Positions 1 to 64,000 of a DNA stretch of 64,000 nt are shown piece after piece. Every line of letters begins with the position of its first letter. Within the stretch, counting starts at the first letter, position 1. Under the pieces are notes generated by a model. The model ran no database searches and had not been told where the DNA came from. It was given only the letters and a program-made list of their open reading frames with translations. The stretch comes from Ulva prolifera (Eukaryota > Chlorophyta > Ulvophyceae > Ulvales > Ulvaceae), in the NCBI GenBank assembly GCA_023078555.1, contig CM041201.1, positions 8,253,172 through 8,317,171 of the forward strand, given 5' to 3'. The position numbers were made by a program, and so were the translations under genes.

Positions 1-1477
1 ACTTGGTCCGGCTGCTGCGCCCTTGATCGCTCGATGCGTCCCAGTTTCCGTACACTCTGCGAGTGTTGCCAAACACTTCAAGCCCAGACCGTGATCGAAA
101 GGGCCATGGCTGCGTGTCTAGTGAGTGCTTCAGCATTCCGTGAGCTATGCCGTGCTACTTTTGGTTGTACACAAATGCCCGCACACTGATCTTCCCGCGA
201 GGTTGACTGAATTTGTGGCCACTTAGTACGCGGGGGTGTGAGCGCTTACCTTGGAGGTGGCGCCCACCTTCAACGTTAGCATCGTGGCGCCAACGTCGTA
301 ACGTTGGACAGCAGTGGTGCTTGGAAGCGCCGTGTTGCTGCACGCATTTGGGCTGCGAAGGCGAGCCTGGCTTGTTTCATAGTAGAAGAGTTTCTTCTGA
401 TGTTTGCTGCCGTCTTGATGGTCATGGACTGAGTTCTGTCGAGAATCCACGCTAGCGCTAGCGGAGGTGGCGTGGGGGCATGTCGCCTGTAAACAGAGCA
501 CGCGTACGGATGATAGCAGGTGTAACGAAAGTTAGTCAAGAGACATGGAGTGAGCGACATGTCGTCTACCCTTACCCCAAGGTCCAGCTGCTTATATACT
601 GTAAGCTAGCCTGTGTACGACACCTGCCACTGTACATGTGCGCTGTGCTGCAGCACACTGACCCCGTACACACCAGAGGCCCATGGGCTAGCGGGACATC
701 AACAGTCCGGAGGCGTAGTAGTAGTGGCGGGACATTAATATTCCGGAGGCTTCCAGAATACTCTCAGTCGTGCATCTCCATGCGTGTGACGTGTCGTCAC
801 AGCAGCTGCTGAGCACTCGCACCTGACGAAGCCTCCAACGAGAACATTTCTCGAAGCGTACTCAAGTTGCGTCTCCGCAGTTGCTGGGCATCAGAAGGAC
901 ACTTGAAGTGGTCGATTGCATCGACCCGTATTCCCCACTCTAGAGCTTGTAACTTTTGTTATCTATTGACTGTACACGGGTGTAACAGCGCTAGCACTAC
1001 ATCGTCGCACATTGCAAGTCGGTGAGTAAACCCATCAGCTCAAACGGATCTACAAGTGGACACGGTGAGCCCCCGTTCACTTAGGCGCAGCCTAAGCCGA
1101 GCCGCTAGCGACTTGAGCGCCTTGACAGCTGACTTGACTTTTCCTGGAGCACTCGCATGCAGCGCCTGATTAACTAATCAGTACGCGGAATCTCTTCAGT
1201 CGAGTTTCAGTATAGCTGTTCATGGTTTGTAAGCGGGGAAAGCGTGGTCCTGGCTCTGGGCTCCGACACGTCCAGAGTCTCGAGACCGACATCGATGCTA
1301 CCACATGCAGCTCTGGACCCAGCGTAGACCACGACCTGTGCACGCATGCCTGGACGAGTCTGAAAGTATAAGCGTATCCAACATTTTGTGTGCAGAATGT
1401 AACGAGCGTTCAATTGTCAAAGTCGCGCTGTGGAGCTGAGCGTCGTCCAGCTGCACAGTGCTCGCGATCGTATACGT
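1..1477. other. No gene recognised
   Basis: I see no open frame in this stretch with signal peptide, domain or splice-consistent structure. The frames present are short, overlap on both strands and have no recognisable motif. It may hold upstream sequence or UTR of a gene outside the window. Confidence 0.5.
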
Positions 1478-1553
1478 GGCGTGGCGATGTGAGCTATCAC
1501 TCGTAGCTATCTCGAGATACGTAGCTACGAGTGGTAGCTCACATCGCCACGCA
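1478..1553. repeat. Long near-perfect inverted repeat (hairpin)
   Basis: The arm beginning GTGGCGATGTGAGCTA at 1481 is matched by its reverse complement ending at 1550, meeting at a central CTCGAGA near 1511-1517. The stem is about 33 bp with only a couple of mismatches or bulges. It lies about 250 bp upstream of the gene at 1803. It could be a foldback MITE, a small-RNA precursor or a cruciform. No flanking target duplication is obvious. Confidence 0.8.
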
Positions 1554-1802
1554 CATCAACTCGGCCCAGCCTGCGCACGGCTCTGCCATACCCCTCGTAT
1601 TGATGGCGCTGAGAACAGTTGGTCACGTTCATAGCACCTTGTTCATCGCCCACTCTCTTGGTCTTGACCACTCCACACACCCATCGATGATATCACTGGC
1701 AGCACAAACAACACGACACTCACGTCCCCCCAACCGACTTTGTGAGCTCTGCAGGAACGCGCAAGAGCCGTCTGATCAAGCAAGTCACAAGAAGCAGTAA
1801 CT

Positions 1803-2495
1803 ATGAGCCCCAAAGCGCCCCCGCTGCACCACATCCTCCAGACGTGTGCCGCCCTCGCCCTCCTCACTGCACCAGCTCACGCCCAGCTCGACTGCGCCGC
1901 AGCCGCACAAGCAGACCTCGAACAGCTCATCGGTCAAGGCAGCGCAGCCGTGAGCTGCTCTGCCGCTGCTCCGGGGGAGATCTGCGCCGCTTCTGGCCAC
2001 CCAGGCGCCTGCAGCCTTCACCCCGACTGCACCGGCATATCCATCACCAGCACTGACGGGTGCGCAGAGCCGCCGGGCGGGGTGTATGGCGCGTATGGCG
2101 AAGACGAGGACGCCGCAGGATGCTGCGTTTTGTTGTACACCAATGCATGCACCTCCGAGGATGAGGCACAGGCAGGAGGGGGCTGCGATGCGCAGGCCGC
2201 CGAGAGCGCAGCCATGTGCCGGCAGAGCTGCGGCGCTCAACACGATGGCGGCGCGGCCGACAGCACCGCCGCAGGCAGCCCGCCCTCGCTAGCAGCCTCC
2301 GATGGCGTGGCCGGGGTAGGGTTTGTGAGCAAGGGTCGTGGCGGTGGCGGCCGCAGCGGCGGCTTCCGCGGCCGCAGCCGCAGCACCCCCTCCTACTACG
2401 GAGACGATGACAGCGGGGCTGCGGGGCACCGAGGGGCGGCGGCGGCGGCTGCTGTGTGTGCCGGGCTCATCACAGCGCTCGCCGTGGCTGTTTGA
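1803..2495 (+). CDS. Secreted Cys-rich protein with C-terminal hydrophobic tail
   Basis: Single-exon frame of 230 residues. Residues 1 to about 27 form a signal peptide (hydrophobic ALALLTAP core, AHA-Q cleavage-like site). The mature part has about a dozen cysteines between residues 29 and 145 (for example AAGCCVLL, TNACTSED, MCRQSCG), so it is probably a disulfide-bonded extracellular domain. A Gly/Arg/Ser-rich linker (GRGGGGRSGGFRGRSRS, about residues 178-194) and a YYGDDD patch follow. The last 20 residues are Ala/Val/Leu-rich and end at the stop, as in a GPI-anchor signal or a single C-terminal membrane segment. The start is the first ATG after in-frame stops. I do not recognise the cysteine pattern as a named family. 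The protein probably sits at the cell surface. Confidence 0.72.
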   Translation: MSPKAPPLHHILQTCAALALLTAPAHAQLDCAAAAQADLEQLIGQGSAAVSCSAAAPGEICAASGHPGACSLHPDCTGISITSTDGCAEPPGGVYGAYGEDEDAAGCCVLLYTNACTSEDEAQAGGGCDAQAAESAAMCRQSCGAQHDGGAADSTAAGSPPSLAASDGVAGVGFVSKGRGGGGRSGGFRGRSRSTPSYYGDDDSGAAGHRGAAAAAAVCAGLITALAVAV

Positions 2496-2659
2496 TCAGC
2501 TGCTGCGCATGTCTCGCGTGTGAGCCCTGCAAAAGGCACACGTGCCACCCTGGCCGGCAGCGTGAGGCGAGTGTCGCAGGCCTGGTGATGCGGCAGCATT
2601 GGCCCCTGCGGCAGCTGCCGGCGATGCAGTGGTGGGAGAAGGCCTGGGTGCTGCCTGAG

Positions 2660-2829
2660 TACCGTACTGAATTAAGTCCATCGACAAAATAGGCAGCGTT
2701 ACATGGGGTCTAGGTCTAATAAATCTAAAAATTGTTGGGCCAGTCACCCGGAAACTGCTGATAATATATACCTACCTAGAAAACCCAGCGTTATGCGTTA
2801 CGTGTCGATGGACTTAATTTAGTACGGTA
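2660..2829. mobile_element. MITE with about 25-bp terminal inverted repeats and TA target duplication
   Basis: The left end (from 2662, CCGTACTGAATTAAGTCC) is repeated in reverse complement at the right end (up to 2827) with a single mismatch over about 25 bp. The outermost TA dinucleotides at 2660-2661 and 2828-2829 look like the target-site duplication. Short size, no open frame and a TA target fit a Tc1/mariner-type non-autonomous element. This is inferred from structure alone. Confidence 0.75.
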
Positions 2830-5800
2830 TCCATGGCATGTGAGCATGCTTGTACGTCCTCGGAACCGCCTCATCTGAATGAGGATAGACTTCAGTTGGC
2901 AGCCTAGCTAGAGCTGGCCAAAGATGTCTGCCGCTCTTTGGTTGACATGAGGATACACACCGTGCACCTTTGAGGGGCTGCTGGCGTTTAAATTTGTTTT
3001 ACTCGAGTGGCATTGGCCGATGCTCACGCTGCCCTGCAGCGCTGCTGTTGCCACGGCTGTTGTTAATTACAACAACAATCCAACTTTGAAATCCCAGCTG
3101 TTGTAACCTGGCGTGGTGATGGCTGTAGCGACATGTTGTGTGCGTGTGTATGATGTGCCCCCGCCCACAGTGAGTTCCGGCGTGCATGTATGTGTGAAAG
3201 CTTGTGTATGTCTGAATCTGTTCGACTGCGATTGCGTCACCGATGCAAGCAGTGAAGATGCACCAAGTACAACCAGAAACTCGACTTCTCGCTTGCTGCA
3301 TGGCATCATTGAGTAGATCGCACGCCAGTGTGAAGGCATCTAGACGCACAGCTGCACACCATGGTGGGACCCATGGCAGCCCCATCCATTAGGCTCCATT
3401 ACTTCACCATACAGCTATCCACCATGCGCCGCAGGGCACAGCGAGCTTGGGTTCGCGGGATGTATGGCCCGGGCCCCATTGGAGATTCTACCCTGCAACA
3501 CAAGATGAAAGCCTACAAATTTGGGAATTTGGGAATTGCGCATCACCCACAGCACATTTGCAGTGGCATCTGCGCTCCGGAGGGCAGAAAAATATATAAA
3601 TAAATATATATTGCAGAGGAGCAGCAGGCAACGCACTCACCAGTTGGCGTGTTGGAGTTTCAGAGGCGCCTGTGGGCTGTGCATCGCATGCTAGACTGTC
3701 GGTGAACAGAAGCCAGGAGCGTCTGCCTGGGGCGTGAGTTGCATTCTCAGGCATGCTGCACATTGAAGGGGGCACGTGTAGGTTGCTTGAAACTTGGTGC
3801 TGACGCTATGAAGGTGGCAGCAGGCATGAGAACAGTTGATCCGAGTCCATGCGTCTCACCACTTGATTTATATCGACCTGGGGCTAGGAGCCACGCCCCC
3901 AGTGGCTGTGTTGCAGAGGGCGCAGAGGTCGCAGTTGGCCTTGAAACAGATGTAGTGCGACTGCATGCTTTGTTGCATCAACTAGAAGGTCACATCTGGA
4001 GGGTGGATCACTCCTAATTCACCACGGACGTGTCAACCACACAGTACCTGCCCAATATTGGTGGCTGCGCCGTGCCCACTTTGCTGCCGCAGCGCATGAT
4101 GATAGAAACCGACATGAACAAGTCAGTATTGCATCAAAAGATTATGAGCAGCCTTTCGTGCTTTGGCTGACACACTCGGAATGGACTTTAAATTTGTCCT
4201 ATGAAGCTGTTCATGGCAGAGGTGGTCAAACTAGGGTAAGCTTTGGCTAACATGAACAACAGCGAGCGTCTTGTGAACCTGTTTCATTGCTGAGGTAGAA
4301 TCTTCACTTTCCTGGCCTCAAGGAAGTAAACACTTGTTTATTTTTGTAAGGTGCACAATTCTGCCGCAAGCAGTGCTGTGATCTGCCAACTTAGACCTCT
4401 TGTGTTCTTAGTCCAAGATGACCCACTGCGGCAGTACAGTGATATATGACCGCTATACCACTGGACTCCCACACCCACTCGCCAGGTCCGTTGGGTGGTC
4501 TGCCCGGGCCTGTGACGTACGTAGTCCGGCTCATTGGCTGATGCGCATGCTGGCAGATTGCAGCTTTGGTACATGCTATTGATTGCGGTGTGTTGCTGTT
4601 CATTTTGGTGCTCTGCCATGTAATGGCCCGGTCTCATGTAACCTGAACTCACCAGTTCTAGGCCTCTGTGAGGCCACCATGCATTGGGAGCTCAGATAGC
4701 CTGCCGCAGAAACTTGTCACATGGCAGACAACAGGGCAGCGATTCAGTGCATAAATGTGGATGGACACATTCCGCCATTGCTGGTTGCGCTTGCGTATCT
4801 ATTGCCCGTCTCTCGCCCGATTGGTCCCAGCTCGAGCTCGAAGTGGCCGCTCCCACGGAGTGGATTAACTGGTGGACGCCTGCTAGACAACTTTGAAACA
4901 TGCCAGGTGCGCATAACCTTTCTTGAAACACAGCGAGATCATTGTCGGACCTTTGTTTATTGGCACGACATCCTGGCGATACATCGATTAGGCGACACTA
5001 CGGACATGCAGACGTAGCAGGGACATCGACCACTTGCCATGTGATGACTCGTATTGTAATCATTGCGGCTGCCTGGATGCCCCACAGCCGTCGCCGTGTC
5101 GAGCTTCGCATGTACGACCGTTTTTGCTCCATCCGACGCAGGCATGGCGTGAATCAGCGAGGACACCAGGATCAGCTCATCTCGCACAAAACAACCAGCT
5201 AGATGGTCGTTTCTGTGTTGTTCACGCGCTTCGGTACTGCATTTACACCCGCTTGCGACGTCACTACTGAAGTTCAACACGCAACCTCGATGTTGACCTT
5301 GCATTCGCAGTTTGTTCATCATGATCATTATTGATTCTTCTTTTGCTACACTGTCTTGCAGTTTACGAATGGTATCCATGTGATGGCTGGCAGCGCCACC
5401 GGTCAAGCCTGCAGTACTGCCGCGAAAACTATGCACGAACGCGTACTACCACATGGTTCAGCATGCAATGCAGGCGCCATAACGTTCAAAGCTGCTAATC
5501 ATCCAATGAGTATATCGAGTACATCATGCATTGTATCTCGGCGGTATGTCGCTGCTTCTGGGTGGATTCTGCAGTTGAGCACCGCCCAATCAATACACGC
5601 GGCCTCAGATACTGTCAGCCTACATTCGTGAGATTTCTGTCAGTATCTCAGATTCACTTGGGCCAGCGGGACTTCCCGTCATCCTTCATCCCAGCGTGTG
5701 CAGCTTGTCAGTGCACACCGGTCGACACATTGCCTGTCAGTTCCGACCGAGGGCTTTTGTTTTCCAACAGTGGTGGTGAGTCACGGGATTGCTCACGAGG

Positions 5801-6124
5801 TGAGCATGCTTGTCCTCTGTCCAGGTCGTGCATCGCGAAAAAATAAAAAACCATGAGTAGCCAACTGCTCTCGCTCAGTGTGGAGCACCTTTCCGGGATC
5901 AGGTGTGGGAGCTGCATGAGCCGATATCAAGTCGTATGGTATACTGACCAAAGCAAGCTCTGCGCCACTTGCAATGTCATCCCGCAATGGACAATGCCGG
6001 TCAACGCCGCTGGTCCTGTCAAAGCACATGTCTACGATCGTAAATGCAGCTGCAATGCACCAGCAGTGCTTCATACCCGCGTTCTACAAGCAGCCTCTAA
6101 TGCATGAACCGTTCTGCTTTGCAG
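2830..6124. other. Gene-poor stretch, nothing coding supported
   Basis: Many overlapping short frames on both strands, none with a convincing domain, signal or splice-consistent extension. A tRNA-D-arm-like repeat lies at 4439-4470. The part just before 6125 should hold the first exon or 5' intron of the gene that follows, but I could not place it. Confidence 0.45.
4439..4470 (-). repeat. Dispersed repeat with tRNA box-A-like core
   Basis: On the minus strand it reads GAGTCCAGTGGTATAGCGG followed by TCATATATCAC. Related cores occur at 8051-8068, 42498-42593 (two inverted copies) and 60241-60280. The CAGTGGTATAGCGG core resembles a tRNA D-arm/box A, but no box B or cloverleaf is apparent. It may be the head of a tRNA-derived SINE. 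Confidence 0.5.
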
Positions 6125-7026
6125 GAGCACGAGCCAAGCTGGGCCCGGAGGTCAGAATCTCCAAGACGGCGCCCTCTAGCGCCAAGCTGAAGCTGGCAAA
6201 ATCCGCACTTGAGAGTGCAGCAGCAGAACAGAAGCTGCGTGTGTGGATAAAGCGCGCTTCGCCCGCGGCACCTGCGCTGCTGCAAGTCGCCGCCCGTCTC
6301 ACCGCAGAGGAGGGCCGCGCAGACTCCAAGTTCCAGCCACCACCCTTCCACCCACCACCTATGCCATACCCAGATTTCGGCCTCTCTGTCGCCGACTACA
6401 CCCGTGCAGTTGCCGTCGCCGAGGCTGCAGCGTACCTGCACGCTGCGGCGGAGCACCACAAAGCCGCCGACACTGCAGCGTTCAAGAGAGCCGAGGCGCA
6501 CTCTGTGGCGACAGGGGTGCAGCACAGCCGGCAGCGGACTGCGGAGGAGTGCGAGCAGCAGGCGGAGGAGATGCTGTGGCCTCGCAGCCCTTCCAAGTGC
6601 CGTCGCAAGGGCCTCGATGCCCCGGGCACGCGTGCGGAGGTCATTCACACGGTAAGATGCCTCCGCGTGAAGGCTGCTGCGAAGCGCCGCGCGCACAGGA
6701 ATGGGAAGCGGGAGGTGTTCCGGCTACTGGTCGCTGACGACAACGCTCAGATGCGCCTGGCGCGCGCCCGACAGGAACTGGACATAGCGCAGCATGCGCT
6801 GTGGGATGCGATGTGCGCGCTGGGACCTGAGGCGACCCGCCGCTCAGTGAGAGCCGGGATCCTCTCTGAAGAGGTTGCGGGACGTGAGTGGAACGTCGTC
6901 AAGGAAACAGTGGCTTGGTCACCACAGCATACACTTTCTGGGAAGAGCGCGAGTACGTCTGCAGGTATGGGACAGTGTGGAAGTGATGGATCGATGGAGA
7001 GGTGCAGCCAGTATGGGGTTGTCTGA
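6125..7026 (+). CDS. WPRSP/KCRRKG coiled-coil family protein, member 1 (5' exon not located)
   Basis: The exon opens after a TTTGCAG acceptor ending at 6124 (phase 1) and runs to 6883, where GTGAGTGG makes a strong donor. A last exon at 6965-7026, after TCTGCAG, keeps phase and ends in TGA. The 81-bp intron is also open, so retention would not break the frame. The protein has an Ala/Glu-rich helix, a Pro-rich linker (about 6340-6370), a long Ala/Glu/His helix, then the motif LWPRSPSKCRRKG, a basic helix (KAAAKRRAHRNGKR), and a C-terminal helix from LLVADDNAQMRLARARQEL. The same order and motifs recur in the gene at 27590, including a homologous phase-1 acceptor, so this is a true paralogous family. 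The basic KCRRKG segment suggests nucleic-acid or protein binding, but function is unknown. An upstream ATG exon must exist. Confidence 0.7.
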
Positions 7027-7029
7027 TGT

Positions 7030-9100
7030 GATCCCCACAGCCCCGATGATGCTTTTGCACCAGCAGCAAGCATCACAGAAGTATTTTCTCTAAGCAGCCA
7101 GTACAGACCAGCATTGCGTCGTTTCAGGCGCAGAGTGTTTGCAGAGTTTCTTGCTCCAGGCCGAGGTCATGTTTTACTGGTTTCGGTATTTCAGAATGCA
7201 GGCAGCACGCTGGAGGCCTGCTCTGGCCGGGAAGTGTGAGGTGGCTGCACCACCTTTGGAAAGAGGTTAATTCAAGTGCAAGTACGCATGTGGGTCGCAC
7301 AGTGCTGAAAAATGATGAGGGCAGGCCCGACACATGGTAACTTTGGAAAAGTATCAGAGATGTAACGGTGTATCCCCTCATCTCGGGGCATGTCCCCATG
7401 GCGGCAGGCTAATGTCAACCAGGGGGAATTGGAGTCTTGGCAATGGAGTTGAACGTTGCTTGATCAGCATACATAACATATACATATCTAGTCAAACCTT
7501 TCACTGTGAATCAAGTCATGCAGCATCTTTGCTGTGGTTTCATGTCAACTCCTGTGCTTTTTCGCACTGGCGGTCTGGTGCCAGGACTTGCATGTTGCTG
7601 CACCAACCCTGCGCTGCCACTTTGCAAGCTGAGCACCCTTTGATACAGCACACCCGTGCCGATGTCCAAATATCTGTTGCTGTAGCCTCCTAGGCGATGT
7701 TTGCAGGGCCATGGAATATCAGAGAATCTGCTCGGAGCGCCACAGTAGCCATGATCATGTGCAAACGATCTGATCATACAAGCAGTGCGAAGTATCAACA
7801 TCTGGCAAGAAGTGAAAGGAATGTACGCTGTGGTGTTCCATTTGTCAGATCGAATCGTTCCATTCTGGAATCATCTCGTTGAACTGTTGCTCTTTCGGCT
7901 TGTATACCTGAAACTGATGCATTCCCCAGAGGAAAGCAGAGTCTGAATGAACCATCCCACCTCTATTGTATACTTCGTCGGCAGCACGGCAAATGAATTG
8001 TCCGCTAAATGGTTGCCTGGTGCCGTACGTGTGTAAAAGTTGCGCTTTCTCTCATACCACTGGACTCTACATCTGACAGAGTGCATTCGTTATGTCTGGG
8101 TGAGGCGTGGCTGCTTGACATGGCCAAAGCGCTCACACAGGCGGTTTACCCCTTTGGCATACGTGGTCCCGTTAACTCGGAGGAGTTGTCAATGTCCAAT
8201 AGGATACGGCTCAGTAAATTCAGATTTACTCTACCTTACACTTTGTGGCTATTCACAATTGCAAAGCGAGTATGACCGCTGTTCAGTGTGGCTTTCCTCA
8301 GCAGCATGCCAGACAAGTGCACACTTGCAGCATCAGTACTGTGACGTGCTAACATATGTATATACAAAGCAGGAAGACAACGTGTATGTGAAATGTGTGG
8401 GTGTAGTGCTTACAAGTCCGCTGGGACACCAAGGCTGCTCGTAGAGGTGAGGCATGATATCTTAGATGCCTGACTTGGTGCTTTGGGAATGGCATGAAAC
8501 AGTTACATGTGGATCCCTACCGGCTCACCATGATATAGATCCACCTTTTGTTCCAGTCGCTGTGTCCTTGGGAGTTTGGCTGCAGTAATGGCAGCTTAGG
8601 CTTATGTGTTGTTATGATGGATGTTGATGCTGCTCAAACCTGTATGAGCACCCATGCAGCTTTGACCACGAGACAGTTGGCGGTCATGGCTCTCGTGCCC
8701 ATCTCCAATGTGACAGAACCAACAGTCTGCTCAGTGAACATCAATGCTACGCCAGTCTTTGCTTTTGACCTGTGAGTGCGAGGTGGCCTTCACTTGTTCC
8801 CTTCAACAATGGCTGTCAGGCGTTTCACCTCTGAAGCCAGCATCTTGACAACATCGGTGACAGGCAGCCCCTTGCTGAGCATGCTTTCTGCCTCGGAAAC
8901 AACGTCCACTGCACTCGCACCACACCCAGTCATTGGTCAACCTCGGCTCAACATGTTATGCTGCAACCAGTGCTCAGCAACCACATACATGAGGTTGATG
9001 CCGCACCAGGTGGCGCTGGGCTGCCTGCACCGAGTCTCATTCCACCTGCACGAGATGTGTGCATCAACCTCGGCACAGGTGTGTCACGCTCTCAGGACTT
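7030..9100. other. Intergenic, no gene supported
   Basis: No coding frame with recognisable features. It holds a fragment of the box-A-like repeat (8051-8068, minus strand) and one copy of the GGATACGGCTCAG repeat (8141-8240). Confidence 0.5.
8141..8240 (+). repeat. Dispersed ~95-bp repeat (GGATACGGCTCAG family), copy 1
   Basis: Contains the conserved order GGTTTACCCCTTTGGCAT, GTTAACTCGGAG, TGTCAATGTCCAATAGGAT, ACGGCTCAGTAAATTCAGA, TTTACT. The same order occurs at 20838-20909 and 38411-38500 (both minus strand) and at 58411-58484 and 58901-58997 (plus strand). No coding potential is conserved. The 3' end is a simple TTTACTTTAC-like tail, as in non-LTR or SINE elements. Confidence 0.8.
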
Positions 9101-10962
9101 TCAGTCTGCAGCCAGAAGCGTACCACCAGACATACCGCCAGACATGCCCATGCCACCACCAGACATGCCCATGCCACCGCCTGACATGCCCATGCCCGCA
9201 GCTGACATGCCATTGGAACCGCCAGACATGCCCATGCCACCACCAGACATGCCCAAGCCACCACCTGAGATGGGGCTGCCACCCCCTGACATTCCACCCA
9301 TACCACCTGCAGCCATGCTACCTCCACCCATTCCTGTGCCGGACATGCCCATTGCTCCTCCAGCCATTCCAGCGCCGCTCATGGTACCCATGCTCATGTC
9401 GCCACCTGCAGCCATCATGCCTCCTCCAGACATGCCACCTTGAATGCCACCAGCTCCTGCCATACCGCCAGGTGTTGCGATGCCTGCAGCGCCCATCTGC
9501 CCGCTCATTCCACCCATCTGACCGCTCATGCCGCTCATAGTGCCACTCATTCCACCAGTTGCTCCAAAGCTGTTGCCGGTCAAATTGCCACTACTCAGGC
9601 TTCCGCTCATACCCATAGGATTGCCACCCGTACTGCCATTCATGCCAACCATGCTGCCACCCATACCCATGGTGCCCATCATCCCCATTCCATGACCCAT
9701 ACTCATGGAGGGTGATAACCTGCCACTCGCACTGCCCATCGCAGAGATCTCTCCAGCCCCAGGAGAAGCCTGCTTTGTCCGCAAGGGCTTGCTGTGAAAG
9801 CCATTCTCCGTGAACTGACCGTCCAGAAGTTTATTGATGTTCTTTGTCGCTGCAGCAATGTCCCATTCCCCGTCGGGACCCATGTACCAATGGAATTTCT
9901 TACCAGGCTTGTCACAGCCGCTCTCCTTCCCGCATCCAAAAGTAGCCGATGGTCCTTTCTGCAAAACAGAACTACGCCCCTCAACATGACACTGTGAAAG
10001 TCCTGTGATAGCGTGATCTGCTTCGAAACAAGCACCTGTGCTGTCTTGAACAGAGTAGCAGCAAAGGGGTCCTTTGTGATGTTGAAGAACTTGCTGTGAA
10101 CAATGAACAGAGAGCACAGCTTGTTTGGTTCATTGGCGCCCATCTCGTTGGCCTTTGTCACCGCATCTAGCGGCTTGTTTGTGACCTGCATACAGTACAG
10201 CAAAAATCACACGTATGAAAAACAAAGAATTCTGCATGAGTTTCGGCAGAGAAAAGGGGGGTCTCCATCACGGCACACTTACGCAGCCTGCATGCCAATC
10301 GATACCAACAAATATTCCAGTGTCAGGGAGCTCCTCCCCCTCAGCTTGGGCGGAGGTGTACCGGACGTTCGTCGCTCGCGGCACTGCCTATGCACGAGCG
10401 ACGCCGAGACCACAAAAGCAGACCTCGGGCCATTACAAAAATATGGCAGCATTGTGCCGGTATAGAACCACGTAACTAAGTTCCGCTAGTCTGCACCGAG
10501 TACGGGCCTGCCATCGCTTCAAGACTACGGGCGGTACAACAATCTTGATTAGAGAACGCCATGCCAAAATGCCCCGCTCGCTTCAGCGACACACACGTAT
10601 CAGCAGTCAAACGAGGAGACGCACGGCCCATTTAAGTCCCGGATTCTTTTTCTGCAGCAAATTGACCTGTCCCGCGCACTTCTCTTGATGTCCATCAGGG
10701 ATGCAAATCACGGCGCATGGCATATCTCGAAAATTCTGGGTGAAAGGATCGAGAAAGATTTTAGTGAGTAGAGATCTGCAATGCGATGAGCGCGGAAGTT
10801 GTCTGAAGGCGGAGCGCAAGCACCTGATTCGGTGGGTGAGCCGGCGTCCACTGTTGCAGGTACGTCAAAAACTGTTACGGCTGCATCACTCTCACCACAT
10901 TTAGTTCACGTAATGCGTGACAAAGAGCTGCCTGGCTGAAGCAGTCCGTCTGGATCGGCCAT
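9101..10962 (-). CDS. Uncharacterised protein with Met/Gly-rich C-terminal tail
   Basis: Five exons fit with matching phases: 10910-10962 (ATG in GTCATGGCC), 10625-10775, 10283-10387, 10036-10185 and 9101-9958, giving 438 residues. Donors are GTGAAC, GTGCGT, GTAAGT and GTGCTT; acceptors are TGCAG, CATAG, TGCAG and TTGCAG. An in-frame stop directly before exon 3 fixes its acceptor. The N-terminal half is globular (segments PCAVICIPDGHQEKCAGQ, GIFVGIDWHAGC, LCSLFIVHSKFFNITKDPF, KKFHWYMGPDGEWD). The last ~200 residues are low-complexity, built of MSGGGMGMSGGG-type units with occasional Ser, Ala and Thr. I do not recognise the globular part. The Met/Gly tail resembles disordered, phase-separating or metal-binding tails, but that is only an analogy. 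Confidence 0.65.
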
Positions 10963-11149
10963 GACTTTTACAGTGAGCTGGATTTTTTTCGAGGATTTCG
11001 GAACGTTTTAGCCGAAATCGGCCGCAGAGCCGGAAAACTGACGGAACGGAAACACCTTCATCTAGAGTGTACAAGTCGTCGACTGTGTGGAAATTTGGTA
11101 CATCTGTGGAAAGTGCCTCCTTGCCCCTGAATTGTGCAACGGTCAATGA

Positions 11150-12648
11150 TCAGCTCAACGGATCAGCTCCACTCCATTGAAAATCTAGATCATCTAACTT
11201 CTGAATTCTATCGTGTGGCATGACGCCAGATCTGCGGGCAATTCGCTGTACACTGCACCAATTGGTCAAGTACATTTGATGTTGCGCAGTGAAGGGTTCC
11301 CAGTCTGCAGACTTTCCGTTCTCCCTATGAAAGCGCTTCAGCTCAGAGTACCAGCACATCCACTCAGCAGCTTCGCTGTCCAGCTCAAAGCCTACGTCAT
11401 GCAGCTTTGCAATTTGCTCTCGTGTTAAATTCGCTTTGGAGTAATCTGACCTCTGCTTTTTGCACCAGCGAGCCAGGCCGGACTCATCCCCATCACGGAA
11501 GCCGCAGTGCACATCGTCTTGTTGCTGTTTGTACTCAATCAGCTGCTGGTACCGATTGTCCCAATCCGAGGCAGTGTCGGACGGAAGTCCATGCGAGAGT
11601 GCAGGGATCAAGTCATGTGCGGAAGCGTTCCTGTACACATGCCCCGAGTTGCCATGGCGCTGTGGCACTGTTGAATATAACGCACCACCTCTGTATCCAC
11701 TGCCCCAGGCACTAACGATACGCCCGACAGGGCTCTGTGAATGCATCAGAAATGTATGACCAGACTTCTGGACCTTCTGGAGGCCAACAGCTTGCTGCAT
11801 CACCGCTCGACAGGGCGGCAGAAAAGATGTGCACAGTGGCAACACCCCATTCATCACGGGACTGAAAGCGCACTGTAGCTCTTCGAAGTCTGTCAGAAGC
11901 AGGCTGGGCTGCTGCATCAGGAGGCGGGCAATGTCGAGCTGCCCCGGCATCTTGACACGAAGCTGAAACAGGCGCCTGGTCACTTGCTGGACGTCAGCAG
12001 TCAGCAGGCGAGGCTCTCGCAGTAGCATTTGCGCAACGTCCAAGTGACCAGCTAGCTTGCTGTCACCATCACGGACGCCCAGAATCGATGCAAGCTCCAC
12101 AAGCCGTGTGCTGACTTGCACTATTGCTGTCACTGCTGAAGATTCTGCACCCGGAGTCTGCAGAGCCCAAACTGTCTCCACGCCAGGAAGTGTGGTTGGA
12201 GTATCGGGAGATGGCGAGGTGACTGGCTGTGCTGTGGGTGGTGTCGGAGCATCTGAGTACTGCTCAAGGGATGATTGTGGATCCACTGCTATCCCCACCA
12301 GGCGTTGGCGCTCTAACGGATCGTATATGCCTCTAGCCTACAGCACGAATACTGTACTTGTATACCGGATTAATGGGACGTCGGGAACCAATCAGATTGC
12401 ATCTGGCACTCGTTTAGAGCTTCAGTACTGGCCTCTCATGTCACCAGACATGAGATTCGCACCTGCCAGTAAACGTCAAGAATCGAGAGTATGTGGTCAT
12501 GATCGAGTCCGAACGCTTCCGCATCGACTGGGCGCAGCGCACTCTGCGCAGGAAGCGGACGCCCGCGCGCCCTTCTGCCTGCAGTGGGTGCACGAGCACA
12601 CCCGCAACAGTTCAGACGCCGTACGGGTGACAGCACAGGCGAGACCAT
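11150..12648 (-). CDS. Helicase-associated (HA) domain protein with mTERF-like repeats
   Basis: Two exons: 12463-12648 (ATG at 12648, Arg-rich N-terminus of 62 residues) and 11150-12337, joined in phase 0 over a 125-bp intron (GTGCGA donor, CTGTAG acceptor with the stop inside it), 457 residues. The C-terminus holds two helicase-associated repeats (PF03457-type pattern: W-x3-Y-x2-L-x2-[YF], then W-x3-QR, then LxxxGF). The first spans WDNRYQQLIEYKQQ to KLHDVGFELD, the second WMCWYSELKRFHREN to KLDDLDFQW. Between residues of about 140 and 230 are two LLREPRLL / LLMQQPSLL units spaced about 35 residues, like mTERF helices. No helicase motor is present. The basic, Cys-containing N-terminus could target an organelle. 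HA-domain proteins without a helicase are abundant in heterokont algae and presumed to bind nucleic acid. Confidence 0.8.
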
Positions 12649-12649
12649 A

Positions 12650-13280
12650 TCCTCCGATGTCAATCTTGATTCTACTTGTGCATCTTGCAGCGGGGTCTAG
12701 GAATTCGAATGACCATCGGAGCGATCGGTACGAATATCAGTTCACACCGCGGTACCTTGCAGTGTATATCAAACAAGTTCTGGGCATGTCGATGCAATCT
12801 GCAATGTCACCTTGGCAATCGGCTCTGCGGTAAGCTCCGTGCGTATTGCAGTATGCTGCATGCATGCATTCTTTCCTCGAGCCAGGAACAGGGTCACTGC
12901 AGACTGGAACAGCACGAGCTCACAAGCTCCAGCTCGACCACACACCACAGACAAGCATCTCAATAGTGCCCCAACCCGCCAACATCAAACATGCATAGAC
13001 ATCCGCCGATGCCCGCAGGTGCAAAGCTACTCCATGTGCCGCCGAGTACCTCTCATGCGTGTCTGCCTCAAGTCCTGGACATTCCGAGACCCCCATGCAT
13101 GAGGAAGCATGGTGCCAGGTCTGGCACCCCGCATGTGTTACACGAGGGTCCTCTCACGCATACGGCCGAGGCCATCGTTTATGCACGTATCAGTACATGA
13201 GAGATGGTACATCAGAGGCAGTGTTACAGCAGAGCGAACGGGTCCAAACACAGACAGCACGCGATCAGGCAATCATGCCG
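12650..13280. other. Intergenic, between two minus-strand genes
   Basis: No supported gene. The stretch would contain the 5' flank of the HA-domain gene and the 3' flank of HEN1. TGCATGCAT-type palindromes are frequent here, as throughout the window. Confidence 0.4.
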
Positions 13281-16200
13281 TCAGTCATTCACGTCGGCGT
13301 CCGCCAGGTCAAACGCACGCAGGCCGTGCAGCATCGCGTCGACGCCCTCCGCGAGCGCGCCGCCCCCCTGCGCCGCGACCGCAGCACGCAGCGCGTCCGC
13401 GGAGGCGCCGTCCAGCGCCGCGGCGAGGGGCGGCAGCCGCCGCGTGTCAAACACAGCCTCCGCGCGCAGCGGCCCGACACTCACCGCGTCCACGGCCGCA
13501 CTGGCCTCTCGCACAAACACCGCCGCCTGCACCCCCAGCCACTATGAATCATGCTGCATGATGCTGTGACGATCTGGGGCCCCCTCTTGTGCAGGCAGTC
13601 CAACCCGCCGGCCACAGAGAGCCCTACACGCGCACAAGCAGCACACATACAGGAGTGTGAATGGGCGGACGCAGATGCATGACGAGATCAATAGCACACA
13701 GTCAAGTGCTCCCCCGATCACACCAGCGCCCGCGTGTGACAAGAAAGAAAGGCTGAGGTCACGGCAAGGGTGGGGGTTGGGAGCAGGCACAGAGAACACA
13801 GGGGAATGCGCCACTGCTCCTTGGTGGGCACACAACAGGCCGCGGCAGCGCTCACGAGGTATAGCGGCGCACCTGTGTTGCGGCGCCGACGTCACAGCCG
13901 GCCCCTCCGGCCGCCTCCTCCCACCTCCCGTGGTCCATCGCGATGCCGACCCCCTGGAAGGTGACGGTGTATCCGTGCGCTGCGGCGTGCCGCTGCGCCC
14001 ACGCGCGGAACTCGCTCCGCGTCCACTCGAACTTGTGGTCGCGGTCGCGCATCGGCCGGCCGTCGGCGCCAAGTGGCTTGAGGGGGTCGGCATCGCACAG
14101 GGGCGCACAGAAGCGGATGACGCGGTTGTACTCGACGTTGGGGGTCGTCACGACAGCCAGCCGCGGCCTGCGGCACAGCCGCACCACGATCAGCGCTGTT
14201 ACAGCTCATGTGCGGGGGGTGAGGCACCCAACAGACCTCCAGCCGTGTGCGGATGCCCCGGCTTTCACGAGAGTGATACGTGTGATGACAGCATGCACGG
14301 GTGTAGTAACAAGGCGCGAGACTCCCTCCCGGATCGAGAGTGCTCGGTGCATTTGGCCCTGGAGATCTGGCAGGGTGGCGTACCGCAGCGCATGCAGCAG
14401 GCCCCGCGCAAACGCGTCCGGGTCATGCACGTGCTCCACCACCTCGCACGCCACCGCAGCATCGCAGCCGCGCCACTCCCCCCACCCCTCTGCCTCCACT
14501 AGCGGCGCCTGCGTCACGCTCCCCTGCACAGCACGCACAGCACGCGTCACACCGGGTGCGCTGCCCCGCTGTTGACAGCCGTGGCCTGGGGGTCCTCAAG
14601 CGCCCTGGGCCACAACACGGCCTGAAACGCGCCGGAACCTCGGATGCATGTGGATTACGTAGACGCGCAGGACCGAAGTCGGCGAGGTCGGCAGCACTGA
14701 TGCCTGCGTGATACAGAGACCAAGCCGGGGAGGCAGGGAGCACCGCGGGCTTTGATGCCGGTGTGTGGTTCGGCAGCAGCGCTGGGTGTTGTGTCCGATC
14801 ATGTAAAGCAAGTCCGGACATCTCAGTATCAGGTCAAGCATCAGAGGGTGCAGGTCTGAATCCGGGGTGGCAGCCCTGACAATGCTGCGGCGCAACCCCA
14901 CACTGCGCGGCGGGAGGCGCACCTGCAGCAGCTGGATCGCTGGCACAGCGTGGCAGCGCAGGCCCTCCTCAGTGTGGTGCTTCACGAGGGCAGCCAGCAC
15001 GCGCTTGCAGCCGCGCTGCAGCGCCGTCGGCGACTCGTCGACGCCGGCGACCGCGGCGACCGCGCTCCCCGCCGGGTCGAGCAGCAGCGACTTGATCCAG
15101 GAGCCCTCGCCGCAGCCAAAGTCGACGACCGTCTTGCACCCGTGAGCCCGCACCACCTGCATGCTGGCCAGCCCCTCGGGCTTCAAGCATGCGCCTGTGT
15201 GTCACGAGGACTAAAGCCCGGGAGGCAGGGAGCGCCGCAGGAATCGCGTGCACCACAAGAACAGGAACACGTGTGTTCTATACAGCACACCAAGACAGCG
15301 CGCGCATGTGTGTACACCCTGGTGGGTGGGGCGGACCTCGCGGATGAGGGTGTGCCGCTGAGTGGCCAGAGGTGGCGAGAACACCTTGGGCTGCTGCGCC
15401 TGCCCCGGCTGCGAGGCCGCCACCGCCACACGCACCGCCACCGCCACCCGCTCCACGAGGCCAGAGGGGTCGTGGCCTAGGAAGGGCAGCCGCGTCGGCA
15501 CCGTCGCGATCGCGCCCGCACGCATCTGCAGCAGCGCCGCCTGCATGCACCACACGGCACCGTGCTTCTCAACCGAAAACAGTCCCGTAGCATCAGGCCC
15601 ATGCATGCCCCCCATTGTGATCCGGGCGGCGCAATAACGCGTGTTGAGTGCATGCCTCATGCGGACCAAATCACCCAGCATGTACCCCCATGCAATGGCC
15701 ACATGCGTGGCGCGACTGAAGCGCCCTGCATTTAGCTGCACACATGGGGCACATGCATGGCGTGCGCTCCACCAAAACCGACACTTCGGGATTCAGACCT
15801 CGATTGCGGGAACCCAGGAGCCGGTGCCGAGGCGGCCGTGCAGGTGGCAGTGTTCCAGCACCACCTCCCGGCCCCCGACGTCCGCCGTCGCGGTGACGTC
15901 GCCCTTCACGGTGCTCCCGGGCTGCAGCACCGGGCCGGCGCCCGGGGCCTCCCACTGTAGCTCCGCTGGCTCAGCCTCCGGTAGGCTGCCGGGCGGCACC
16001 GGCCGCCCCAGAAGCGCCTCGACGGTGATCTGCTCCAGCCTGCGCACCCACCACCACCTCGCGGTGTCAATTTCACTTGTTGCCATACCGCAAGAGCAGG
16101 TGCCGGGTGAATGTGAATATGACGTTGTGGGGAATGTGCTCAGTCGCAGAGTAGGTGGGGACACCGCTGGCGCATGCTGCGGCTGTGACAAGCTTCAATA

Positions 16201-19200
16201 ACTTTTTCATGCATGAATCCGGCCGCCCTAGCAACGCCGCCACTGTGACCTGCTCCAGCCTGCTCCAGCCACCGCACGGTGTAGGCTGTTCTTGTTGCTG
16301 GACCAGAAACAAAGGGTTTTCCTTTTATAGCAGGTGCCTGGTGGAGATGAACAGGACGTTGTTAGAAATATGCTGACACGCAGAGCAGGTGGGGACACCG
16401 CCGTTGCCGCGGACACATGCCGTGAGTGAGCCAAGCTTGAAACAGCATCATGCATGCCGGCCTCGGCGCGGAGCACTTCGGCCTAGACGTTAATGAGCAA
16501 AATTAATAAGCATGGAATTCTCTGGATGAGTCTGTGAAGTGCGGTGGGGACATCCACAGGGTGGGGCAGGGGGACGCACTTGTGGAGGGCCGTTAGCGCC
16601 GCAGCCTCACGCGCATCCTCCGCCGTCGCGGCCGTCGCCTCCGCCGCAATCTCAGACCCCAGCGCAGACACACGCATCGAGAAGGCGAACGTCTGTGTAG
16701 GGTGCGCGCCGTCGTCACATGCGGCCGCCGCGGCAGCTGACGCGGCCGGCGGGCCGCTGCCGGCCGCGCAGGCGGCTGCTGCGGCGGCGGCTGCGCCATC
16801 GTTGACAGAGATGGAGGAGTCGGTGTGCACAACGGCCGCCCCCGGGATCGATTGCAGCGCCTTGGCCAGCAGCTGCTGTGGCGCCGGGCCAGCCCATGCA
16901 TCCGCGCCGTCGTACATACGCGGAACCCTGTGGCACGGAGCGTGCGTCACGATAGCAGTGCATTCCCCAAAGCAACGCCTCGGCAGTTGCACGATGCCGG
17001 CAGAACATTGTCATGAGAATGCAATGCTTGTAGTATGCATCGATCCCCTGCCATGCAATGCCTCGTGCTTTTGTGTGTGCTGTTGGTGAATTTCTGTCAT
17101 GATGTCTAGCCCGTTGCCGGGCAGCAGCCACGAGAGCGCCACACACAGACCCATGCAGCCCCGGCCGAGACCACCGTGCTGCCGCAGGAGGCGTGGAGTA
17201 CGCACCGGCGCAGGACGGAGCCGGGGCTGCGGTTGCTGCGCAGCCACAACCCTGACAGGCTCGGCCCGAGGTCGGCGGTGTCCATGCCGCGCCACACGAG
17301 GCGCATCGCCGGCCGCACAGTCACCTGCACGCCGCCGTGCTCCGGCGCGGCCGGGTCGGGCGGGAGCCCGGCGATGCGGATGCGCGTGATCAGCATCGGC
17401 CCGCGGACGGTGCAGCCCGTGATGACGGACGCCCTGCAGCACATCGGGGCCACGCCGGCGTGGATACCAGGGTCAATCAGGAGTGGCCACCGGTGGCGAC
17501 TTGCGGTCTGCTTGGACGGAGCATGAGGGGGTGTGACCGAAAGCGGCGCCCTGGTATGTGTGGTTGGAGGCGCGAGCAGGAGTGGTGTTGGGGATTCGGG
17601 CAACATCCGACAGAATGCATTGCACGATTGCTCATAAAAGGCACGGTGGATCGTGATGGTGGTCGGGGGGTGAGAGGGGGGGTCTCTGCGCACCGGGTGT
17701 TGACGGCGGGGGGGTCCGCATCCGGGGGCGGCAGCGCAGCATAGCAGTCGCCGCAGCGCACAGTGGACTTGAAGAGGTTGGGCAGTGCAGACCCGGCTGT
17801 GGCCACCGGGCTTCCGGACGCGTCGCGCTTGCCACGGCCTGCACACACGGCACGCGCGCCTGAGACGCTGAGAGATTGTTCGACGCAAGCGGCAGGTGCG
17901 TCAGCGACCCACAGATGAAAAGGGGCGGCCGCAGTGAGTGATGCGCTACGAGCATCCAGTGAGCCGCGCCTGTGTGCCTTTTCTGTCGGGTGCGAGAGTT
18001 CTGATGCGCGGCCTTGTAGCTCGCGCTGCTCGTGTGTTGGGTCCGACCGTATGAATGCTGCTGCGTGAATGGTACTAGCAATGCGGCGGTCACACGGAGG
18101 GCAGCTGCTGTGGGTCGAGACAGGGGCGCACAAGCGGATGCGCCGGGCTCATCCGCCGCCTCCGCCGCCAGGGCGTCCAGCTGCGCAGCCGCCGGCGCCG
18201 CGGCCCCCGAACCCTGCGGCGCCTCCGGCGACACGCGGGCGCGCTTGTACTCCGCAGGCTCCGCCACGACGGCGCGCGCTGCCGCGTCCGCCTCGGCGGC
18301 GGCAGCGGCCGCCGCGGCGAGGGTGCAGTGAAGCGTCTTGCCGTCGAGCGTGGCGACTCGCACGAGCCGCTCCTGCGGCGCCGACAGCGCCCCCGCGAGG
18401 CAGGCGCGGAAGTGGCCGGCGGTGGGGACGTCGACTGTGGTGACCTCCTCCCTGCAGACGCGAGACGCTTCAATGCATGCATGTGTTACAAGGACCAAGC
18501 AAGCGAGGCAGGTAGCACCGCAAGCAAGAACCAGGGGAACCGCATACCACGCAACCATGCATGCATGTGCGCCAGATGTCGCTTGCATTGGCCGGGTTCC
18601 ATGCATGCGTACGGCCGTCATCGGGGAGTGTGTTCGTTGCCCCGGCTGCAAGCGCTGCCGAAATGTATGGCCTGGTTCGCACGTGCACGGCAAAGCTTGC
18701 CAGCGCCGATCCGCTGCGTTGTGTGTACGGGCAGTGCGCGGCCACTGCTACAAGCACAACTCCAGCCAAAGGACCTGTGTATCGGCAGGGGCGGGGTGGG
18801 CGCACGAGGGGTCAACCGGCACCAGCACAGCGCGCAGCGTGGCCGGCCGCTGCGGGTCGCTCTCCACGACGATGTCCGTCGCGGCCTCGACCGACCCGTG
18901 GCCGAACTCCACAAAGCCGGGGTTCAGCCGCGCCGCGGCGGCGGCGGGGTCGGCAAAGTGGAGGCGGAGGCTGAGGGCGGAGGGGGAGAGGGTGACGCCG
19001 GGGGGCGCGGGCCTGGCGGCTAGTTCGCGTGCGAGGGCCGGCACCTGTTCGTACTGTGTGCGGCCGAGGGTCTTGCAGTATTTGAGCACCTGAATGCAGG
19101 CCTTGTTGCACGCGTGATGTGTGTGTGTGCTTTACAAGGCAGGGAGGCAGGAAGCGTGTTGCGTGCATTTGGTATGGTATGAGCGACTGTATTGGCTACA

Positions 19201-20120
19201 AGGGGCAGCTGCGCAGACCTCTGGGGAGCTGTCTGGTGAGAGCGGTAAGGAGAGAGGGACTGGTGGTCATTGATGGTGAGGGAGTTGTGATGATCGCGGG
19301 CTGAACACATCATGCAGTTGTATGTGGCTCGTGGATGCAAGGCTGCACCGGGAATGGGGCTGTTGGTGATATAGACTGGAGCAGCCAGCACCGCAGCGGC
19401 TCTACAGGGACGGATATTTTACAGCTTATGGAGCAGTAGGTTGCAGCAGGCAATGGTGGGGTGGGGGGGGGCGTACAAAGAGGTTGCCCAGCAGAGGCGC
19501 GATTGGAATCCAGCCATCGAGGTGCTGCTGCGCCATGATGACATGGGTTCGGATGTCTGACAGCTTTGCGACCTTCTCCGTCAGGAGAGCAGCTTCTAGA
19601 ACTTCCCAGCCACTCTGCAGCGACGTTCCCTATCTCTACGATTCTCAAGCAGCTGGGGATGCCTTGCCCAGTGCTCAGCACACTGCGGGAGACAATGCGT
19701 GATGGAGGCACGAAGGAGCCGTCGCAGCTGATATCAAACACGTTGAAGATGCTTACACAGCGACTGTGCCTCGATGGTACCCCTGCCTGGACGCCATTCT
19801 ATGCAGGCGCTAGGGAACGCGGCCTGAATGCCGTGGAGTGCGCCAGGAGGACACACCTGTGGTGAGTGCATGACTTGTTTGTATGCCTCGATTTGACACA
19901 GAAACTCGTGAGCTGCTTTCATGGCTGCGGCCTTAGCGGCCTTCTTGTTGCGCTCAGTCGCGGTGAACACTGTCTCGGGAAAGCCATGACCACCTTCGTC
20001 GTGCGCGTGGAGAGTGACGGCGCACGTGAACGCAGGTTCAGGCGCATCTTGTTTGATGAATTCTATCTCTGGCTGTTTGCATTTTGATTTGGAGCAGAAC
20101 GCTGACACCAGCTGTGCCAT
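13281..20120 (-). CDS. HEN1: HEN1 small-RNA 2'-O-methyltransferase
   Basis: Methylates the 3'-terminal ribose of small RNAs using S-adenosylmethionine. Phase-consistent exons: 19857-20120 (ATG 20120; dsRBD-like, with ERNKKAAKAAAMKAA), 18132-18451, 17694-17838, 17206-17433, 16580-16927 (second dsRBD-like), 15799-16039 and about 15318-15540 (FKBP-like domain, GTGSWVPAIE joined to AALLQMRAG), 14923-about 15187 (FSPPL before it, then VVDFGCGEG, the SAM-binding motif I), 14384-14523 (CEVVEH, metal-binding Glu, Glu, His), 13873-14167 (VVTTPNVEYN and DHKFEWTR, supplying the other metal-binding His) and 13281-13526 (QAAVFVRE, then stop). Exons near 19477-19780 and 18840-19092 are likely but their edges are uncertain; a frameshift-like break lies near 19750. 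The domain order matches plant HEN1: dsRBD, linker domain, dsRBD, PPIase-like domain, methyltransferase. Its presence implies a miRNA/siRNA pathway of the plant type. Confidence 0.9.
14704..14750 (-). repeat. Intronic CCTGCCTC repeat, copy in HEN1 methyltransferase intron
   Basis: On the minus strand: GCGGTGCTCCCTGCCTCC, then GGCTTGGTCTCTGTATCAC. It matches segments in three other HEN1 introns and at 57672-57757. It lies within the 14524-14922 intron. Confidence 0.6.
15205..15240 (-). repeat. Intronic CCTGCCTC repeat, second copy
   Basis: On the minus strand: GCGGCGCTCCCTGCCTCC followed by GGGCTTTAGTCCTCGTGAC, just upstream of the acceptor of the VVDFGCGEG exon. Confidence 0.55.
16041..16440 (-). 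repeat. Tandem duplication in HEN1 intron carrying a decayed exon copy
   Basis: Two diverged units of about 220 bp share GCAGGTGGGGACACCG- and AAGCTTxAAxxA-type blocks. At 16215-16270 (minus strand) a copy of the start of the next exon is found: RLEQVTVAALLGRP against the true exon's RLEQITVEALLGRP, again preceded by a CAG acceptor. It runs into unrelated sequence afterwards, so it is probably a dead or skipped exon. Confidence 0.65.
18487..18545 (-). repeat. Intronic CCTGCCTC repeat, third copy (longest in HEN1)
   Basis: On the minus strand: GGTTCTTGCTTGCGGTGCTA, CCTGCCTCGCTTGCTTGGTC, CTTGTAACACATGC. It is nearly identical to 57690-57755 (plus strand) over about 55 bp. The 3' end CCTTGTAA resembles the tails of the other retroelement fragments here. 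Confidence 0.7.
19128..19160 (-). repeat. Intronic CCTGCCTC repeat, fourth copy
   Basis: On the minus strand: GCTTCCTGCCTCCCTGCC then TTGTAAAGCACAC, 35 bp upstream of the CATTCAG acceptor of the next HEN1 exon. Confidence 0.45.
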
Positions 20121-20322
20121 GGTGGCATGCAGCAGATCGTCGATTGAGGTCTACAGGCAGCAGCTTGAACGCGCAAGCATACCAACGCACGCAGACTACC
20201 TACAGCATTGACGAACTTCGGTATGCTTTCATCCAGCCTGGACGCAGCCTCGGTGCAACGTTGGAAGCGACATGGGCTGCATGGCTCCTGGAGATTGATT
20301 CGCCACTCGCGCACGCTGCCAT

Positions 20323-20640
20323 GCATGTATGTATTTACAAAGGACAGAGGCCGGGCACGAAGCCGGTTCTCGGAAGTCCCTCGCAAATCCACTCACTCAT
20401 TCATGGCACTATAGTTATAGCTAGGCCGGGCAAGAGCTCCCACCACAGCCCTGCCAGTATTTCCAGCCAAAGATTGAACCCCCGACGCAGCACGTGTATC
20501 TCTGAGATACATAGGCATTTCCGCAACGCCACACTCAATCGGCGCAAAGCATTCATCACACACCATGGTCCACCACACCACACCGTGATGCAACCTCCGC
20601 CAGCCGATGTCTGCATGCATGATGATCCATCATGTAAGTT
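20323..20640 (-). mobile_element. 5'-truncated non-LTR retrotransposon 3' end, copy 1
   Basis: On the minus strand it carries the reverse-transcriptase-ORF C-terminal block (NALRRLSVALRK, then VLRRGFNLWLEILAG) and the conserved end GGCCTCTGTCCTTTGTAAAT. It aligns with copies at 28995-29218 and 29224-29690. Truncation at the 5' side with a common 3' end is typical of LINE insertion. The frame is broken relative to the 29-kb copy. Confidence 0.7.
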
Positions 20641-20837
20641 ACATGATGTAACCTCCAGCTCCCAGCACACCTATGCACCCAGCTGGCGCTCCTTTCACAC
20701 GATGACAAATTTGTTAACGCCCAGGCGTTCGTTCGACTGCGCAGCAGCGTTGCAGTCCCCGGCAGCGTTGGTCAACCTATAGCTATAGGTTGCTAGCCGT
20801 ATGGTGGTTAACCAATTGCTGCATGCGTGCAGCTGTC

Positions 20838-20909
20838 AAGTAAAGCAAACCTGAATTTACTGAGCCGTATCCTATTGGACATTGACAACTCCGAGTTAAC
20901 GGGACCACG
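20838..20909 (-). repeat. GGATACGGCTCAG-family repeat, copy 2
   Basis: Reverse-complement copy with CCTATTGGACATTGACAACT and CCGAGTTAACGGGACCACG, nearly identical to the 8141 copy and lacking its first ~25 bp. Confidence 0.8.
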
Positions 20910-21212
20910 CATGCTGCGTGTGTATACAGTGTAACATTCACAAGGATCCCACGCGTGTACGGTCAGACAAATACATCGCATATGCCTTGTGTAGATAACC
21001 GCGGTGCCCAGGCGATCGGAGGAGGACGGCACAGCTGCTGCATCGGATTCACTGAGTCGCTGCAGATATGTCTGCGATAGGAAATCGATCGATATGCATG
21101 GGAAAGACTGGGGAGAGAGGGCAGGGCTGCAGCATGGGTGCTTGAATTACTTGGAAGTAGTTCAATTGACGCATGCATGTGGCCCCAGCTGCACAGCTCC
21201 ACGTTGCGCCTC

Positions 21213-21268
<56 letters not shown>

Positions 21269-22008
21269 ATCATGTCATCAATCAATGTTGCGACCGGAGC
21301 GGCAAACACAGTGACTACATCCACGTTGCCTCACCTGGGTGAGCCAGATCCGTGGGTGAGTCAAGGGTGGGTGAGCAACTGGCTAGATTCACCATAATGG
21401 CTCGTTTCAGGCTTTCATTATTGCTGGAGATGATTCACGCGGACATGCTGCAGGTTGCCTCCTGGTACTGTGCCAACGGTAGACAGGAGCCTGCCTGCGT
21501 GCCTGCTGCGAGGCTCAGGCAGGCACCGCTGCAGGCGGGCGGGCACAGAGGCAAGCAAGGGCGTTGCTAAGCTTGCACCAGTGAGCATTCACCATCACTG
21601 CAGCTGCATGCAGTGCGCTGGATGTCGCTGCAGCTAGCACGAGGCCTCGCAAGGCTGAAACATCGCCCTGGCAACTTGCATGCATATGTCCGGGAAAAGT
21701 ATCGGCTTGTGCGCAAGCGGTCTCTTGAAAGCTGCGAGTAGAGTTCTGGCCACCAGCTCGCTTGGCGGAAGCCACTCGTGCTCGCTTCGGCGATGCACTG
21801 CTAGCCACATAACATATTCGATGGCGTGGCCCGTGCGACAGGAAGCGAGTAATGAACGACCTTTGCGCTACACTTTGTATTTTCAGGCTACATTGTGCAG
21901 GCTGTTTGTGCGTCTTGGAAATTGTTTCATTTGTTGCTCGAGGGCGTTGCAGTGCGCACACGCTGGGGGTCCACACGCAGCTGCGCATGTGCTCGTCCTG
22001 CGATAGCT
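20910..22008. other. Intergenic with TA microsatellite
   Basis: No supported gene. (TA)n fills 21218-21266. The segment just before 22009 is the presumed promoter and 5'UTR of the TPR gene. Confidence 0.4.
21218..21266. repeat. (TA)n microsatellite
   Basis: About 24 uninterrupted TA units, preceded by a short T run. Confidence 0.95.
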
Positions 22009-23873
22009 ATGGGGCATGCTTATAGAATAGCAGCTTCCCAGCGGGGATGCTCAACTGCATGCTCGTCCCTGCCCACGCGGAGGGCGTGCCTGTGGTCCGC
22101 TGTTTTAACAGCGTCTGCAGCCTTGTCCAAGCAAGCTGTGGCAGAGCCTGACGGAGGACCGCTGATACAAGGACAAGAGGGCGCTTCAGACATCCTGCGA
22201 TTCTCGAACAACATCAGCAAGCTCGAAGTGCGACCCCGTTCGTCGCCTGACAGCTTGTCACAGAGCTCGTTCTCTGCATCGTCATCGCCTCTGCTGGAGT
22301 CAGAGCGTGCAGAGTGTGCGCCAGGTCAAGCGAGTTTGTGCAGGAGGAAGCGTATGAAGCGTATGCACGCCGGGATTTCAAACGAGCGGTGGACAAGCTC
22401 TCGGAGCTGATCTACCAACAGCCGCAGAGCGCCCGGTGGAGCGAGATGCGAGCGCAGGTGCTGCTGGACAGCAAGAACTTTGCAGCTGCAATCATGGACT
22501 ACAACGAGGCCATGAACCGCACTCCAGGTCCGGCGCTACTGCATCACGCTGCTGCTGTGTACTTGCAGAGCTCTGCCCCACCAGAGTGCAGCATCTACCA
22601 GCCCTGCCAAGTGAGCACCACGGCATCGCCAACAGCCTCCACGCTTACGCAGGGAAGCGGTCTGTGGACCAGGCTCGGCTTCTCGCTGGCCGTGGACTGG
22701 CGCTTGAAGGGGAGGAGTCATGGCAGCTGGCCATCAACGACTACCAGCAAGCTCTCTCCGTTGCTGCAGAAGCCGGGTATGTTAGCTCACACCTCACGCA
22801 AGCCACACAGGCTGATGCACACACAGTCACCGTCCAGCGAGAGCGGGTCTCATGCACAGCCCTGCCATTGCACCGCCATGGATCGCCTGGCGAACTGCAC
22901 ATGCCAGCTTGTCCCCTGCTTCCCGCCCACCACCTCCGCAATCTCCCATACCAGCTTGTGGTGGCTTGCACACCTGACTCCGGCCTCCGCAACGCCAACG
23001 TTATTTATGCGCTGCATGAATAATAAACGGCTGCATGTCATCCTACGGAACCGCTCTTGCGTCAGGGCCCTCTGTAGTGCGCATCAGCCGTGAGCGTGGC
23101 ATCGGTAGCTATGCCAGACCCCTCGCCGCTGTAGCCACGGCACCCAGGCCCGCTGGCGGGGCAATGGCCGGCCAACACGGCCATCCAGGCCGTCTGAGAC
23201 AGCTGATCCCGCATGTCGGGTATCACAGCGGGCCTGCCTCTGACCCGTCCGCCCACACCAGATGTGTCTGTGCACCATGGACCCGGCCTCGCGAATCGGT
23301 GGCCACGTCGACTGACCGCTGCAAAGGAAACAGAACGGCCCGACTGCCAACATGCCTCCGCCTCCCCACCCCGCCCATGCATGCAGCGAATCGGAGGACC
23401 CGTTCATCGTCAACAGCATCGGCAACTGCCGCGCCTCCCTGTCGCAGTGGCCACAGGCGCGCGAGGCCTACCTCCAGGCCGCCGCGATATTTCTCGGCAG
23501 CGCGGGGTTCCGCGACGCGTCTGGCAGCTCGGCCCCGCGCGCGGCCGCGGCCGCGTTCGCGCAGTGCAACGCCGCCCTCGTGCTCGCGCAGATGGGCGAC
23601 CTCGCCGGCGCGACGCGGGAGATGGAGATCGTCACGCGGCGGCAGCTCGGGCTCGTGGACGCGCGCGCAGCCCTCGCGGCGCTGTACTACGACGCGGGGC
23701 GCGTGGAGGACGCGGAGAAGGTGTGGACGTACGCGTGCACAAACATCTCAGTCGGGTGCGTGAAGTACAAGGACGAGGAGTGGCTGGCGAGGGTTCGGCG
23801 GTGGCCGCCGGTGATGGTAGCGAAGCTCGGCCGCTTCCTGCGCCTCGAGCCGCCGGGGGCCATTGTCATGTGA
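22009..23873 (+). CDS. Plastid-targeted TPR protein
   Basis: Four exons fit without a phase break: 22009-22227, 22344-22527, 22653-22776 and 23387-23873, giving 337 residues. Donors are GTGCGA, GTCCGG and GTATGT; acceptors are GTGCAG, ACGCAG and ATGCAG. The N-terminus is bipartite: a basic Ser/Cys/Arg transit-like stretch (RIAASQRG to PTRRACLW), then a hydrophobic segment (SAVLTASAALSKQAVAEP) as in thylakoid-lumen precursors. TPR helices follow: AYEAYARRDFKRAVDKLSEL, FAAAIMDYNEAMNRTPG, ARLLAGRGLALEGEESWQLA, INDYQQAL, and DPFIVNSIGNCRASLSQW with AREAYLQAAAIF. The C-terminus (AAFAQCNAALVLAQMGD, DARAALAALYY, WTYACTNISVGCVKY and RRWPPVM) matches conserved TPR proteins of cyanobacteria and plastids as I know them. 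It is likely an assembly or scaffold factor in the plastid; the exact role is unknown. Confidence 0.82.
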
Positions 23874-24485
23874 CCGCGCTGCGCGTGCTGTGCGGCGCGG
23901 TCGTAGGTCCGAGCCGCGAGCTGCCAGGGGTCTTCGCGGTGCGATTGTTCACGGCCTTGCCGCGAGTGCGGGGGGAGGCTCCGGCAGCCGGGGGTGGGGG
24001 GGGCTTCAGGTGGCCGTACTGCGCGTGTTGTGCGGCGGGGTCGCCTGTTTGAGGCGCGAGGCGCCGGGGGTAGCAGTAGAGTTGGCGTGCACGTATCAGC
24101 CGTGAGAGCGCGGGGTGGTAGGCCGCTCGGGCGGCGGTCTGAGGCTCTGGCAGCTGGGGGCAACGGGCCCGTTGTGCTGGGCGGCCATGCTGCGGGTGCC
24201 GGGCGATGCTGATCGGGTGCGGGCCCGGGGGCCAGCCTTCGTGGAATGTAACTGTGGATGAAGAACGCGCATCCGTGGATGTGGGCCGCGGCACGAGCTC
24301 GGCGGAGGCCGGTGGGGAGGCCGGCGCTTGCGGAGCATCGGTGGACTTCTCGCATGTGTGTTCTGAGGCGCGCAGCGTGGCTGGGCGGCCTTGCATAGAC
24401 GCATGTGTGCCTACTTTCGAGGCGCTCCATGCAAGTGAGAGACAAATTGTCACATCAGGTGAGACTCGCGGGGCTCGCGCATCCG

Positions 24486-24577
24486 CGTCGAGTCGCCTTG
24501 CGGCAATTTCAGGGCTGCCATCCAGAAATCAGACCTGAACACTCCGAATTGAATTACGTGATCGGGTTGGATAACCC
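24486..24577 (-). mobile_element. ~104-bp MITE family, diverged copy
   Basis: On the minus strand it has ACCCGATCACGTAATTC, TTCTGGATGGCAGCCCTGAA and TTGCCGCAAGGCGACTCGAC, aligning with the elements at 40607-40710 and 43603-43705. Its terminal repeats are eroded. Confidence 0.6.
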
Positions 24578-24723
24578 AGCATGTGCCATGTGCGGTGGGT
24601 GTAGCGGAGTGGTGTCAGTGCAGCAGGCACGGTCACGTTGCAACGGCTTGCATTTGGGCATGGTCTGCATGAGCCAAGGAGGCTTTGCCCACTGTGCACA
24701 TGCAGCGCCGCTGCAGCCCAGAT

Positions 24724-24742
24724 GGGGGGGGGGGGGGGGGGG
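24724..24742. repeat. Poly-G tract (19 G)
   Basis: Homopolymer run; length may be unreliable in an assembly. Confidence 0.9.
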
Positions 24743-27589
24743 CATGATGCAGGGGCATCGGGCTGGCGGCTGCATGGCAAGGCAGTTTACGGATGTGCCG
24801 AGTGCACTCCTACCACGGCGCCGGTCAAGGATGAATGATGGGGCCCCATCATGGGGGAGCGAGGTGTGCTTGTGCGGGTGTCAGGCAAGGCTTCCCATGC
24901 CCCGATTTGCTGTATGGCTGCGGATTTAGGTCTAGTTTGCACGATCGATCGGGAGTCCGTGTTGTGTAGGTGCGTCTCGCAGCTGGGCCTGGGCACTGGA
25001 GGCTGCCGTGGTGAGGGGCACAGCAAGTAGCTCAGTTCATGTAACATTTTCCTTTCACAGGTTGGTCCGCAGCATGAACCTTTCCATTCCGGGACGGCCT
25101 TGGGGACTCGGGGCACATTGGTGACAGTGTCCCAAGGGGCTGTCTCTAGCGATGATCTATTTTGCCTCACCAAGTCGCAGTGACCCGAGTGGCAGTGCGC
25201 AGCAGCTTGCACGTTTGTGGCAGGAGCACCGTTGCTGCTAGCCAATGGACCCGAGGCCAAGGTATGGGGCTGAAGCCGCACCTCCCAATATAAACGCGCT
25301 TAAATTTTGATGCCACAAACGAAGTCGTAGCTGGACTCCGTGGAGCTGCCAGATACCGCTGGTGAGTGCGGTGTGGAAGCCACGATGGCTGGGAGGAAAC
25401 GTAGCTTTCGCATCGCGCCTGCATTGCGAAATCTACCACCGTGTGTATGGCCTCATTGGACAGATGTCTGAACTGATCGTGCATCCGTGGTGGGATTCGT
25501 CAGGCGCAGCTTCGCCGTGTGTGTGCAAACAGGTCGATCCTGGTTGGACCGATTCGCTGCTGCAGGGCCTGGCCATGACCGCGGTGGATGGCAAACTACA
25601 GACCGTGGGATCATCCCACGTATATCGTGAATCCAGTGAGCTGCAAGTCCGCATCACACGCACCGCTGTGCGCCAAGACTTCTCGATTAGAAGCCGAGAC
25701 CAGGACGCAGCAGCGCACGTTAGCGAACGCTGAGATGGCTTAAAAATCGCCAAGACCATAAAGCTGAATTTTTGTGCTGAACATTGGCTTGTCCAGTTGG
25801 GACATTGGCCTGTGCTTGGCACGAAGAGACGTACAGTGCGACGAAGCTGCGCTCTAGCTCAGTCCACTAGACACACAACGCACTGGCGGCGAACGAGCTA
25901 TGATGTCCACGGCCCTGAATGTCGTCACAAATTACATACTCCACACTGATGAAGCCCAGAGGATCCGCGACCAGCGTTTGGCGTTGGCAGTGGAGACGCC
26001 GATCCATCAATTTGATGCTGTTCGTTGATGGCGCCAATCGAGGCGGCGACGTTGGCGCAGATCGTCAGAGGTCGAACAACTGACAATATGTGCATGCGTT
26101 GACGAGGACTTGCGATCACTGATGCTGCCCGTGCACTGTCATCTGCCACTTGCGCGTATGTCAATGGTCGCTCCCCTGTATAACGCGGTTGTTATGCGCT
26201 GGTAAGGAGCGCCATTCACTGAGGCTGCATAACTGGCGAGGCTGACCCGCCGTGCCAGCTTCACACCACAGAGTTCAAAGCAGCTCGCCAATCGCAGTAA
26301 TTTCCGTCCTCTCGACATTCTTATCTGTGTTCTGCCCCCCGTTTTGCGAAGGCGTTTGGCTGTGCTGGTGCTGCCTGGTTCATTGATACACTCAGAAACT
26401 CATCAAGGCCAGTGCTCTTTCATAATTAGCAATGAGTGGTGCGCGCTCTGTCTGGTTACGATGATAATGGCCCGTGCCAAGGCGATATTTCATGTGCGTG
26501 TGGACCCGTTGCATTCTTCGGCGCAGTTTCGGACGGACACGCGTATGTGATGTCATTGAAGTCAAGTCTGCTATATGTGGAGTCTGCCATTCTGATCAAA
26601 GGGTGTCCGAGGCGGCCCCATTATTCTTTGTTGCCTCGCGTGACAAGGATCGACGACGGCTCCTTGCCCCATAATCATGACCTCGCGACCACGTTGAGCG
26701 CTAAATCTAGAGGTTTCATCGTGAATTTCCCAATCCCGGTGTTGTCATTTGCTCTCCATGCGTGAGCGTCATTCCCGCCTACCAAGTGCCAGGCGGTGCT
26801 GTGCCGATGATGACCCCAGAATGCCTTCCAGTCGGGCCACATCAGGCGTAGAATGTTATATATGTCAGTCTGTGCCGAAGGATGTTGGTATACATGGAAT
26901 TTCGCGCGTCGTCCCGCACTACTGACACGGCAGGTCGGGGGGCAACTTTTGCGAACAACGCATCCAGAGACGCTATTCACGTGTGAGGTGATATATATAT
27001 ATTGCGTTCATGTACATCGATGTTGCCCTAATCTTTTCCCGGGCGGCATTCTGCATGGACGCCTTCTCTCCTGTTGCCTCGCAATCTTCTCAACGGCCGC
27101 ATGCACAGATGTTAGCGCCCTTCATGTCGGTCAGATCTGAGGGTCATAGGCCTTCACTTCAGAATCGCCATCGCTCGAGCCACTCAACCCGTCGTGTCTG
27201 AAGCACAAGGCGACGTCGACCCAACCGGTGAATCTGCACACGTGCACCCTCTCTCGACGTCTTCGCCTCAGTCCAGCCGTAGAGTTGGAGCATAGCGCAC
27301 GTTCACACATGACGTTTTTCTCACTGCAAATCTAGGTCATCTCGAGTTGGCTTGGCTGGGCATCGGTCCGTACGCCACCGCTAGACACCGTGACTCAGCT
27401 CTGAAATCGTGACCAGCGTTCAGGCCGCGCCACGCCATGGGTACTGAGCGTTCATTTGCGCTGTTGGTATCCCAGAAAGACGGCTATCGGTCACAGCTTT
27501 TACGAGCCTTTCAATCTCTGCAATCACTGCTTTCATCAGCGTCCAGCACACGCACGTTGGCCTGCGCTCATGCTTTGGATCGCTTGCAG

Positions 27590-28254
27590 GATCGCTCCAG
27601 AGCGCTGAGAGCTGGGCGGCACTCAACACTCAGGAAGCCCCGGCCCTCGTCACTGCTGCCGCGCGGCTTCTCGCGGAGGTCGCGGAGCATGAGCGCCGGC
27701 GGAAGCGACCCGCCTCGCCCGCTCCCTCTCCCTCCCCGGACCCCTCCTGGCACCTCTCCCAGCAGGAGTATGAGTCCGTGGTCGCCTGCGCAGAGGCCGC
27801 TGCAGAGCGCAAGTCCGCGCATGAGGTGTGGCGGATGTGCCGCGACGAGGCGGACGACGCGCGCGACGCGTACGCGGCCGCCGAGGCCGACCTGCAATCT
27901 AAAGAGGAGCACGTGGAGTGGTGTGAGCGGCGCGCGGCAGAGCTCGCGTGGCCGCGCAGCCCGGCCAAGTGCCGCCGCAAGGGCCGCCGGTTCGACCCGG
28001 CGGCCGCGAAGGCACAGCGCGAGCGGCTGCTCGCAACGGCGCGGCGCGGCCGCGCGGCACTCGCGACCGGCGGCCTCGCGGCGCGAGACCTCCTCATCAC
28101 CGACGACGTCGCGCAGCTCAATGCGTGGCAGGCACGGCAGGCGCTAAAGCGCGCGGAGCGCGAGTTCCAGACTGCGCTGTCGGCACTGCCGGCGCCGACG
28201 CGGCGGCGTGCCGTCGACGTGGGGCTCCTGTGCGCTCGCGACTGCGAGATGTGA
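27590..28254 (+). CDS. WPRSP/KCRRKG coiled-coil family protein, member 2 (5' exon uncertain)
   Basis: The exon follows a CTTGCAG acceptor (ends 27589, phase 1, as in the 6125 paralog) and stays open to TGA at 28252. Landmarks shared in order with the paralog are EAPALVTAAARLLAEV, a Ser/Pro linker (27709-27745), EYESVVACAEAAAE, the long charged helix with CRDEADDARDAYAAAEADL, AWPRSPAKCRRKGRRF, and LLITDDVAQLNAWQARQALK ending ALPAPTRRRAV. At the point where the paralog has its GTGAGT donor this gene has GTGAGC overlapping the stop, so the last exon was either lost or is spliced here as well. A minimal first exon (ATGG before GTACTGAG at 27437-27440) would match phase but is speculative. Very GC-rich; no known domain; likely helical and basic. 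Confidence 0.68.
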
Positions 28255-28994
28255 GCGGTCCGCGGTGCGGCGGCGGGCGCCGGGGCCTTCACAGCGGTCG
28301 GCGGCGTGAATAAGGTGGGGTGGGGTGATGCGGGCGATGCGCCCGCGGATGAGATGGGAGGGTGATGTGTGTGAGAGGCAGGCGGGGTCGTGCGCGGGGC
28401 GGATGTGGTGGGGCCACCGGCACGCGCCCCAGGTGCAGAGGTGGAGGGCTGCGACTGGGGCGCGGGGCCAGGTCATGGATGCCGGCAGCTGGCGCTGGCG
28501 GCGACGCGGCTGTGTTGAGGTGCATGGTTTCTTTTCAGGCTTGCGGAGCGCAAGAGGAGGCGCCTCTTGTGCGCGTGAGCCGCGCTTTCGTGTATAGATC
28601 GCCCAGTCCCTGGTTTGATGCGATCTGTTGTGCTGTGGGTATCTACTGCGTAATTATGACACCGGCGGACGGCAACACGCCAGAGTGGGTGTGTTGGAGC
28701 TCCAGGCTGTGTAAGAATTGCTGGGAGGGTCGGCGGCGAGCCCCTCTGGCTGGCTGAGTTGCTGTTCATCAGAGGCTGATCGTGAGCTTTTGTGCATGCG
28801 GTCGGGCTCCGGCAGTCGCCGCAGGGATCACCACGCATGGAAGCCACCACAACCTTCTCAGCGTCTGGACGTGCTTGTGGCTTGCAGTGGCCTCTGGTGC
28901 GCACAGATGTGTGTGGCCAGCGTGCAGGTCGACAGCTCACAAAAGCTACGATGCCATCATGAAACGAATGGCCCCATTCGCTTATCTAACTATA

Positions 28995-29218
28995 GTTACT
29001 ATACATGCATTTACAACAGATAGAGGCCGGGCATGAAGCCGGTGCTCGGAATGCACTCGCAAACCCACTTAGTCATGGCCCTAGGCCGGGCACGAGCTCG
29101 CACCACCGCCCTACTGGCAGTACCTGCCGAAGATTGAAGCCCCGCACGGAGCACATGAGCACTCTCTTGGCACAACGCCACACTCGACCAGCGCAAAGCA
29201 TTCGTCACAAACACACCA
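28995..29218 (-). mobile_element. Non-LTR retrotransposon 3' end, copy 2
   Basis: Same block as the 20323 copy (minus strand: NALRWSSVALCQESAHVLRA, WVCECIPSTGFMPGL) ending in the AGGCCGGGCAT / TTTACAACAGATAG junction. It is about 220 bp, truncated at its 5' end, and immediately followed by copy 3. Confidence 0.65.
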
Positions 29219-29223
29219 TTGAT

Positions 29224-29690
29224 ATGTATGTAGTTGCAAAGGACAGCGGCTGGGCACGCAACTGGATCTCGGAATCCACTTGCGGATATGTATTTGGGTA
29301 CTAGGGACAGAGGCCGGGCATGAAGCCGGTGCTCGGAATGTACTCGCAAACCCACTTATTCATGGCACTGGGCCGGGCACGAGCGCGTACCACAGCCCTG
29401 CCGGTGATTCCAGCCAAAGATTGAAGCCCTGCACGGAGCACATACGCATTCCCTTTGCACAACGCCACACTCAACCGCCGCAAAGCATTCGTCTCAAACA
29501 CACCACACCGAGATGCAACCTCCGCCAATCGATTCAAGTGATCCATAGCAGGCTGTCCCAAGCGACCCTGCGTCTCGTGCAACAACGGCACAAAATCCCT
29601 GCCGGATTTGTATGTATGCATGATGCACTGTGCAAACTGCACGCGGTACACAGGAACCTGCCTCACAATTCACACCCGCATCATCAAGCG
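29224..29690 (-). mobile_element. Non-LTR retrotransposon 3' end, copy 3 (longest)
   Basis: A frame of about 120 residues on the minus strand (29301-29666) contains SGRDFVPLLHETQGRLGQPA, MDHLNRLAEVA, NALRRLSVALCKGNAYVLRA and ends WVCEYIPSTGFMPGL. This resembles the C-terminal end of reverse-transcriptase polyproteins from algal/plant LINE-type elements. A short duplicate of the terminal GGACAG-GGCxGGGCAxG end (29224-29270) sits beside it. Confidence 0.65.
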
Positions 29691-30450
29691 GCGAGGCCGC
29701 CCATCCGGCTGGAGCAGACCCCTCTTCACATAGTCACAACATAGCACCCGTACAGCGGGTGTGTGCTGTCCCTGCAAGGCACTCCTGCTGGACTGACCAT
29801 CGTGGGGACTCGTCGTGCAGGCAGGGAAGCATCCGAGCATGGTGTACCAGTTTAATGCGCTGCTGCAGCTGTGCGGCTCTTGGACGTGCGTGGGCACTGA
29901 CAACCGAACATGCTGCCGTGAAGTGCAGCTCGGAGTAAGTGATCATCTCTTGTTCTACATGCATCTTTGCTGTAGCTGCGCATTTTCGTTGCACGCTTGA
30001 GCTTCATTCACGCGACAGTGACATTCGCTGCCTCGTCGCCCTTGCACGTCCCGTTGATCTGTATCTCGAGATACGTGTGCCATGCGCCTGGGCCATGGCT
30101 GGATCAGCCAGCACATTTGAGCCGGGCCATCGGACACGTACGCCTCAGGTGCTCAACCTGCTCGGCAGGAGGGGGGATGTCTGGCGATCACAGCTCGACG
30201 CATGTTATGGAATGGCAATTTCCGTGGCTAATAGTGTGTTTGTATCGGTCGGGGGCAGTCCGCAGCCCGCCAAGCCTGCGTTTTATGAGACGGCACAAAG
30301 CTGAGTAAGGGCGATCTGTCCAACCGGGATGTACTGTCGCAACTCATGCTCTCATGAAGCTCATCAACAGAGCGTCCAATCGCTATCGTAATTCATCGTG
30401 TTTCTTTTCGCACCCACCATCGCGGAGTGCAAACTGCCACCGTACTTCCC

Positions 30451-33400
30451 ATGGGGAACATTCTGAGCCTCTGCATTGGTCCGTCAGATTTTACAACAAG
30501 TGCTGATGATTGGAAGAACTGGGATGGCCACCCGGCTGCCAGGCATTACTTGGTGGGGAAGCAGCTTGGTTCCGGGGGATTCTCCGAGGTGCAGCTGCAT
30601 TCAGCTTGTTGGAACCGTTGCCATATTGCCCTGGACATGCATTGCAAATGTCCATTATGCCATGTACGCTGCATGCGTGGAGCAGTTTCCACACGACCAA
30701 ACGCAGCGCATGCTGTGGCCATGGCATGTACGTTTGTCTGCAGGTCTACCTGGCCAAGCGAAAGCCTATCCTGTTCGACGGCGAAGAAGTTGCACTGAAG
30801 GTTATATTTCTGGGGTGTGTGAGCTCCGTTGATGACTGTCTTGCTGCCATGTTACGTTGCTACGACTTCACTGTGAAGGATGTGCCCAGAGATATGCCTG
30901 CACTCACAGAAGCACAGGCCACTCACTGCAGTCGACAGCGCGTCTCTAGGACACCAATGTCCTGCACTCTGCTCTTGTGCCTGTCGCTGCATGTATATGT
31001 CTCAGTGCTGTGTGTCGTCACTCCAGTTGCTCGATGGTGCCAGTCAGCAGAATCGCACTGCCCGCACCATGTTCCCTCATCAGGCCCGAGTGTGCAGGAA
31101 TCCCCAGCTAGCTGAGGGAGCCAAGGAGCTACTGAAAGCAGGTAGGCGTCTGATTCATATCATCACGCTCCTTTCACTGCTGCAGTGTGCGTGCACAACC
31201 GCTCAACAGCAGCAGCACACCCGGCAACCAAACGTTGCACCTTCGAGCCCCTTCCCTGCAGCCTGTGGCATCAGATCGCCTGCAAAAATGCTCAACTGGG
31301 CATGCTGTTGAAGTTATGCAACTATGAGCGGAGCGTCGCTGAGTCCAGCTGGGTATCAGCCAACTCAGGCAGCCATCACCCAGCACAGCTGGACTTCAGC
31401 ACACGCACAGCAGGACCTCCTGTGCCTGAAGCCCCATTCGCCAGAGCCACGAACACCACGCACCTGCAGCCGTCCCATCACACATACACACACCTCTCAA
31501 CGCCTGCGTATTTCCCCTCTGCCAGAGGCCACCACCACAAGCGCCACGCATGCATCCTTACATGCAGCCCTCCCACGGCACACACCGAGGCAGAACCGTG
31601 GCGCAGCAAAGCACCACAAACACATCGCTTCATGCACCCACTGGTGCGATACGCCATCGCCGCACGCCACCACATCGCTTCATGCACCCACTGGTGCGAT
31701 ACGCCATCGCCGCACGCCACCACATCTCCGCCGCATCGCAGTCGCACGAAAGCAAACCGCCGCTGCGACCACCGCCACATGCCGTGCAGAGGCGACGGTG
31801 CTCAAGCGGCTGCACCACCCCCATGTCGTGGACGTGCGGCGGACGTACCTGTGGCCACGGAAGCAGATCCTCGTCATCGAGGAGGAGATGCTGCGTGGCC
31901 AGGACCTCCTGACCGCCGCCGCCGAGGCGATCACGGACCACGGCTTCAACATGACCGAGTCCTTCGCTGCCCGGGTGCCGCCCCCGCCTCCCCTCTGCTG
32001 CGTGAACGCGCCGCTGCTGCGGATCGCCCGCCTGGTGCCGGCGCGCCGCGCCCCCCAGCTTGTTTATTTCCGTGGGTGCAACGCTGCTGGGGGAGTCTGC
32101 GCCGGACATATGTGCATGCATGAAGTGCTTCCGGCGTGCGTCGCGCTGCCGGCGGCCGCTGCGGCCCGCCTGCTGTGGAATGAGCGCGGTGCATGAAACA
32201 CATCACAACGTGATGCGGTCAGCCTTACAGCAACGCATGCAGCTCATGCATGCTGACCCCATCTATAGAGAAAACTGGCCTGCTTAGACAATTTCCGCGC
32301 CGGTGCAGGCGATCCGGCAGGTGCTGGAGGTGTTGGCGTATCTGCACTCGCGCAGGGTGCTGCACCGGGATGTCAAGGCGGAGAACCTGCGGCTGACGCG
32401 GCCGACGCGGGAGTGGGTCGCAGACATGAGCCGCTTCCACATCAAACTGATAGATTTCGGGCTGTCGTGCGTGCTGGGGGACGTCCCGGAGGCGGGCTGG
32501 CTCGGCACGCCGGGCTACGTCGCGCCGGAGGTGATCGACTGCCAGCCACACACCCCGGCGATGGACCTGTTCTCTGCTGGCGTGATCCTCTTCATCCTAC
32601 TCACGGGTGCGTGTGCCTCGTGACATTGTTTGGCTTGAGTTTGGTGTTGCTGTGGCCGTGCGGTGGGTCTCTGTTGCTGCTGTGTCAAAGCGACGCATGC
32701 TTGTGTAGAACAGCGGCGATTGCCTCGATCTGGTTCGCCTGGTGGAGCCCAGCCACTGCATCGAAACGTCGTCGGTGCACCGCAGGCGATGTCAGGTGCA
32801 TACATCCGTTGTTCAGCCGCATTTTCCCGGGACTGTCTCTTGTGTTGGTCCATGCATGGACACGTGACGGCGTGGTGGCGGCTGAGCAGGCATGAAGCCG
32901 GTGGACAACGAGGACGCGCTGAAGCTGTCGTACAGCCACCTCGAGGCTGCGGAGTACCCCAACATGGTGGGCAACGCGCGCTGGGACGCGGTCTCGAGCA
33001 AGGCGCAGTCGCTCGTGCTGGCGCTGATGGAGCGCGACCCCCGCAAGCGCCTCTCGGCGCCTCAGGCACGCCCCGCACCCCCCGCGCGCCCTGCGTTGCT
33101 GCAGCTGAGCTGATGGATCAGGTCGGACGTGATCAGATTTTTGGGTTAGCATCGGCCGGAGCGGCAGGATTTGTGGGCCTGGGCGCTGGGAGTGCCGAGT
33201 AGCTGGCATGCCTCGTTTTGTCGCGAGGTGGTGCCGGGGAACGGGGATGCGGTATTTGTAGGTGAGGCCGACAGCTCAATAGCGGATGTCCTGCGTGCTG
33301 CGCTGTGGTATGGGTAACCGCGGCAGTGCATGCAGGCGCTAGAGCATCCCTTCCTGAAAAAGGGCGGGAAGGTGCCCGACGCAGCGGTTGCGGCCCTCGC

Positions 33401-34662
33401 GGCACCTGCAAAGGCCGCGGGCGACGCCTCCGCGGCGGCGGCGGCGCCGCCTGCGGCTTCGGCCGCGGCGCAGCAGCAGCGCAAGGAGGCGGCGGAGATG
33501 AAGGAGTCGGACCGGCTGCAGGTCGACGGCACGATGGTCCGGCAGACGCTGGAGGCGGAGCGGTGGCGCGAGCTGATTCAGCTCGTCATGTCGGTGCGGC
33601 CCCTGCCTCGCCTCATGCATGCGATGCAGCGGGGTCTCTGCACAGCTGTGACGTGGTCGTGCGGGCCTGCGCGACGATGTGTGGGTCAACAATGATCAAT
33701 GCGGATGATCAGATCATCATGAATAGTCCACATTCGGATCTAAGGTTTAGGTGACGCACGTGTGATTGCATTCGGCCGGGTCAGCCGGGCCGGCGATTGC
33801 TGCCATAGACTGCTGTAGCTCCCAGCAACAGCAGCAGCGTGCGCGGCAGTGCAGTTATCAACGACCGTGGGAGCAACATTGGCATCACTGGGGTACGTAT
33901 GCATGCGCCACATGCGTGTGTGCCGTGTGTGTACAGCAGGCAACACCGCGGCGGCGATAGGCTTGTGCTCGCACAGCACACCGAATGCCACGCCCGCGCA
34001 GCTGCGATTTCATGCACGCAACCACACACGTGACGCTGCCAGGAGCATGTTTGTCATGAAAACTGCCGCCAACCCCAGTCTTTTGCACGTGTTGGCTGGG
34101 ACCGGCATCGACACCACACGACTCAAGCCGCCTGACCGTGCTGCGTGCTGTGCAGCTGCAAGCAGTCGCCGGGGGCAGCCCGACCAGCCAATCCTCCGCG
34201 GGGGGCGCTCCCACGGATGTGGAGGCACTCCTGCAGAAGGCGCTGCGCCGAGGGTACGCGCGCGAACGCCGCGGCCAGTTCAGCATCGGCCGAACGCCTG
34301 CGGCGCCGACACCGCGGCCGGAGCTGCCGCGCTCCTTCTCCATGCCGAGCCTCCGCTCCCCCCGCCCCCCGGCGGCGATGCTGCCCCCTCTCGCCGTCCT
34401 CGGCGAGCTGCCGCCGCGGGGCGACAGCCCGGACGCGGCGGGCCCGGCACAACGTGGCGGACTGAGCCGGTGCCAGAGCGCAGCGGCGATTGAGGCGGCG
34501 ACGCGGGGGCAGTGGGGGTCCGGGCAGCCGCGGCACGAGCGCGCGGTGGCGCGGGAAACCCTGGACAACCTGCTCGAGGAGGACATGATGGAGGACCCTG
34601 CCTTCGTGCAGGACTTGCAGCAGCTGGAGGTGCAAGCGGCAGCCGCCCATGCCTCTGTGTGA
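30451..34662 (+). CDS. CAMK-like Ser/Thr protein kinase with N-myristoylation motif and C-terminal extension
   Basis: Eight phase-matched exons: 30451-30588, 30744-30800, 31027-31141, 31790-31974, 32309-32606, 32890-33065, 33336-33593, 34156-34662; 577 residues. MGNILSLC fits N-myristoylation plus palmitoylation. Kinase landmarks: glycine loop GSGGFSEV, VALK lysine, an alpha-C segment EATVLKRLHHPHVV, catalytic HRDVKAEN, IDFGLS, GTPGYVAPEV, DLFSAGVILFILLTG, and the end RDPRKRLSAPQALEHPFLKK, so it should be active. Intron 6 uses a GC donor (CAG|GCACGC), required to join SAPQ to ALEHPFL. The C-terminal ~250 residues have an Ala-rich stretch, a helix (ESDRLQVDGTMVRQTLEAER), Ser/Pro/Arg-rich disorder (RSFSMPSLRSPRPP) and an acidic helix (DNLLEEDMMEDPAF). 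No EF hands are seen, so it is not a CDPK. The substrate is unknown; membrane-linked signalling is inferred. The exon 2/3 boundary (VALK|LLDG) is the least certain. Confidence 0.86.
31621..31720. repeat. Exact 50-bp tandem duplication in kinase intron 3
   Basis: The 50-bp unit starting CACATCGCTTCATGCACCCA occurs twice, head to tail, without mismatches. It is therefore recent. Confidence 0.9.
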
Positions 34663-37600
34663 TTGTGCACCACCGTCCAACGTATTGCGGCACATGATGT
34701 GCCGCAAAGCTCCCGGGCTGGATTACTCGCTTCAGCTCAGCCGGTGTGCACCGGCTACTGTTTGCGGGGCTGCGGTGTATCCGGGGGGGAGCGCGGTGTG
34801 GCGATGTGGAGGGCGAGCCCTGCGGCTGACACGCATGAGGATCATGCGTGTGGTCCGTGCATGCACTCGGCTCGTCAAGACTCGGACTACTGAGATGTTG
34901 CGTGTATGCGGTGTTTTTGAGTGGCAGTGACGATTCAATTTGTGAGGAGGCGTGGTTCGGGCCGCGGCGTGTTTTGGTCGACATGTGCCTGGAGCGCGCC
35001 CAGCGCCACAGGGGGTTCCGGTGTGCGTGCTGGCACGCAGCAGCGGCAACAGGGGCGAAGCACCACAGCATGTACTCTTCTGCCATGCTGCTGGCCGCAG
35101 GGGCACCCCTCGCGCCACTGCGTGCGCTGCGGGCGCGGCCGGCCCTGCCTCATCGCACTCAATCGCCAGTGGCTCCCTGTCGTGGGGGCTGGGCGCGATG
35201 TGCGCACAACGCCAGGGGCATACCGCACCATCGCCACCGCACAGCATCACCCCTCCGCGGTGTTTCTCTGACGCTTCCGAGATCGCACGGTGCAGTGCGA
35301 TGCGGGGGCCGCATCGCCGCAGGGGCCATGCATGGCAGCTGGGGTCACCTGCGGGACCACGAGGTGTTCGATTCGCACCGGCGTGCTGTGACACCCGCAG
35401 CACGGGCCGCGCGCCGTGCCGCGGGCTCGACGGTGCTGGTACTGGCGCATGCCGCGACGGCGGCGGTCGCGCGGTGGCGGTGCCTTGTGCGCAGGGTCAG
35501 GAGGGGCTTCCCCTGGTGCTGCATGATCTGCATGCAATCGGGAGCCGGAGGGCCGTGGCATGGGGTGTGTAGGGTGTGAATGGCCCGAGGTGGATGGGCC
35601 GTTCTCTCGGTTGCGCATGCTACGGGCCAGTGGCGGTTTTCCGGTTCTTCCGCGCTGAAGGCGCCACTCGCGAATCGCATGTTTTTGGTCCTGGAGATAA
35701 CAGGGGAATGAACCGGCGTGAGCAGACAAGTGCAAGAATCTCTCCCCCGCTTTGGCAGATGTTCAGCTGGAGGGGCGCTGGTGTTGCTGGTGGCCATGCA
35801 CATGGCGGACTCAGCATGCAGCGCATGTGTGTTGAGGTCGGAGGCCATGCCTTCGGGGTGGCGACTCCGGGGTGGCGCCAAGGCTGTGACCCATTTATGA
35901 ATGGCAACAGCTGTAGATGCCTAGGGGGCATCTAGGCAGGCGCTGCTAGCCATTGTTTGGTGACGCTTTCTGTTTCTAGTCCGAAGCAATTGTTAACATG
36001 TTCACATGTTGCTGGCCGGAAAGCACACTGTTAGGTCACACCTAGGTTCTACTCACCGCACTTGACGGACGTGCTGCTTGCCGTCACGGATGTATCCGGT
36101 AGGCCTGTAGGGTTGCATAACTGCTGTGGTGGGCATCGGTGGGGAACTGTGTGCTGCTGAGTCGGACTGCATGCATCAGCCGCATGCATATGCGTGTATA
36201 TGCAGTTAACTCGCCCGAGCGATCGCTCGGCATCAGCGCGCGGACCTGCGCCTCGGCAGCGGCACGGTACATGTACCTGTGCGCCCCACATCCACTCCCA
36301 CTCTTCAGCACCCCCGCCTCCTCGCCTCGTTCCTGTCCTTCGGATACCGCCTTGGCCAAGCTCCGGGAGCTGCTATATAGGACAAGTCTCGCGTGGTGAC
36401 GGGGCGTATACGTACCTGCGCCAGCTGTCCCAGACACAGGTGCTGAAACACCAAGCGATCACGCTTCGCTTCCACGCGGCCGGATAGCCGGGCCTGACAC
36501 CCCAGAAGGCGGAGAATTGCCACCAAGGTACGCTTTTGCGGTCTGATGCTCCTTCCGCCCATGTGATCGATCTCCCCTGACGCGCGATGCAGCCCGCGAC
36601 GGGTGTGCAACGACACCCACATGCCGGCCCGGAATCATCTCGCGCACGCGCCTGGGGCACACTCACGAGGTTACGTCAATCCGCATCGCGCCCCAGCTCC
36701 TGTCTTCCGCGAGGATACGTCGATCGCCGCTGATGCGGTTGGCGCGGTCGTGGACTCCTCACCGGGATCGATATCATAGCTAGCCTGCTAGCTACGATAG
36801 CATAGCATGCTGCTGTATTGCGGGACCGGATCCGACTCGCATGGCCGGCGTGCCCATGCGTGCGTCGCACGAACGACGTTCCCGCTGCCAGTTGCCTCAG
36901 ATCCACGTATGCATGTGGAGGCCGCCGGCGGAGCTCCGGGTCCGCATGTGATGGGCATATGCGCATCACGCGGGGTGTACCTTGGTCGCTAGTAATACCG
37001 CAGCTGCACGTCGATGAAATCGGCTGAGGCCTCTAGAGATCCAGGCGTCGATCAGAATTCGGAAGCACGCCGCGGCGCTGCACGCTTGCACATCAGAGCC
37101 GGTACGGAATCGCTGCCATGCTGCGCGCGTATCCGCAGCTCCGCGGGGCCCCGCGCTCCGGTAACGCAGCTTCGACGATGCACCGCGGTGGGTCAGCTGC
37201 ATGTTGCCCGTCGTGCTGCGGCATGCTGCGCCGTGCTGCGCGTCGGACGGCAAAATAAAAGTCAAGTTAAACGGTTGGCAACCGCGGTCTAAGCTGCGCG
37301 GCTGCTGCGCTATAGCTGTGCGTGCTTTGGTCATGATTGCAACCTCGCGATAGCGAGCTAGAGGTCGACATCAAGACTATCCAACCTGTGCACTTGTCAC
37401 ACGCTCGCCGGCGGTGCTAGATTTCGCGCGATAGCGCTGCGCATACAGTCTCGAGCGCTAGCTAGCTAGCTCTGGGTCGGGCAGAATGTCTGTGCACATC
37501 TGCAGTTCATACCCTCTATCGCCGCACACGACGGAGGAGCGCTTGCTGTCCGACGTGGCACAGCGGCTCGTCTGCGGCACAGCCTGCCATCGGCAGGTCG

Positions 37601-38410
37601 ATCGTCCGAGACCATTTGCACGCACCGCCCGTGCGTGCGCCGCAGCTCTGTCCTGTTGACCAATATCGGTCCGCACAGCCACGTACGCGGATATGTGGAT
37701 GCCAATGTTGTGAAGGTCGCGTCAGCGTAGATTATCGTGGGCCGGCAGCGAGGGAAATTGTGCTGAGGCACAGTAAGTTGTCCGCGTCACGGTTCGGATT
37801 TACGCACGCTGCGAGGCGAAGCGGCATGCCGTAAGACATTGATATTGGCGCGTTTTGGCCGCCGCAGGCCTGCGAGCGTTGGCTGATTGAGCTCTCACCC
37901 GAGCCCGCCACTTCGCCTCCGGATCAGTAATGTAGGTACACAAAATACACATTTTTACGCTGGCATCACCGCGCATGGCTGCCTCTGTTCAAGACGTCGG
38001 CCCTGTGGAGGTATTAGTGTGTTCCTCGTAAGAGGTGGCTTCAGGGGCAAAGTTCGATGAACAAGGCTGTTTCGAGAGAGATTCTTGTGCTGTGCCTGCT
38101 GAGATCGTTTCGCCATTCTGTGGTGTAGCTACACGGGTCAAATTGAAGAGGCAGGTAGCACCACGCATGCACATAGGAACAGCTAGAGCACATGGACATT
38201 CAATCCGCAAGGATGTGGATTGATTGTCAAATCAGCATGCTGTTTTCTGTGCTTGTCCCACATGCACCTGCGCCATGGTCTGCACAGATCAGCTCCTTGA
38301 CCGGCCCTTGCAGCCTAAAAGTGCTCCGATTGACAAGGCATTCACATAGCACCTACAGAATGCACAGCACAGATGAAGGGAACATATTTCAATGCATGAA
38401 CAACCTGTCT

Positions 38411-38500
38411 TGGTAAAGTAAATCTGAATTTACTGAGCCGTATCCTGACAGGACATTGACAGCTCCGTATTAACGAGAAATGCCGAATGGGTAAACCAAA
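38411..38500 (-). repeat. GGATACGGCTCAG-family repeat, copy 3
   Basis: Reverse-complement copy including the 5' part (GGTTTACCCATTCGGCATTT) and TTTACTTTACC tail; more diverged in the middle (TGTCAGGATACGG). Confidence 0.75.
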
Positions 38501-40606
38501 TGGAAACCCCACTCAGATGACCATTGGTAAATCAGATGAGAAGGGTTGCACGTGGTGGTGGGGGAGACGCAAGTCACGTCTAGCAGCAGTGCTGTGAATG
38601 TTACAGTCGCACTTGTGATTGTTGTCTGGACTCCTCTGCAAAGCACTGAAGCTGAGCACTGACAGCCCAGTGGTGGTGGCACCTGGCACTTTGTGCTGCC
38701 CATGAGCACAAATCTTTGCACCAAATCTTTGTACTGGTACATACCTCCATACTCCATGGTTGCATTCCAGATGTATACCTACACAGGTGGCTAGCCATGG
38801 AAGCCCTACTTGTGTGTGCTGTCAGTAGCATGTTTCTGACTGCATCAGTTGGTCATGACAAAACATCCAGTAGGCTTCAGAACACAGCGAGCTTACAGCA
38901 TGCAGAGCTGCAGAGGCAACAGAGTGAAAAGCTACCGTGAACTTGGCAGTGCAGCAGCATTCCCAACAGCAAGCACCAACTTCTGCCCACACCAAGCTTA
39001 CATGACATGTGTGCCAGTGAAGGCATAAAGTGTTGTTTGTCAAAGGTCTGGACCATGTATTTCCTGTTCTCTGCAAACTTGCTGCAGCTGCATGCTGGAC
39101 AATCTACACAGCTGTCAACCTAGTGGTAAGGACTGCAGTTGTTAGTTGTAAGGGGTTCTGACAGGGAGTGGAAAGGGGCACTTTCCACTCCTGTGCGAAG
39201 CGAACAGCCTATGCATGTGGCTGGCTCTATTGCCCATGTGTGACTCACAAACAGTACAAACTCATGATGCAAAGACAGCTGGAGGTGGTCACCAGAGGTG
39301 TTGGCAAGCGTTTTCAACCTGCATGCGTGGTGCATAGTAAAACATGCTCATCGTCTCCCTGCTTTCATCTGTAGGACCCTCTTTGCCAGCCCTCACAGGA
39401 ACGGACCTCACAGGAAAGGACCTCACAGCCAGCCCTCACAGGAACGGCAATTGTTCAGTACACACATTCATGTACATGAACACACCTCAGCAAGTATACA
39501 CACAGCTATGACTGTGGTCGTCAGTGGCCGTGCCATGGGGTGGGCTCTCAATGCTGTGGAGGTTTAGTGGTGGTGATTGAACCCATAGGCACTGGCTGTC
39601 TCAGTCCGATGAGCGAGAACACACTCACACGAACACAACTGCTTGGCTGTCAGAACCATGTCACGCCTGCTTGATTTCCATGTGCTGGGCAGAACAAGCT
39701 ACCGCATTCAGTCGTACACATGCCTGGCCTGGGCAGGTGATCAGCATTGATCAACCTGATCAATCAGCCTGGGCATTCATGCATGAATGAGGCATCCCAG
39801 CAAGCTGTATTGCAGTGGCAGTTTGTGCGGTGACATGATGTCCTCCAGGCCTCACTCCAGGGTAGGCAAGCTGGCTGAGTATGACAACGCAAGCAGGCAA
39901 GCAGGCAGCATCCACGGCTGCTTCGGCAGCTTCCACAGGCCGAGCCTTGCAGCATGTCTCAGGGCCTGCCATCCAGCAAATGGACTCAGACGTAGTAGAA
40001 GTATTGTATGTACCCAGGCCTTCTGTCCCGACACTGACACACACTGACACACAGCCGGTGCCTCGTCAGCGGATGACAAGGCCCTGCAGCAGTCGCCAGG
40101 CTGGAGTGACAGGCTGGAGTGACGGCTGTCACTTGAGATCCTCAAGGCTCAGCAAGAGTTCTCTGAGTCACGCGGTGAACGCACATGACATGACACCTCT
40201 GGGCTGCCGCGCACTGCCAGGCTCTGCCATGCATGCAGCGATCACATCCAATCAGCTGATCGTAGGCGTCCCGCCCCGCTCTCCAGGGCATTCGCCTCGG
40301 TGGCACGGCAGTCCAACATCCGCCACAGGTGCGGCGCAGCACATCCAGATGTGCTGCGCTTTGACTGCACTTTGACTGGGGGCGGGAGCCGGTGCCGCGC
40401 ACACGCATGCGCGTCTTCGCCGCCTCCGCCGCTGCCATGTGGCGTGGTGTATGTGGCCATCTTTGCAGCCGCCGCAGCGCGTGGCTCCACACCCATCAGC
40501 CACCACGTCGCAGGGGGTATCAGGGGCATCAGATGGTGCCATGCCACGGTTCAGGCCGGCACAGGACAGGCTATCACACCGCTGCGGCCCTGGTAGGCCT
40601 CGAGAG

Positions 40607-40710
40607 CAGTGTTGGGTCATCGGGCCTGATCACATAGAACAATTCCGAGTATTCACATCTAATTTTTCGGCGTGACAGCCCTGGACATGCTGCACAGCGA
40701 CCCAACACTG
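40607..40710. mobile_element. 104-bp MITE with perfect 12-bp terminal inverted repeats
   Basis: Begins CAGTGTTGGGTC (40607-40618) and ends with its exact reverse complement GACCCAACACTG (40699-40710). Interior blocks ATCGGGCCTGATCACATAG and GACAGCCCTGGACATGC match the elements at 43603 and 24486. No coding frame. It lies six bases before a 24-G tract. Confidence 0.8.
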
Positions 40711-40716
40711 TCGCAC

Positions 40717-40740
40717 GGGGGGGGGGGGGGGGGGGGGGGG
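40717..40740. repeat. Poly-G tract (24 G)
   Basis: Homopolymer run immediately downstream of the MITE. Confidence 0.9.
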
Positions 40741-42497
40741 TTGTTCTCGTGAGTGGACGTTTGATGTGTCCGTCCTGAGGGCCCGGCCTCGCTGGTGGCT
40801 GTTGTAGCCTGGGGCGCACTCGACATCATATGACCTGCAAGTCACACACACGCATGTGTTGGTGCGTGCTTGCGCACTTGCGAGGGCAAGGGTGGCTTGG
40901 TGCAATGGGTGGCCTCCACATCCAGGGGATCACTTGCCGTTGCTCTGACGTTTTACCGGGTGCCAGTCAATTTGTAGTCATGATTGCAAGCACGATGGGA
41001 TGCAGCCTGTGGTTGAGATGTTGGTAGTACTGACACATGCGCCCGCTGAATCTCGCAGAGGGTCTCATGCTCGTGCTCAATGGGCTTTGTGTGGTACTGG
41101 TGATGATATTGGTTGTGTTTGTGCGTGGTTAGACCGACGTTCCCAGCGTGCTGGACAGCTGGTGCAATTTTTTAGGGCGGGAAGGTTCACAGTGTATGAC
41201 CTCACTAAGGATGTATTTAACCACAAACTTGTGCTGATCACCGTGTTGATGTGGTAAAGTGTGCTTCACTCACAAATCTCAAGCTTATCCTCTGATTTAA
41301 TAAATGCTTGAATCACATGTGTCATCATCAAGCATACCAAAGGACAGAGTAGTCAAAGCAGCGGAAATTATAACTTTGCATCGAAACATGAGGTTGGCAG
41401 TTGCTGAGTCAACACGGATAGAGCTCTAGAGGAAGATCTGTGTCTGTGTTGTCGGAAGTTCACTGGTACACCACTGACACACCAGAGGCGCCGCCTGCTT
41501 CATGCTGCTGCGACTGCCAGAGCCATGGTACCATGGTGCCGCAGACACAGACCTATATATCAGGCTTTCCTCTTGCCATCCAGCAGACGTTCTGCCATTT
41601 CATTGCAATTGTTACACCACAGTCGCAGCTGGACCCATAGTGTGCAACTCACGAGACACTCCACACCAATTCTCACTGGTGCGATTACTGTCTTCTGCTC
41701 AGAGGAGTTGCCCTTCCAACCTGAACTGGTTGTATGTATGCACAAACACATCTCCTGTATGCTCATCCCGCCAGAGACATCAGATGATGAGCCTTTCAAC
41801 CCTCTGACCGTTGCCGCAACAAGCAGCAGACAGCAGTTACACCAGTGCTTCGCCTTTGTATTCAGCAGCAAATGCCATAGCCATGCGCTGATGAGAAGTG
41901 TAGTCTAGATTGCACAAGCATGACTCAATTGAGTCAAGCTTTAGCTCGGCAGCTGTGGTTACAGCTTTATTCTGAGGCCCAAGCCTGTGATTACAGCTTT
42001 ATTCTAAAGCCCCAGCCCTTGCCAGCCTTTATTATAATGCTAGCTGCACAGCACCACTATGCTACCTGATGTTGTAGCATAGGGAAAGCTGGCATTACTG
42101 CAGAGGCATAGCTGCACGCGTGCCCCATGGCTGGCTCATGCCATGCCACTGCAATCAAGAGCTCGTAGCATCGTCGCAAGTCTACCTCCAGGAAAAAAAA
42201 TGCTGCTTCATTTTGTTATTCCATAATTCTGTTCTCCCCCATAGTGTGGTGGGGGCTGTCCCTCGATGGCACCAGAACTTGCAAGAGCACTGCAGTCATG
42301 ACCGCTAATCCCACGCTACCCTGTCTCTTTCTCTACACTGTCTCTTTCTTCTGGAACCCCGATGCTGCGACCGTGAATGGCCCTTGCAGCTGCGTGTGGC
42401 TCTCCAGTATGTTCACACATACACAACTGCCTGCCGCTTTGTGAAGCCGACATCGCCTGCTGTGCAACTCCCCGATACTGAGTCAGCCCGTGCCAAC

Positions 42498-42593
42498 TGT
42501 GGCAATCCAGTGGATCTAGCCGCTACACCACTGGATCCTTGCCCGTCGCGACGCAGTGGCATAGCGGCCGTTTCCACTGGATTGCGACACAGA
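42498..42593. repeat. Foldback of two inverted box-A-like repeats
   Basis: The arm 42498-42532 (CAATCCAGTGGATCTAGCCG) is repeated inverted at 42554-42593 (GGCATAGCGGCCGTTTCCAC). The two arms are about 85% alike around a ~20-bp loop. Each arm carries the CAGTGG-xxTAGCGG core of the repeat at 4439. Confidence 0.65.
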
Positions 42594-42818
42594 CTCTACA
42601 CACCACGCTGGTTCCAACCCTCCAGCCTCCGACACAGCATGTTTCCACAATCCAGCCAGCCAGCTTCCTCCCTGCCTGTTAGAGAGCAGCCCACGATACC
42701 AGGCAGGGAGACTCCAGTCCCTCAGTACTGGCTGGACAGTTGCAGTCATTGTGTTCGCCGACCGCCTGCCCTCGTCTGACGTGTGTGGCAGTGTCTGCAG
42801 ACATCTTTACTGGAAGGC

Positions 42819-44174
42819 ATGGCTGTGATGGCGCTGCTGTGCGTGCTGGCGACGGTGCTGGGGGTTGCGCCGGAGGTGGCGCAGGCGGCGCGGACCCTGG
42901 CGCGCCGCCCAGACCTGCACACCGCATCGCTGGAGCACCCAGCGCTGCACGAGCACGCAGGCCTCGCCGGTGCGCTGACACCCGCCACACCAGGGCTGGC
43001 GTTGTCATGTGATATCGAGTTGCCCCGATCAGCTGTGGGGTCGATGGCGAACCCTGCGTGCTGTGCTGCGGCGTGCGCACGTATGATAACGCATGTGTTG
43101 AGACACATGCCGCCTTGTGCCGGGCCGGTGTCGCCGTCAGCCGGGGTCGCCGGGGAGGTTGCCTGTAAACACTCATGCGTCTCATGCATGCAGGTGACGG
43201 AGACGGAGGGAGCCGGGGTGTGCTGATGTTCAGGTGCGGCCGTGCAACATGCCGTGCTGTACATGTGCCGTGACCCCAACACGCTAGCTGACATGCATGT
43301 AGATCCATGGAAGCCTCACTGACGGCATGTGCAGAGCACAGCATGGCCAGCACATTCCCAGCGCGCGATCGCACCTTTCGTTCAGCGTGGGCTCTGCACG
43401 CATGTGTGCGAGTGTGATCGCATGGTGTGGAGTCCTTTGTTCCTTTTTCGCCCTTTTTGCAGGCCGTTGGCATGCATGCACTGGATGCATTGCACCCCGG
43501 GTTCTCGTGATTGGCCACCGGTGAGAGGTGGCGTCCAGCGTTTCGGTGGGCAGCCACTGCCGCTCAGCTTCGGTGCAGCTGCTGCCACTGGCTCCAGTGC
43601 GTCAGGGTTGGGGGCCATCGGGCCGCCTCACATAGGACAGTTCCGAATATTCAGCTTTGTTTTCCGGATGGTAGCCCTGAACATGCCGCAAGGCGACCCC
43701 AAACTGTTGCACAGATGCGGCGCGTGCAGGTTTGCAAGAGGCGGCAACTCCAGGAACGAGGGCGACGAGGGGAATGAGGGCAATGAGGGGAACGAGGGCA
43801 ATGAGGGCCGTGGATTCCGTAGGTTTGGAGGGAGCACCAGAAACTCCGTGGTCGAGGAGACACGGACGGTGGTGGACGGAGATGACGTCACAACCACTAC
43901 CATCACCGATGTCGCCTCCACCAGCGCGCGCCGCCGGGGTGACAACGGGGATGAGGGTAATGAGGGCGACGAGGGCAATGAGGGCAACGAGGGGGATGAG
44001 GGCGACGAAGGGAGTGAGGGGGCGCAGCGCAGGTCTAGCTCACGCATCAACGGCAACGAGGGCGATGAAGGCAATGAGGGGAACGAAGGCAATGAGGGCG
44101 ACGAGGGGGATGAGGGGGACGAGGGCAACGAAGGCGACGAGGGCAGGGTCCGCAGGGGCAACAGGCGTGGCTAA
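42819..44174 (+). CDS. Secreted Gly-Asn-Glu triplet-repeat protein, paralog 1
   Basis: Two-exon model: 42819-42969 (ATG, hydrophobic signal peptide MAVMALLCVLATVLGVAPEV) and 43741-44174, joined G|GC in phase 1, 194 residues. Exon 2 begins GGNSRNEGDEGNEG and is mostly GNE/GDE triplets, interrupted by a folded-looking insert (FRRFGGSTRNSVVEETRTVV to TTTITDVASTSARRRG) and by a basic AQRRSSSRING patch, and it ends RVRRGNRRG. The same phase-1 junction links a signal exon to the repeat exon in the paralogs at 49093 and 53849. The first exon here is less like the others and lacks the MMRSLLS block, so its assignment is weaker. The intron contains a ~104-bp MITE ending 36 bp before the acceptor. Confidence 0.62.
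43603..43705. mobile_element. ~104-bp MITE family, copy inside the triplet-repeat gene intron
   Basis: CAGGGTTGGGGGCCATCGGG at the left and CGACCCCAAACTG at the right form imperfect terminal inverted repeats. The interior (CACATAGGACAGTTCCGAAT, GGATGGTAGCCCTGAACATG) aligns with 40607-40710. Confidence 0.7.
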
Positions 44175-44600
44175 GCCGCGGCGGGTGACCTGCCAGCCAG
44201 CCTGAGACAGGTGCCGCGGTGCCGTGTTCTCTGCTGGCGTGGGCTGACCTGACGTAGCTGTTCTGTATTAGATCTGATTGATGCTGTGCATGCGGCGCAT
44301 GCTGTGGTGACGGCACCGCCGCCACCGGTGCCGCCGGCCTTTTATGTGGCGACTCCGGCGATATGCGTGTTGACCCTCTTCGGGCAGACCTGCGGACCAG
44401 CGCACAGCATGCAGCACGGCTCTCACGCGTCGCGTGAGCGTGCTTCGCCGCCCTGCGTATGCATGAGTGTATCTTGCAGATGGGTGCATCTTCGGATCGC
44501 TGCTTTGGTTCCCTAGTGCCGTTCTCCTGTGCGCTGTGCCATGCAATGGCTGAAGCTCTTGTAAACTGTTCATATACAGCAACGCAGTGCACCCGTACCT

Positions 44601-44622
44601 CCCCCCCCCCCCCCCCCCCCCC
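44601..44622. repeat. Poly-C tract (22 C)
   Basis: Homopolymer run. Confidence 0.9.
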
Positions 44623-46279
44623 GCTGATCTCACTTCAATATGTCTCCATGCACTTGTGGCACATCCCCGCTTACGGTGCGGTGTGGCGACCGCACACACC
44701 TCGATCGATCGTGGTCACTCCACTGCTTGTCTGATGCTGTTTCATGATCGTGTTGATATACGCCCCGAGCGCCGGCAAAACCGTGTGAACTTGGAGTCTG
44801 GGCGCTTACCCTCGTGGCCCCAGTGTCCCCCTCAGTGACGCATGTGCATCATATGCATATGTACATCACATTTGGTGTATCATGGCACACATACAAAAAA
44901 AAGACGCCTCTTGCAGCTGCCTTCGTCGCATGCGATGTATGGGTGCATGGGCCCCATGCCCTGAGCGTGCTCATGCTGCACATGCTGCAGCTACACCTGG
45001 AAACAGACAATCGCAAATGCAGCACCTGCACCATGTGCACACAGCCATTTGCAGGTCACACATCGTTGCGCTGTTGTATTATTTATTATTGTGATGCATT
45101 TGCAGTCACAATAACCGCCTGTCAATCAGTCGTGCAACATGACTCGTGTTGGTGAACAGTGCATGGTGATGTGTGCAGTGCCAAGCTGGCCTGTTGCTGG
45201 CCCGCATCTGATGTGTGGAAATGCATGTGTACAGGTCTTGAGCCTGCAGACATGATGGCAGCGAAGGGTGCGCTGTAATACGCCTGGCCACAGCAAAGGC
45301 TCAGTTTCACACCTGCTCCACCATAGACGTGGAGAACAGACCACGGTTGCAAGAATGACACGCTCAAGCAACCCCGTTCCTGCGTCCCGTTTAGAAGCTC
45401 TACCTTATGCTTTATGTTTCTCTTCCTTCGAGGTCAGATTTGGGATTCACCGTGACCTTGGCAGCTGCATGCGCAGGCGCTGTCAACAGACATGCAGTTT
45501 TCAGACATGCAGTAGAGACTGCCGACGACCCGGGTACCAACCGGCGGTCATGCTCAACAACCTGCAGTTGCTGAGCAACCTTACCTCTGAGATAGTGAGC
45601 AGCAACGGCGGTCAAACCAGCAACGCGAGGCCTCCGGAGCCGAGGCTTCGTGGGACGCGCCGTGCTGAACGTTCTCGCACAACATCTCGTCCGATCGTCA
45701 ATGCCCATTCACTCTTCTGTAACAATTCAACTGATTGTTCGAACGATCGGGCTCGAGCGCACCCACTGCGCATGCTGCCCACATTCTCAAGTTCAACCCC
45801 GCGCTCCCGGAGCTAGCTATAGGCAAGCACCACAGTTATGGAGCATACCTAAACACAGATTTTGCGCTACAAGCGATTGTTTTGCTGTTTGTGTCTATGC
45901 CCGCTCACTCCTCTGAGCCTGATGTTGCGCTACACAACATGTCCGAACTTCGGAAACAAAAGAGACGCAAACGCGACGCCAGTCCCAGGACTCTGGAGAT
46001 ATGGATCCAGATGTATCCAGCAAGATCGCTCGCTAGCAGGTATTTGCCCAAAGCCATGTACTATTCTTCAACATGCGTTGCCCGTGAGCGATCGTGATGA
46101 TGCTATTCTCAGTGATACCGGTCTGGTGCAAAGAGAATCACGTCGGGGTTGCGATTTTCAAAGATGTGTCTGATCATTCGCGGTGTGATCTGGCCGCTGC
46201 AGAGGCCAGGTGCTCAGCAGCGTGGCTGAGCAGACCAGGGCGGTCACGGACGCCTCGTCCACGGTGCACCGTGAGACTG

Positions 46280-46650
46280 CACGCCGTCGACGGAACACAT
46301 GCCTGCCTCTTGGCTCTCTACCGCACATGTGCAAGATCGACAAGCGCGCTCGTCCAATATTGATTAATCGCGATGCCGACTACGGCGTGTGTGTGCGGGC
46401 TGTAGCATTGTGATGATCGCGTGAACGATGGTTCAGGAGAGTGCTACGCAGTGATTTTCTGCACTCTTCTACTTTACTCTTTTGTTACAACAAGCGCGCA
46501 GGGGAAAATGCAATCGCGCAAAGATAGCCGTGGTCAACGCGCCTGTTCGAGTTTTCGGCAGCTTGTGTTCGTGGTGTGAGAGCCTCACCGATAGGCCGCC
46601 CGCGCGCGGGTAGGCAGTGCTACTAGGCACGCGGTCTACCTGCTCGAGTT
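46280..46650. repeat. Diverged third copy of the duplicated segment upstream of the triplet-repeat genes
   Basis: ACACATGCCTGCCTCTTGGC and GGCAGCTTGTGTTCGTGGTG, then GAGAGCCTCACCGATAGGCC, match 52378-52540 at roughly 80%, with unrelated sequence between 46334 and 46511. The minus-strand peptide AGGLSVRLSHHEHKLP is preserved (AGGLSVRLAHCEHRLP in the other copies). Confidence 0.6.
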
Positions 46651-46740
46651 CTGGACCTATGCATGAAGATTCGTTCAGATCAGTACACGAGACGGACGTG
46701 CCACGCATGTGCTGTCAAGCCCCCCTCCACCGCTCGTGTA

Positions 46741-46772
46741 CATATGTAGTTACAAAGGACAGAGGCCGGGCT
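46741..46772 (-). mobile_element. Minimal non-LTR retrotransposon 3' end fragment
   Basis: TATGTAGTTACAAAGGACAG followed by AGGCCGGGCTCG is the same end as the copies at 20323 and 29224, here only about 32 bp long. Confidence 0.55.
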
Positions 46773-48347
46773 CGTGTACATATGTAAGGTTATATGTATG
46801 TTCAGGCGGGGGCCAAGGGGTGGACCACATGATGAACCTGCAGGGTTTGCATATCCCAGTGCGAGCGCGGAATCCGTGCTGCACACGCAATCAGGCGCGC
46901 AGCCGCGTCTATTCATGACGCAACGTGCTCAGCGCGTCAACGTCGCTGTGAGCCGGCCTCAAGTGCACTGACCGCTGAGTCGCGGCGTTCACTATAGACA
47001 TGATACCGCAGTGTGAGCATGTGTATCTGGTCAAACTACATGTCTCTGGTCGTGCATGGCCCCAAGCTTCGAGCGGCGCTCGAGCGCACTCTGCGGAGGG
47101 TGTCGACTCGACACACTGTCGAGGCTACGAACGCGACGCGTACAATCCAGTGCGATCGATACACGCACTGGCCACGCATGCATATTTGTGCATCATCTCG
47201 AATTCGGATGTCGAGGCGTGGTGCACGCCTCATGATGGAAGGGTCACGGCCCGGGTCTGCATGCAGATATAATTAGTTTAAACGCTTCGGTCGCGATTTT
47301 GGCGAGCCATATATGGATTCTGCATTTTCATGTAGGTCTATACCTCTACTGCTATCGTCGCTAGTATACATATTCGATCTGCAACACAGGCCGGACTACA
47401 GACTTATTAGTTCGACAACTTGAGGTCCGACTCTGGCCTCTGGTTTTCTGCCAAACTCGTTGTGTTCACATCCAGGTTTGGCATGACTCAGCAGAGTGAG
47501 GCCGAGCGAGCCCGCCATGCCAGCCCCCAATTCCAGCAGCTTGCTGGCTTGCCTGGCACTTGTAGGAGTAGCACATGTAAATTATGTGGCAGGTGGGATC
47601 CATGTGTGGTGCTGTCCACCTCCAAATATGCCCCAAAACTGACTTTTTCAATTCTCAGTGCAAGGATGTTTGCGGCAGGCCACTGTGATACCCCAGAGTG
47701 CATTACCACTGATGTTGTGTTGTGAAAATTCGCAGCCTCAAGGCCAAACAACCAACATGCAGCTCGACCAGAATCCGCCCGATCAGCACTTCACATATAC
47801 CTCAAGTGATCTCCTGTTCGAATCTGAGCCTCAATCCTTGCACACCAGCTCCAACAGCTATTCTGCGTGTGCTATCGAGCCCGACTATGCGTGTGCTTCA
47901 CCATTTTCTGTGCTGAAAGTTGCTGTGCACTCAGTCTCACAAATCGAATGCATTCACCGGCAGCTTTTTTGCGTGCTTCGCGAATCTGCATTCCAGTTGT
48001 CAACACTGATCTCGTGGAGTGCATGGCGTGGCGGTGTGGTGAGTGGTGTCCCGTGACGCACGCCCCATGCGAGATTCCAACACCCCGAGTTCGGGTGAAA
48101 ACCGGTGTGGCTAGCTCTGCCGGACCGGTCAATGCTTTGCGGGTGACAGCGCGACCCTGTGGCACCAGCGTGGCATCAAAATGCATCAATATTGTGTTGG
48201 TTTGGTCTTCAAGTACACCCGTTTACTCTTTTGTCTGTCTGAACCCGTTGATGTGGCCGTGTGGGCGATGTGTCCGCTCTTCATCCGGATGAATCATGAT
48301 GCACGGTCGGGATCCCGTTATAAACGGCTAACTTTGGGCAAATCCTG

Positions 48348-48502
48348 GGTGTCGGCGCGGCCGACACCGGTTTGCCCTGCAGGGCAAAATAGCTGTGAGC
48401 GCCAGCGGCATACCGGGAGCATTACGACAAAATATTCGGTGAGCCGCGCAGCGGCTCACGGGGATTAATCCCGATGACGGGCCTCCCGATGACGTCATCG
48501 GG
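48348..48502. repeat. Cluster of five perfect GC-rich palindromes
   Basis: GGTGTCGGC-gcg-GCCGACACC (48348-48368), TTTGCCCTGCAGGGCAAA (48371-48388), GTGAGCCGC-gca-GCGGCTCAC (48439-48459), GGGATTAATCCC (48461-48472) and CCCGATGACGTCATCGGG (48485-48502). None is a tandem copy of another. The sequence context looks unlike the flanks; function unknown. Confidence 0.85.
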
Positions 48503-49092
48503 CAGGCTGCACGTTAGTGTTACCACTCAGGCTAAGCTGCTGTTTGAGAACATACCGTCATGTGACATGATGCACTGCATATGACACGTGACTCATGAGT
48601 ATTGTGCTGGGTTTTCTGTTCATGGTCGACCCACAAGTACTAGTGCCAGAGACAGCAGCAGACGCTGATGATCTGGGCATGTCTGTTGAGGAGCCTCCTC
48701 AACTGACCTTGAGAAGCTGCTAGCAGAGGGTCTGCAGGATATCTAATATTGCTTATTCATGCTGCTGTGATCATGCTTGGTAATTCTTTATAACGCCCTT
48801 GCACTACTTGCGGGTTTTTTTTTGTGGGTTTTTTTTTTGTGAGCCCCCGATTCAATAATTACTATACTTAGGTTACCAGTCAGCACACAACTGTGTTTAC
48901 AAAAGAGTGAACACAACTGTCAGTGGGATTCCGCCCCCCCTTCCGCTGAAGCAGAGCCAGCAGGCACGGTCAGTTACACATCACCCTCATGTCTGTTTGA
49001 AACGCATATATCCAGTCAAAGCGCAGCCGGTGATTCCTGACCTGCCTCACCAGCACGCCCGACCCCTGAAATCCACTGTCCGCCAGCAGGCC

Positions 49093-50969
49093 ATGACCCT
49101 CAAGCTCAACTTTCGATCCCTCCTCTGTGTGGGGGCGGCCGCATGCGTGGTCGGGTCGGCCGCTGCGCGCCCGGCCCCCCTCGCCACTCGCCTGCCTGTG
49201 GCCGCGGCCTCCGCCGTCGCCGGCGACGTCCAGGAGCCGGAGGGGGGCCTGCAGGCGGCAGCGGCACTGTGGAGTCTCCCGGGCTCCAACAGCGTGGCCA
49301 TGATGCGCTCCCTGCTCTCCAGCAACAACGGTGCTTCCCTCTCCACTCCTGCAGTCAAGATTGACAGCATATGACCGGTGTCAAAAGCACTGCGCTGCTC
49401 CACCCGTGGCCACGTACGTGTGGGGCACGTCGATTGTCTTTTCAAAGTTACCAGGAGAGGTGGCACACAGGAGCTGGTGGAGCTGCTGAGGGGCAGCACG
49501 TGCTTCACTGCCGTGGACTTGTGAGCTGCTATCAGGCTGAGCATGCACTGGCTGAGCAGCTGCCATGTGGAGTGTCTGTGACCTGATGCATGCATGTCCG
49601 GCTCCAGATGTGCGTGTGGCCATGTGGGCTGGGTTCAGGGCTGTAGCTTGAGCATGCACATGCACGCAGCATGCATGACCATGCAGACCTGTTCTGCTGC
49701 GGAGTGGCGGTCTGGTGCGCAGGGGACGAAGGCGATGAGGGCAATGAGGGGAACGAGGGCAGCGCTGAGGGTAATGAGGGCAAGAAGACCATGAAGAGAC
49801 GCGCGGGCAGCCAGGATGGCATCGAGGTGAATGAGGGGTTTGAAGGCAATGAGGGCAACGAGGGAAATGAGGGCAACGAGGGTAATGAGGGCAACGAGGG
49901 GAATGAGGGCAACGAGGGGAATGAGGGCAAGAAGGGCAAGAAGGGCAAGAGGGGCGGGAGCAGCAATGATGGTAATGAGGGCAATGAGGGCAATGAGGGA
50001 AATGAGGGCAACGAGGGGAATGAGGGCAAGAAGGGCAAGAAAGGTAAAAAGAGAACGAGCAGCAACGATGGTAACGAGGGCAATGAGGGCAACGAGGGAA
50101 ACGAGGGCAACGAGGGGAATGAGGGCAAGAAGGGCAAGAAAGGTAAAAAGAGAACGAGCAGCAACGATGGTAACGAGGGCAATGAGGGCAACGAGGGAAA
50201 CGAGGGCAACGAGGGGAATGAGGGCAAGAAGGGCAAGAAAGGTAAAAAGAGAACGAGCAGCAACGATGGTAACGAGGGCAATGAGGGCAACGAGGGAAAT
50301 GAGGGCAACGAGGGGAATGAGGGCAAGAAGGGCAAGAAAGGTAAAAAGAGAACGAGCAGCAACGATGGTAACGAGGGCAATGAGGGCAACGAGGGAAACG
50401 AGGGCAACGAAGGCAACGAAGGCAACGAAGGCAATGAGGGCTCCTCCGGATCTGCATGCGGAGGTCCCTTTGGGTGTGTGCCTACGTATGCATGTTGCCT
50501 GGATGCATATGTGGGCCGTGCCGAGCCCCCTCTATGCCCCCCATGCCCCCTATGCCGTAACTTTCCTGCTGCCGACACATACCACCTACCACATACCACA
50601 CACCGGCACCAGCACCGGCACCAGCACCAACACACGCACACCAATGCAGATCGACAGACGGCCGGAGCTAGCACTCGCACGACTACAAATCACCCATGCA
50701 TGCAAATTGGTATGATTCACGCTGAGGACGCTGAGGATGCTGGACGGTGGTGTGCAGGTGCCTCGGCTTCAGTCCGGGGGCATTCTATCTCAGTCTCTTC
50801 TGATCACCTGGAGCCGCTCGCCTCGGCCAGCGGTCGGGGCGGAGCGAGGTGCTGCGCCGAGTGGCTAGTGATGTCTGCAATGCTACCTGCTGGTCCAGCT
50901 GTTGCCCTGGAGCAACACACATGTTTTGGATGCTGCTGCCTTGGCTGCCCGCTGGGCTATTCACGCTGA
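49093..50969 (+). CDS. Secreted Gly-Asn-Glu triplet-repeat protein, paralog 2
   Basis: Exon 1 is 49093-49330: signal peptide (NFRSLLCVGAAACVVGSAAA), a short propeptide-like region (PLATRLPVAAASAVAGDVQE) and the family block NSVAMMRSLLS. The donor ACG|GTGCTT joins in phase 1 to exon 2 at 49723 after TGCGCAG, giving SSNNGDEGDEGNEG. Exon 2 holds over 70 Gly-led triplets, mainly GNE, with basic GKK blocks and RTSSND spacers in a 33-residue (99-bp) unit. After the repeats the frame runs on through GSSGSACGGPFGCVPTYACC to a stop at 50969. That tail may instead be removed by an intron starting GTGTGT near 50474, so the 494-residue length is an upper estimate. Glycine at every third residue is a collagen-like register without proline. 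Secretion is predicted; function unknown. Confidence 0.75.
49959..50453 (+). repeat. 99-bp tandem repeat inside the triplet-repeat exon
   Basis: The AGCAGCAAYGATGG block recurs at 49959, 50058, 50157, 50256 and 50355, exactly 99 bp apart. Units 2-4 are almost identical, so they were recently amplified or homogenised. Each encodes GNE triplets followed by GKKGKKGKKRTSSND. Confidence 0.9.
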
Positions 50970-53848
50970 CTGGGAGTGGACTGGATCCTTTGCAACATCG
51001 ACCCGCTGGCAGAAGTTGATGCCTATAGCTTGCCTCCTGCGAGAGCAGCTGCTTGTGGCCTGCTTGTGGCCGTGGTCATCACTCTGCTGAGCTGGGAGCA
51101 TCACGGCTGTCGATGTAGAGACAACGTGAATTGATGCTTGTAAGTCTGCTAGAGGAGGATTTTTCTGTGGCTTTGCTGCAGCAGGCTATGAGTGGTAGGT
51201 CTGGTGTGAAGAACTGACACATCTGTTGCCTTTGTTCTTGTTATGAATCTGTTGCCTGGCATACATTGAGCTACATATGCACCGATAGCTATGTATCTAC
51301 TGAAGTGGCCACCGTGGCGTACTTGAAGTTGCTACCGCTTGCTCAAACTGCACAGATTGTTGGTCAAAGTGCCATGCGCCGGTCCTTCAAGAATCTGGTA
51401 AATCATTTGATTTGAGTGGATTTTACAGATGAATTTCCGCTTGTTCCGTACACTTGCTTGCGTGGCTTGCCCTCAGGCTGTCGAGGAGAACACATGTACA
51501 AAGCGACTGACATGTCATGCAGCCTGGCCGGTCCAGGCCTTTCTACTTGGGAAATACCTCTTTTAGACGTGAATCTTCTAAAGTCAGATTTCAGTAGGAT
51601 GTATGGCTGTGCAAGGCGCTGTCAACAGGTGCTGGTCAAAACGCTGTCAATGGGTGGTAGAGCTGTAGAGCGAGGTCTGAAACAGCTCTCATGCTCAAAA
51701 GCAGCAATGCGTAATGTTTTAAGTCCAGACACCGTGAGCCGTGCCGTACTGGTACTTCAATGTTTCGTGCGCACCAGCTGCCAAGACAGACTCAGGCCAC
51801 GAAGCGCAGAATTGCACTGTCTAAACAAAAGCAGCACCACCTCCACTTCCAGCCGTCATGCTCATAACTCCGACGTTCACCAGGGCATCGGCAGACGCGA
51901 TGCTACATCGTGCCAGTCGTGGGTGTTTGTGGATTGAGCATGAGGTACGTGTAGCAACCCCGGGCCTTGATTATCCAATCACGCGGCATGATCATTGCGA
52001 ATACTCATGTCGAGACACACAAAATTTTGTGTGTGATCATTGGCGGTTTGATGCCAGCTGCCCAGCTGCGCATGCCTGGTGCCTGCAGTGCACTCAGTAC
52101 TAGTGCACGACGGCGTGCGCTGGCCGCTCGAGCTCCTGACGTTACCACCAGCCCGACGCTGAAGCTGCGGATGTCAGTGACCGACTGCTATTTCGTTAGG
52201 ACTCTTGTGCTGTGACTGTCCAAACCCGGTCACACCTCTGTGACATATGTATAGACCGAGCGCTGCAGCTGACGTCAACGAGGTCCATCGAGGTGGCCTT
52301 ACGAACGCAGCTGCGCTGCAGTTTCGTGTGCGCGCCGATGGGAGTGAAATTACGCGCTATTGTCGCGCATGCACGATCAACGGAATACATGCCTGCCTCC
52401 TGAGTCTCGCCAGCGCATGTGCATGACCAAGGCCACCACGTGGTGCACAATCAACGTTGACGCGCCGTCTGCGACTTCCCGGCAGCCTGTGTTCGCAGTG
52501 TGCGAGCCTCACTGAGAGGCCGCCCGCGACCAGCACTTTGATCTTGCCCGTGTGATCGGCTGATCCGAGCTCTAGCGTTGAGATGTAGCGCTCTACCTCC
52601 TGCCAAGATGGCTGCCACGTGCCCGGTCGTTGACGGCCGCGGCCACGCAGAATTCGAATGTGCCCGGGGGGATCGGAGAGACCAGAAAACTCACAGAGGT
52701 GTACGCGCCTGCGTGTCATGCACATGTATATGCTTGTGCTGGACTCTCGTGCGATTGACGTGAGCCTCGCGATCGTGACTCAAGCTAGCCATCAGGATGC
52801 ACTCTGTCGGCCTGCGGATGTATACATACGTATCGATGGCAGCCGGTCACGTCATGATGCACAAAATCGACGCACAATTCGAATTCATACCACTCACATG
52901 TGTACATATCCGCCAACGGCAGAACATCGCAGGTGCCTACTAGGTAGTACACGTACACAGCTTAAAGGAATCTCAGGTTGAGGTTCAGCTTCCACACAGC
53001 CCCGTCGTCGCGACGTCAAGGGCCTCCAGTGCCCCCCTGGCGCATATGCTTGCGTGCTCTGCAATAACGCGGGTTTATTGTTCACTCGCGCAGCTCATGT
53101 CTGGTCGCCGGCAGAAGGTACGTATACATACAGCGTGCAAACCTATATTCACATGTCTTCGACAAGCAGGTCCACAATTTCATTCATCAGAATCTTGCTA
53201 TTCCTTGCCATACGTGTGTGTGCAGAGCTCCAGAACACGCGCGTATCCCAAGATATCAAGACAGTGTGATCGAGAGAGAGACAGCAATTGCAAGGCTATC
53301 GAACTACGTGGTGCGTGCCCTGATACGAGAGACCACATGAACTCATGAGTAAACTCATCATCATGTGGGACCACAGGATGTGGGTCACATTGCCGCTGTC
53401 AATCGAACTTGCAAGGCACCGGCCGCGGGCATGCTTGATCTGGACAATTCGGGGACAGACATGCAATTTGCAGGGCCTGTGCATTTGCGCGCGTGTACTT
53501 TTATAATAGGGATTCATCTGTTATGGCATACGTAAATACGCGCGGCGCACATTTGTACACAAACATGGCACAACAATGCTCGTCCGATCGAAACCCAAAT
53601 CCACTGCTGTAACTACGTTAACGCATTGCATTGCAGTTGTCACAGGTTGAATTGCATGTTGCAGCCAGAAGAGTGCCCTACCTGTACTCTGTCCACGATT
53701 TTACTGATCGGTGTTGACACACAGTGATGTTGAGATTTTATACATGCATGAGCTCATGACGTCGGTGACTGGCCGGGGCGATTTACCAGTGCAATCACGA
53801 TCCGGCATCCCGCACCCTCACCACTGCCAGTGCACGTGCTTGCAGAAC
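50970..53848. other. Intergenic, mostly duplicated segment
   Basis: 50970-51600 has no supported gene; from 51604 it is copy A of the segmental duplication. The only frame with some support is the minus-strand one at 52357-52725. Confidence 0.45.
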
Positions 53849-54071
53849 ATGATCTTCAACATCAGCATCCCGTCCCTCCTCTGCGCCGGGGCGCTTGCGT
53901 TCACGGCCGCCCCGGGCGGCGCCGGCGCGCGCCCGATCAGCCTCTCGACGCGCGTGGCCGCGGCCTCCGCCGGCGACCTCCAGCAGCCGGAGGAGGGCCT
54001 GCGCGCAGCAGACATGCTGGGGACCGGCCTGGGCCTCAGCGCGGCAGGGATGATGCGCTCCCTGCTCTCCG
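51604..54071 (+). repeat. Segmental duplication, copy A
   Basis: Aligns with 61322-64000. The first ~350 bp are clearly more diverged and carry small indels (for example 37 bp at about 51783 missing in copy B). From about 51990 on, the copies are nearly identical through exon 1 of the triplet-repeat gene. Copy B carries two extra insertions with target duplications that copy A lacks. Confidence 0.92.
52357..52725 (-). other. Possible coding exon conserved in three duplicated copies
   Basis: A 122-residue minus-strand frame with SWQEVERYISTLELGSADHT and AGGLSVRLAHCEHRLPGSRR. The peptide AGGLSVRL-H-EH-LP is also readable at about 46560-46610 although the DNA there has diverged by about a fifth, which suggests past selection on protein. 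In copy B the frame is cut at the LINE insertion. No ATG context or domain; it could be a transposon remnant. Confidence 0.3.
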
Positions 54072-55004
54072 GTTCGTTCCCCCTTTGTTCGACGGCAGGC
54101 GCTGACCCACGTACATGCCTCCTGCCCTCCGAGCCATGTGTTGCAGCCCTGCAGGCCTGTATGTTTGCAGCCCTGCACAGGGTATACCCGCATGCTCGAG
54201 AGGATCTTGTGGTCACCCCTGGAAGCTGTGAAGAACGAGAAACCTGTCTGAAGAATGCCTACATAAAAGTCCAATGCCGTGCGTAGCAATGATGCCCACT
54301 TTTTAGTGTTGCTGCTCCTTGGGGGTCGTTGTGAAGAGCCAGGTTTGCCCATGGGCTACCTGTAGCAGCCTTTGGTCGCTTGGGTGGTCGGACGTGGAAT
54401 CTTCAAGTTGCCAACCATACCAGAGGACAGCAGACAATGAAGCCCAGGCTCGATGCTTCCGTGATCAATGCTGATGCATCTGTTCGCGTTGGGGCTGCGT
54501 TGAGCCATGTATGTGATGCGAGGCTATGTGGTGTGAGCTGCTCACTGACGGCACGTGGTGCGGGGCACAGGCAACGAGGGCAACGAGGGCAACGAGGGCA
54601 ACGAGGGCAACGAGGGGAATGAGGGGAATGAAGGGAACGAGGGCAACGAGGGTAAGAAGAAGAGCAGCAAGGGCAAGAAGCGCAACAGCAGCAATGACGG
54701 AAACGAGGGGAATGAGGGCAATGAGGGCAACGAGGGTAACGAGGGAAATGAGGGCAACGAGGGCAATGAGGGCAACGAGGGAAATGAGGGCAACGAGGGG
54801 AATGAGGGCAAGAAGAAGAGCAGCAAGGGCAAGGGTAAGGGCAAGGGCCAGAGGCGCAGCAGCAGCAACAACAACGGCAATGAGGGCAATGAGGGTGATG
54901 AGGGTGATGAGGGTGGCGGCCGCACGACCCGCCGTGTCAACTGCGACTACTTGTGCGATTCTGCTCACAGAACACCGGCAGCAGTGCTGGAGCCATCGCT
55001 CTGA
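53849..55004 (+). CDS. Secreted Gly-Asn-Glu triplet-repeat protein, paralog 3
   Basis: Exon 1 is 53849-54071: signal peptide (IPSLLCAGALAFTAAPGGAG), a linker with SAGDLQQPEEGLRAADMLG and the family block AAGMMRSLLS. The donor CCG|GTTCGT joins in phase 1 to exon 2 at 54571-55004 after GGGCACAG, giving RSLLSGNEGNEG; 218 residues. Exon 2 has runs of GNE triplets split by KKKSSKGKKRNSSND and KKKSSKGKGKGKGQRRSSSN, then GDE triplets and a non-repeat end (TTRRVNCDYLCDSAHRTP). Compared with paralog 2 the basic blocks differ in sequence but occupy the same positions. Exon 1 and its upstream 2.2 kb are duplicated at 61322-64000. Predicted secreted, highly charged, extended or collagen-like; function unknown. 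Confidence 0.78.
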
Positions 55005-57671
55005 GGCTCTACATAGACCCTGCCTGGTCATGCTGTCATCCTGCGTTCCGATATGAGTTCTGTGTCCGCACCAGTCGACTGATCAGCGTCCTTGCGGGCC
55101 CAAGGCATGGCATTGTGTTCATGCCAGCCTATCACAGCTAGCTGCGGCAACGAAAGGCATCTGCGGTCACATGGTGCCGCATCGCCTGTCAGGGGGGCTA
55201 GAGCCGCCATGTGTCTGGGCGCTGTGCTGGCAAGCGCATGTTCTGGCCTGAATTCGCTGTGGTCCTCCACAGGACCACACATGAACCCCGGACCGAGACT
55301 GTCGCCTTGTGCAGGTGCAACAGAAAGTTTTCTGTTGGGCAGGATTCAGCTAACGCACAACTGGGATTGTTCCGCTAGTGTGGCGCCGTCTAGTGCATGG
55401 TGAAGGTGGAACTGTGCCAGTGACAATCGCAAGGTCAACATTTTATCACGGAGGATATGCCGTGCTTCAGACAAGCAGGGCGTCGTGCTTTTGGCCTGAA
55501 GCCGACTGCTGCAATGGGGTTCATGGCGCAGCAGGGAGCGGGTCTAAGGTTCAAGCTCAAAGTCTGATGATGTCTGCTTTGCCATCAGGTGATTGTCATG
55601 GCTTTGGTGCATAGAGAGCGGGCAGGCTGCTAAGTGTGCACGCTCCTCGACTTGCACAAGCTCTATGACCTGTACCGAGTGGGCTGAAGCAGCCAGCATA
55701 CGTCATCCACTGGGAATATGATGTTGTTATCGTCTGCTTGTAAACCATCATCATTTGAAGCAGTATCCAAGGCCTGAGGTCACCAGCTGACATGCGCGTG
55801 CCGCTGAACTATGACAAGTAGCATGGCCACTGCTGGCTAAGTGGTGTTGCACTTCGGCCACACAGCTCACGTCGACATGCGAATAATAGTTGGGCGCATG
55901 GCATACCAATCCTGTCCGCGTGTGTACTGTAAAATCGCAAGAGCCCCCAAGAATGTGCCCCGTACAGATTGTGTGTGAACCATACCTATTCCTGTCCTGC
56001 ACTGCTCTGCCCTGGATATATCAAGTAGACTTGCACCATTGCACGTACAAGTATACAGGCAGGCACAGCCACGTGTGAAGCACAGCATATCAATATGACG
56101 ATCACGTCTTCAGATAATGTGACCCCCAGTGGCAGTAGTGCAACAGCAACACCACTGCTGGTTGCAAAGCACTCACATCCTGACACATAATTGAAGACAT
56201 GACACATCTGCTACTAGACTCATGCTGAGCTGGACATCCACATACATGCCAGGAATTCCGAAGAAGTGGCCACTGTGATGTTCTTACAATCAGGGACATA
56301 TGCTTGTTCGACTTGCGTCATTCTCAGAAGTGATTTGCATCGATGGTTGCTGATGTAACTCGATTCTGCAGCCGCATTGTCGACGTTTCCTCTGACATAT
56401 CTCTTGTAAAATGCAATCATGCGGGCTGCCCAGGTACCCACATGTGTGTGCAATTACCTGGTGCTATTGCACAACTGAAGCAGCTAGCAGCGTACACCAC
56501 AGTGTCTACACCAGCCAACACGCCGTGTGAAGCACACATTCGACGTGAAGAAAAGCTTAAAACTATGGTCCGTGCCCAGTTCTTCACTGGGTGCACTTGC
56601 CTCTGCCTCGACAGACGGACTTGGACAGCACATACCTGTTTCAGCTGCTGCACCATCTGTGCATGGCATAACATGATGCACATTGCAGAAGAAGAGGCGC
56701 AGGATGCGCTGCCACGTCTTACTTCAGTAAAGCAGGCCGTTGGCAGCGTGCCCTGCAGCGTCTTCCGGCTCCGCCATGTTGCGCAGTGACGAGCTGTGGA
56801 GGGCTCGCGAAACCCTCTACCGGCATGGCAGTGACATAATAGTTGCTAAAGGAGTCGTTGCTTGGCCGCAGGTGTAGAGTTCTGTTTCAAATGTTCGCGG
56901 GCGTCGCCCGATCGATGTATGCCAATTGCACTGCGGCGTCCGCGAACACGTTTGCTGTTCCTCAAGTGGCAGCAGGAATGTTGCTTCTCTTGCAGGACAG
57001 CTATTGCCAATGGAGGCGCTTCGTGGTTCAGTGATCGGCTGTGCAGGTGCAACTGCCGGCATGCCCCTCTGGATCGTGCGTGCAATACGTGGCTATCGGG
57101 GCCACCAGCATGACAGGCAATCAGCACACGCACGCACACGCACACGCACGACGGCTGGCAGTCCCGTCCGATGACCTCACGCCGCTCACAGGCCACCCGG
57201 CCTGAGCGGCCCTGCGCGCCCGCCCGGGCTGCGTGGTAGGCAGTCGCCGCTGCTTGTGCGCTCGCGGCCTCGTCCGCTTTGTTGTGGTGGCGGCTCAGGC
57301 GTGTCGCGTTTCGCTGGTGTCTTCCCCGTGCGCCTGCGTGTGGCCCACCGTTGGGGCGCAGCCGGGTAGTTTGGGCGGGCTGGGCTGGACTTTGGGGGTT
57401 ACGGGTGTGGGTTTGCGGGCGGGCGGGGTGGTGTGCGAGGGCTGGGCTTGGGGGGTTGTGCTGGGGGAGGCGGGGGCCTCCCCGGGCTGGGAGTGGTTGT
57501 TGTTGCGGTCTCGCTGTTTGTTTGCTGGGCGGCCTTGGCTGCTTGTGCTTCCGGGGCTCGTGCGCCTGGCTGGTGGGCGGAGTTCGGGTGGGGGTGGGCG
57601 TGTGGGCGCGGGCGTGTGTGTGGCTGTGTGGCTGTGTGCTGCCGTTGCGTGGGTGTTTTGGTGTGAGCTTC
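55005..57671. other. No gene supported
   Basis: A plus-strand frame at 56343-56789 is Cys/His-containing (CNHAGCPGTHMC, CTCLCLDRRTW) but has no recognised domain or splice support. 57180-57670 is strongly G/T-rich on the plus strand and leads into the repeat at 57672. Confidence 0.4.
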
Positions 57672-57757
57672 GTGTGGCTTGCTGCGTGGTGTGCGGTTCC
57701 CCTGGTTCTTGCTTGCGGTGCTACCTGCCTCGCTTGCTTTGTCCTTGTAATTAGTTA
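57672..57757 (+). repeat. CCTGCCTC-family repeat, longest copy, ending at a CA microsatellite
   Basis: Plus strand: GGTTCCCCTGGTTCTTGCTT, GCGGTGCTACCTGCCTCGCT, TGCTTTGTCCTTGTAATTAG. About 55 bp are nearly identical to 18487-18545 (reverse). The G/T-rich 57180-57670 may be more of the same element. Confidence 0.7.
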
Positions 57758-57788
57758 TAACACACACGCACACGCACACACACGCACG

Positions 57789-58263
<475 letters not shown>

Positions 58264-58410
58264 CCCAATCAGGCACATCACAATTACCACAAGGCCATCG
58301 CCCTCAGCAGCCCGAGAGATGTGGTAGTTTACAAACACAGTCACCTTCAGCCCAGAGAATGCATGCCTGCACAGCCGTTGCGAGCATACATGGATCGCAT
58401 TCGCAACAGT

Positions 58411-58484
58411 GGTGCCGTTCATTCGGAGTTGTCAATGTCCAATAGGATACGGCTCAGTAAATTCAGATTTGCTTTACTTTGCAG
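58411..58484 (+). repeat. GGATACGGCTCAG-family repeat, copy 4
   Basis: GCCGTTCATTCGGAGTTGTC through AAATTCAGATTTGCTTTAC; it lacks the GGTTTACCCC start. Confidence 0.8.
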
Positions 58485-58900
58485 TAACCTGCCCACGCAT
58501 GGCAGATTACCTAGGCTCCAGAAAATCAAGGTATACAAGGGGGCAGCAGCGAAGCCAGCGTCCCATGGCTCCAGGGTCCCATGGGCCAGCATGCTGCATT
58601 GGTCCCACCCGCGCGTGACAACACCCGCGCTAGCTGCCACATGCACGGTGCACGCGAATGCTGAAGGCAAGCAGGCGAGTCCTGGGCACCTGCACCCGAA
58701 GCAGCACACGGGCAGCACTCTCGGGAGAGCCGCTCAGCCCAAGTTGGGCTGAAGTTATCAACACGCGTACGGGACAGCCCCCCGCCGGCGGGGATCACAT
58801 CTCGAGCCGTCCCTGCTCCGCACCCCCCCGGGCCAGAGCCAGCTGCCAATGCCAATGCCATGCCGTGCCGGCGATGCAGAGCAAACACAGGTCACCACGG

Positions 58901-58997
58901 TGGTTCACCCCTTCGGCATATGTGATCCCGTTAATTCGGAGTTGTCAATGTCCAATAGGATACGGCTCAGTACCCTCAGGTTTACTGTACTTTACCC
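58901..58997 (+). repeat. GGATACGGCTCAG-family repeat, copy 5
   Basis: Complete copy from GGTTCACCCCTTCGGCATAT to TTTACTGTACTTTACCC, only about 420 bp from copy 4. Confidence 0.8.
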
Positions 58998-59044
58998 ATC
59001 GCGCTCGGCATGACCACGCCGCTGCACTTGCAAGTGCAGCGCCC

Positions 59045-59154
59045 CCAAGCATGTCTAGTCAACTCCCAAGCATGTCTAGTCAACTCCCAAGCATGTTTGC
59101 GTAGAAACCTGGTCGCTTACGCAACTCCCAAGCCTGTCTAGGCAACTCCCAAGC
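59045..59154. repeat. Short tandem repeat (~21-bp unit, degenerate)
   Basis: The unit CAACTCCCAAGCATGTCTAG is present in about five copies, the last ones degenerate (CCTGTCTAGG). Confidence 0.8.
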
Positions 59155-61321
59155 AGCGGGTGCTCGCACTCCCTCATGAAATGAACTTTTTCAGTTGCTA
59201 TGACAGGGCCTCTGCTGTGCACGTGACGTGGACCAACGTAGCAGTCGTGCATGACATTGAGGTTGATGGTGTTGGTGCGCGTGGTGGTCCTGCCGCGGGG
59301 GGGGGGGCCCCGGGTGTCGGATGTCACTGTTCGGCGTCCGTTCTTCCGGAGTGGGCTCGTCCTGTTGCTTCCTGTTGCACCAGACAGCGATTGCGGTGAT
59401 ATATCCACAGGTAGCTTGTATACCTGATTACATATATATGCACAGGTAGCTTAGATGCCTGATCCGGCCCCGAATGTGGACTCTGGAGTGTTCGACTGCT
59501 ATAGGAGTCGCTACAGCAGTGGCTGCCAGTGTGTGATCATGCGCGCAGGCTGTGTGCAGCCAGAGGCTGTATGGGTATGTGTGCAGCCTGAGGCGCTGTC
59601 TGTGGACGCCAGATGTAGGGGTGCTGAATTACAGTTAAGCATGGATTAAACCAGAGATTACAGAAAACTATAGTATATGTGCTGTTGTAATTAAGTGTTA
59701 ATTTGAAAATGTGTGATTAACTCAAAGCCGATTATTATTAATTTTGTCTTGCGATTACAGTGTACATCATAATTAAATGGAGAACCGAATGCATCCATGC
59801 CGACCAGCTGTACATGCGATGTAGAGGGCATGCCTGTCGCTGGTGCTGCTGGCAATGACGCTGTTGTAAAGTCATGTGTGCCATGCTTCTGTATCACTCC
59901 ATTCGGTAGCAATCGGGCCCTTGCTCCGTGCATGCAGTGCTGGTGGATCCGGACTTGTTTCCATACGCTGATGCAGTTCACTCTGATGTGTAGTTGGACA
60001 GACTGTATTTGTCTGTGTTTGTGTCATTTAAGTCTACTTTACTTCACTGTTCAGCTGTCACCATGAGTAGGTGCAGCCGTATTATCTCTGTGTACAGCCA
60101 GCATGCATTGTGTTGTGCACCCAATCTAATAGTGGAGCTGTTATCATGCTAGCATGGCCGGCATGATCCAAAAGAACGGCCTTTTCTTGGATAACTTCCA
60201 AGCAGGACACATTGCTTTGTGAGGGTTCCCCAGCTTTTGTTGCAGTCCTGTGATATGACCGCTTTACCACTGGACTGCAAAATTGTACCCATTATGCTGT
60301 TCTGCAGTGCCCAGCATCTGTGTCATTGACGAGAACAGTGCCCGGCGGTGAAGAGGTCTTCACTAGAGCTTATACTACACTGCTGGCAGTGTTGCATCTA
60401 TAGCAGGCATTGTCACACAGCTTGATACACTCCTGGCGAGCACAGCTGCACCACTCCGCTTGCTGCACAGCACCCCCGCTGGCACGTTGACACAGGCATT
60501 GTGCTATATGTAGCAATGGCCAGTGTCTGTGTCGATTGAACTCGCGAATGCTGCGAAGCTGACAGGCCTTAAAGGTAGTTACAGGAAATAATTAACTGCT
60601 TCATTAAGTGTTAATTAGACACCGAAAAAGCTCATTAATTGAATGTAAACGATGTTAATTAATTTCGATAATTTTGTTTACAGATAATTCACAGTGTAAT
60701 TATATTTTGTAATCAAGTTTTAATCTGAGATCTGGAGAATGTAATCAGCAGCCCTAGCCAGATGCTACAAAGCTGGAATGGCTGCCAGCAACTGGCCGCC
60801 TGTGCAGTGCCTACAGCGCTGCACATGTCACCAATTGGAACAAGCGAATTGCGAGGTGATCGAGAACTGCCTGTAGTCACTGCAAGCCAAAGCCATTGAG
60901 CCCAGAGTGCTTGTATAGGTCAATGTCATTGTGCATGTGCTCACCTGCCAACCAATCATGCTTACACGTAGACAGCTGTCTAGTGGTAGTGACTAGTGGT
61001 AGACAGATTTTCACTGTCAACTTACTGGATCCTTGACCTATGTATAAAACGCCATGTATACATATCTTGAGCCTGCAGACGTGATGGGTGTGCGGAAGTG
61101 TGCTGGTATGGCATATCTCATACGGCATGACCACAGCAAATTTTCTTCCAAGTCGAGTCTGCTGCCTGCTTCCAGGCTGAGTGGTCCAATCAAGCCTCTG
61201 CACATACACTGATGACGGGGTTGAGGCTGTCCCTGTGACACAGGCCTTTCTGAATTCGTCTTCTTGCCGAAGGCGGTCCTCGTTGGGACATATCTCATGG
61301 AGATATGGCTGTACATGGCTG
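59155..61321. other. No gene supported; two AT-rich patches
   Basis: Short overlapping frames only. AT-rich islands at 59640-59790 and 60580-60730 resemble each other (TAAGTGTTAATT near the start, TAATTTTGT and ATTACAG/TTTACAG blocks near the end), which is unusual in this GC-rich sequence. A box-A-like repeat lies at 60241-60280. Confidence 0.45.
60241..60280 (-). repeat. Box-A-like repeat in a foldback
   Basis: Minus strand: TGCAGTCCAGTGGTAAAGCG then GTCATATCACAGGACTGCA. The ends TGCAGTCC and GGACTGCA are inverted repeats enclosing the CAGTGGTAAAGCGGTCAT core shared with 4439-4470. Confidence 0.55.
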
Positions 61322-61639
61322 TACATGTGCAAGGCGCTGTCAATAGGTGCTGGTCAAACGCTGTCAATGGGTGGTAGAGCTGTAGAGCGAGGTGTGAAAC
61401 AGCTCTCATGCTCAAAAGCAGAAATGCGTAACTTCTTAAGCCTAGACACCGTGGGCCGTGCCTTACTGGTCCTTCCACGTTTCGTGCGAAAATTGCACTG
61501 TCTAAACAAAGGCAGCACCACCTTCACGTCCAGCCGTCATCCTACATAACTCCGACAATTCACCAGGGCATCGGCAGACGCGATGCTACATCGAGCCAGT
61601 CGTGGGTTTTTGTGGATTGAGCATGAGTTACGTGTAGCA

Positions 61640-61695
61640 ATCCCGGGGCTTGTTTTCTCCCGTTCACTCTTTTGTAAATATCATCCCGGGGCTTG
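61640..61695 (-). mobile_element. 30-bp ultra-truncated retrotransposon insertion with 13-bp target duplication
   Basis: The insert 61653-61682 (TTTTCTCCCGTTCACTCTTT, TGTAAATATC) is flanked by the direct repeat ATCCCGGGGCTTG at 61640-61652 and 61683-61695. Copy A has one such site and no insert. The insert equals the 3' end of the element at 62183, in the opposite orientation. Confidence 0.8.
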
Positions 61696-62170
61696 ATTAT
61701 CAGCAATCACGCGGCATGATCATTGCGAATACTCATGTCGAGACACACAAAATTTTGTGTGTGATCATTTGCGGTTCGATGCCAGCTGCCCAGCTGCGCA
61801 TGCCCGGTGCCTGCAGTGCACTCAGTACTAGTGCACGACGGCGTGCGCTGGCCGCTCGAGCTCCTGACGTTACCACCAGCCCGACGCTGAAGCTGCGGAT
61901 GTCAGTGACCGACTGCTATTTCGTTAGGACTCTTGTGCTGTGACTGTCCAAACCCGGTCACACCTCTGTGACATATGTACAGACCGAGCGCTGACGTCGA
62001 GGTCCATCGATGGATATATCGAGGTGGCCTCACGAACGCAGCTGCGCTGCAGTTTCGTGTGCGCTCCGATGGGAGTGAAATTACGCGCTGTTGTCGCGCA
62101 TGCACGATCAACGGAATACATGCCTGCCTCCTGAGTCTCGCCAGCGCATGTGCATGACCAAGGCCACCAC

Positions 62171-62382
62171 GTGGTGCACAATTTACAAAAGAGCGAACGG
62201 GAGAAAACAAACACTGAAACCGAATCTCACCCGAATCAACTGCAACATACACTCACACACACACACGAACGCCACAACCGCACTCACAACTCAGTCCGGC
62301 AGGATCGCGTCCTCCAGGCCCGCATCATATCGCAACCCTTGCTCCCGAGAGATGACAAGCCCAGACTTCCGTGGTGCACAAT
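62171..62382 (-). mobile_element. 188-bp 5'-truncated LINE insertion with ~12-bp target duplication
   Basis: The insert 62183-62370 is flanked by GTGGTGCACAAT at 62171-62182 and 62371-62382; copy A has a single GTGGTGCACAAT. Read on the minus strand, the insert starts inside a frame (KSGLVISREQGLRYDAGLED, then AILPD and stop at 62291) and continues as a 3'UTR with a GT-rich stretch ending TTCGCTCTTTTGTAAA. Truncation at the 5' side and the target duplication are the marks of target-primed reverse transcription. Related tails lie at about 48222 and 48897. Confidence 0.85.
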
Positions 62383-63777
62383 CAACGTTGACGCGCCGTC
62401 TGCGACTTCCCGGCAGCCTGTGTTCGCAGTGTGCGAGCCTCACTGAGAGGCCGCCCGCGACCAGCACTTTGATCTTGCCCGTGTGATCGGCTGATCCGAG
62501 CTCTAGCGTTGAGATGTAGCGCTCTACCTCCTGCCAAGATGGCTGCCACGTGCCCGGTCGTTGACGGCCGCGGCCACGCAGAATTCGAATGTGCCCGGGG
62601 GGATCGGAGAGACCAGACAACTCACAGAGGTGTACGCGCCTGCGTGTCATGCACATGTATATGCTTGTGCTGGACTCTCGTGCGATTGACGTGAGCCTCG
62701 CGATCGTGACTCAAGCTAGCCATCAGGATGCACTCTGTCGGCCTGCGGATGTATCGATGGCAGCCGGTCACGTCATGATGCACAAAATCGACGCACAATT
62801 CGAATTCATACCATGGTGCACTCACATGTGTACATATCCGCCAACGGCAGAACATCGCAGGTGCATACTAGGTAGTACACGTACACAGCTCAAAGGAATC
62901 TCAGGTTGAGGTTCAGCTTCCACACAGCCCCGTCGTCGCGACGTCAAGGGCCTCCAGTGCCCCCCTGGTGCATATGCTTGCGTGCTCTGCAATAACGCGG
63001 GTTTATTGTTCACTCGCGCATCTCATGTCTGGTCGCCGGCAGAAGGTACGTATACATACAGCGTGCAGACCTATATTCACATGTCTTCGACAAGCAGGTC
63101 CACAATTTCATTCATCAGAATCTTGCTATTCCTTGCCATACGTGTGTGTGCAGAGCTCCAGAACACGCGCGTATCCCGAGATATCAAGACACGTGTGATC
63201 GAGAGAGAGACAGCAATTGCAAGGCTATCGAACTACGTGGTGCGTGCCCTCATACGAGAGACCACATGAACTCATGAGTAAACTCATCATCATGTGGGAC
63301 CACAGGATGTGGGTCACATTGCCGCTGTCAATCGAACTTGCAAGGCACCGGCCGCGGGCATGCTTGATCTGGACAATTCGGGGACAGACATGCAATTTGC
63401 AGGGCCTGTACATTTGCGCGCGTGTACTTTTATAATAGGGATTCATCTGTTATGGCATACGTAAATACGCGCGGCGCACATTTGTACACAAACATGGCAC
63501 AACAATGCTCGTCCGATCGAAACCCAAATCCACTGCTGTAACTACGTTAACGCATTGCATTGCAGTTGTCACAGGTTGAATTGCATGTTGCAGCCAGAAG
63601 AGTGCCCTACCTGTACTCTGTCCACGATTTTACTGATCGGTGTTGACACACAATGATGTTGAGATTTTATACATGCATGAGCTCATGACGTCGGTGACTG
63701 GCCGGGGCGATTTACCAGTGCAATCACGATCCGGCATCCCGCACCCTCACCACTGCCAGTGCACGTGCTTGCAGAAC

Positions 63778-64000
63778 ATGATCTTCAACATCAGCATCCC
63801 GTCCCTCCTCTGCGCCGGGGCGCTTGCGTTCGCGGCCGCCCCGGGCGGCGCCGGCGCGCGCCCGATCAGCCTCTCGACGCGCGTGGCCGCGGCCTCCGCC
63901 GGCGACCTCCAGCAGCCGGAGGAGGGCCTGCGCGCAGCAGACATGCTGGGGACTGGCCTGGGCCTCAGCGCGGCAGGGATGATGCGCTCCCTGCTCTCCG
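63778..64000 (+). CDS. Secreted Gly-Asn-Glu triplet-repeat protein, paralog 4, exon 1 only
   Basis: Nearly identical to exon 1 of paralog 3: signal peptide (IPSLLCAGALAFAAAPGGAG, one Thr-to-Ala change), QQPEEGLRAADMLG and MMRSLLS. The window ends on the very base where the exon donor falls in paralog 3 (the first base of the split Gly codon). The repeat exon would lie beyond the window. Confidence 0.75.
   Translation, partial: MIFNISIPSLLCAGALAFAAAPGGAGARPISLSTRVAAASAGDLQQPEEGLRAADMLGTGLGLSAAGMMRSLLS

What the first reader, a model, noticed from the sequence alone, without database searches (positions are those of the whole stretch)
42819..64000. Clustered family of secreted proteins made of Gly-Asn-Glu triplets in a collagen-like register
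Four genes within 21 kb share a signal-peptide exon, a phase-1 intron and (in the three seen complete) a second exon in which glycine falls at every third residue for long runs (GNE, GDE, GKK). Three of them share the MMRSLLS block just before the junction. Acidic GNE runs alternate with basic GKK/KKKSSKGK blocks. I know no named family with proline-free GNE triplets plus a signal peptide. Cell-wall, mucilage, mineral-binding or self-assembling extracellular roles are all possible (inference). The family is actively expanding by duplication.
Basis: partly seen in the sequence, partly recalled or inferred. Interest (0 to 1): 0.85.

Follow-up and report, generated by a model that had tools for sequence, protein, structure and literature searches.

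The report
Seaweed's acidic collagen-like protein family
A green seaweed carries a large family of genes for probably secreted, collagen-like proteins built mostly of glycine-asparagine-glutamate triplets; 'collagens' had been counted in sea lettuce genomes before, but this proline-free, charge-patterned design makes them a testable unusual kind of matrix protein.

Summary
The window lies in an 88.9-Mb genome, most likely Ulva prolifera (plastocyanin 98/98 identical to PDB 7pcy; matching assembly size). Three of the four genes (g2, g3, g4; g4 completed just beyond the window) have a signal-peptide-like exon with MMRSLLS, a phase-1 intron at the stalk boundary and a Gly-Asn/Asp-Glu stalk; three loci outside the window show the same design. 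For g1 only the stalk is secure. Genome-wide I merged 103 matching loci; 55 carry a conserved Cys-rich C-terminal domain. Variation is mostly synonymous: Gly is replaced in 1, Glu in 2 of 624 flanked triplets. Pfam scores g1-g4 as Collagen (PF01391; g3 barely), and the literature counts 'collagen genes' in Ulva (28 in U. mutabilis), so the kind is known; I found no description of the proline-free GNE chemistry, acid/base blocks, R-x-L-L module or C-terminal domain in the searched library. Best reading: secreted collagen-like matrix polyelectrolytes, the window subfamily self-associating or binding ulvan through alternating acidic and basic blocks. Triple helix, secretion and expression are unproven.

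The parts
42819..43226 (+). g1 candidate first exon: ORF starting MAVMALLCVLATVLGVAPEVAQA (signal-peptide-like by eye); splice to the stalk not established
   Evidence: ATG at 42819, stop ends 43226; many GT sites, no convincing phase-matched pair
43742..44174 (+). g1 stalk: G[ND]E-type blocks of 5, 8 and 10 triplets separated by Arg/Ser-rich linkers, stop after ...RVRRGNRRG
   Evidence: as L050; Pfam Collagen 33.4 bits on the open frame 43323-44171
49093..49330 (+). g2 exon 1: signal-peptide-like N-terminus, MMRSLLSSNN(G)
   Evidence: exons with the same donor position at L041, L205, L042
49331..49722 (+). g2 phase-1 intron (392 nt, GTGCTT...GCGCAG)
49723..50444 (+). g2 exon 2, stalk: G[ND]E blocks (4, 1, 10, 6, 6, 6, 6, 8 triplets) alternating with basic blocks such as GKKGKKGKKRTSSND; 99-bp (33-aa) tandem unit; [quoted passage not shown]
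   Evidence: Pfam Collagen 41.8 bits on a 204-aa part of the protein
53849..54071 (+). g3 exon 1: signal-peptide-like N-terminus, AGMMRSLLS(G)
54072..54570 (+). g3 phase-1 intron (499 nt)
54571..55004 (+). g3 exon 2: (GNE)9 - GKKKSSKGKKRNSSND - (GNE)12 - basic block - GNEGNEGDEGDE - Cys-containing tail, stop
63778..64000 (+). g4 exon 1 (ends with the window; phase-1 donor follows); exon 2 complete outside the window at C6:8317677-8318125
51608..54958 (+). block carrying g3 that is duplicated as 61326-64917 (g4): 95.9% over 2.5 kb and 85.9% over 0.9 kb
   Evidence: divergence by segment

Best explanation
These are genes of an Ulva family of (probably) secreted collagen-like matrix proteins. A signal peptide and a short N-module ending in R-x-L-L deliver the chain to the secretory path; the G-(N/D)-E stalk is kept for two things at once, the every-third-Gly register of an extended PPII/collagen-type chain and a carboxylate at every Y position. 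In about half of the family a Cys-rich, predicted helical C-terminal domain ends the chain (possibly an oligomerisation or anchoring domain). In the window subfamily that domain is missing and basic blocks (GKKGKKGKK, KKKSSKGK) alternate with the acidic ones, so that chains can pair out of register acid-to-base, and/or grip the sulfated polysaccharide ulvan with Lys and Ca/Mg with Glu, making a hydrated gel in the cell wall. Shown: gene structure by recurring splice-site positions, codon-level constraint, genome-wide family, shared modules, Pfam Collagen score. Inferred: secretion, triple helix or PPII state, self-assembly, ulvan or cation binding, location in the matrix.
For: Six loci with the same phase-1 intron position at the module/stalk boundary (g2, g3, g4, L041, L205, L042); R-x-L-L in 11 of 11 modules aligned, including genes without that intron (L043 and L004, left out, lack a clear one); g3/g4 stalk 25 synonymous against 2 non-synonymous differences; three C3 paralogue pairs with stalk dN/dS 0.03-0.05; Gly changed in 1, X in 29, Glu in 2 (both to Asp) of 624 flanked triplets of 27 loci, and no spacers of 1, 2, 4 or 5 residues between triplets; 55 of 103 stalk loci followed by the C-terminal domain, with 8 Cys invariant in 15 of 15 aligned copies and 2 more in the 14 that reach them; PF01391 matches at 125 places, every listed row over the cut-off, 11 of them only with their neighbours; the g2 33-aa unit carries 7 basic and 7 acidic residues, 4 exact copies; in print, proline-free (GAS)n forms a triple helix and acid/base-block KOD peptides form fibrils and hydrogels (PMC7682875, PMC7824840, passages).
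Against: No transcript, proteome or SignalP test. Charged residues without partners destabilise triple helices (PMC7824840 passage), and pure GNE runs are all-acidic. The basic blocks of g3/g4 (KKKSSKGK) leave the Gly register. 13 of the 20 loci measured besides g2-g4 have six or fewer Lys/Arg in the stalk (e.g. L058 net -30, L056 -91, L059 -147), so block pairing cannot explain the whole family; the whole g2 stalk is net -19 and g3/g4 net -12 although the g2 unit is neutral. PF01391 also rewards simple Gly-rich repeats (L207, L208, L210), and 5 of its rows have in-frame stops. One antisense frame of the g3/g4 stalk also looks constrained (20 synonymous, 7 non-synonymous). One GNE exon with a matching acceptor (L206) showed no such first exon in the 1.3 kb held upstream. 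AlphaFold2 gives no confident fold for the stalk.
Confidence: 0.55

Rival explanations
1. The stalk is not a triple helix: it is a single-chain, PPII-rich or disordered polyelectrolyte bristle in the wall, valued for water and divalent-cation binding; Gly keeps it extended and Glu carries the charge.
For: Glu at Y is kept as strictly as Gly (2 against 1 change in 624 triplets), more than a triple helix alone demands; no Pro in the g2-g4 stalks; AlphaFold2 shows no structure for g3 exon 2 alone; unpaired charges disfavour triple helices.
Against: A mere charged bristle does not need Gly at exactly every third residue, yet no out-of-register spacers of the tested lengths were found. AlphaFold2 on one chain cannot show a trimer.
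Confidence: 0.33
2. The 9-nt repeats are slippage-driven low-complexity sequence with little function, kept open by composition.
For: GNE arrays turn over fast: the first two g3/g4 arrays differ at 20 of 189 aligned sites while the two linkers differ at 3 of 117; GNE repeats also occur in scattered prokaryote genomes; the arrays are open in several frames.
Against: Those array changes are all synonymous in the GNE frame; four of five other frames of the g3/g4 stalk show the reverse, the fifth does not; splice-site positions, N-module and C-domain recur around the stalk.
Confidence: 0.05
3. The stalk folds as a PPII-helix bundle like the Gly-rich snow-flea antifreeze protein (recalled), i.e. 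a compact Gly-x-x protein.
For: Glycine at every third residue, no proline in g2-g4 stalks.
Against: Uniform acidic GNE blocks would repel in a bundle (inference); single-chain AlphaFold2 gave pTM 0.13 and no secondary structure (one sequence only).
Confidence: 0.04

Closest known systems
Ulva 'collagen genes' (28 in U. mutabilis, 4 in U. compressa; PMC9266709 section 2.8, passages seen)
   Same: Same genus, same naming, same proposed role in the wall/extracellular matrix; probably the same family (inference).
   Different: Only counts were seen in print; no sequence, GNE chemistry, gene structure, charge blocks or C-terminal domain in the passages seen. The primary paper (De Clerck 2018) was not held and supplements were not open to me.
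Pfam Collagen PF01391 / animal collagens
   Same: Gly at every third residue over long runs; g1-g4 score above the curated cut-off.
   Different: No proline in the g2-g4 stalks, no COLFI or other animal non-collagenous domain in the Pfam scans made, acidic Y residue at nearly every triplet of the acidic blocks.
Bacterial collagen-like proteins, e.g. Bucl8 with (GAS)n (PMC7682875, passages seen)
   Same: Proline-free single-triplet repeat of variable number on an extracellular region; (GAS)n shown by CD to form a triple helix.
   Different: Neutral repeat on a bacterial outer-membrane protein; no homology claimed.
KOD designed collagen peptide (PMC7824840, passages seen)
   Same: Separate Lys-rich and acidic triplet blocks that pair across chains into fibrils and a hydrogel.
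   Different: Designed peptide of (PKG)4, (POG)4 and (DOG)4 units, rich in Pro/Hyp.

Membership tests
Collagen triple helix repeat (PF01391) | Gly-X-Y repeat over many triplets | tested here: met
   Runs of 13 (g3) and 14 (g2) Gly-led triplets, shuffles at most 9; register kept
Collagen triple helix repeat (PF01391) | Score above Pfam's gathering cut-off (27.2 bits) | tested here: met
   g2 41.8 (204-aa part), g3 27.6, g4 29.7, g1 frame 33.4. The related L061 scored 16.5, under the cut-off
Collagen triple helix repeat (PF01391) | Forms a homo- or heterotrimeric triple helix | not testable with these tools
   Needs CD and trimer mass; the AlphaFold2 job was a single chain
Animal collagens | Pro/Hyp-rich X/Y positions | tested here: not met
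   No Pro in the g2, g3, g4 stalks as read from the translations; X is N 614, D 294, other 43 of 951 units selected as GxE runs in 31 loci
Animal fibrillar collagens | C-terminal COLFI trimerisation domain | tested here: not met
   Pfam scans of window proteins and of L058, L004, L065 show no such domain; the C-terminal domains of L004 and L058 have no Pfam hit
Ulva matrix 'collagens' of the literature | Secreted to the cell wall | tested here: inconclusive
   Hydrophobic N-termini with small-residue cleavage-like sites in exon 1, read by eye; no SignalP, no proteomics
Ulva matrix 'collagens' of the literature | Sequence identity to the genes counted in U. mutabilis / U. compressa | not tested
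   No other Ulva genome was searched

The most novel reading that the evidence does not exclude
A green seaweed independently evolved a collagen without proline: a family of about a hundred loci whose Gly-Asn/Asp-Glu stalks form triple helices (or trimeric PPII rods) stabilised by seawater Ca/Mg and by acid-to-base block pairing, with its own Cys-rich C-terminal registration domain, as a structural protein system of a multicellular algal matrix.
Probability: 0.3. Interest if true: 0.85.

Novelty: new variant of a known kind. Interest (0 to 1): 0.6.

Why it matters
Collagen-type matrix proteins are usually thought of as an animal hallmark with scattered bacterial and viral copies (general knowledge). 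A large, constrained, proline-free family in a multicellular green alga would be a convergent matrix protein, would test how far a triple helix can go without Pro/Hyp on charge alone, and offers natural acid/base block repeats for gel-forming biomaterials. It also suggests that the 'collagen gene' counts in Ulva papers stand for a specific and, in this genome, larger family.

Tried and rejected

Caveats of my own counts: the g3/g4 stalk dN/dS of 0.012 rests on aligning repeat units that may not be positionally homologous. One search counts only triplets flanked on both sides by G[ND]E, in 27 of the 31 loci (four near-identical copies dropped; with them: 3, 35 and 2 of 726). In one search the G and E sites were fixed by the search expression, so only the middle residue and the third codon positions are informative there. 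In the module alignment I used 11 of the 14 stretches: L002 (near copy of g3), L071 (near copy of L069) and L043 (no R-x-L-L) were left out. The 103 loci are merged from the rows listed plus two places, and hold near-identical copies; one search did not list all its matches and scored 150 of 234 candidates.
Full report
WHAT WAS CHECKED. The window is G000:C6:8253172-8317171, plus strand, of an 88,887,114-base, 44-contig genome. A plastocyanin gene found there by Pfam Copper-bind, its two exons read and joined by hand, is identical over 98 of 98 residues to PDB 7pcy (212 bits) and less like 1iuz (186 bits); that 7pcy is Enteromorpha (Ulva) prolifera is recalled. A review table lists three U. 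prolifera assemblies, one of them (isolate Qingdaoensis, ASM2307855v1) at 88.9 Mb (PMC12526767, passages seen). The organism is therefore taken as Ulva prolifera.

THE WINDOW GENES. g2: exon 1 49093-49330, intron 49331-49722, exon 2 from 49723. g3: 53849-54071, 54072-54570, 54571-55004, 218 aa. g4: exon 1 63778-64000 at the very end of the window; its exon 2 lies beyond it and gives a 223-aa protein. All three intron positions are GT-AG, phase 1, and split the first Gly codon of the stalk; this is from sequence, without transcripts. g1 has a signal-peptide-like ORF at 42819 and a stalk at about 43742-44174, but no convincing splice pair and no MMRSLLS block. A run of Gly at every third residue of 13 (g3) and 14 (g2) triplets compares with at most 9 in 5000 shuffles of the same residues.

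THE DESIGN RECURS ELSEWHERE. A search with g2 exon 1 found, besides g2-g4, exon-1 relatives at C3:7222736 and C3:5657644 (E 3e-6 and 1e-4) and a sixth at E 0.13 that was not followed. The first two sit upstream of GNE exons with CAG acceptors. Of the six acceptor places (which include g3 and g4), a matching first exon was seen for five: g3, g4, L041, L205 and, found by eye, L042; at the sixth (L206) I saw none in the 1.3 kb held upstream. In g2, g3, g4, L041, L205 and L042 the first exon ends at ...R-x-L-L...G with GT at the Gly codon. Genes without this intron (L061, L058, L060, L065, L069 and, more loosely, L016) run straight from an R-x-L-L module into the stalk; R, L, L are invariant in the 11 modules aligned. 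L043, left out, and L004, not aligned, lack a clear R-x-L-L. I read this as one N-module shared by much of the family, with gain or loss of an intron at its border.

SIZE AND ARCHITECTURES. The degenerate triple GNE pattern has 553 places in the genome against 0 for the reversed control. A six-frame protein search gave 159 matches with 150 of 234 candidates scored, a lower bound; from the listed rows plus two places, I merged 103 loci. This count includes near-identical copies, such as C1:3.7-17 kb and C1:1.256-1.270 Mb at a constant offset. 55 of 103 have, just downstream on the same strand, a conserved domain of about 210 aa; 8 Cys are invariant in 15 of 15 aligned copies and 2 more in the 14 that reach them. 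33 of 68 copies of that domain of at least about 157 aa in one piece lie in one array at C3:1.34-1.68 Mb. Other members have a Cys-rich N-terminal segment (L048, L056; L039, L051). The window genes belong to a subfamily without the C-terminal domain and, in g2-g4, with Lys/Arg blocks (also L036, L039, L043, L049, L051, L061).

CODING CONSTRAINT. g3 against g4 stalk: 25 synonymous and 2 non-synonymous differences; four of five other frames show almost only non-synonymous changes, one antisense frame does not (20 to 7). L069/L071/L074: stalk dN/dS 0.03-0.05, C-domain 0.05-0.06. L004 with L006 and L016: stalk 0.015 and 0.033, C-domain 0.11. More distant pairs give 0.10-0.14 for the stalk and 0.22-0.34 for the C-domain; one stalk pair is saturated, one pair (L065/L067) has no stalk differences, and the short N-parts reach 1.3-1.7 in two pairs. 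In 27 loci (the 31 less four near-identical copies), 624 triplets are flanked on both sides by G[ND]E: position 1 deviates in 1, position 2 in 29, position 3 in 2 (both Asp), 2 deviate at several positions, and no spacer of 1, 2, 4 or 5 residues occurs. In 951 units selected as GxE runs, Gly uses all four codons (500 GGC, 197 GGG, 167 GGT, 87 GGA) and the middle residue is N 614, D 294, other 43.

RECENT DUPLICATION. 51608-54958 and 61326-64917 are copies: 5' flank 1.6% mismatches with 422 gap columns, exon 1 0.9%, intron 2.2%, 3' flank unrelated. Within exon 2 the first two GNE arrays differ at 20 of 189 aligned sites, all synonymous, the two linkers at 3 of 117 (one linker also by indels), the last G[ND]E array at 0 of 36, and the tails at 24 of 80. 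So the copy ends near the end of the stalk, and arrays turn over quickly while still spelling GNE. Recombination in the repeats that swaps tails is my inference.

HOW IT MAY WORK. The strict Gly register argues for an extended collagen-type or PPII chain; the equally strict Y-position carboxylate argues for a charge task as well. In g2 the 33-aa unit carries 7 basic and 7 acidic residues (four exact copies; whole stalk net -19), a natural analogue of acid/base-block peptides that pair into fibrils and gels (PMC7824840, passages). Proline-free triple helices exist: (GAS)n of Bucl8 by CD (PMC7682875, passages). Against this, charged residues without partners destabilise triple helices, and 13 of the 20 other loci measured have six or fewer Lys/Arg in the stalk. 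Ulvan, a sulfated polysaccharide, makes up to 30% of the alga's biomass (PMC10762512, passages) and is an obvious partner for Lys blocks; this is inference. The C-domain model is all-helical with mean pLDDT 66 and no convincing structural relative. The stalk of g3 alone has no predicted structure.

WHAT IS KNOWN. PF01391 matches 125 places of this genome (150 of 317 candidates scored); every listed row is marked over the cut-off, 11 of them only with their neighbours, and 5 have in-frame stops; some are plain Gly-rich repeats. PMC9266709 (passages) reports four collagens in U. compressa and cites 28 in U. mutabilis; PMC10762512 repeats that collagens were detected in the two species (passages). 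Searches of the held library: 'GNEGNEGNE' 0 papers; 'collagen-like, green alga, signal peptide, triple helix' 1; 'collagen-like, algae, chlorophyta, genome, repeat proteins' 1; 'Ulva, genome assembly, collagen' 11; 'Ulva mutabilis, genome, collagen' 3; 'Ulva, collagen-like' 13, seen as titles and abstract starts only, none of which concerns Ulva's own collagens. Within that library I found no description of the GNE family; De Clerck 2018 was not held, so a description there cannot be excluded.

VERDICT. Real, constrained, larger than the finding says, collagen-like by register and Pfam, and an unusual proline-free variant. Secretion, expression and triple helix remain to be shown.

Noticed in passing
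window 57760-58262: About 500 bp of (AC)n microsatellite.
   Followed up: no
window 62182-62370: About 190-bp stretch in the g4 5' flank that is missing from the g3 flank (gap between the two aligned pieces), starting TTTACAAAAGAGCG; similar 12-mers at 48896 and (reverse) 61667 hint at a small mobile element.
   Followed up: partly
window 58409-58483, 58914-59002 and 66277-66367 (past the window end): A 70-90 bp repeat, 88-91% alike, three copies near the cluster.
   Followed up: no
G000 C1:3.7-17 kb and C1:1.256-1.270 Mb: The same family genes at a constant offset of 1,252,238 bases: assembly duplication or very recent segmental copy.
   Followed up: partly
G000 C8:2442812-2463402: Five collagen-scoring frames spaced about 5.1 kb apart; one was read (L209) and is GDE/GNE-like with an irregular stalk.
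   Followed up: partly
window 11153-12337 (-): Open frame with two Helicase-associated (HA, PF03457) stretches, 92.6 bits.
   Followed up: no
window 22251-23870 (+): Two open frames with weak to moderate TPR matches in Pfam.
   Followed up: no
L107, L146, L161, L162 (records titled Alphaproteobacteria / Rhodobacteraceae / Sedimentitalea): Bacterial stretches with several G[ND]E triplet patches; parts of L107 and L146 were read, L161 and L162 seen only as multiple pattern hits.
   Followed up: partly
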